This document shows positions 1-64,000 of a stretch of 64,000 nucleotides of DNA, one piece after another; position 1 is the first letter of the stretch; every line of letters starts with the position of its first letter. The notes under the pieces are model-generated. The model did not search any database and had not been told where the DNA came from. It saw nothing but the letters and a program-made list of their open reading frames with translations. A program made the position numbers and the translations under genes. This DNA is from Lichenostomus cassidix (Eukaryota > Chordata > Aves > Passeriformes > Meliphagidae). The DNA is taken from the NCBI GenBank assembly GCA_008360975.2, contig VLJF02000034.1, positions 2,439,810-2,503,809 on the forward strand, read 5' to 3'.

Positions 1-36
1 TCTCACCAGTCCCTGCGCAGCCGTTTCTGCGGCGGG
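1..36 (-). repeat. Second copy of the SRRT exon 2 3' edge with its donor
   Basis: Bases 1-36 repeat 91-126 almost perfectly. Both read on the minus strand as the end of SRRT exon 2 (QKRLRRD) followed by GTGAGA. The unit is 90 bp. Only the upstream copy (exon ending at 99) is joined to a full exon. Confidence 0.85.
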
Positions 37-98
37 GTATCGGGCAGGATTTTGGGGTGAATTAGGGTGTTTTTGGGGTTTATTTTGGGGTCTCTCAC

Positions 99-1320
99 CA
101 GTCCCTGCGCAGCCGTTTCTGCGGCGGGCTCAGCTCGTGCCGCGGCGGGGAGAACCGTTCCCGCCGGGTTCGGTCATAGTCCCGGTAATCGCGGCTGCGG
201 CGCTCCCGACCCCGCTCCCAGTCCCTGTGTGGGGACAAAACCCCAAAATCAGTGACCTTCCCTTCCCCGCTCCCAGTCCCTGTGTGGGGACAAACCCTAA
301 AATCAGTGACTTTCCCTGTCCCGCTCCCAGTCCCTGTGTGGGGACAAAACCCCAAAATCAGTGACCCCCAGCCCCGCTCCCAGTCCCTAATTAGGGACAA
401 ACCCCAAATCAGTGACCTTCCCCACCCTGCTGATCCCCCCGACCCCGCTCCCAGTCCCTGTGTGGGGACAAACCCTAATCAGTGACCCCCTTCCCTGCTC
501 CCAGTCCCTGTTTGGGGACAAAACCCCAAATCAGTGACCTTCCCCGGCCCCACTGACCCCCAGCCCCGCTCCCAGTCCCTGTGTGGGGACAAAACCCCAA
601 AATCAGTGACCCCCAGCCCCGCTCCCAGTCCCTAATTAGGGACAAACCCCAAATCAGTGACCTTCCCCACCCTGTTGCCAGTCCCTGTTTGGGGACAAAA
701 ACCCAAAATCAGTGGCCTTCCCCTCCCTGCTGACCCCAGTTCCTATTTGGGGACAAACCCCAAAATCAGTGACCTTCCCCTCCCCATCCCCAGTCCCTAA
801 TTGGGGACAAAACCCCGAATCAGTGACCTTCCCCTCCCTGCTGACCCCAGTCGCTATTTGAGGACAAAATCCCAAAATCAGTGATTTTCCCCAGCCCTGT
901 TCCCTGTCCCTATTTGGGGACAAAACCCTAAAATCAGTGACCTTCCCCTCCCAACTGACCCCAGTCCCTAACTGGGGACAAAACCCCAAATCAGTGACCT
1001 TCCCTACCCCAGTGACCCCAGTCCCTAATTAGGGACAAACCCCAAAATCAGTAACCCCCAGCCCCGCTCCCAGTCCCTGTTTGGGGACAAATCCCAAAAC
1101 CAGTGACCCCCACCCCATTCCCAGTCCCTATTTGAGGACAAAACCCCAAACCAGTGACTGTCCCCTCCCCGCTGACCCCCCCGGCGCCGCTGGTCACTCA
1201 CCGGTCACTCCAGTCGTCGCGCCGCCGCTCGTCCCTCTCCCGGGATCGGTCATAGTCGCTCCGCTCCCGCCGGAACTTGTCCCTGCGGCGCCGGTCGTAC
1301 TCGTCATCGCTGTCCCCCAT
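99..1320 (-). CDS. SRRT: Serrate RNA effector (ARS2), first two coding exons
   Basis: SRRT bridges the nuclear cap-binding complex to RNA-processing and decay machineries. Only the 5' coding part lies here. Exon 1 (1202-1320) starts at the ATG read down from 1320 and encodes [16 protein letters not shown] and more Arg/Asp-rich sequence, ending at a GTGAGT donor. Exon 2 (99-224) continues with ERGRERRSR and then [18 protein letters not shown], the signature N-terminus of vertebrate ARS2. Phases agree: exon 1 leaves two bases and exon 2 completes an Arg codon. The remaining exons lie beyond the left edge. Intron 1 is almost wholly a minisatellite copying the exon 2 acceptor, and the exon 2 donor edge is copied at 1-36. 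The gene model is sure for these two exons; which acceptor copy is used is an inference. Confidence 0.93.
225..1170 (-). repeat. SRRT intron 1 minisatellite carrying acceptor copies
   Basis: About 17 units of roughly 50-60 bp fill the intron. Each contains, on the minus strand, TTTGTCCCCACACAG or a variant, followed by GGACTGGGAGCGGGG, i.e. the exon 2 acceptor and first exon bases. The GGGACAAA core recurs at about 232, 291, 340, 395, 466, 514, 585, 640, 693, 751, 806, 918, 975, 1032 and 1085. Some units have CTAATTAG in place of CACACAG. Confidence 0.85.
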
Positions 1321-1900
1321 CCTGGGGGGACACCGGCGGTCAGCGGGGCGGGGAGACCCCGACTGACCCCGAGTGACCCACTGACCGCAGCCCCCGGGAC
1401 CCCAAACCTGACAGAGAGACCCCCGAGTGACCCCGAGTGACCCACTGACCGAGGCCTCAGCGCCCCAGGGACCCCAAAACTGACCCCAAACCTGACAGAG
1501 AGACCCCAAAGTGACCCCAAATGTGACCCCAAGTGACCCACAGACTCCCCCAAATACCCATCCCAGCCCCCCAGGACCCCCAAATCCTAATCCTTGCCCC
1601 CCGAGACCCCAAATCCTCACCCCAGACCGCCGAGACCCCAAATCTGACCCCAAACCGAGACCTCCCTGGATCCCTCACATCAAACCCCAAATCTGAGACC
1701 CTCCAGACCCCAAATGACCTCCCCAAAGCCCCCCCAGACCAGAGACCCTCCCAGGACCCCCAAACCCCCACCCCAGCCCCCCAGGACCCCCAGATCCCCA
1801 CCTCAGCCCCACAATTTCCCCAATTTCCCCACAAATTTCCCCAAATTTCCCCACAAATTTCCCCAAATTTCCCCGAATTCCCGCCGAACCTCAGCCCCCG
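1321..1900. repeat. C-rich low-complexity stretch upstream of SRRT coding start
   Basis: Short irregular repeats built on GACCCCAAA and CCCAGGACCCC, ending in a run of AATTTCCCCAAATTTCCCC. Probably SRRT 5'UTR intron. No gene is seen in it. Confidence 0.6.
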
Positions 1901-2560
1901 AGCCCCCTCACGACCGGCCTGGCTGATGCCTTGCGGCACCCCATCGCCCCCATCCCCCCCCCGCCCCCTCCCCCCACCCCTCAGCCCCCTGCTGGTCACG
2001 CCGCCGCTCCGTGACGTCACACCGGGACCCCCCCGGACCTGCCGCGCGCCCCGGCCCCGCGCGCCGCTGCCCGCTCGCTTCCGGCCCGCGCCGGCCGGAA
2101 GTGACGCCGAGCGGCGCCGCCAAGATGGCTCCGCCGGAACCGGGGGGGGGAGAGCGGCGGCGGCCGCTCCGGTCGGCGGGGAGGACCGCGCCGCTGGTTT
2201 GCCGTCCCCACCCTCCGGGGGTTTACCCGCTGCCGCTCCGGTTTGAACGGGCAGAGGAACCGCCCAGGCCGCTGCCGGAGCTCCCCGCGAGGCCCGGCGG
2301 CAGGCCCGGCCGGCCGGCGCGCTCCTCTCTATGGTCACCGGCGGCGCTCTGGCCGCGGCCGGGAGGACTCGCTCTCGGTGGTGCTCCGCCCCCGCCGCGC
2401 TCCCATTGGCCGCCGCTCCCCCCGCGCGCGCGCGCAGGCCACGCCCACCCCGCCATCTTCTCCGCGCGCGGGGGGGTCACGTGACGCGGGGGGGGTTGCC
2501 GCGCCGCCATTTTGTCTCGCGGAGCTTCGCGCATGCGCGGAGAGAGTCCTGAGGCTGCGC
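1900..2560 (-). promoter_or_regulatory. CpG-island promoter of SRRT
   Basis: This interval is dense in CpG and lies just upstream of the SRRT coding exons. It contains a YY1-like CCAAGATGGC near 2118-2128, several CG-rich Sp1-like boxes, and an inverted CCAAT (CCCATTGGCC) near 2401. SRRT in other vertebrates has a non-coding first exon, so the start site is probably here. No TATA box is seen. Confidence 0.6.
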
Positions 2561-2572
2561 CGGGCAGCGCCT

Positions 2573-2950
2573 GTGCCAGTTGGGACCAGTTCGGACCAGT
2601 ATAGACCAGTTTGGACCAGTATGGACCAGTATGGACCAGTATAGACCAGTATGGACCTGTTTGGACCAGTTTGGACCAGTTTGGACCAGTTCGGACCAGT
2701 TGGGACCAGTTTGGGACCAGTATGGACCAGTGCGGACCAGTATGGGACCAGTATGGAGCAGTATGAACCAGTATGGACCAGTATAGACCAGTATGGACCA
2801 GTATGGACCAGTATAGACCAGTATGGACCAGTTTGGGACCAGTTTGACACCAGTGTGACACCAGTATGGACCAGTACGGACCAGTTTGGCCTCAGTATGG
2901 CACCAGTTTGGGACCAGTATGGCACCAGTTTGACACCAGTGTGACACCAG
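2573..2950. repeat. 10-11 bp minisatellite, TATGGACCAG
   Basis: More than 30 units of TATGGACCAGT, with variants TTTGGACCAGT, TATAGACCAGT and TTCGGACCAGT, follow directly after the SRRT CpG island. Towards the end units become TTTGGGACCAG and TGTGACACCAG. Confidence 0.9.
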
Positions 2951-2954
2951 TGCT

Positions 2955-4515
2955 CCCAGTATGGCCCCAGTGTCCTCCCAGTGCTCCCAGTTCCCTCCCA
3001 GTGCTCCCAGTGCTCCCCAGATGTTCAGGATGTTTGTAGGGATTGGTGAGACCCTCTTACTGGTTTATACTGGTTTATACTGGTCCAGTTCCCCTCTCTG
3101 CTCTCCCAGCCATTCCCAGTCATTCCCAGTTCCCCCCAGTTCCCTCCCAGTCATTTCCAGTCCATTCCCAGTTCCCCTCTCTGCCTCTTCCAGTCCCTCC
3201 CAGTCCGCCCAGTTCCCCTCTGTCCCTCTCCCAGTCATTCCCAGTCCCTCCCAGTTTGCCCAGTTACCCCCAACTCCCTCCCAGTCCCAATTTAGGCCCC
3301 CCAGTTCCCTCCCAGTTCCCCCCAATTCCCTCCCAGTCCCATTTTTAGACTCTCCAGTTATCCTCAATTCCCTCCCAGTCAATCCCAGTCCATTCCCAGT
3401 CCCTCCCAATTTGCCCAGTTTCCCCCCAATTCTCCCCCAGTCCCTCCCAGTTCCCCTCTCTGCCCTCCCAGTCCTTCCCAGTCCCTCCCATTCCCCCCCA
3501 GTTCCCCTCTCCGCTCTCCTAGTCTCCCCCAGTCATTCCCAGATCCCTCCCAGTTTGCCCAGTTCCCCCCCAATTCCCCCCCAGTCCCTCCCAGTTCCCC
3601 CCTCTGCTCTCCCAGTCCATTTCCAGTCTCCTCCCAGTCATTCCCAGTCATTTCCCAGTTCCCCTCTCTCCCTCTCCCAGTGCCTCCCAGTCCCCCCAGT
3701 CATTCCCAGTCCCTCCCAGTGATTCTCAGTCCATTCCCAGTTCCCCTCTCCTCTCTCCCAGTCCATCCCAGTCCATTCCCAGTCCCCCTCAGTCATTCCA
3801 AATCCCTCCCAGTTTGCCCAGTTCCCCCCCAATTCCCTCCCAGTCCCTCCCAGTTCCACCCCAGTTCCCCTTTTCTCTCTCCCAGTCCATTCCCAGTTCC
3901 CCCCAGTCCCTCCCAGTTATTCCCAATTCCCCCCAATTCCATCCCAGTCCATTCCCAGTCCCTCCCAGTTCCCTCTCTCCCTCTCCCAGTCCCCCCAGTC
4001 TCTCCCAGTTCCACCCCAGTCCCTCCCAGTCCCTCCCAGTCCATTCCCAGTCATTCCCAGTTTGCCCAGTTCCCCTTCCCTCCCAGTCCCCCCAGTCCAA
4101 TCCCAGTCCATTCCCAGTTCCCCCCAGTCCCTCCCAGTCCCTCCCAGTCATTCCTCAGTCCCTCCCAGTCCTTCCAGTCCCCTTCCCTCCCAGTCCATTC
4201 CCAGTCATTCCCAGTTTGCCTTCCCCCACCCCTCCCAGTCCCCCCAGTTCCCCTCTCTCCTCTCCCAGTCACCTCCAATCCCCCAGTCCCTCCCAGTCCC
4301 ATCCCAGTCCATTCCCAGTCCCTCCCAGTTCCCTCCCAGTCCAATCCCAGTCCCCCAATCCCCCAGTCCCTCCCAGTCCCTCCCAGTTCCATCCCAGTCC
4401 CTCCCAGTCCCCACCTCCAGTCCATTCCCAGTCCCTCCCAGTTCCCCTCTCTCCCTCTCCCAGTCCCCCCCAGTGGCTCCCAGTCCCTCCCAGTCCCTCC
4501 CAGTCCGCATCCTGC
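2955..4515. repeat. CCCAGTCCCTCCCAGTTCC minisatellite block
   Basis: A 1.5 kb pyrimidine-rich array of CCCAGT-based decamers (CCCAGTCCCTCCCAGT, CCCAGTTCCCCTCTC). No coding pattern: all frames are shadows of the repeat. Confidence 0.85.
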
Positions 4516-4619
4516 CGCCCCTCCCTGGAAGTTGAGGAACAAAAGCTCTTTTCCTGCGGGGGGGGAGGGGCGAGTTCCCCCCGCGACCCCCGCGACCCCC
4601 GGGGGGAGGGGCGGCGGGC

Positions 4620-5848
4620 CGGGAAACCCCAAAAACGGCCGAAATCACCCCAAAAACGGCCGAAACCACCCCAAAAACGGCCCAAATCACCCCAAAAACG
4701 GCCGGGGAGGAGGGGCGGGAGCCCCAAACTGCCACCCTCCTGGGGATTTGGGGGATTTTTGGGATCCGCAAAGGGATTTTGGGATCCCCGAAGAGATTTT
4801 GGGATCCCCAAGGAGGTTTTTGGGATCCCCGAAGAGGATTTTGGGATCCTCCAAGGGGTTTTGGGATCCCCAAGGAGGTTTTTGGGATCCCCGAAGAGAT
4901 TTTAGGATCCCAGAAGAGGTTTTGGGATCCCCAAGGAGGTTTTTGGGATCCTCCTGGGACTTTTTTCGGGACGCCCCGAATTGTCGGGACTCTCCCGCTT
5001 TTTTTTTGGGGGGGATTTTTGGGACCCCACGGGTTTTTGGGGTCCTACCTGACTTTTTGGGACTCTCCGCAATTTTTTGGGACTCTCCCCGACTTTTTGG
5101 GACTCTCCACCGATTTTTGGGATCTTCCCTGATTTATTTGGACTCTCCGCAATTTTTTGGGACTCTCCCCGGATTTTTGGGACTCTCCGAACTCTCGGGA
5201 TTCTCTCCCACCACGTTTTGAGTCACCTCTGCATTTTTGGGATCCCCCCGAACTCCTGGGACCCTCCGGACTTCTGGGATTTCCCTGGATTTTGGGGATT
5301 TCCCCTGGATTTTTGGGATTTTCGGGATTTCCCCTTGGATTTGGGATTTCTCCAGATTTTTGGAATTTCCCCCCGGATTTTTGGGATTCTCCTGATTTTT
5401 GGGACCCCCTGGATTTGGGATTTCCCCCTGGATTTTTAGTATTTCCCCCTGGATTTGGGATTTCTCTGGATTTTTGGGAGTTCCCTAGATTTCTGGGATT
5501 TCCCCCGGATTTTTTGGACTCTCCAGATTTTTGGGATTTCCCCCTGCATTTTTGGGATTTTTCTCCCTGGATTTTGGGATTTCCCTGGATTTTTAGGATT
5601 TTTCCCTGGATTTGGGATTTCTCCCAGGATTTTTGGGATTTCCTCCTGGATTTGGGATTTCCCCGGATTTTTAGGACTCTCCAGATTTTTGCAACCCCCT
5701 GGATTTGGGATTTTCCCCCTGGATTTTTGGGACTCTCCAGATTTTTGGGATTTCCCCCTGGATTTGAGATTTCCCCCCGGATTTTTGGGATTTCCCGGAT
5801 TTTGGGACCCCCTGGGTTTGGGATTTCCCGGATTTTGGGATCCCCGCC
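4620..5848. repeat. Three successive minisatellites upstream of EPHB4
   Basis: Four copies of CCCCAAAAACGGCCGAAATCA occupy 4620-4705. Then TTTTGGGATCCCCAAGGAGG-type units run to about 5000, TTTTTGGGACTCTCC units to about 5220, and GGATTTTTGGGATTTCCCC units to the EPHB4 start codon. Any EPHB4 promoter or 5'UTR must lie within or between these arrays. Confidence 0.8.
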
Positions 5849-21279
<15,431 letters not shown>

Positions 21280-21303
21280 CCACGCCCCCAGCCCCACCGG
21301 GGC

Positions 21304-21495
21304 AAGATGGCCGCCAGGGAGAGGCACTGAGGGGAGCAAGATGGCTGCCGGGACAATATGGCTGCCAGGACAGTGTGGCAATGGGGACAATGTGGCTGCA
21401 ATTCCAATATGGCTGCCATTCCAATATGGCCGCCCGGAATATACAGCTAACGCTCCAATATGGCTGCCATTCCAATATGGCCGCCATTCAATATG
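21304..21495 (+). repeat. CAATATGGCTGCC repeats in EPHB4 3'UTR
   Basis: Nine copies of CAAGATGGC or CAATATGGC followed by YGCC lie between the EPHB4 stop and its polyadenylation signal. CAANATGGC matches the YY1 core. Confidence 0.8.
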
Positions 21496-21743
21496 GCTCC
21501 ACCCCAATGACCTGGTGGGCGGAGCCTGTGAGGGCGTGACCAACTATGGAGTGGCCATATGGGTGTGGCCAACTATGGAGTGGGTGTGGCCAGCTGGGCG
21601 TGGCCTCCACTGGGTGTGGTCAGACTGGGTGTGGTTCCACAGTGGGCGGGGCTGGTGGGCGGTGCCTGCACTGGGCGTGGCCGGTGGGCGTGGCCTGCAG
21701 CGCTTTTATTGTCCCGTTTCGTCCCCAATTCCGGGGCAGAGCC

Positions 21744-21749
21744 AATAAA
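21744..21749 (+). other. Polyadenylation signal of EPHB4
   Basis: AATAAA 465 bp after the EPHB4 stop codon, before the TFR2 stop on the other strand. Confidence 0.75.
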
Positions 21750-21850
21750 TGCAGCCGATGCAAATGAGGGGGCGGGGCCATGTCCCGCGATGTCACCGAG
21801 GCCACCACCGAGGTGTCCTTTGTGCCAGTGTCCCCAGGTGTCCCCAGGTG

Positions 21851-24800
21851 TCACCAAAGGCCACCCCGAGTGTCCCCAAGGCTCCCCTTGTCCCCAGGGC
21901 CACCCTGCTCCCAGGTGTCTCCAGAATCCCAGGTGTCCTCCCGGCCCAGGCTGTCCCCAAGGTCCCCAAGGCCACCCCACCTGTCCCCAAGGTCCCCAAG
22001 GCCACCCCAGCTGTCCCCAGGGTCCCCAACCCCCCTGTGCTCCCCGATGTCCCCATGGTCCCCAACATCCCCAATCCCCCCCATGTCCCCACAGTCCCCA
22101 TTGTCCCCAAGGCCACCCCTGTCCCCGAGGTCCCCGCGGTCCCAGCTGTCCCCGGCCAGCGCTCCGGCCGTGCCGCGCAGCGTCCAGGACAGCAGGGCCA
22201 GGCGGCGGCGGGCGCTGTCCCCTCGTGTCCCCGGTGTCCCCAGCTCGGCCACCAGCGCCGGCAGAGTGTGACCTCCCCGGCCCAGCAGGACGTGGCGGAA
22301 GGGAGTGACCAGGGGGGACACGAATGGGGACAGCAGCGACGCCTCGGCCTGGAGGGGACAGGAGGGGACACGGTCAGGGGACAGGAGGGGACATGGTCAG
22401 GGGACAGGAGGGGACAGGAGGGGACAGGGAGGGGACACATGGGACAGGAGGGGACAGGGAGGGGACAGGAGGGGACACAGTCAGGGGACAGGAGGGGACA
22501 GGGAGGGGACACAGGGGACAGGAGGGGACAGGGAGGGGACACAGGGGACAGGAGGGGACACGGTCAGGGGACAGGAGGGGACATGGTCAGGGGACAGGAC
22601 AGGACAGGAGAGGACTCAGGGGACAGGAGGGGACACATGGGACAGGAGGGGACAGGGAGGGGACAGGAGAGGACACAGTCAAGAGGACAGGAGGGGACAC
22701 GGGACAGGAGGGGACATGGTCAGGGAACAGGAGGGGACACGGTCATGGGACAGGAGGGGACAGGGAAGGGACACATGGGACAGGAGGGGACAAAGGGGAC
22801 AGGGAGGGGACACGGGACAGGAGGGGACAGGGTCAGGGGACAGGAGGGGACATGGTCGGGGACAGGAGAGGACAAGGAAGGGACAGGAGAGGACATGGTC
22901 AGGAGGACAGGAGAGGACACAGGGGACAGGAGGGGACAGGGAGTGGACAAGGAGGGAACAGGAGAGGACACAGGGGACAGGAGGGGACAGGGTCAGGGGA
23001 CAGGAGGGGACAAAGAGGGGACACATGGGACAGGAGGGGACAGAGGGGACGCGCAGGGGACACTGACGGCCATGAGGCGCGCGTTGAAGCCGCGGTTGAG
23101 GCGCTCGTTGGAACTGTCCGATCCCGACATGTCGCGACGGAGCGACGCCGCCGCGCGCACAACGCCCCCCCTGGCCGAGGAGAGGCACTGCAGCGACAGA
23201 CCGCGCGCCTGCTGGGGGGAACTGGGTTAGACTGGGAGGGACTGGGATGGACTGGGAGGGACCGGGAGGGACTGGGATGGACTGGGAGGGACCGGGAGGG
23301 ACTGGGAGGGACCGGGAGGGACTGGGAGGAACTGGGTTAGACTGGGAGGGACTGGGATGGACTGGGAGGAACTGAGTTGTTATACTGGGATGGACTGGAT
23401 TAGACTGGGAGGAACTAGGAGGGACTGGGTTTTTATACTGGTTTGGACTGGGAGGGACTGAGAGGGACTGGGATGTTATACTGGGGTGGACTGGGCGATA
23501 CTGGGCTGACCCAGGGGGGCACCGGGTGGGACAGCAGCGACCCCCCAGTGTCCCCCAGTGACCCTCAGCGCCCTCCCAGTGCCGTGCTGGTTCCATACTG
23601 GTTTGTACTGGTCTGACCTGCAGCGGCGCCAGCTGCCGCACCAGCGCGTCCCCCAGGGCTCCGGGGTCCAGCGGCAGCCGGGGGTCGTGCGCCAGGCGGA
23701 GCAGGAGCTGCGCGGCCACCGCGGCCACCGCCCTGGTCACCGCGGGCAGCCGTCCCCTCAGCCGCCCCCCCAGCCGCGACAGCGTGTCCTCCGGTGTCCC
23801 CAGAGCCGCGCGGGAGCCACCGCCCAGGGCCTGCAGGGGACAGGGGACACCGTCGGGAGGGGACATGGGGACATGGGGGGACACGGGGACACGGTCAGGA
23901 TGGGCACAAGGGGACAGAGGGACAGGGGGGTATCAGGGGACACAGCCGGGGACAGGCACAGGGGGACACAGGGGTGGTGTGGGGACACCTGGGGACACTC
24001 GGGGACACCCAGAGGTCCAACCTCGTCAAAGCCAAGCTCCAGCGCCGGGACTCCCCCGGCCGCCGTGAAGGGAAAAGCGCCACACTCGGGGGACAAGGGG
24101 CGGATCCTGCGGGGACACGGGGGGGACGTGGGGACGCAGAGGTGTGACACAGCTGTCCCCAGGTGCCACAGGTGTCCCCAGGTGTGCCACAGGTGTCCCC
24201 AACTCACACGTCGCTCTCCCAGCCCCGCCCCGGCCGCGTCAGCTGCTCCAGGAGGCTCTTCCCGCCCTCGTTCGGACTCTCCACCTTTTTTGGGGGGGGT
24301 GGGGGGAGGTGAGGGGGGAAAGCCCCTCCCCCACCCGCCCCGCCCCCGCCCCTCCCCCACCTGCTCCAGGGCGCTCTCGATCAAATTCACCAAAGTTGGA
24401 CTTGTTTTGACCACAAAGCGATCGGCGCCTGGGTGGGGGAGGGGAAAGGGGGGGTCAGGGGGCGGTCCGAGGTGGGGGAGGGGAAAGGGGGGTCAGGGGG
24501 CGGTCCGAGGTGGGGGAGGGGCGACGCCCCCCTCCCCAATCGGGGGTCGGAGGGGGGAGGGGCGCACCCAGCACGGCGCGGTCCAGGCTGATGTAAGCAG
24601 CGACTTTGGTGTGCAGGAGGTCAGGGTAGCCCTGGGGGTCACGGGGGGGTCACTGAGGTCAGTGGGGTCACGGGGGGGTCACTGAGGTCAGCGGGGTCAC
24701 CGCGGGGGGTCGCGGGGGGTCACCTCGAGCCACTCGGTGGCCCCCAAATGTCCGAACTCGCCGCCATCCCAGCTGACGAAGAGCAGCGTCCGGCGGAGCT

Positions 24801-27800
24801 GGACCCCTGTGGGGGCCAAAGGGGGGGCCGGAGGGGTCCCAGGGGTCACCCAGGGGTCACCCAGGGGTCACCGGGGGAGCCCCACCCCAAATGTTGGGGT
24901 CACCCAAAGGTCAGGGAAGAGCCAGGAAATCCAGGGACCTCCCCTCCCCCCATGTCACTGCAATTTGGGATCTCCCAAAGACCCCCGGCCCCGCCCTGGC
25001 CACACCCCAGCCCCGCCCCGGCCACGCCCCAGCCACACCCTCACCCTCTCGGCCAATGGCGGCGAAGAACCGGGCGAGCTCCAGCAGCAGGGCGGTGCCC
25101 ACGCCCGAGGCCGCCGCCCCCGGCCCCAGCGAATCACGTTGAGCCCCCACAATGACGTAGCAGTCTGGGCGGGGCCAAAGTCAGGGAGGCCACGCCCCTC
25201 CAGCTACACCCACCCAACAATGGCTCCGCCCCAGTCTCATCTCCACCCCAATGGCCACACCCATTTCTTGCCCCACCCACTTTGGCCATGGCTCCACAAT
25301 GACCCTGCACTAGCCACACCCACACCCAAATTAGCCACGCCCATCCAACCCCAATCTGCCCTCCTATGGCTCCACCCCTTCCCATGACCACACCCAGGTT
25401 CTGACCACACCCATGTCCACGCCCCTTTCATGCCCCACCCAGACTGACCACACCCCCATATCCTCCAGGCCACACCCACCTCAGCCACACCCCATTGACC
25501 ACGCCCATTCCCGCCCCACCCCGCTTGGCCCCGCCCCTCACCTGGCTCCAGCCGCCCCCGCAGCGCCCCGAAAACGCTGGTGAGGGTCCCGGGGCGGGTG
25601 CCCCCCCCCACCCGGAGCTGCAGGCGCCGCCCCCCCGGGGGGGGCAGGAACTGCAGGAACCCCCCGAGACCCCCGGGGGACACCCAGCGCGGGGGGGCGC
25701 GGGGACCCCCGAGGACCCTGGGTGGGAGGGGAGATGGTTAGGGGGGTTGGGAACCCAAATGGCGAGGGGGAGATGGTTAGGGGGGTTGGGGAACCCCAAA
25801 TCCCTAAAATGGGGAGGGGAAAAGGTCAGTGGGGCTTGGGAACCCGAAATCCAGCCCAGGCCGGACACAGGGTTAGGGTGGTTTTGGGGGAAATCCCAGA
25901 TTTGGGGGGAAGTCCCAGATTTCGGGGGCAAATCCCAAATATTTGGGGAAATCCCAGATCTTGGGGTTCGCCCCGTACCGCAGCAGCTTCGCGGCCGTGT
26001 TGGCGCTGATGGGGTGCGCGGGGATCGGGGGGACCCCCGGGGGGGTCCCGGGGGGGGCGCGGCCGGTGAAGGAGGGGAACCCCCTGCTGAAGGGGTCTCC
26101 AGCCCCATCCTGCACCTGCGGGGACACGGCAGACCCCAGACCCCCAAATCATCCCCAAAACCTCCCCAGAGCCCCCAAATCATCCCTGAAACCCCCCCAG
26201 ACCCCCCAAATTATCCCCAAAACCCCCCCAGACCCCCCAAATTATCCCCAAAACCCCCCCAGACACCCCAAATTATCCCTGAAACCCCCTCAGACCCCCC
26301 AAATTATCCCTGAAACCCCCCCAGACCCCAAATCATTCCCGAAACCCCGACCCCCAAATTATCCCCAAACCCCCAGCCCCCAAATTATCCCTGAAAACCC
26401 CAGCACCCCCAAATCACCCCCAGACCCCCAGCACCCCCAGTCTCCCAGACCCCCAAGCCCCCACCCCAGCACCCCAGAGCCCCCAGATCTTCCCACAAGA
26501 CCACCAGAGACCCCTCCCACCCCAAAACTGACCCCCAGGACCCCAGGACCTCCCAATGTCCCCCAGCCCCCCCACTCACGTGGACAGTCACGGCCGTGTC
26601 GCCCCCCAGCCCTGAGCCCCCCCCGGGTCCGGCCATGTCCAGGGGGTCAGGGTACAGCAGGACCCCCACGGCCCCCTCCCCCGCTGCCGCGGCCACCTGC
26701 GGGGAAAATGTCACAGGGAGACCCCAAACCCACCCCAAACCCACCCCAACTCACCCCAAACCCACCCCAAACCCACCCAAAACCCACCCCAACCCCACCC
26801 CAAACCCACCCCAAACCCACCCCAAACCCACCGCAAACCCACCCCAACCCACCCCAAACCCATCCCAACCCCACCCCAAACCCACCCCAACCCACCCCAA
26901 ACCCCCATTTTGGGGTCCCACCTCCTGGGCTGGGGTCCTCTCGTCCCCCCCATTGTCCCCCCAGGTTTTGGGGTCTCACCTTCTGGGCGGGGCTGCCCCT
27001 CCCCCCCAACGCTCCCAATTTAGGGGATTTTTTGGGAATTTTTGGGGATTTTTTTGGGAATTTTTGGGGATTTTTTGGGGATTTTTTGGGGATTTTTTTT
27101 GGGAATTTTTGGTGTCTCACCTTCTGGGCGGGGCTGCCCCTCCCCAGCCGCAGCAGCATCAGGTGTCCCTTGGCCGAGACCCCCCTGGCCCGGAGCTCGG
27201 CCAGGTCCTGCGGCCGGCCGTAGTGACCATAGACCAGCCCGCCCTGCCGGCAGCGGTCAGCGGGGGTGAGCGGTCAGTGGTCAAGGGGTCAGGGGTCAGG
27301 GGTCAGCTCTCACCGTGGCGTTGCCGGGCGAGCTCCAGGCGCAGAAAGCTTCGGGGTCAAGGCGGAGTCGCTCTAGCTCCTCCCCCTCCGGCCCCACCCA
27401 GCGCAGGGTCACCTCCCCCCTGGGGTCAAAGGTCATGGGGTCAGGGTCACTCTACAACTCAACTGTGACCACCCCCAATGACCCCAGGGACTTCTGACCT
27501 TCCCTGACCCCTCCTGTGCCCCCGAATGACCACCCTGACCCCTGTGACCCCCGTGACCTCCTGTGACCTCCCTGTGACCCCCCTGACCCCCCTGTGACCC
27601 CCATGACCCCCCTGACCCCCCTGTGACCCCCCTGACCCCCCTGACCCCCCTGTGACCCCCCCGACCCCCCGTTACCTGACCGGGAGGGGGAGGGGCTGTG
27701 GGCGGCTCCAGGCCCGGGTCAGCCCCGCCCCCGCCATGGCGCTGAGCACTGATTGGGCCAAAGCCAGGCCGCGCTCTGACCCCGCCCCGTGCGGCCCCGC

Positions 27801-28669
27801 GCTGACCTCCCTGCGGACAGGGGTCACCGGGGTCAGCGGTCACAGGGGGTCACAGGGGTCACCGGGGTCAGCAGCGGTCAGTGGTCACTCACCGGACCCA
27901 GGACTCCACTCTCTCCTCCACCAGGTGGCGCCGCAGCAGCTCCCGCAGGCGGGGCCGAGGGGGCGGAGCCTCTATGCTGGCCCCGCCCCAAATGCCATCG
28001 GGGGCGGAGCCTCCCGCTAGAGACCCCGCCCCTACGGCCCCGCCCCCGCACGGGGTGTGACCAATCCCGGCCACCAGCAGCCCTGGGGGAGGGGCCAGAG
28101 GGGGCGGAGTCAGGGTAGAGGCGGGGCTGTGGCAGTGGGCGGGGACTGGGGACAGTGGGGACACTGAGGGGACACTGGGAGACACTGGGGGCCAGTGGGG
28201 ACAGTGGGGACACTAGGGGACACTGGGTGACATGGGGGGGACATTGGGGACACTGGGGGACATTGGGGACACTGGGGGGACACTGAGGGGACACTGGGGG
28301 ACACTGAGGGGACACTGGGGGTTCCATACCCAGCAGGAAGGCAGTGGCCGAGCCCAGGGCCAGAGTGGCCAAGGGGTGGAGCCACGGACGGCGCCGGGGG
28401 CGTGGTCTGCTCCGGGGGCGTGTCCGGGGGCGGGGCAGCCGCACGGTTGGCTCCTCCCCCTCCTCGTCATCGTCCTCGTCGCCCCCCCGGGGGTCTCTGT
28501 GCCGCGAGTAGGACACAGGACCCCCCCTGGGGGGCTGCGGTCACGGTCAGGGGGGCTCGGGGGGCTTCTGGGGTCCCCAAAACCAGGAACCCTTCAGGGG
28601 TCCTCAACCCCCGGACTGTCACCCCCAGGGCTTTACCTGTCCCCGGAAGCAGCGCCTGAGGGTCTCCAT
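21851..28669 (-). CDS. TFR2: Transferrin receptor 2
   Basis: Type II membrane iron sensor that binds diferric transferrin and controls hepcidin and erythropoiesis. Exons (transcript order): 28637-28669, 28330-28534, 27893-28082, 27676-27810, 27314-27419, 27121-27243, 26580-26696, 25979-26115, 25542-25717, 25045-25164, 24724-24806, 24568-24631, 24361-24428, 24208-24284, 24022-24106, 23618-23830, 23068-23211, 21851-22348; phases all close, 857 residues (human 801). N-terminus [11 protein letters not shown] lacks the mammalian YQRV motif; an acidic stretch ([12 protein letters not shown]) and Arg-rich segment precede the membrane helix. Protease-associated region [10 protein letters not shown] and GVLLYPDP; peptidase-like core [32 protein letters not shown]; dimerisation end [24 protein letters not shown]. 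After the family's terminal Trp the frame runs on about 90 residues through a Gly/Asp repeat instead of stopping. Confidence 0.93.
21854..22141 (-). repeat. Repeat that extends the TFR2 reading frame
   Basis: CCAAGGTCCCCAAGGCCACC and CCCCATGGTCCCC units on the plus strand read on the minus strand as [18 protein letters not shown] repeats in the TFR2 frame, ending at a TGA at 21853-21851. The family normally stops six residues after the Trp encoded at about 22142-22144. Confidence 0.85.
22352..23060. repeat. TFR2 intron 17 GGACAGGAGGGGACA minisatellite
   Basis: Roughly 40 imperfect units of GGACAGGAGGGGACAGGGAG with ACACGGTCAGG and ACACATGG variants, wholly intronic. Confidence 0.9.
23221..23520. 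repeat. TFR2 intron 16 ACTGGGAGGG minisatellite
   Basis: ACTGGGAGGGACTGGGATGG decamers, with a few TTATACTGGG units. Related in style to the CCCAGT array at 2955-4515 on the opposite strand. Confidence 0.88.
26130..26420. repeat. TFR2 intron 7 CCCCCAGACCCCCCAAATTAT repeat
   Basis: About nine units of CCCCCCAGACCCCCCAAATTATCCCTGAAA, intronic. Confidence 0.85.
26715..27120 (-). repeat. TFR2 intron 6 with two extra copies of the exon 6 donor edge
   Basis: The true exon 6 end (minus: GGGGCGGGGCAGCCC.. CCCAGAAG then GTGAGA, boundary at 27121) is copied at 26980-27005 with an intact GTGAGA and, more diverged, near 26921-26945 with GTGGGA. Between and beyond are ATTTTTTGGGG units and, at 26720-26910, CCCCAAACCCACCCCAA units. 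Confidence 0.85.
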
Positions 28670-29570
28670 GGCGGGCGGGGGGCTTTGGGGGTCCCAGCGG
28701 CTCCGGGAGGACCTGGGTGGGGTGGGGGGATCCCGAGGGTCCCGGGGGGGTGCCGCAGTGATTTGGGGGAGTCTGGGAGGGTCTCGGGGTGACCCCAGGG
28801 GCTCCGGGGCAGCTCAGCGGGGTCCCTGGAGCGTTTCGGGGTTTTTCGGGAAGGTTCTGGGGGTCCCCAGAGGCTGCGGCTCGCCCCCGCCAAAGGACAG
28901 ACTTTGCCCCCGGCCGGACTCTGCCCCTCAGCCACCCAATCCCTGCGTCCCCCCAACCCCCAAAACCCCCCGGACCCCCCAGAGTGACCCCCGAGCCACC
29001 CCAACCCCCCCCGGCAGCACCGAACCACCGAAATCCCCGAAAAAAACCCCAAAATCGCTCCCCCCTCCCCGTTCCCGCTCACCCGCGGCCGCCGGACCCG
29101 CTCTGGCCCCGCCCACCAGGTGAGAAAAAGGGGCGTGGACTGGCGGGGGCGTGGTCAGGGTGGGCAGTGGGCGTGGTTTGTGGTCGCCGGGCTGTGGCTT
29201 ACAGTGGTCAGGGGAGTGGCCAGCAGAGGCCCCGCCCTGGCGCCGCCAGGTCCTGCCGCCCATTGGCCGAGCCGGACACTGACCGGGAGGGGTTTGGGGG
29301 GTCCAGGGGCGTTCCGGGGGGTTCGGGGGGGCTGAGGGGAGTCCCGGGGGCTTGGAGGGACCCCAGAATTTGGGGTTCTCAGGGTCTGGGTGTCCCCGAG
29401 GGCTTGGAGCTCCCGAGGTTTGGGGGACTCGGGGTTTGGGGGATCCCAGGGGGGTTTGGGGGAGCCCAGGGAGGTCGCAGGAGTCCCACGAGGGTCGCAG
29501 AGGGTTTGTGGGATCCCAGGGGGTTGGGGGTCCCGGTTTTGGGGTCCCTGGCGAAGGAGCCCTCGGCGCT
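28670..29570 (-). promoter_or_regulatory. TFR2 upstream region and probable 5'UTR exon
   Basis: GC-rich with CGCTCACCCGCGGCCGCC at about 29078-29095, which on the minus strand is an exon end followed by GTGAGC and may be a non-coding first exon. Beyond 29280 the sequence is GGGGTTTGGGGG-style low complexity. No other gene is seen. Confidence 0.4.
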
Positions 29571-29634
29571 CTCATAAATACTCTCTTGTTTACATTAAGT
29601 TACATGGGGGGTCGGGGGCGCTGTCTCCCCTGAG

Positions 29635-30280
29635 TGACAGCTGTCAATCAATCACCCGCGGGGCCTGGGCAGCTCGGGGTGCTCAGGCGGGAGGGGGATG
29701 ATTGACAGCTGTCAATCACCTGCCGGCACGTCCAACGTGCCGGGGGGAGGGGAGGGGGTGCTGTTGGTGCTCTTGATGCTGGAGATTGACAGCTGTCACT
29801 GCTCTTGATTGACAGCTGTCACTGCTCTTGATTGACAGCTGTCGGTGCTCTTGATGTTGATCCTGACTGACAGCTGTCACTTCAGCTGAATGATTGCTGT
29901 CTCTGCTGCCGATTGACAGCTCTGAGTTCTGATGACTGACAGCTGTCAGTGCTGTTGATTGACAGCTGCCAGTGCTGTTGGTGACGTCAGTGCTGATGAC
30001 CGAGGGCTGTCTGTGATGATTGGCAGCTGTTGTCGATGTTTGGCAGCTGCCGGAGATGATTGACAGCTGCTGGCGATGACTGACAGCTGCCGGTGCTGAT
30101 TGACAGTTACCCATAATGATCGGCAGCTCGCTGCGTTGATTGACAGCTGCCGATGATGACAGGCTAAGAATGTCCTCTTTCGGCAGTGATTGACAGCTGT
30201 CTGCGGTGATTGACTGCTGTCTGCGGTGATTGACAGCTGTCGGCGGTGATTGACAGCTGTCGGCGGTGATTGACAGCCGC
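29635..30280. repeat. TGACAGCTGTCA array between TFR2 and EPO
   Basis: About 20 irregular units of ATTGACAGCTGTC with spacers of 10-20 bp. At least six are the full 12-bp palindrome TGACAGCTGTCA, a composite TALE-homeodomain (TGIF/PKNOX/MEIS) dimer motif containing an E-box CAGCTG. The array abuts the EPO stop codon, so it is EPO 3'UTR and 3' flank. Confidence 0.85.
29723..29743. promoter_or_regulatory. Inverted pair of hypoxia-response cores 3' of EPO
   Basis: CCGGCACGT, spacer CCA, ACGTGCCGG: a perfect 9-bp inverted repeat with an ACGTG core (the HIF RCGTG consensus) on each strand. It lies 540 bp beyond the EPO stop, the side where the mammalian EPO hypoxia enhancer sits. Function is inferred from position and motif only. 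Confidence 0.45.
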
Positions 30281-30282
30281 GG

Positions 30283-32748
30283 TCACCGCGGGCAAGCGTC
30301 GGCCAGGAAGAGCCGAACTTTGCCGCGCAGGAAGCGGCTGAGGACCCCCAGGAGCCGCGGGAGGCTCTGGACCCTCAGCGGGGCGGGGGGCGAGGGCAGC
30401 GGCGGGGCCTGGGGAGAGGACAGCGGTCAGCGGTGCCGCCGGACACCCCAAAAACCCGCGGCGACCCCCAAACCCAGCCCGGAGCAGAGCAGGAACCCCC
30501 TGGGACCCTCCAGGATCCTCCAGAAAAACACCCAAAGCTTTTCCATCGCTGTCCCGGACCCCCAGGACCCCCCCAGGATCCCCCGACCCGCCGTTTCTCC
30601 CAGCTCGGGGACCCCCGCAACTGCCGCGCCAGACCCCAAACACCCCAAACCCTTCCGGGACCCCCCAAAACCCCCGAAATCCCCCCAGACCTCCCAGTAC
30701 CGGCGCGGGCAGCCCCGCAGCAGCCGGAACAGACCCCAACCCCTCCAAAGCCCTCCAGGACCCCCCAAATTTCCCCAAATCCGCCGTACCGGCGCGGGCA
30801 GCCCCCGCAGCAGCCGGAACAGACCCCAGACTCCCCCCAAAGCCCTCCCTTATCCCCCAGATTTCCCCAAATCAGCCGTACCGGCGCGGGCAGCCCCCGC
30901 AGCAGCCACGCCAGGCTCCGCGCGGCGCCGTAGGCTCGGTCGAGGGTCGGGCGCACTCGGGGGTCCCGCAGCAGCTCCCGCGCCCGCAGCACCGCGGCCA
31001 CCAGGGCCGCCTGTCCCCCGGCCACCTCCTGCGCGCGGGACTCCGCCTGGGGACACGGCGGGGGGGTCACCGCGGGCCGAGGGGACAACGCGGGGACCCG
31101 GGGACGAGGGGTCACGCAGGGACAGGGGGACACGGGGGGGACACGGGGCGTCCCGACATTGCCAACCCTCCCCGGGATCCCACTCACCCCGGTCCAGCCC
31201 AGCCACCCCCTTCTCCCGGGGTTTTCCCTGGTTTTACCCATTTTTTTATCTATTTCCCTCACTTTCCGTCCTATTTCTCTCCATCCCTCCACGCTTCCCC
31301 CCATTTCCCCACTTTCAGCGCAGTTAGCCCCACTTCTCCGGGTTTCTCCCCGTTTTGCCCAGTTCCTCTTTATTTCTCTCCACATTTTTCCTATTTTCCC
31401 CGATTTCTCCCCACATCTCCCTGATTTTCTGTGTTTCTCCCTGGTTTTCCCTATTTCTCCCTGTGTTCCCCCATTTCTCCCACATTTCTCCAGCATATTT
31501 CCTCCCATTTTTCCCGATTTCCCTGAGTTTCGCCCCGTTTTTCCCGATTTCCCGGGATTTCCCCCATTCCCACTCACGTCCAGGCTCCGCCAGAGGTTGA
31601 AGTTGACGCCGGGGTCGGGGACGGCGACAGGCTCGGGGAGGTCACAGTGGGGGCCACACCCGGCCTGGGGGGGACACACAGTGACACCCCCGCCACGACC
31701 CCGCGGGTCCCCGAGACCCACTAGTGTCCCCAAACCCTCCAGGGTGTCCCCAGCTGTGTCCCCAACCCCCGTAAGATGTCTGCAACATCCCCAGGGTGTC
31801 CCCCTCGATGTCCCTGTGTCCCCCGCGGTGTCCCCAAGCCCCTCCGGGGGTCCCGCCCTCACCCCCACCCCGCTCTGCATCACACCCCCCCCGATGTCCC
31901 CGAGCCCCCTCGATGTCCCCGAGCCCCCCCGATGTCCCCGAGCCCCCCCGATGTCCCCGAGCCGCGCTCACCACCCCCCGCTCGGCGTCGCGGGCCTCCA
32001 GGATGAAGCGTTCGATCACTCGGGGGTCGCAGAGCGAGGGGGGACCCTCGGGGGGAGGCTGGGGGCGCCCCGCGACCCCCAACAGCAGCAGCAGCAGCAG
32101 CGCGCAGAGCCCTGGGGGGGGACGGGGGGGTCAGGGACCGCCGTGTCCCACTGGGGGCACCGCGACCCCTGGGGAGACTCCTCCCCGCGGGGCTGGGGGG
32201 CTCGGGTGCCTGAGGGAACCCCCCGGACCCCCTAACCGCGGGACCCCCGCGATACCTGAGCGACCCCGCCGCCAGAATGTCCCGGGGGTTTGGCGTCCCT
32301 GATGCCGGGGACCCCCCGCCCACCTGGTGGCCTCCAGAAGCCCCCGAGACAGAGGAGTCCTTTGGGACACTCGGGACCCCCCGCCCACGTGGTGTCCCCA
32401 GAGCCCCCCGCCCTCCCGGGACCCCCTCCCCACCCGTGTCCGTGCCGGACAGCTGAGCGCGCCGGACACACGTGGGGACCCTCGGACTCCCGAACCGTCC
32501 CGGACACGCGGGTGTCCCCCACCCACCCCAGACCCGCAGCCCCCCGGGGACACGCGGGACCCCCCCGGTTACCTGCGGCACCCCCCCGCCCGGTCCCGCC
32601 GCACACGTGGGTGTTCCCCCCTCCCCCGCACACCTGGCTCCCTCCCGCACACCTGGACACTCCCACTCCCCTTCCCGGGATGTCCCATCCCGCCCCCCCA
32701 ACCCGTGCGACCCCCCCGGGACCCCCGCCACTCACCCGCCGCCCCCAT
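30283..32748 (-). CDS. EPO: Erythropoietin
   Basis: Secreted four-helix cytokine driving red-cell production. Exons: 32736-32748, 31972-32111, 31578-31664, 30882-31046, 30283-30408; total 531 bases, 176 residues (human 193). Exon 1 is 13 bases and exon 3 is 87 bases, the same lengths as in mammals. A Leu-rich signal peptide (seven Leu in a row) precedes LCDPRVIERFILEARDAE; then AGCGPHC, VNFNLWRSL, ARSLAWLLRGL, SRFLRGKVRLF and ADACPR at the C-terminus. The four cysteines of the two disulfides align. Receptor-contact residues corresponding to human R103, S104, L108, R110, R150, G151 and K152 are kept, but N147 is Arg. No N-x-S/T sequon exists anywhere. It lies beside POP7, as in mammals. Family identity is clear; expression and the choice of exon 4 donor are untested. 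Confidence 0.92.
30690..30882 (-). repeat. Copies of the EPO exon 4 donor edge
   Basis: The exon 4 end (minus CGGGGGCTGCCCGCGCCG then GTACGG, boundary 30882) recurs at about 30787-30812 and 30698-30723, about 92 bp apart, the second with GTACTG. Spacers are CCCCAAATCCCCCC-like. Confidence 0.85.
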
Positions 32749-32943
32749 CGCCGGCTGCTCATGGCACGGGGGTCCCTGGCGGCCCCGGGGCTGTGGCCGT
32801 CCCCGTCCCGCGTCCCCCGGCCCCGGCCCCGGTTAATGTTTGATCCGAGGGGCCGCGGGGCCGGAAGGGCCCTTGGGGGGGGGTTTTCCATCCGCTCCCC
32901 CCTCGCCCCCCCCAGACCGTCGAGGAAAAGGCCGCGCCGGCCG

Positions 32944-32954
32944 CCGCACGTCGG
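32944..32954 (-). promoter_or_regulatory. Hypoxia-response-like core upstream of EPO
   Basis: On the minus strand GACGTGCGG, a match to RCGTG, lies about 200 bp upstream of the EPO start codon in a CpG-rich stretch (32,750-33,000) that is the likely promoter. A single 5-base core is weak evidence. Confidence 0.25.
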
Positions 32955-32999
32955 CCCCTGGCCACGGGCCACCCCCGGCCCCGGCCACGGCGCCGGCGA

Positions 33000-34265
33000 G
33001 GCGGGGGGGACACGGGGGGGACACGGGGGGAGGGACACGGGGGGGACACAGGGATGGAGAGCTGGGCGCGGAGGTGTGGGAATGGGGGGACACTGGGGGG
33101 ACACGGAGAGGGGAAAGGGGGGGACACGGGGGGGGACACGGGGATGGGGTTTGGGAGTGGGGTGACACGGGTGGGACACGTGTGGGGACACTGGGGAGGA
33201 CAGGGGGGTGACATGGAGATGTGGGAATGGAGGGACACAGAGGGGACACGGATGGGGGGAAGGGGAGGACATGTGGGGGGACACGTGGACAGGGAAAGAC
33301 GGGGACACGGGGGTGACACGGAGGGGACACGGGGGTGACACGGAGGGGACACGGGGATGGCGACTTGGGCATGGAGGTGTGGGGATGGAGAGACACGGGG
33401 GAAAGGAGATACGGGGGGGACAAGGTGGGGACACAGGGACAAGGAGCTGGGGGACCATGGAGACGAGGGATCGGGGATGAGGGTGGGGAAGTGGGGACAG
33501 GGGGACGTGCAGTCGGGGTGACACGGTGACAGGGATGGGGGGACAGAGCTGGGGATGTGGGACATGGGACACCCGGATGGCGGAGGGGACACGGGGACAG
33601 TGTCCTGGGCAAGGAGGTGCGGGATGGGGACAGTGGCGGGGGGACAGGGACGTCAGGAGGGGGACAGAGGAGGGGACACGGGGATGACAAAGTGGGCATG
33701 GAGATGCACCGCAGGGACGGTGGTGACATGGGGATGGGGGACAGAGACGGAGACAGAGACATGGGGACACGTGGCTGCGGCTGAGGGGACACGGCCACGG
33801 GGTGGCACAGGGACACGGGGACACCCCCGCAGGGCCGTGGGACCGCGGTGACACGCGCGCGGCGACACACACGCGGTGACAAGGGGACGCGCCAGGCCGG
33901 GGGATCCCGGGATCCCTCGGGCCGGCGGAAGCGGCCGAACAATGGGGCAGCGTCACTGTCGCCGTCACTGTCCCCGTCCCCAGCGCCACCGCGGCCCCGG
34001 GGGCGGCTCCGGGGACCCCCGCGGCGGGGAGGGACACGGGGGGAGGGAGGGGGGACACGCCGAGGGGAGGGGACACGGGGGAAGCAGGGGACGCGGGGGA
34101 CACGGGGACACGGGAGGGGACGGGGGACACAGGTGACACAGGAGGCGACACGGGGATGCGGGAGCGGATGGAGGCGACACGGCGGACACGGGGGACTCGG
34201 GAGGGGAGCCGGGGGACCCAGGTGACACGGGAGGTGACACGGGGGACCCGGGAGGTGACACGGGC
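33000..34265. repeat. GGGGACACGG minisatellite between EPO and POP7
   Basis: GGGGGGACACGGGG and GGGGACACGGGGATGG units with AGACGG and GTGACACGG variants. Mostly non-coding, no recognisable gene. Sequence from 34265 to 34900 is CACCTGGGTGTCCCC-type low complexity. Confidence 0.85.
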
Positions 34266-34925
34266 CCCCTGCCAGGCCGTACGTGCGGCTCCGCACAGCC
34301 CGGCCGCGGGTCCGGCGCCAGCGGGGCCAAAGGGCACCCGGGGGCGGGGGGACGGCGACAGGGACGTCACCGACGCCGCCGGGTCCCCCTGCGTCACCTG
34401 GGAGTCCCCCGTGGCAGCGGGGTGTCCCCCCGACAGGGACTCCCCCACAGAGCCGGGACTCCCCGGGAACGGGGGCTGCACACCTGGGAGCTCCCCGGGT
34501 CACCTGGAGTCCCCTCTTGTCACCTGACACCCCCCGGGTGCCTGGCGGTCCCTTTGATCACCTGGGTGTCCCTTCTGCCACCGGGGTGGCCCTTTGTCAC
34601 CTGGGTCACCCTCATTTCCCCACCCCTCAGCCCCCCATGGATGTCTAAGTGTCTCCGGTGTCACTTGTCCTCCCCCTTCGTCAACCAAGTCCCCACATTT
34701 CCCCCCGGGGGGCTTTCCTTGTCACCTACTTGCCCCCCAGCCACCCTGTTGTCACCTGTACCCTCCCCCTGAGCCCCCCCTCCCGTCCCCAGGGTCCCCC
34801 ATTGTCACCTGGGGGTTTCCTGCCCCAAATGTCACCAATGACAGAGGAAGCCCCAGCCCAACACCCCTAAATCGTCCCCAAATCCCCCCAAAGCCCCCGG
34901 AGGCGCTGCTGCTGCTGCCACTGAC

Positions 34926-34931
34926 TTTATT
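34926..34931 (-). other. Polyadenylation signal of POP7
   Basis: AATAAA on the minus strand about 575 bases after the POP7 stop. Confidence 0.65.
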
Positions 34932-35506
34932 TTGGTGTCACATCCCTGCGTCCCCCCAAAGTCCCCGAGGCTGCTCTTGGGGACACACAGGGTGACATCA
35001 AGGGGCTCAGGGGCACCTTGGTGGCCCCAGATCACGGCGGTCTCGACCCACTGGTGGCAGCTTGGTGGCCTTGAGCCATTGGTGGCATCGTCCGTGTCCC
35101 CAGAACGTCAGTGGCTCCAGGTCACTGTGTCACCAAGGCCATCGGTGACTCATGGTGGCCTCGAATCCTTGGTGGCATCTGGGTGTCCCCAGGTCCTTGA
35201 TGACTCGTGGTGGCCTCAGTTCAAGGTGGTCTTGACCCACGGGTGACCCCAGGGGGCTTTGGTGTCCCCAGGGTGTCCCCAAGGCCTTCTGTGGTGTCCC
35301 TGCAGCCGTGATGGACGTGGGGGACTCCCGGGGGGGGTTTGGGGTGTCCCCACGAGGGTGACAGAGCCCAGGACAGCTGGGGAGCCCCCAGGACTTTGGG
35401 GACACCCCAGTCACCCCCAGGAAGCCACTGACCTCGGCAGGGAGCCCCCACCGGCTCCAGAAGCCCCCAAAGCCTCGGGAAGCCCCCCGGGACCCCCGGA
35501 CCCCCC

Positions 35507-36004
35507 TCAGGCGCACGGAGCCTCCCTGCAGAGCCGGATGTGGATGGCCGAGTTGTGCCGGGGGGGCTCCCCGTCCTCCCCCTCCCCTTCCTCGTCGCCG
35601 TCGCCGTCGCCCCGTGCCGGGGGGGCCCTGCGGGAGCCGCGGGGGGGCCGCAGCGGCACGGAGGAGGTGCTGGCGTGGAGCCGCAGGGCGCCCCCGGCCC
35701 CCGCCTGCAGCTGCAGCGCCAGGTTGATGGTGCGCGGCACGGCCAGCCCCAAACCGTGCAGCCGCAGCTCGCCGGGCGGCGCGGCGCCGGTACCGGGAGC
35801 TCCCCCCGGGGACAGCAGCCGCTGGCAGCGCCGCAGCTGCGCCCGGAAATCCGAGCGTGACGTCACGAACACGTCATTGGTGGCGGGCCCGGCGGGGGGG
35901 GCCGGGGGGGGGCGCGGGGCGGGGCCGCGGCGGCGGCGGCGGGGGGGCGGCCCGGGGAGCCCCCCCGGGGGAGGGGACGGAGCGGCGGGGCGAACCGAGG
36001 ACAT
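35507..36004 (-). CDS. POP7: Ribonuclease P/MRP subunit p20
   Basis: Alba-fold protein that with POP1 and RPP25 binds the P3 domain of RNase P and MRP RNA. The coding sequence is uninterrupted, 165 residues (human 140). The ATG at 36004 is preceded by CCCCCCAG, so the coding exon follows a non-coding first exon as in mammals. Alba-fold hallmarks: NDVFVTSRSDFRAQLRRCQ, LRLHGLGLAVPRTINLALQLQ and the C-terminal NSAIHIRL. The first 40 residues are a Pro/Arg-rich tail unlike the mammalian N-terminus, and an acidic insert (DGDGDEEGEGEDGE) precedes the last strand. Lies between EPO and a shared promoter with ACTL6B. Confidence 0.92.
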   Translation of the reverse strand: MSSVRPAAPSPPPGGLPGPPPRRRRRGPAPRPPPAPPAGPATNDVFVTSRSDFRAQLRRCQRLLSPGGAPGTGAAPPGELRLHGLGLAVPRTINLALQLQAGAGGALRLHASTSSVPLRPPRGSRRAPPARGDGDGDEEGEGEDGEPPRHNSAIHIRLCREAPCA

Positions 36005-36009
36005 TCTGG

Positions 36010-36890
36010 GGGGAAAAACGGGGAGGGGGTCAGGGAGGGGTCGCAGAGCCACCCCGAGACCACCCGGAGCCTCCCTCACTCCTCACCCTCCCGACTCGCT
36101 CCAGAGCCCCAAACTCCCCCCAGGGACCCTCCCGAAGCCACCGAGACCCCCGCGATCCCCCCGGGGAGCTCCCACGGGACCCCCAGGAGCCACTCGGGAC
36201 CCCTCCACGCCCCCCAGGATATCCCAAACACCCCCCGATCTCCCCCGAAGACCCCCGGGACCCCCCAAATCCGCCCCCCGCCCGCACCTCGCGCGTCCCG
36301 CGCCGCCGCCGCTTCCGCTCCGAGGCCACGCCTTCCCCGGGGCCACGCCCCCCGAGAGCCACGCCCCCTCGGCCCCGCCCGAACCAAACCACGCCCCGCA
36401 GTGACCGCGCCCCCTTCCCGCGGAGCGTTTTTGGGAGATTTGGGGACTTTTTACGCAAAATACGGGGTGAGCCCCGCCCCTCTCTCCCCGCACGAGTCCC
36501 GCCCCCCGAATCCGCACCGAATTTTGGTGCTTTTTTCAACGAAACCCACAATTCCTCCCCTCCTGCCCCCCAACAGCGACGGAGCGGATCGGGGGGATCT
36601 TGTAGGAGGGGCGTAAAGGAAGCCCCGCCCATTTCCCATAGACCACGCCCCTACAGCGACAGTGGGCGTGGCTTCCCACATCGGAACACGCCCACAAAGG
36701 GGAGGAGTGACACCGCTCAGAACACGCCCCCCCAAGCCACGCCCCTCTCCTTTAACAAAGGGCCGCGGCTCCTTTAAGCGCCGCCATTGCGGCCGCAGCC
36801 AATGGGCGCGCGCGCCGCACGGCGGGCGCTGATTGGGCGCGGGCTCGGCCCCGCCCCCCGGCCGGCGCTGTCCCGGTGCTGAACGCGGCC
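36010..36890. promoter_or_regulatory. Bidirectional CpG promoter of POP7 and ACTL6B
   Basis: The two start codons are 886 bp apart, diverging. The interval has CpG-dense blocks, a probable POP7 first-exon donor near 36285, and GCCAATGGGCGCGCG near 36801 just before ACTL6B. No TATA box. Confidence 0.6.
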
Positions 36891-40935
<4,045 letters not shown>

Positions 40936-41033
40936 GGGGAGCCCTGCCCCTGAGGGGGGTTTGTGCTCCTGAGGGGATTTTGTGCCCCTGAGGGGGGTTT
41001 GTGCCCCTGAGGGGAAAAAATGGGGAAAAAACC

Positions 41034-41039
41034 ATTAAA
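41034..41039 (+). other. Polyadenylation signal of ACTL6B
   Basis: ATTAAA 98 bases after the ACTL6B stop. Confidence 0.6.
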
Positions 41040-41139
41040 ACCCGCAAAATCCACCTGAAACCAGTTCTGAGGCGCCTGAGTGGCCTGGTGGCCGTGGGGC
41101 TCACGGGGGGTGTTTGTGCGAGCGGCGAAAGAGGCTTTT

Positions 41140-42037
41140 CTCCGATTCCGGCGGTTTTCGCCTCAAAACGGAGCGCGGGCGGCGCTCCTCCGCGCGCCCG
41201 GTCACGTGACGGGGGGGGGGGGCAGAGAGGCGCGCGGGAGGCACGTGCCGGGAGGAGGCGCCGTGCGCGCGCGAGACGCCGCGCGGCCCTCGCGAGACCC
41301 GGCCGGCACCGCCCTGCGGCCGCGGCGGGAAACGCGCACTGTTCTCGCGAGAGCCGCGCGGGCCGCGCCGTTACCGGGCGGCCGGTCGGGTGACGTCACG
41401 GGCGGAGCGATGACGTAAGCACGCGGCCGAGGCGCGGAGGAGACACCAGCGCTGGAACGGGAGGGGTGTGGGGGGGGAAAGCGCTCGCACTGCGCACGCT
41501 CCAGCCCCGCGCGGACTCCAACTGCCGGCAACCCCCGCGCGCGCGGCGAGGCCTCCGCGCCGGGCGCCCGTTCTCCGCCTGCTCCGCCTTGCCGCCGCCC
41601 GCTCTTCCCCCTCCGCGCACTTCGCCCTTTCCCGCGTAGCTCCCGAACCACCATAGCTATAACCCCCCCGGCTCCCTGTCCTCCTCCCCCGCCCGCCTTT
41701 TCTCCGCGTTTTCCGCGCAGGCGCTCGCCGCGGCCACCGCAAGCTCCTCAAGCCCCCCTCTCTCTCCGCGCGCGCCGCCTCTCCTCATTGGCCGCCGTGC
41801 GCCGCGCAGCCGCTCCTATTGGCGGCGCGCTAGCGTCCCACCCCCTTTTGTGGGCGTGCACTGCCCAATCCCCGCCTCTCCGCTATATAAGCGCCGCCGG
41901 GCCGCCGCGGCGCTGCCATCGCGGGCGGGAGGCGGCGGGCTCGGAGGGCCCGCGCGCGCGGCTCCCCCCGCTCCCCCCTCCGGCCGCGCATGCGTGAGGG
42001 CGGCGCGGCGCAGCGCGCAGGCGCGGGCCGGGCCGCC
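41140..42037 (+). promoter_or_regulatory. MEPCE promoter and 5'UTR
   Basis: Strong CpG island. Elements in order: CTCGCGAGA at 41289-41297, TCTCGCGAGA at 41343-41352, CRE palindrome TGACGTCA at 41391-41398, CRE-like TGACGTAA at 41411-41418, inverted CCAAT boxes near 41786 and 41815, CCAAT near 41866, and TATATAA at 41884-41890. Transcription probably starts about 30 bp after the TATA box. Confidence 0.7.
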
Positions 42038-45000
42038 ATGGCGGCGGCGCCTGAGGCCTTCCTGGTGCCGCCGCCGCCGCCGCCTCCTCCCGCTGCCGCC
42101 GCCGCGCCCCCGGGACCCCCGGACCCGCCCGAGCCCCCGCGGCCCCGCAATGGCCTCCGCACGGCGGGCGGCGGCGGCGGGAAGCGGCGCAGCAGCTGCG
42201 GGGCGAAGCAGCCGGCGTGGAAGCGGCGGCGCCGCGCGGCCTCGGAGTGCGGCCCGGTGCTGCCGTCCGAGTTCCTGCTCGGCGGGAACATCTTCGACCC
42301 GCTCAACCTCAACAGCCTCCTGGACGAGGAGGTGAGCCGAGCGCTGAACGCGCGCACCCCGCAGTCTTCGCCGCTCCCGCAGCGCGGCCGCGACCCCGTG
42401 GAGATCCTGGTGCCGCGGGACATCACGGACCCGCTGAGCCTCAACGCGCCGGGCGAGGGGCTGCGCTTGGCGTCCCCGGCCAAGAGCGCGCGGCGCCGGC
42501 ACCGCCACCGCGGGCAGCAACGGGCCGGCACCGCCGGCGCCGCCTCCGCCAACGCCGCCGGCAGCGGGCACGGCGAGGAGCCCGCCCGCCCCGCCGAACC
42601 CTCCGCCGCTCCCACCGCCCCGCCGTGCCCCGCCGCCCTCCCCGCCCCCGGCCGGCACCGCAAGCGCCGACGGACTTGCAGCAAATCCGAGGGGCCTCGC
42701 CCGCCGCCCCCTCCCGCTGCCGAGAAGCCGAAGCCCCCCGGGAAGGCGGCGCAGCGGCCGCGGCACCAGGTGCGCAAGTTCCAGTACGGGAATTACTGCA
42801 AATACTACGGGTACCGCAACCCGGACGTGGAGGACGCGCGGCTGCGGGCGCTGCGGCCCGAGTGGTTCACGGGGAAGGAGGTGCTGGACGTGGGGTGCAA
42901 CGTGGGGCACCTCACGCTGAGCATCGCCAAGCGCTGGGCGCCCTCCAGGATGGTGGGGCTGGACATTGACGGGCGGCTGATCCGCTCGGCCCGGCAGAAC
43001 ATCCGCCACTACCTGTCCGAGGGGCTGGGGGCGGACGGCGACGCCGCGGGGGGAGCCAGGAAAGGCTTCCCCGCCGCGCTCTTGGCCAGCCGGGGCCCCA
43101 TCGCCGCCCCGCAGCTTCCCCCCGACGGGCCCGGGGCCACCGATTTCCCGCACAACGTCGTGTTTGTCACGGTGAGTGCGCGGGAGGGGTTTGGAGGGGG
43201 GCGAGGGAAGGCTTTTGGGGGCTTTTGGGGGCTTTTGGGGGAGTGACAAGTGGGGACAGGGGCTGGAGGGGGTTTGGGATGGGTTTTGGCAGGTGGTGGT
43301 GAGTCTAAAAGGGGCTTGAAGAGAGTTCTGTCAAGGTCTTGGATGGGTTTATGGGGGTGTTGGTGGATTTTAGGGGGTGACAAGAAGGAACGGGGGTTTG
43401 GAGGGGATTTGTAAGGCCTTGCTGGGTGTAAAGGGGACTTGAAGAAAGTTTTAGGGGGGTGTTGGGGGATTGAAGGGGTTTACAATTGTGTGTGGGGGTT
43501 TGGGGGAGCTGTGAGATGGGTTTTGGAGGGTCTTAGGGGGTCTAAAAGGGGTGTGAAGGAAATTTTAGGAGGATCTTGGTGGGTTTAGGGGAAGGACAGA
43601 TAGATATCAGGGGGCTGGCGAGGACTTTAGGAAGGTCTTTGCTGGGTTTTTGGGGGTCTTGGTGGGTTTAAGGAGCCACAAGGGATCTAGAGGAGCTGAG
43701 AAGAGTTTTAAGAGGATCTTAGCTGAGTTTTGGGGGTTCTTGGTAGGCCTAGAGAGGTAACGGGGGGTTTGTGAGTCTGGGGGGATCTTAGATGGGTTTT
43801 GGGGGTGACAAATGGCATAGAGGGATGTTTGGGGTCTTGGTGGGTGTGAAGGGGTCACCAGGAGGTTGGAGGAATGTGGGATTTCCCCCTTTTCATCTCT
43901 GGGGTGTGTGGGGCAGCGCCAGACCTCGGTCTGGGGTCCCCAAAACCCAGCGTTTTTGGGAACCCCAGCGTGGGGTTCAGCGTGTGCCCCCCCAAATCCC
44001 TGGGTGGGACTCAGAACCTCCCAAAACCCAAAACCCCTCACTGGGGTTCAGTGTGTGCTCCCCAAATCCCTGGGTGGGACTCAGAACCTCCCAAAACCCC
44101 TCATTGGGGTTCAGCGTGTGCTCCCCACACCCTAAAACTCCTCTGAGGGACACCAAAACCCCTCACTGGGGTTCAGCATGTCCCCCCCACCCCCCAAAAC
44201 CTCTCGGTGGGTCTCCCCACCTCCCTCTGTGGGGCTCAGCACGTGCCCCCCAGCCCCTCAAACACCCCAAAACCCCTCCTGGTGCCCCCAAAACCCTGAC
44301 CGTGCCCCCCCCAGGGGAACTACGTCCCGGAGCGGGAGGAGGCGGTGGGGGCTCAGCGCCCCGAGTTCGACGTGGTGCTGCTGCTGTCCCTCACCAAGTG
44401 GGTGCAGCTCAACTGGGGGGACGAGGGGCTCAAGCGGCTCTTCCGGAGGGCATTCCGGCACCTGCGGCCCGGCGGGATCCTGCTGCTGGAGCCGCAGCCC
44501 TGGGAGTCGTATCGCAAGCGCAAGGGGCTCACGGTGAGTTTTGGGGGGCTCACGGTGAGTTTTGGGGGTCGTTTTTGGGGTCGCAGAAGGGTCTGGGGGG
44601 GAACTTGCTTCAGGAGCCCCAGCCGTTGGAATTTTTGTATCACCAATGCAGGGGGCTCGTGGTGAGGTTGGGGGGGCTTGGGGGTCACAGAGGGGTCATA
44701 AAGGGGTCTGGGGGGTCATGGAGAGGTTGTACAGGGGTCTGGGGGGTCATGGAGAGGTTGTACAGGGGTCTGGGGGGTCATGGAGAGGTTGTGCAGGGGT
44801 CTGGGGGGTCATGGAGAGGTTGTGCAGGGGTCTGGGGGATCTTTGTGGGGCTCTTGATTGGGTTTGGCGGCGATGTTTGAGGGGGTTTGAGGAAGTCTCA
44901 GTGGGGTTTTTGATTAAAGGAGGTTCAAGGGAGTCCCCGATGAATTTTTAGGGGGCTGAAAAGGTGCTGCCTTGGGCTCGGTGGGGTTTGGGGAGGTTAA

Positions 45001-45732
45001 AGGGTGTCTCAGGTGGGTTTTGGGGGCACTCGGTGGCTCTGCAGGGGGTGACCAGAGGGGTTAGGAGCATCATTGTGGGGTTTGGGGGGAGCAGTTCATT
45101 TGGGGGGGCTGGAATGGGGGGAATCTCAGGGGGAGCAGTTCATTTGGGGGGCTGGAATGGGGGGGATCTCTGAGTTTTTGGGGGGCTCCAAGGGGATTTT
45201 GGTGTTTCTGGTGGCTGATCCCACGTTCCCAGGAGACGACGTACCGGAACTACCAACGGATCCGGCTGCGGCCGGAGCAGTTCCCAGCCTACCTGACGTC
45301 CCCCGAGGTGGGGTTCGAGCGCTGCGAGCTCCTGGGGACCCCCCAGCACAGCTCCAAAGGTGGGGGGGCCCACAGCTGGGGTGGACCCCAAATCCCGGGG
45401 GTGGGACCCCAAATCCAGGGGGGTTTTTAGAGGGGAGAGGGTCTGGGGGGAACCTGGTTTGATAGAAAAAGGTTCTGGTGGGGGGGACACCCCAAACTGG
45501 GGGTTTGGGACTCACCCAGACGTTTGGAGGGGTTGGGAGTGGGGTGGGGGGACACCAGGGGAGGTTTGGGGCTGGGCAGTGCCGGGGGTTTCTTGGGGTG
45601 AAGTGGGAGAGTCATAAATTTGGGGGCTCCCCATCCTCCCCTTTTTTCCTCCCCACCCAATCCTCCTTTTTTTCCCTAGGCTTCCAGCGGCCGATTTATC
45701 TCTTCCACAAGGGACGAGGTGACACCCCCTGA
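42038..45732 (+). CDS. MEPCE: 7SK snRNA methylphosphate capping enzyme
   Basis: Bin3-type methyltransferase that adds a gamma-monomethyl cap to 7SK RNA and stays in the 7SK-P-TEFb complex. Exons: 42038-43171, 44315-44533, 45233-45359, 45680-45732; 510 residues (human 689). The start [11 protein letters not shown], in GCCGCCATGG, matches the mammalian MAAEKEPFLVP; an in-frame ATG 48 bases upstream is possible. Conserved blocks: [45 protein letters not shown], the SAM-binding [39 protein letters not shown] and [16 protein letters not shown]. The disordered N-terminal half is shorter than in mammals. Intron 2 carries copies of the exon 2 end. Confidence 0.95.
44534..44665 (+). repeat. Copies of the MEPCE exon 2 3' edge
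   Basis: GGGGCTCACG then GTGAGTTTTGGGG occurs at the true boundary (44533/44534) and again about 22 bp later. A longer diverged copy (CAGGAGCCCCAGCCGTTGGA ... GGGGGCTCGTG then GTGAGG) lies at 44609-44665. Confidence 0.75.
44690..44850. repeat. MEPCE intron 2 tandem GGGGGGTCATGGAGAGGTTGT
   Basis: Four to five nearly identical 32-bp units (TCTGGGGGGTCATGGAGAGG followed by TTGTACAGGGG). Confidence 0.85.
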
Positions 45733-45929
45733 GACCCCCTGGAACCCTCCCCGGTCTGGGGGGGCCCTGACGCTCCTGGGGTGGGGGAGGGGGGAGGTCG
45801 CTCCCCACCCCACCAAATGCCAAATGGGGGGAGGGGCTCTGTTTGTTCCCCCCTCCCCCCAGTTTTTGGGGTGTTCCCTCCCCCCCCCGGCGTTTGCCGT
45901 GGTTTGCTCTGTGCGAGGGGGGGCCCCGG

Positions 45930-45935
45930 AATAAA
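45930..45935 (+). other. Polyadenylation signal of MEPCE
   Basis: AATAAA 198 bases after the MEPCE stop, 80 bp from the PPP1R35 signal on the opposite strand. Confidence 0.8.
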
Positions 45936-46015
45936 GGAGGTGATTGGTCAGCGGTGGGAGGGTCGTTTTTGGGGTGGTCACGCACTCACCCCCCCCAGAA
46001 TTTACAAATAATTGT

Positions 46016-46021
46016 TTATTT
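46016..46021 (-). other. Polyadenylation signal of PPP1R35
   Basis: AATAAA on the minus strand 27 bases after the PPP1R35 stop; a very short 3'UTR. Confidence 0.75.
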
Positions 46022-46047
46022 TGGGGGCGGCGGGGGGTCGTTCCCGT

Positions 46048-46991
46048 TCAGCAGCCCCCCCACTGCTGCAGCTTCTGGAACATTGCAAAGGTGGCTCCAG
46101 GGGGGCGCGGGAGGGCCCGGGGGGGCTCGGGGGGGCTGGGGGTGGGCAGCCAGGGCCACCCCATCCCCCTCCCAGCACCCCCTGCCAGGACTCCCAACTC
46201 CGGCCCAGGAACCTGGGGGACAACAGAAGAACGGGGGGAGCGGTCCCGTTAACACCGGGGAGGCGGTGGGGAAGTCTGGGGCTGCGGGGGTCAGGCCTCA
46301 CCTGCGGGGAGGGCGCGGGGGGCGGTGGGACCCCCCGGCGTGGCCCCGGTGGGGGGGGCACGGCCAGGCTGACCAGGCCCCGGAAGAGCCGCTGGGCCTG
46401 CGGCACGTTCATGGCTAAAAACCAGAGTTTTGGGTTAAAACCGGGAAAAGAGCGGCTGGGTGATAACTGACCCCCTCCCTCCAAACTGACCTGCGGCCGC
46501 GGCCCCGCCGAGGGCGCTGCGGGCCGCGAAGGAGCTGCCCAGGAGAGCGGCCGCGGCCCGGGGGGCGTCGAAGGGCTCGGGGGGAGCGCCGAGGGCTGCC
46601 CGGCTGCTGTGCAGGGTGGGCACCGCCAGCGGGGGGGGGCCCGAGGTAGCGACCCCCCCGTCTTTATCCTCCTCTTCCTCGTCATCCATCGCGGGGCTCG
46701 GCGCGAAACGCACCTGGGGGGGCAGAGCCGGTGTCACGGAGCTCCCCCCGCCGTGTTTCGCCGTGTCCCGCTGTCCTCCCAGCCCCGCCGTCTTTCGGGG
46801 ATCCCCCCGCTGTGTCTTGCGGCGCCTCGTCCCCTCGCGGCTCCCCTCCCTCGTGTTTCAGGCTGTCCCGTTCCGCCCCACCGGTGTTCCTGCGGTGTCC
46901 CGTCGTCCCCCACCTGCCGGTTTTCCCCCCCGCGTCCCCCTCGCCTCAGGATTCCCCCGGGCGGCGGCGGCGGCACCGAGCGCGGCTTCAT
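46048..46991 (-). CDS. PPP1R35: Protein phosphatase 1 regulatory subunit 35
   Basis: Centrosomal PP1-binding protein needed for centriole elongation in mammals. Exons: 46914-46991, 46491-46713, 46302-46414, 46048-46212; 192 residues (human 253). The PP1-docking motif QVRF spans the exon 1/2 junction. Conserved LNVPxxxRLF block appears as MNVPQAQRLFRGLVSLAVP, and the C-terminal FxMxxxLxxW as TFAMFQKLQQW. An acidic run DDEEEEDKD follows the docking site. Tail to tail with MEPCE, as in human. Divergence is high outside these blocks, so the assignment rests on them plus synteny. Confidence 0.85.
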
Positions 46992-47267
46992 GGCGGCGGA
47001 AGTGGCGCCCCTTTCCGCCTGTGGCCACGCCCCAGGTGTTGACCTCACCAAGATGGCGGCCTCGGCCGCCCCTTGCTGACCTCCCCAACAGGGCGACCTC
47101 CGCGGCCCCGCTTTGCTATTGCCTTCCCCAACGTGGCGGCGCCGGAGGGCCGCGGGTTCGAGTCCCTCCGCGGCCCGGAGCCGCTCTCACCTCTTTATGA
47201 ACCACAAATTAACCCAAGTTTTCCCCAGATTAACACGTCCCCTCACCCGTGCTGTAAAAATCGCGGC
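46992..47267. promoter_or_regulatory. PPP1R35 promoter region
   Basis: CpG-rich with CAAGATGGCGGCC (YY1-type) near 47049. No other gene is seen between PPP1R35 and the TSC22D4 3' end. Confidence 0.5.
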
Positions 47268-47273
47268 TTTATT
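47268..47273 (-). other. Polyadenylation signal of TSC22D4
   Basis: AATAAA on the minus strand 129 bases past the TSC22D4 stop. Confidence 0.75.
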
Positions 47274-47401
47274 AAAAAAGGCCCAAAATTGCGCAGGAAG
47301 GGTAAGGGGGCTCAGTGACGCCCCCCTGCCTTCCTCCCAATAAAGCAGCAGCGGTGCAGCGAGTGAGGACTCCCTGCCCACCCCCTGAGAACCCCCCGAG
47401 C

Positions 47402-48755
47402 TCAGGGCGGCCCGGGGGGCGGCCCGGGGGGCTGCGGGGGCCGCAGGCGGGCGAGCTGCTGTGGGGTGGCGAGTGCCCGGAGCAGGCGGTTCTCCTGCTC
47501 TAGCACCGTGCGCCTCTCGCTCAGCTCTCGGATCTGCTCCCGCAGCGCCTCCACCTCCTCCCGCACCGCCAGCAGCAGGTGGGACTTCACCAGGTCCTGC
47601 GGGGAGAGGTGTCAGGGCTCTCCCCAGAGCCTCCCCCGGCTAGGACCCAAATCCCACATCCAGATCCCACAGCCCCCCAGACCAGCCAGTTAGGATCCAA
47701 AGCCCCCTCGAGCCTCCTTCCAGCACTAAAAGCTCACCCATCCAGGTCCCACAGCCCCCAGAACCCCCTGCAGGGATCCAAATCCCACATGGATCTCCCA
47801 AAGCCCCCCGAGTGCCTCCAGCCATATTCCACAGCTCCCACAGACCCCCCACGGCCACCCATCGGGACCCTCCACCGCCTGCCCTCCCGGGGTCTCACCA
47901 TGGCCCTCTCAATCTTGTTGTCGATGGCGGTGACGCCGCTCCCGGCACTGTGACAGAGGGGGACAAGGGAGGGGCGTCAGACGGACAAATGGACTCCGCC
48001 ACCCGCCCTAGGTGTCCAAGGCGGGGGAGAGCTTCAACTTCCCCCTCCCCACCTCCCCGTTTCCTTCCCTTTTCGGGCGCAGGAGGGGAAATCCTGCAGG
48101 CTTTTTGGGTGCAGGAGGGGAAATCGCGCCCCTCCCTCGCACCTCAGCCGCTCCCCCCCGCCAGACCGGAACGCCCCCGAACCGGAACTCCCTCCAGAGC
48201 GGATGTCCCGCCTCACCCCTCGTCCTCGCTCTCTTCGCCAGCCAATCCCAGGCGTGCGCTGAGCTCAGCCCCGCCCCCTGGGCGTGGCGAGGGGGGCTTG
48301 GGGGGAAGCGCCTGTAAACAACGGGGGGGTCAGTGCCGCCGGGGGTCAGTGCCGCCGGGGGTCAGTGCCGCCGGGGGGACGCGGTCACCTCTGCCCCGCC
48401 GCAGGACATCCCGCCCCCTCACCTGCTGCACCAGCTGCGCGAAGGCCCCGAGCGACCGGGGCTGGTGGGGGGCGGGGATGGCCCGGGGGGCGTCCAGCGA
48501 CACCGGGACCCTCCCGCCGCCGCCGCCGCCTCCCCGCGGTGACGCGTCCCGCTCGTAGAAATCGCGGCAGAGCCACCGGCCACGCCGCAGCACCTCCCCC
48601 GGCGACAGTAAGCGAACCAGGCGGAACCGGGACCCGCTGGGGCTGCCGGAGGAGGACGAGGAAGAACCGGTTGGGGCGCCGGAGGCATCGCCGGACGCGG
48701 TCCCGCTGCCGCCGCGGACGCTGGTGATGGCGAAGCCGCTTTTCTTGCGGCTCAT
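47402..48755 (-). CDS. TSC22D4: TSC22 domain family protein 4
   Basis: Leucine-zipper regulator of the TSC22 family. Exons: 48423-48755, 48217-48311, 47899-47947, 47402-47596; 223 residues (human long form 395). N-terminus [13 protein letters not shown] and the RFRLVRL and [14 protein letters not shown] blocks match vertebrate TSC22D4. The TSC box [26 protein letters not shown] spans exons 3-4, followed by the zipper heptads ([26 protein letters not shown]). The long Pro/Ser-rich middle of the mammalian protein is mostly missing. Phases 0, 2, 0 close correctly. A 16-bp GTCAGTGCCGCCGGGG triplicate sits in intron 1. Confidence 0.93.
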
Positions 48756-50058
48756 GGGGGCGGCGGCGGCGGGAGAAGGAGGAGGAACATGGCGGGGCCG
48801 GCCCGGAGCCGTTACCGGCGGCGGCGGCGGCAGGACCCGGAAGTGGGAAGCGGAACTGATGTTGCCCTTTAAGGCGTCGTCGGTCCGCGCGCGGCCACGC
48901 CCCACCCCGCAGGCCACGCCCTTGTCTCCATAAGCCACGCCTTCATCGACACCCCTTTGAGACGCGGCGCTCTGCGGGTCCTCCGCGCGGCCAGGGGGCG
49001 CCAGCGCGGCCGCGGCGCGTCCCGGACGCTGCGTCAGCGCCAATGGAGCGGCGCGAGCGGGAGGCGGGAGCGGCCGGTGAGGGAGGAGGGGAGGGATGGG
49101 GGTGGGCCCGGGGCCCCCCCCGCGCCCGGTGACCACCCGCTGCCCCTCCCTCGCAGGCTGCTAGAGCCCCCCCCGCCATGGGCCAACGTCCCCCGTGAGC
49201 CCCCGGCCCGGGCCCGGCCGTGCTGGCGGTGGTGGGGGGGGGGGCGCGGCGGAGGATTTCACCCCCCCCCCCAACCCTGGGACCCCCGAGAGAGCGACAG
49301 GTAACGAGGGGCGGGGAGGGAGGAGGCTGGGAGGCCCTGGGGGGGCAGAGGAACCCGGTGTCCGGGTGGGGTGTGAGGACCCCGGATCCTGGGGGGCGGA
49401 GGGAGTGATGGGGGGACCCCAGGACTGGCGGGGCTTTGGGCGTTCGGGTGGGGAGTGGGAGGCTGGGGGTGACCGCACGGGTTTGGGGGGTCCCCAGCAT
49501 CGGTGTGAGCAGAGGGAGCCTGGTGTTCGGGGGGCTCGCAGGCATTCGGGTGGGTTTGGGGGCAGCCCGGCATCGCCTCGGAGGGGTCCGGGTGGGGTTG
49601 GGAAACCCGGCGCGCGGGGGTGCAGGGAGACCCCAGGATCCCTTCTGGGGGAGGGAAGGGCAGAGGGACCCAGCCGCCAGGGGGGGAGGGGGCTCCGGGG
49701 GGGACTGAGGCGTCTGAGGGGCTTGGGGAGGGCGGGCGTCGGGACCCAACGTCCAAGTGGGGGCTGGGGGTTTGGGGGTCGCGGTGGGCCGGGGGATGTG
49801 GAGGTCTGGGACGGGCGGGGGGTCTCGGGAGCAGGGTGTGTGGGGGTCTCAGGACGCGGAGTCCGGGGAAGGGGGGGTCTCGGGACACGGGGTCCGGGTG
49901 GGTCTCAGGACAGAATTCGGGGGGGGGTGTCCCCGGTGCTGAGGGGGCGGGGTCTGAAGGCCCCGCCCCCAGCCATGAGCGCCCCCCCGCGGTCGGAACT
50001 CGCCGCCGCTGCCGCCGCCCTGCTGCGCCTGGGCGAGGAGCGCCCCCCAGCGGCCGCC
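48756..50058. promoter_or_regulatory. Divergent promoter of TSC22D4 and NYAP1, with NYAP1 5'UTR
   Basis: CpG-dense at 48760-49080. A likely NYAP1 non-coding exon ends near 49078 (GGCCG then GTGAGG), with a further acceptor CCCTCGCAG near 49156. From 49300 to 49970 the sequence is G-rich GGGGGTCTCGGGA-type intron. No other gene. Confidence 0.5.
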
Positions 50059-52949
<2,891 letters not shown>

Positions 52950-53869
52950 CCCCCCCGGGGTGCCTGGAGCACCCCAAATCCTGTCCCTATAACCGGGGGG
53001 GGGTCCCCAAAATCATGCGGGGGGCTCCTAAGGATAAAGGGGGGGGCTCCTAAAGGGGGTGGGCGACACGGCTGGGCCGGGTTGGGGAGAAATGGGGGTG
53101 GGTATTTATGGTATGTTGAGTCCCTCTGTAAAAACCAGGGGGGACACTCCTAAAACAGAGGGGGGAGGATGGAGACCAATCCCCCGGGGTAACAGGGAGG
53201 GACCCCAAAAAAATGGGGGGAAAAAAACCCCAAATAGTGGGGCAGGGTCGAGCCCCTCATTAAGGGGGATTAAACCCCCTCACAATCCGGGGGGCCCCCG
53301 CTAAGGGGGTGTCGAGCCTCAATATCGGGGTACAGCTCCCCCTGTGAACTAAGGGGGTCCCTATAAAGGGGGGTAGAGCTCCCCAGTAAAGGGGGGTTCA
53401 CCCCTCCTTAGGGGTGTCCAGTTCCCCCGAAAAAAGGGGGGAGGTCACTCCTCGGTTGGGGTGTCCAGCCCCCTGAAAGGGGAGGGTGCTGTAACTGCTT
53501 TGCAATGTATTTATGGGGGGGTATTTATGGGGGTGCATCAAGCAGGGGCCGGGGAGGGGGTTCCACTCCGGGGGTCCGCAGTGCGGCCTGTGGGGGGTGG
53601 GTGGGTGTTGTGTTGAGGGGGGGCCCCCAGTGCGGGGGGGGTGAGAGGGGAGGGGGGATCTCCTCTGGGATTTTGGGTGGGGGACCATGGGGGGGGGCAA
53701 AGGGCCCCCCGACCCTTTCCTGGGATCCCCCCAGGCCCTCTGTGCCTCATCCCCCCCCCGCCCCCCGTTACCAGAATTGCCTTCGTCCCCGCGGGGTCCG
53801 GGGGGGCCCCAGTTTGGGGGGGGCGTGGGAACGGGGGGGTTTTGTAACGTGGTTCTGTGCACTATTAAA
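52950..53869 (+). other. NYAP1 3'UTR with AAGGGGGGTT repeats
   Basis: After the stop, degenerate repeats of CC(C)TAAAGGGGGG and CCCCTTAGGGG occupy 52980-53480, then G-rich sequence to an ATTAAA at 53864-53869 that is the best polyadenylation signal. Confidence 0.6.
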
Positions 53870-54670
53870 GAGAGATGCAGCTGGAAATGCTTGTCGGGGG
53901 CACCCCAAAAACGGGACTGGGACCCTCTTACAGCCCCTCACGTTACGGTTAGAGGAGGATAAAAGGGGATGTGGGAGAAAATGATCCTAAATGGGGTGGG
54001 GGAGGAAGCAGTAGTAGTGAATTTATGGGGAAATGGCCCGAAAAGGGATGGTGGAGTGGAAATAATAGTGAAGCTGGGGGAAAAGAGACCGAGAATGGAG
54101 CGGAATAATAGGGATTCTTCGTGAAAACTACCCAAATCAGAGAGCACATAGGGAATTTGTAGGAAAATGACCCAAATTAGGGGGTTTTCACCTCGGTTTT
54201 GGGTTTAAAACACTCACCAACGGCATTAGTATTGAGGGGGAGAAGACCCCGAATAAGGGAATTGAAACTCCCCAGACCGTCTCGCGTGGTGTTGGGGAGG
54301 AGGAATAATAGAGAATCTGGGAGAAAATTACCTCAAAAGAGGAATTTTTCCGTGTTCGTGACGGGTTCGACGGGGACTGCGCTAAAGGGATCAAAAAGGC
54401 GGGGAAAACCGGGGGCGGCGGAGACCCCTAGACCCCCGTCCCTCACAGCGGGAGGAGACGGGACGTGCCCGTGGTGGAAACAGCTGATTTTCCGTGAAAC
54501 CGGCCCGAAACGGGGCGTTTCCCGCCGTGCCGGGGGCGGTGAATCCCCTGAGGGCGCTGAGGGGACGGAAAGGGCGGGAAGAGCCGCGCGGCGCAGGACG
54601 GGGGGGGGGAGCCGCTCGCGGCCAATCAGCGGCGGCGCTCGGCGGGGGCGGGGCCCGCGCGAGCGGGAAG
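53870..54670 (+). promoter_or_regulatory. AGFG2 upstream region and promoter
   Basis: From 53940 to 54340 the sequence is less GC-rich with AAATGG/GGGGAAA-style units and no gene. From 54380 it is a CpG island with CCAATCAGCGGCGG near 54622 and GGGAAGATGGCGGC at the AGFG2 start codon. Confidence 0.5.
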
Positions 54671-57309
54671 ATGGCGGCGGGAGGCGGCGGCGGCGGCGGG
54701 CCGGGCGCGGGGCCCGGCGGAGGCCCCGGAGCCCGCAGGGGCAGCGCGGGCCGGGACGCGGAGGCCGAGGTTTGGTGCCGACGGGTGCGGGAGCTGGTGA
54801 GCGCCGTCCCCGCCAACCGGCTCTGCTTCGAGTGCGGCCAGCGCGGCGTCACCTACGTGGACATCAGCGTGGGCAGCCTCGTGTGCACCGGCTGTTCGGG
54901 GGCGCTGTGAGCGGGGCGGGGTGTGGGTGTGAGGGCGGGGCAGGGGAGCGGGTGTGGCTAATTTATTCATAAGTGGGCGGGACCATAGCGCGGCGGGTGT
55001 GGCCACTCTGGGCCAAGCTGTCGTTGATTGGCTGCGCTCGCTAGGGGCGGGGCTCAGGGGGAGGGGCCGTGGCCGAGGCACGTGGCTCTCCGTGAATCGG
55101 TTCTTGGATGCCACTTTTTTGAGAGAAAAAGCTCAGTTTTGGGGGTTTATGGGTGCAGGGGGGGTGCTGATCCCCTGAATCCCTACCCAGGCGGGGCCTG
55201 AACCCTCCCCACCGTGTCAAGTCCATCTCCATGACGACATTCACTGAGGCCGAGGTGCTGTTCCTGCAGGCACACGGGAATGAGGTAAAGGAGGTGCTGT
55301 GGAGGTCCTGCCCTCTGCATGCCACCCTGCCCACTTCCCAATGTCGCCTCCCCGATCCCCCCAGGCCTGCAAGCGGGTCTGGCTCGGCACCTTTGACCCC
55401 CGGACTTCGCTGCTCCCTGACTCCCGCGACCCCCAGAAGGTGAAAGAGTTCCTGCAGGAGAAATATGAGAAGAAACGATGGTATGAGAGGAGTTGGGGGC
55501 ATGTTTACAGTGGGCAGCACAGCGTGAGGACCCCTCAGTCAATATTTTGCCCTCCCATGGCAGGTACGTTGCACCAGAACAAGTGAAACCCTCCCAAAGC
55601 ACCACAGCAGAGCCTGCAGCCCCCCAGCTCCTCCATGGGGACACGGGGACACTGCCACAGGTGAGACCGGGCCACTTTCGGGGGTGCCCAGGGGCAATTC
55701 CTCCCCCTGACCTTGTGGTGCTCCCCCAGCCTCGCCCAGCCACCCACCGTCCCCCCCAGCCAGCCCGAAAGGCCAGCACTGACCTCCTGGCTGACATCGG
55801 GGGGGATCCCTTTGCCAGTCTCCCCCCAGGACCTGCCTTCACTGCGTTCCCCGGTGAGCTGTGGGCTTTCAGAGGGGCAGAGGGGCTTTCCGGGAGGGTC
55901 CTGGTCATGGAGCAGGGGGTCTCTTGGTGAGCTGGTGACCAGCTAGGAGTAACCCCAGCCCCCTCCCCAGGCCCAGCCCCTCCCCGCTCTGCTCTCCCCA
56001 CTTTCGATGCCTTTGGAACCAGCCCAGGAGCACCAACTTTTGGGGGGGCTGTGCCCCCCTTCCACAGCCCACCCACCACCACAGGTACGCTGAGACCCCC
56101 AGGACTCCTGGGAGAGGGCTTGGTGTCCCCCTGCCACCCTGCGGGTGACTAGGGAGGGGTTTGCTGGCCCCCCAACACCCTTGGGACACTTTGGATTAGT
56201 GGGAAAGGGGGAGGTGGGAACGTCATTTCTTGTGGGGTTCTGGGGAGGGGGCTTGGCGTCCCACCAGCATTCCGTGGTGACTGTGGGGCCAACGGGGAAG
56301 GATTTGGTGGCAACCTGAGACCCCTGGAATTTATGGGGAGGGGGGAGGAAGTCCCCCCATCACATTCTGGGGACTGGTGAAGGGGTTTTGGGTTCTTTCC
56401 CACCCAGGATTAATATGACCCCCCCCCTTCAATCGAGTGCTTTTGGGGGGGTTTGGGGCTCTGTCACTCTAGGGTGTCCCAGGAGGTTTTTTGGGAAGCC
56501 TCCATAGTTTCTCTCTTGCACCCACAGGGGGTGTGGCTGCACAGGGTGGGGCCACCTCTGTTCTGCCCACAGGGGGAGGAGCTTCTGTCAGGTACTGACC
56601 CCCCTTCCCATCCCCCACCTTGCTGGGGGGGCAGGACCTGCCCCCTTCCCCCCTCACAGCTCATCCCTCCCCCCTGCAGCCTCTTTGGGACCCTCCGTGC
56701 CCCCCCAGCGCTGCCCTATGGGGGTAAGTCTGGGTTCAACCCCCCCTTGGGACCCCTAAAGGTAGGGGTGGCCCAGGGTGACACCTGTGCCCTCTTCCCA
56801 GGCTACACCAACCCCTTCACGGCCCCCGTGGCCCCCAGACCCTCCACCAACCCTTTCCAGAGCAACGGCCCTGGTGAGTGACCCCCTGACCCCCCACACC
56901 ACCAGCTGGCGTGGGATCTGGAGGGTCCCCAATTCTGTGTCCCCTCTTTTAGGTGCTGCTTTCAGCATGCCTCCTGTTCCTGGGGGGTTCCCCAGCCCCT
57001 TCCAGGCTGATGGTAAGAGCCGGGGGAAGGGGGAATGTTAAATATTGTGGGGCAACCTCTGCCCAGCCCCTATACTGACCCCTCCCCATTTCACCCCCAG
57101 GGTTGCCTTTTGGTGGGTTCAACGTTGCCAAAGCTTCTACCAACCCCTTTGTGGTGAGGAGGGGCTGGGAGAGGGTGGTGGGGGCGAGGGGGGTTCCCAA
57201 ACCCCCTTTCTCTGCTGCTGATCCCCCCCTTTTGTGCACCCCCCAGACGGTCCCGACCCCAACGGCCCCGTTTGGCATCAGGCACCGGACCACCAACCCT
57301 TTCCTGTAA
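54671..57309 (+). CDS. AGFG2: ArfGAP with FG repeats 2
   Basis: Arf-GAP-like protein with NPF motifs that bind EH-domain endocytic adapters. Exons: 54671-54906, 55191-55284, 55365-55480, 55564-55660, 55730-55853, 55971-56084, 56528-56591, 56680-56723, 56802-56873, 56953-57012, 57101-57153, 57247-57309; 378 residues (human 481). Zinc finger CFECGQRGVTYVDISVGSLVC then TGC (C-x2-C-x16-C-x2-C), GLNPPHRVKSISMTTFTEAE, DPQKVKEFLQEKYEKKRWY and STDLLADIGGDPFA are near-identical to mammals. Four NPF tripeptides occur towards the end, the last as TTNPFL then stop. All exon phases close. Confidence 0.95.
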
Positions 57310-57549
57310 CTGCTGCTGCTCGGGGGGAGCTCAGCCCATTCCTCGCAGCCCCCCGGTTTGGGGGAGAGGGCCTGGAGCTGCATTGCCCCTCCTCCTCTGC
57401 CGGGACCAGGTTTTATTTTTGTTTTGAGAGATTTATCGTGATATCTAATATATATTCTATAGAAACGGCTTCGATCTTCGTACCTCCTTCGAGCTGAACC
57501 CTTCCCGCCGAAATCTCCCCTCCAATGTCCCCGGCGCTGGGTGGGGCCC

Positions 57550-57790
57550 TCACTAAAGATGGCTGCCATGGGGAAGGCCTCGGTTTGCCCTCACTAAAGA
57601 TGGCTGCCATGGGGAAGGCCTCGGCTTGCCCTCAGTAAATGTGGTTGCCATGGGGAAGGCCCCGGCTTGCCCTCAGTAAATGTGGCTGCCATGGGGAAGG
57701 CCTCGGCTTGCTCTCAGTAGATGTGGCTGCCACACAGCCCCCTACCTGCCCTCAGGCCCGATGGCGGCCGAGGCCTCACCGCTGAGGGCA
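57550..57790 (+). repeat. AAGATGGCTGCCATGGGGAAGGCC repeat after AGFG2
   Basis: Five to six units of about 47 bp, TAAAGATGGCTGCCATGGGG and AAGGCCTCGGCTTGCCCTCAG. The ATGGCTGCCAT core is an inverted pair of YY1-like ATGGC sites. Confidence 0.88.
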
Positions 57791-58239
57791 CGGCTATGGC
57801 GGGCTGCCCTCAACAAAGATGGCGCCGAGCTCGCGCTGTGGGCGGAGCCTCGCCGGGGCTCCGGGAGGGGGGAGGGGAGGGATTAACGGAGGTCCCACGG
57901 GGGGAAAACCCCGAAGCGCTCCGGGGGGCTCGGGCAGCGCTCGGCTCCTCCAGCACCTGCTGGGGGAAGGGGGCAATTAGTGGGGTTAACTAAGGGAGTG
58001 CGTGAGTGGAGGCGGCACAGCACAGCTGGAGGGGAGCATCCCTTTTTGGGCACAGAAAGGGCGAAAACGGACAAAAAGCTGAGCAGTGGCAGCAGGAGAC
58101 AGACAGGACTGAACTGCTCCCGAAACTAGTGACACCCCCCCCTACACACGTTTTGGTCCCACCCGGTGACTCCCTCCAATCGTCACATAGACAGGGATGC
58201 ACCAAGTATAATTTTGGGAGAGGGGCACGTCCATACTTA

Positions 58240-58515
58240 GAACAGAAAAAATTATTATAATTAATTATAATGTCAACAATATAATAGTTAAATATAATAA
58301 TTTTAATAATAATTAATTATAGTAAGTTTTGGTCATCCATATTTTAACATTCTTTCATCATAATTAAGTTACAATTAATTATAGTTATTAACTTATTACA
58401 CTCACAGTCCCTTATAACAACTCATTATAATAACTCATTATAATGACAACTCATTATGATAATAAAAGCTTATAATAACAACTCATTATAATTAATTATA
58501 ATAGGAATAATTAAG
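58240..58515. repeat. AT-rich island between AGFG2 and LRCH4
   Basis: About 275 bp made of TTATAATTAATTATAA, AATAATTTTAATAAT and CTCATTATAATAA motifs, more than 80 percent A+T by eye, inside a region of very high GC. No coding potential. Confidence 0.85.
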
Positions 58516-58697
58516 GAGGTCACACTCCCGGGGGGCAGGGGCAGAAGGGATTTAGCCCCTCCCCCTTCCCTGCCTCAGTTTCCCCAGCGTTAAGGCACAA
58601 GACGAAGGGGGGGCGAAAGGTGCAGAGGGGGGAGCCCCCCCCAGGGGTTTGGGAGCTCCCCCCGGGCCGGGGGGCTCCCCCGGGGTTTGGGGGTCCC

Positions 58698-61600
58698 TCA
58701 GCAGCCAAAGAGCGCACGGTGGGCAGCGACGAGCAGCGCCATGAGGAGGCCGTAGAAGAGGGCGAAGAGCAGCCCGGGGGGGGTGCGATGGGGATGTGGG
58801 GGCTTCACCTGGGGGGGACCCCGTGTCAGCTGTGGGAGGGCACAGGATTCCCCCAAAACCAACCTTCCCCCCCAAAACGGTACCTCAGGGACCCCCGAGC
58901 GCCGGCAGGGGAGGGGCTGCGGCGTCCGGCGGGTGCTGGGGGGGCTCTGGGAGGTGGAAAGAAGGAGGGTCAGGAAGGGTTAGGGGGGTAAATAAAAATA
59001 GGGAAAATGGAGAGCTTGGGGGAGTTTTGTGGGGCTGGGATTATGCAGGTGCCAGTGGCTTCAAAAAGGGGTTTTGGGGTGTTGAAAAGGGTCAGGGAGA
59101 GGTTGGATTCAGGGCAATTTGGGGGTATTAAAAGGCATTTGGGAGTTTGAAGGGGGCCTGGGGAAGGTAGAGGAGTTTTTGAGGAGTTCTGAAGGGGATT
59201 TTGTGATGAATGGAGGGCGGGGGGAGGTTTCAGGAGGGTCAGGGAGGTGTTTTGGAGTTCTGGTGGGTGCTGGGAGGTTTCAGGGAGGTGTTTTGGGCAG
59301 ATACAGGAGGGTTTGGGGCATGTTTTGGGGGGTCGCACTCACAGCCCAGGGGCGCAGCCGGGCAGCCACGCGGCCAAGCAGCTCCGAGTCCTGCAGCTCA
59401 TCCGGGAGTGGCAGCTGCAGCAGCGCCTCGAGGCTCTGTGAGGGTGGGGGGCACAGCAGGGACCCCCCAGAATGTGTGAGGGGGGAACAGAGCCCCGAAA
59501 ACCCCATAAAATAAACAGGGAGGGGAGGGAGGTCGTTACCTGGCGCATCTCAGCGATCAGCTCCCGCCTGTCGGGGTCTGGGGGGACTGCGGGGGAGATT
59601 TGGATGGGGTCACGCACTGGCAGGGCACTGGGGAAGGGGACAAGGGGGGTCATGTCCTACCTGGTTTGGTGGCACTGTGGGAGGAGGAGGGGCTGAGAAA
59701 GGCACTGGTTTTTGGGGGAGCGGAGGGGGGACCGGGGGCTCCATCAGGATCCTGGGGGAGGGAGGGGCAATTAAGACTCCTGTTAATTAGAGCTGAGCAC
59801 GGGGGAAGGGGTAATTAAGACCCGTGTCAATTAGGACTGAGCCTAACGAGGTCACCCAAGTCCTCACCAGCATTGGCGCTGTCCGGGGGGGTCTCTGTGG
59901 GGGTGTCCTGTGGGGGGTGAGAGGAGCCAGTGCCCAGCCCTTGTCCCCTGTCCCACCCCCATTCCTGATCCCATTCCCAACATCCCAAATCCACCCCCAA
60001 TCCCTGTCCCAGTCTGCTCCCTCCTTCCCCACTCCCATCCCCAATTTCCAACCCCAAATCCATCACCCCAGCCCCAGTTCCCAGTCCCAAACCCACAGTA
60101 CCTGTCCCAGTTCCTCTCCCTCTCTCTCTCTCTCCACACCTCCAGGTTCTTGGGGCGTCGCCGGGAAGTGGAGACCACCCTGCAGGGGGGAGGGGATCAG
60201 AACCACCCAAATTCCCCCGAGTCCCCAAATCCTCCCTGAACCCCCCACACCTCCCCAAGCCCCTCACCTGACACCCTCGGGGGTGTCACCTTTCGGGGTC
60301 TGGCTCTGCTGCTCCTGGGGGACAAAGAGGGGCCCAGCATTTGGGGGGGAACCCCAAAACTTGAGAGGGGGTCAGAGAGGGATTGGGGGTGACGTCACCT
60401 CAGGCGAGGGCTCCTCCTCGAGCTGCTCCGGATCACTGTCACCAGCTGTGGGGACAAGGGGGGTGACAGGCAGTTCCCAGAAGGTGACAGGAGGTTCCGA
60501 GGGGGTTTTGGGGGTCCCACCCCCCTCACCTGCCCCACTGCGCATCTCCCTGTGCTGCCGGGACGCCTCTGAGAACTCATCCGTGGACTGAAACAGTGCC
60601 AAAGGGAGTGCAGGGTGCGGGAGTAGGTTGGGGGACACTCAAAAATTCCCCTGTGCCCCCCAAAACCCCCCCAAATCCCACCTCATTCCCTGACCAGCGC
60701 TTGCTGCCACTGTCGACGCTGTGGAAGCCAGAGTCCAGTCCCCCCCGCTGCCGGAGGGGACACAGCTCGTCCGGGGGGCTGCAGGGATCAAACAGGGGTG
60801 AGAGACCTCAAAAACCCCCAGGAGGGGACAGCGGGGTCCCCCTGCTTTGAGCCTCCCCTTTACCATGCTGGCGGGGGCTGGGCGGCAGTCTCGGCTTCCA
60901 GGTACTTGAAGATGTGGACTTTGCCCTTCAGGCAGATCTGGGGGGGCACAGTGCAGTCAGGTGGTGCTTTTAGGGGGTCGGCAGGATTCCCCGGACCTCC
61001 CCTCACCTGGGCGGGGGGGAACTGGAGGGGGTTGTTGTCCGCCAGCAGGATTTGGAGGTGCCGGAGCCGCCGGAAGCAGCGCGGAATTGCAACCACCCGG
61101 TTGCAGGAGAAATCCAGGCGGATCAGGGGTAATTCCGAGAGCTCTGGCGGGGGAACACGGACACATGGGATCAACGGGACCCTCCCGAAGTGGCGAGGCC
61201 CACTCCCTCCGAGTCCTTCACCCACCCTCGGGCAGCGCCGCGAGCTGGTTCCGTCGCACGTTGAGGTCCCGCAGCGCCCGCATTTGCCCCAGCCCCGGCG
61301 GCAGCGCCCGCAGCCGGTTACAGCCGACATCCTGCGGAGCAAAACAAGGGTCAGGAGGGATCCCAACGCGACCCCCGCGGGGCTCGACCCCCGTCCCCCG
61401 GCGCTCACCAGCTGCCGCAGCGTGCGCAGGGCACCGAGGTTCGGGGGCAGCTGTGCCAGGCGGTTGTTACTGGCGTTGAGGATACGCAGCGGCAGAAGGC
61501 AGAGGCAGGCGGGCAGAGAGCTCAGCTGGTTGCGGCTGTGGGGGGCAGAGCGGGGTCACGGGGCGCTGCTGGACCCCCCAAATCCCCCTCTCGGGGCTGG

Positions 61601-62440
61601 GCTGTACCTGAGGTCCAGGTGCGCCAGAGCCTGGAGGTTGGCGATGGCCGGGGGGACGCTGCGCAGGCAGTTGTGGTACAGGCTGAGCCCCTCCAGCGAG
61701 ACCAGGCGGCAAGCGGCCTCTGGCACCTCCCCGAAACGGTTCCGGGACAGGTCTAGGGGGACGAGGGGGACACGGGGGGACATGCGGGACAGGGACGGGG
61801 ACTCATAGAGACGGGGGAGCCCGAGAGAGGAGAACTGATGGGAAGAAGAGACCTCCATGGATAGGGAGTGACAGGGACAAGTGACCCTCAGGGAGGGAGA
61901 CTAATGAGGACAAAGAACGCTAAGGGATAAGAACAGGGGACGCAGATCCCCGGGGAAAGGGGTTCTGATGCCACCCCAACCACCCCAGCCCAGGATGGCA
62001 CCCCCTTCCACTCTGTGAGGGGAAAACTGAGGCCGCCAGACCGCCTGGACCAGGCGCTCCGGCTCGTCCCGTCCCGTCCCGGCGCCTCCTCACCCGCCTG
62101 CGGCACCTCCCGCGGGCCTCGGGCTCCCGGAGGCGCCGAGGGAGGCGGGGCACCCGCCGCTCCCCCTCAGCGGGGCGAAACACCCCGAGTGACCCCGGGG
62201 TATGGGGAAGGGTCCGGGGTCCTGCCCCGGCGCCGCGGCCTCACCGGCCTGTGTGGTGTCGCTGAGGTCCCAGCGCCGCGCCGCCGCCACCGGGAAGGTG
62301 CGCAGCCGCCGGCCGGCCAGGCTGAGGGTGCCGGAGGCCTCTGCTTCTTCCAGAGCCCGCTCAGTGCCGGTTCCTCCAGGTAGGCGGCCCAGCGGCGGCA
62401 GCAGCTCAGCCGTGACGGCCCCCACCGCCCCCGCGGCCAT
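58698..62440 (-). CDS. LRCH4: Leucine-rich repeats and calponin-homology protein 4
   Basis: Membrane LRR protein linked to TLR4 signalling. Exons: 62245-62440, 61608-61752, 61409-61535, 61226-61331, 61007-61143, 60864-60937, 60682-60778, 60530-60587, 60399-60445, 60268-60314, 60102-60179, 59868-59907, 59661-59751, 59540-59586, 59343-59435, 58884-58946, 58698-58808; 518 residues (human 683). LRRs run from LSLAGRRLRTFP through LSRNRFGEVPEA, LYHNCLR, ASNNRLAQLP, VGCNRLRALP, VRRNQLAALPE and FSCNRV. Then CLKGKVHIFKYL, GGLDSGFHSVDSGSKRWSG, RRRPKNLEVWRERERE. The CH domain begins (RRELIAEMRQSLEALLQLPL, LRPW) but stops after about 40 residues. A C-terminal membrane anchor (LLFALFYGLLMALLVAAH) ends the protein. 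Small exons 10-12 are less sure. Confidence 0.9.
58985..59335. repeat. LRCH4 intron 15 GGAGGTTTCAGG repeat
   Basis: GGAGTTTTGTGGGG, GGAGGTTTCAGGGAGGTGTT and related units fill the intron where the rest of the CH domain would be expected. No CH-domain exon is visible on the minus strand here. Confidence 0.7.
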
Positions 62441-63100
62441 GGCGGGCCCGGAGCTCTGCTCGCCGCGGCCGTCGCTTTTCGACTGAGCCCCTGGAGCTTC
62501 CGGACCCCGCCACGGGGGCAGGGCCAGCGCGGCAGCCAATCAGAACAAGGGGCGCGCAGGCAGGCTGCCAATCGGAGAAGGTGAGTGGGGGGCTCTGCCA
62601 GAAGATGTACGGAAGTTTGCTTTTTGATTGACAAAGAAAAAGACGAATGGACATCGAGCACCGAGGGGTGTGCTCCCAGACCGCAGCCAATCACAGCTGA
62701 CGCGAAATCTCCACCAATCGCGAGAGAAAGGGCGGAGCTAGTTGCCTGGCAGCGGCCCCTAAAATTTGTGGTTCATCAGCCAATCGTATTTGAGGAGGCG
62801 GAGCAACGCCCGAGATTGACGTGTAACCAACCAATTGTGATTGACGCAATCCGAATGCATAGGAGCCCCGCAGGTGGGCGGGGCATAGCCACTTCACCAA
62901 TCAGGAGTGACAGCGATGATTGACAGGTATCGAAGGAGAAGCAGAAGAAACGCATACCAGCGGTAAGCCACGCCCCCGGCGTGTCCGAAACCACGCCTCC
63001 AAGAGGCCACGCCCCTGCATCCGCCACACCCTCTCCTAAAATCCCCCTCCCGCCCCTCTTAAAGAAGCCGCACGGTTTAACGGGGAGAGCCCGGGGGGTC
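62441..63100. promoter_or_regulatory. LRCH4 promoter region with seven CCAAT boxes
   Basis: Plus-strand CCAAT at 62536, 62568, 62687, 62714, 62780, 62831 and 62897, all in one orientation at 27-119 bp intervals, mostly as CCAATC. The first lies 96 bp upstream of the LRCH4 start codon. No gene is seen in this interval. Confidence 0.6.
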
Positions 63101-63208
63101 CCCGCCGGGTGTCCTTCACTTTGGCGAACCCAATCTGTGCTCGTCTGAGTGCGGAGCAAGAGCGAGGTCCCCCCAGCCCCTTCACTACCACACTCCAGCT
63201 CTGCAGCC

Positions 63209-63214
63209 TTTATT
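63209..63214 (-). other. Polyadenylation signal of PCOLCE
   Basis: AATAAA on the minus strand 62 bases past the PCOLCE stop. Confidence 0.75.
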
Positions 63215-63275
63215 TGCATATGTGCGGGGGGCGTCCCCCCAACTCGAGGGGGTCCGGGGGGGCTCGGGAGGAGTC

Positions 63276-64000
63276 TCAGGGGGTCCCCCGACACGGCCGC
63301 TTGCTGAGGTTCCCCAAAACCTGCTGCTGCTGCGGGCGGTAGGGCACGACGAAGGCGTCGGGGGGCAGCAGGGCACCCCCGTCCCCCCCCAGCCGCCCCA
63401 TCAGGACATAGCTGGAGCCTGGAAGAGATTTGGGGAGGGGGTTTCAGGACCTGGAGGGCCACAGAGACCCCTCCCCCAGGCCTCCGCGGGTACACCCACC
63501 TTTCTTGAGCGCGGGGCAGAGGCGACAGGGCAGCTGCAGCCGCAGCGTGGCGCCCTTGGCCGGCTGGGGGATCTCCAAATCCCCCGACTTGTAGAGGCTC
63601 AGCACAGACACCACGGCCCAGCCCGGCTCCTGGGGGGGGCCCCGTGACACCGATTTCACTGTCCCCGTCAGCACTGGAGGCACAGGAAGGGGGGAGTCAG
63701 ACACTCCCAAAACCTCAGACACCCCCCTGATTTGGGGTTTGGGGAGCCCAACCTCCCCTTCCCTCCCCGACCCCATTTTGGGGCTCTCCCAGTCACCGTT
63801 CGTCCTATTTTGGGGGTCCTCACCCACCCCCAACCCCCTGTTTTTGGGGAATTCTCTACCACTTTCCCCCTCATTTTTTGGGAGGGTTCTCACCGAAATC
63901 GCTGCTGCAGAAGTTGCTCTGGAGCGTCCCGGAGCGGCGGCAGCGCTGGGGACAGGGGGTCCCCACAGGGGGGGCCGTGGGGGGCTCCGCTTTGGGGCTC
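63276..64000 (-). CDS. PCOLCE: Procollagen C-endopeptidase enhancer, 3' exons
   Basis: Secreted glycoprotein that boosts BMP1 cleavage of the procollagen C-propeptide. Three exons are visible: 63894-64000 (continuing past the right edge), 63500-63673 and 63276-63418. They encode the end of the linker and the netrin-like (NTR) domain: CRRSGTLQSNFCSSDF, VLTGTVKSV, YKSGDLEIPQPAKGATLRL, PCRLCPALKKG, SYVLMGRL, LLPPDAFVVPYRP and QVLGNLSKRPC. Phases (1, 1) close. FBXO24, which separates LRCH4 and PCOLCE in human, is not present between them here. Confidence 0.93.

Follow-up and report, generated by a model that had tools for sequence, protein, structure and literature searches.

Exon stuttering in a GC-rich songbird stretch, with a probable coding case in exon 3 of EPHB4

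In this songbird, local duplication has copied exon edges together with their splice sites many times into the neighbouring introns, and on this point the preliminary description of the DNA was largely right. The most probable reading (roughly 0.75) is that this stretch, GC-rich and saturated with repeats like those of avian dot chromosomes, has undergone exon stuttering: local tandem duplication is filtered by coding selection, and EPHB4 exon 3 would be a coding case. Such copies on chicken dot chromosomes were named "exon stuttering" by Hron et al. 2026 (Genome Biol Evol, PMC12954441), so the earlier statement that no general class of this kind had been described did not hold.

The window, that is, the whole stretch of 64,000 nucleotides that was analysed, belongs to a contig of 2.56 Mb. 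The GC content of the window was 0.46–0.75 and the repeat coverage reached 0.8; coverage was 0.5–0.8 across SRRT and EPHB4, falling to values mostly under 0.2 in the right half and beyond. No N was found anywhere in it. The genes were located with human protein queries, as follows:

SRRT, strand (-), tblastn and spliced alignment
EPHB4, strand (+), tblastn and spliced alignment
TFR2, strand (-), tblastn and spliced alignment
EPO, strand (-), tblastn and spliced alignment
ACTL6B, strand (+), tblastn and spliced alignment
MEPCE, strand (+), tblastn and spliced alignment

Copies with exon bases plus the splice site were found for all ten main exon edges that the preliminary description had named (10/10), which bears out its claim that the repeat units copy splice sites. 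The copied edges, including two degenerate cases, were as follows (junction counts include the real site):

225..1179, (-), SRRT coding exon 2 acceptor copies in intron 1; 15 copies, about 14 exon bases each, 16 junctions
7..36, (-), SRRT exon 2 donor copy (last 30 exon bases plus GT), the single copy before the window end; real exon end at base 99
9409..9770, (+), donor of EPHB4 exon 3, copied twice with at most about 70 exon bases; intron sequence of the copies begins at 9586 and 9766; 3 junctions
11811..12493, (+), array at the EPHB4 exon 5 donor; 4 copies spaced 121-167 apart, each with 49-50 exon bases; 5 junctions
13662..14169, (+), array at the EPHB4 exon 7 acceptor; 6 copies and the real one, with about 8 exon bases; 7 junctions
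14336..14960, (+), array at the EPHB4 exon 7 donor; 4 copies with 28-32 exon bases; 5 junctions
16430..17792, (+), EPHB4 exon 11 acceptor array; 14 copies ahead of the real site 17793; 15 junctions
18922..18990, (+), distal copy of the intron 10 start with the EPHB4 exon 11 acceptor, in intron 12, past exons 11 and 12 and thus two exons away
19760..20336, (+), array at the EPHB4 exon 14 acceptor; 8 copies spaced 68-78 apart, with 26 exon bases; 9 junctions (real one at 20337)
26980..27004, (-), TFR2 exon end, single copy (last 25 bases, then GTGAGA); real end at base 27121
30697..30881, (-), donor of EPO exon 4, copied twice with about 26 exon bases; 3 junctions
40030..40067, (+), ACTL6B exon 10 end, degenerate copy (38 nt, 92%); GT after the copy gone
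19657..19694, (+), EPHB4 exon 13 end, weak and partly deleted copy

The SRRT exon 2 acceptor copies were spaced 50-71 bp apart with one gap of 114, and the real acceptor lay at 224/225. The richest junction arrays (16, 15 and 9 junctions) were all at acceptors. The TFR2 exon with the copied donor was the fourth exon modelled here and is probably the exon 6 of the preliminary description. Among the three degenerate cases proposed earlier, ACTL6B exon 10 was clear, EPHB4 exon 13 was weak, matching only in a pair of short collinear blocks (E 0.02 and 0.08), and a search at MEPCE exon 2 found no edge copy, so that MEPCE was rejected as a case. Inspection of the aligned copies by eye showed no clear order of copy age away from the exon.

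The introns were then compared with the exons by a blastn screen adapted from Hron et al. 2026 (PMC12954441) at a threshold of 42.1 bits; it used the plus strand only and our own gene models and omitted the multiple-source filter, and EPHB4 exon 3 was entered as its two outer pieces. At this threshold (at least 42.1 bits), 9/51 window introns were positive. Shuffled introns gave a maximum of 24.3 bits over five rounds, indicating that the edge copies exceeded chance. Every window match was in the intron adjoining its source exon, and the distance from source to border was 0 in eight of the nine positive introns and 5 in the remaining one. In the chicken, the source was within 1 base of the exon border in more than 90% of cases (PMC12954441). 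When the rest of SRRT was added, except for three micro-exons of 30 bases or fewer, 15/67 introns were positive; over these 67, positive introns had a median length of 984 bp, against 348 bp for the others (P 1e-4), and a higher repeat coverage of 0.82 against 0.64 (P 0.014). In SRRT beyond the window, some matches were 3-43 bases from the border and seven were distal, around the duplication beside an assembly gap. The arrays resemble the published stuttering in their imperfect tandem copies of edge and splice site in the adjacent intron, in a source lying about at the border, and in GC-rich, repeat-rich genes (PMC12954441). Further marks of the published class are a place on a dot microchromosome and intron lengths that vary within the species; the present data come from a single assembly. 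The stretch is also like the GC-rich 'hidden' avian genes (PMC6792250, 2019), the introns of which are almost wholly tandem repeats with G-rich motifs, but exon-edge or splice-site copying is not mentioned in the available text of that paper.

Mis-assembly of repeats might have multiplied the copies, which do cluster in repeat-rich DNA. Moreover, SRRT contains a 2,942-bp-offset duplication, likely a false one, whose two copies are separated by a 500-base gap some 17 kb to the left of the window. However, the array copies vary in sequence and in spacing, the window is free of N, and the repeat structure of chicken PHF8 was verified in raw nanopore reads by Hron et al. (PMC12954441). An assembly artefact was considered extremely unlikely.

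The units had been said to start at the exon edge. Instead, the edge lies within the unit, at a depth of 8-70 exon bases. A copy profile was calculated as the share of 30-base windows having a nearby copy, by distance from the edge. Within the intron, 100 to 25 bases away from the edge, it was 0.28-0.41 (EPHB4 0.47-0.70). Between 10 bases before and 15 bases after the edge it levelled off at 0.08-0.10 (EPHB4 0.17-0.20), and past 35 exon bases it was about 0.02 or less (EPHB4 0.07 or less). Copied sequence was common in introns, rarer at edges and rarest in exons, and the edge never stood at the intron level. The profile and the varying depth ruled out the exon edge as a unit boundary.

Long-unit arrays, obtained by merging Tandem Repeats Finder output by hand, were tested against random placement. 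Edges were straddled by 7/18 arrays against 3.6 expected (P 0.049) and, in EPHB4, by 5/10 against 1.9 (P 0.025), or by 5/14 once four higher-order arrays were added (P 0.062). This count omits the exon 3 array, the donors of EPHB4 exon 3 and SRRT exon 2, the single copies in TFR2 and ACTL6B, any array beyond the six gene models, the part of SRRT that lies outside the window, and three TFR2 higher-order arrays. Two biases act on the excess in opposite directions: exon sequence stands out as a unique landmark where introns are saturated with 10-21 bp repeats, which raises it, and the omission of four straddling cases not called by Tandem Repeats Finder lowers it. The permutation check suggested earlier, made here within the window, showed more straddling than expected, but only marginally (P 0.025-0.06); with copies rarer at edges, initiation at exon edges was not supported, and an enrichment strong enough to require a special mechanism was rejected.

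A preference of duplication or recombination to begin at exon edges, for example through co-transcriptional R-loops or splice-linked structures, would make the arrays truly anchored. It agrees with the roughly twofold straddling, with the four uncounted cases (EPHB4 exon 3 donor, SRRT exon 2 donor, TFR2 and ACTL6B) and with the richest arrays being at acceptors. It is nevertheless unlikely, as copied sequence is rarer at edges than within introns, the exon depth varies, 11/18 long arrays do not straddle, the exon landmark eases the calling of those that do, and P is 0.062 with the higher-order arrays. The marginal excess, with some straddling cases uncounted, still leaves room for a real edge preference. 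The exon share of nine units was 8-39% (mean 26%), where unbiased breakpoints would give half; the unit lengths were entered by hand, TFR2 as 150 in place of the true 141. An exon share below half, the copy at 18922..18990 two exons away and the seven distal SRRT matches are points against passive straddling.

The exon part of the units was well conserved, as had been described: the mean pairwise identity in eight arrays was 0.80-0.97 for the exon part and 0.58-0.73 for the far intron part, a contrast that is no proof of selection since the short intron repeats also shift by indels. Retention of AG or GT was counted with a search pattern that did not demand them, except at the SRRT exon 2 acceptor, where the pattern itself demanded AG and retention is no valid test. 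The dinucleotide was kept in all matches of the EPHB4 exon 11 (15/15), exon 14 (8/8), exon 5 (5/5) and exon 7 donor (5/5) arrays and of EPO (2/2), and in 6/7 matches of the EPHB4 exon 7 acceptor. The decoys are evidently tolerated, as had been proposed.

The copied sites might also be useful, for instance if the exon 11 array were a row of recursive (ratchet) splice sites. In this array, 13 copies and the real site read CAG/GTGAGT, an acceptor abutting a consensus donor, and the window holds 15 matches to this motif against 0.5 expected. The juxtaposition of acceptor and donor that marks a ratchet point was thus found at 14 EPHB4 exon 11 sites, the real one included, and AG/GT was retained in nearly all array copies by the undemanding search. 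Recursive-splicing exons likewise open with a donor motif straight after the acceptor, but have one site per exon, compared with 14 tandem candidate sites here (PMC6224609, Mol Cell 2018). However, GTGAGT is merely the start of exon 11, which codes for the glycine loop GEFGEV, and the intron is only 1.4 kb. Entire units are alike, so that retained AG/GT requires no selection, and the GT was lost in the single-copy decoys of ACTL6B exon 10 and EPHB4 exon 13 (the latter by eye). A use of this kind is therefore very unlikely.

EPHB4 is the ephrin-B2 receptor of veins, and its third exon holds an array of its own:

7098..9408, (+), EPHB4 exon 3 (ligand-binding domain), with 770 stop-free codons in the frame of exons 1-2
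7278..8918, (+), in-frame minisatellite in EPHB4 exon 3, blocks (DS)[23 protein letters not shown]

Because of the array, 547 residues separate two conserved cysteines (codons 7275-7277 and 8919-8921), which are 7-15 residues apart in 116/117 other proteins retrieved. Judged from the sequence, it is probably coding stuttering that kept the reading frame. All 39 of 39 anchor spacings were divisible by three (30/30 without one of the two anchor sets, among four, that span the same stretch), as against 13/48 in the junction arrays and 15/20 in the closest control, a 9-bp array in intron 2. In part 1 of the array, differences by codon position were 11/26/44 (P 4e-5), mostly at third positions, although aligning the units as protein may favour such differences; nine control readings of three intronic arrays gave no third-position excess (smallest P 0.09), and part 2 also had none (37/20/30, P 0.08). 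A stop-free reading was rejected as proof of coding, since two of the three forward frames are stop-free across exon 3. A structure model had a mean pLDDT of 48 and a pTM of 0.40, with Eph ectodomains as best fold matches at low TM-score. In this model, strands flank the insert, most of which scored under pLDDT 50 and for which neither strand nor helix was predicted; the insert is probably disordered.

The array could instead be a new intron that arose within the exon through tandem expansion and is spliced out. The spliced aligner favoured removal of 7274-8887, but this first model, which splits exon 3, was rejected because it drops a cysteine found in three aligned Eph structures. With the two acceptors near the right end (by eye), the only phase-matched GTs are 7274, which removes the conserved Cys codon 7275, and 8816, which leaves nearly the whole array. 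In other non-ostrich bird models the insert is absent from 6/23, and those of Coccothraustes and Ammospiza are without the first cysteine, as such splicing predicts; on the other hand, same-frame motifs reappear in other passerines, and every spacing keeps a frame that an intron does not need. An intron at this place is possible but doubtful.

Among the best matches listed (bird protein sets of the best 120 of 1279 and the best 120 of 1587), 13/23 other non-ostrich bird models had 117-650 residues at the same EPHB4 spot; of these, Ammospiza was without the first cysteine and Molothrus began within the repeat. One of the six models with no insert was spliced much like the aligner's first EPHB4 model. 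There is thus a somewhat better than even case that stuttering also ran inside the EPHB4 ligand-binding domain in many neognaths and is translated, giving a lineage-specific, disordered, fast-changing repeat of about 110-650 residues between otherwise closely spaced cysteines.

Coding VNTRs, such as mucin-type repeats, are likewise in-frame coding-exon minisatellites with lengths differing between species, and the EPHB4 array shares the frame kept across copies, with 770 codons free of stops. It differs from them in its setting, a stuttering locus where two conserved cysteines of a folded ligand-binding domain flank the array. In the available text of Hron et al. 2026 (PMC12954441), coding regions were intact and no repeats crossing into exons were reported; the intronic arrays here do stay out of exons, unlike the array at 7278-8918, if coding. 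The main text of that paper does not name EPHB4. A literature search under stuttering terms yielded only Hron et al. 2026 (PMC12954441), and under stuttering and EPHB4 terms no description of stuttering within a coding exon or of an avian EPHB4 insert was found.

We infer a mechanism of three steps for exon stuttering. Replication- or repair-linked local tandem duplication would hit the stretch repeatedly, ignoring exon borders. Selection would then filter the outcome. Wholly intronic duplications would be free; edge-straddling ones may be tolerated because the terminal copy beside the intact exon still defines the exon, leaving a row of decoys on the intron side; those within exons would survive only where they preserve the frame and the protein can accommodate them. 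Copied exon sequence would thus reach the border because straddling duplications are tolerated. The contrast in frame bears on this filter, as the junction arrays ignore the reading frame and the exon 3 array obeys it. Finally, the frame statistics and the other birds suggest that the exon 3 loop between the ligand-domain cysteines grew a long insert by coding stuttering.

Exon-edge stuttering is already known from the chicken (PMC12954441), and the in-frame array inside the coding exon 3 of EPHB4 seems to be new. The present results extend the chicken phenomenon to another bird, in named exons and at base resolution, and offer a passive explanation for copies reaching exon edges. The near-identical splice-site arrays are natural tests of the spliceosome's choice of the correct site. 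If the EPHB4 array is translated, stuttering alters proteins too, which would bear on the fast evolution and loss of dot-chromosome genes, and the insert would be a natural experiment on the disorder tolerated in an Eph ligand-binding domain.

Copies of exon ends together with their splice sites were found in the introns of this locus, as the preliminary description had proposed, and most of its details were correct, with copies at edges of SRRT, EPHB4 and EPO. With a probe of 20 exon and 10 intron bases and a match of at least 80%, 9 of the 104 edges probed had at least one copy. The exon numbers used at the locus are presumed ones.

Junctions at copied exon edges, each count including the real one
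SRRT exon 2 acceptor: 16
EPHB4 exon 3 donor: 3
EPHB4 exon 5 donor: 5
EPHB4 exon 7 acceptor: 7
EPHB4 exon 7 donor: 5
EPHB4 exon 11 acceptor: 15
EPHB4 exon 14 acceptor: 9
EPO donor: 3

The copies at the EPHB4 exon 7 acceptor, with 8 exon bases, were detected solely by pattern search, the ACTL6B exon 10 copy solely by a 30-base exon probe, and the SRRT exon 2 donor, truncated at the window end, in the blastn screen. The reported conservation of the exon part was confirmed, the mean pairwise identity among copies being 0.80-0.97 there vs 0.58-0.73 in the distant intron part. Furthermore, the start of intron 10 and the exon 11 acceptor recur in EPHB4 intron 12 (18922-18990), with matches of 37 bp (92%) and 17 bp (100%). 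This copy sits two exons off, so not all copies are simple neighbours and a strictly local pattern is broken.

The window is part of a contig of 2.56 Mb; the genome measures 1.10 Gb. The genes were placed by protein search and spliced alignment, and their introns were screened for exon copies.

Genes of the locus and positive introns in the adapted screen
SRRT, minus strand, 5' end only in the window: 7/18 over the whole gene
EPHB4, plus strand: 5/15
TFR2, minus strand: 1/15
EPO, 30283-32111, minus strand, four modelled coding exons: 1/3
ACTL6B, plus strand: 1/13
MEPCE, plus strand: 0/3

Avian EPO was elusive for a long time; here the gene is readable in a songbird, on the minus strand. Directly 3' of its stop codon, degenerate repeats of the GACAGCTGTCAATCA type extend over a long stretch (29784-30277). 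MEPCE, formerly listed as a degenerate case, had no positive intron in this exon-versus-intron screen. Its introns contain 62-bp and 31-bp minisatellites (44026-44200; 44672-44838), in which no copying of exon edges was found at the thresholds applied. Inside one positive SRRT intron, perhaps an assembly fault, a 500-base gap separates the copies of a duplication offset by 2,942 bp. In L004, the flanking piece with the SRRT 3' half, two exons are duplicated at this offset (34-4166) around a 500-base N run (2296-2795), possibly a false duplication of the assembly. In addition, a modelled SRRT coding exon contains a Gly-Gln run, (GQ)n (L004:8232-8363), a possible further in-frame coding repeat of the locus.

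The screen was adapted from Hron et al., who named such copying exon stuttering in chicken (PMC12954441); the statement that no general class had been described therefore fails, the class having been published in February 2026. In that paper, stuttering affects 236 introns of 115 genes, 190 of these introns being on dot chromosomes, where 3.4% of introns are affected; the source lies at most 1 base from the border in more than 90%, with a median of 4 copies and with length polymorphism. In our study, 9/51 introns were positive in the window and 15/67 with the whole of SRRT, a share far above the published 3.4%, but in six adjacent genes chosen for a visible pattern.

Tandem Repeats Finder returned 348 rows for the window. 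Over the window and its flanking pieces (1-64000 and L001-L010), tandem-repeat coverage was 0.5-0.8 in SRRT and EPHB4 and mostly below 0.2 from about 35 kb of the window to the end of the fetched flank. The share of intron 30-base windows with a near copy (at least 80%, ungapped, at most 2.5 kb away) was 0.92 in SRRT, 0.78 in EPHB4, 0.49 in TFR2 and 0.11-0.21 in EPO, ACTL6B and MEPCE; for exon windows it was 0-0.044, leaving out the EPHB4 exon 3 array.

Anchoring on exon edges, which had also been proposed, is unneeded. Between 100 and 25 bases into the intron, the share of copied 30-mers was 0.28-0.41. It formed a flat shoulder of 0.08-0.10 around the edge, from 10 bases ahead of it to 15 beyond it; deeper than 35 exon bases it was about 0.02 or less. 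Long-unit arrays (period of at least 40, preferred over short periods) straddled edges in 7 of 18 cases vs 3.6 expected from random placement (P 0.049), and in EPHB4 only in 5 of 10 vs 1.9 (P 0.025); once four higher-order arrays were included, this became 5 of 14 (P 0.062). Exon-carrying duplications are conspicuous in this count, while long intron-internal ones are difficult to recognise because the intron portions consist of 10-21 bp repeats; in the opposite direction, four straddling cases uncalled by the repeat finder were excluded. We read the excess over random placement as present, not zero, and too small to make a special mechanism necessary. A junction-spanning unit is the only local route by which an exon copy enters the intron with the exon unaltered, so copies reach the border, and this is a prediction of tandem duplication plus selection.

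In the EPHB4 exon 11 array, CAG|GTGAGT, an adjoining acceptor and donor, occurs 14 times counting the real site (15 across the window vs 0.5 expected). It resembles a recursive splice site as described in PMC6224609, but it is also simply how exon 11 begins. Splicing via at least one of the 13 copies and then exon 11 would give an identical mRNA; even an array in use may thus be neutral. Copying was local, denser in long, repeat-rich introns, and frame-blind at junctions but frame-true in EPHB4 exon 3. Replication slippage or template switching might cause it, and decoy sites would be harmless owing to exon definition.

The in-frame array occupies this exon:
7098-9408, plus strand: EPHB4 exon 3, 2311 nt, 770 open codons

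The entire EPHB4 model is stop-free (1525 residues), and among the best 120 of 1279 proteins the nearest were chickadee (87% identity) and cuckoo-finch (85%), which makes a songbird the most probable source. The minisatellite forms three blocks, and 547 residues separate two cysteines whose spacing is 9 residues in ostrich and 12 in alligator. We take these to be the disulfide Cys97-Cys107 of human EPHB4, whose exon 3 is presumably one exon, and the loop to be close to the ephrin-binding face. Anchor spacings in the array were divisible by three in 14/14, 9/9, 9/9 and 7/7 instances for the four anchor sets, two of which overlap, compared with 4/13, 1/14, 5/8, 0/4, 1/4 and 2/5 in junction arrays (13/48 in total) and 15/20 in a 9-bp array of the adjoining intron 2. 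Block 1 mismatches by codon position were 11/26/44 (P 4e-5), and three intronic control arrays showed no such bias in nine readings (smallest P 0.09); block 2 gave 37/20/30 (P 0.08), and coding is unsupported there. For the array to be spliced out into the two acceptors seen, the donor would have to be 7274, at the cost of the first cysteine, or 8816, with the array retained almost entirely. The best Foldseek matches of the AlphaFold model were Eph ectodomains. Strands flank the insert in blocks of pLDDT 80-90; the insert itself is mostly below 50, without strand or helix, and was absent from the three Eph structures shown aligned.

Among 24 bird EPHB4 proteins, taken from the best 120 of 1279 and the best 120 of 1587, long spacings of 117-650 residues were found in 13 of the 23 non-ostrich models, all automatic, and both cysteines were present in 11 of these 13.

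Residues between the cysteines in insert-bearing bird models
Ammospiza: 168; no cysteine at the first position
Zonotrichia: 269
Accipiter: 208
Cuculus: 305
Molothrus: at least 117; model begins within the repeat
Patagioenas: 132
Corvus: 268
Sarcoramphus: 362; flagged low quality
Passerculus: 363; flagged low quality
Pezoporus flaviventris: 386
Grus: 439
Ciconia: 323
Ara: 650; flagged low quality

Six models had short spacings of 7-13 residues (Poecile, Anomalospiza, Chamaea, Coccothraustes, Pezoporus wallicus and Numenius), and four were uninformative (Passer, Prinia, Strigops and Columba). For other proteins, the spacing was 7-15 in 116 of 117 (pattern limited to 5-20), the sole unmatched one being P0018, a metagenome-type entry. 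By eye, the same-frame motifs RGT/DS, PGH or AGH, and LHGN are common to the window, crow and sparrow. As automatic gene models, the bird sequences are evidence of an open frame at this position in many lineages, not of translation. EPHB4 exon 3 is the exception among the arrays of the locus, and its in-frame array is the part worth following.
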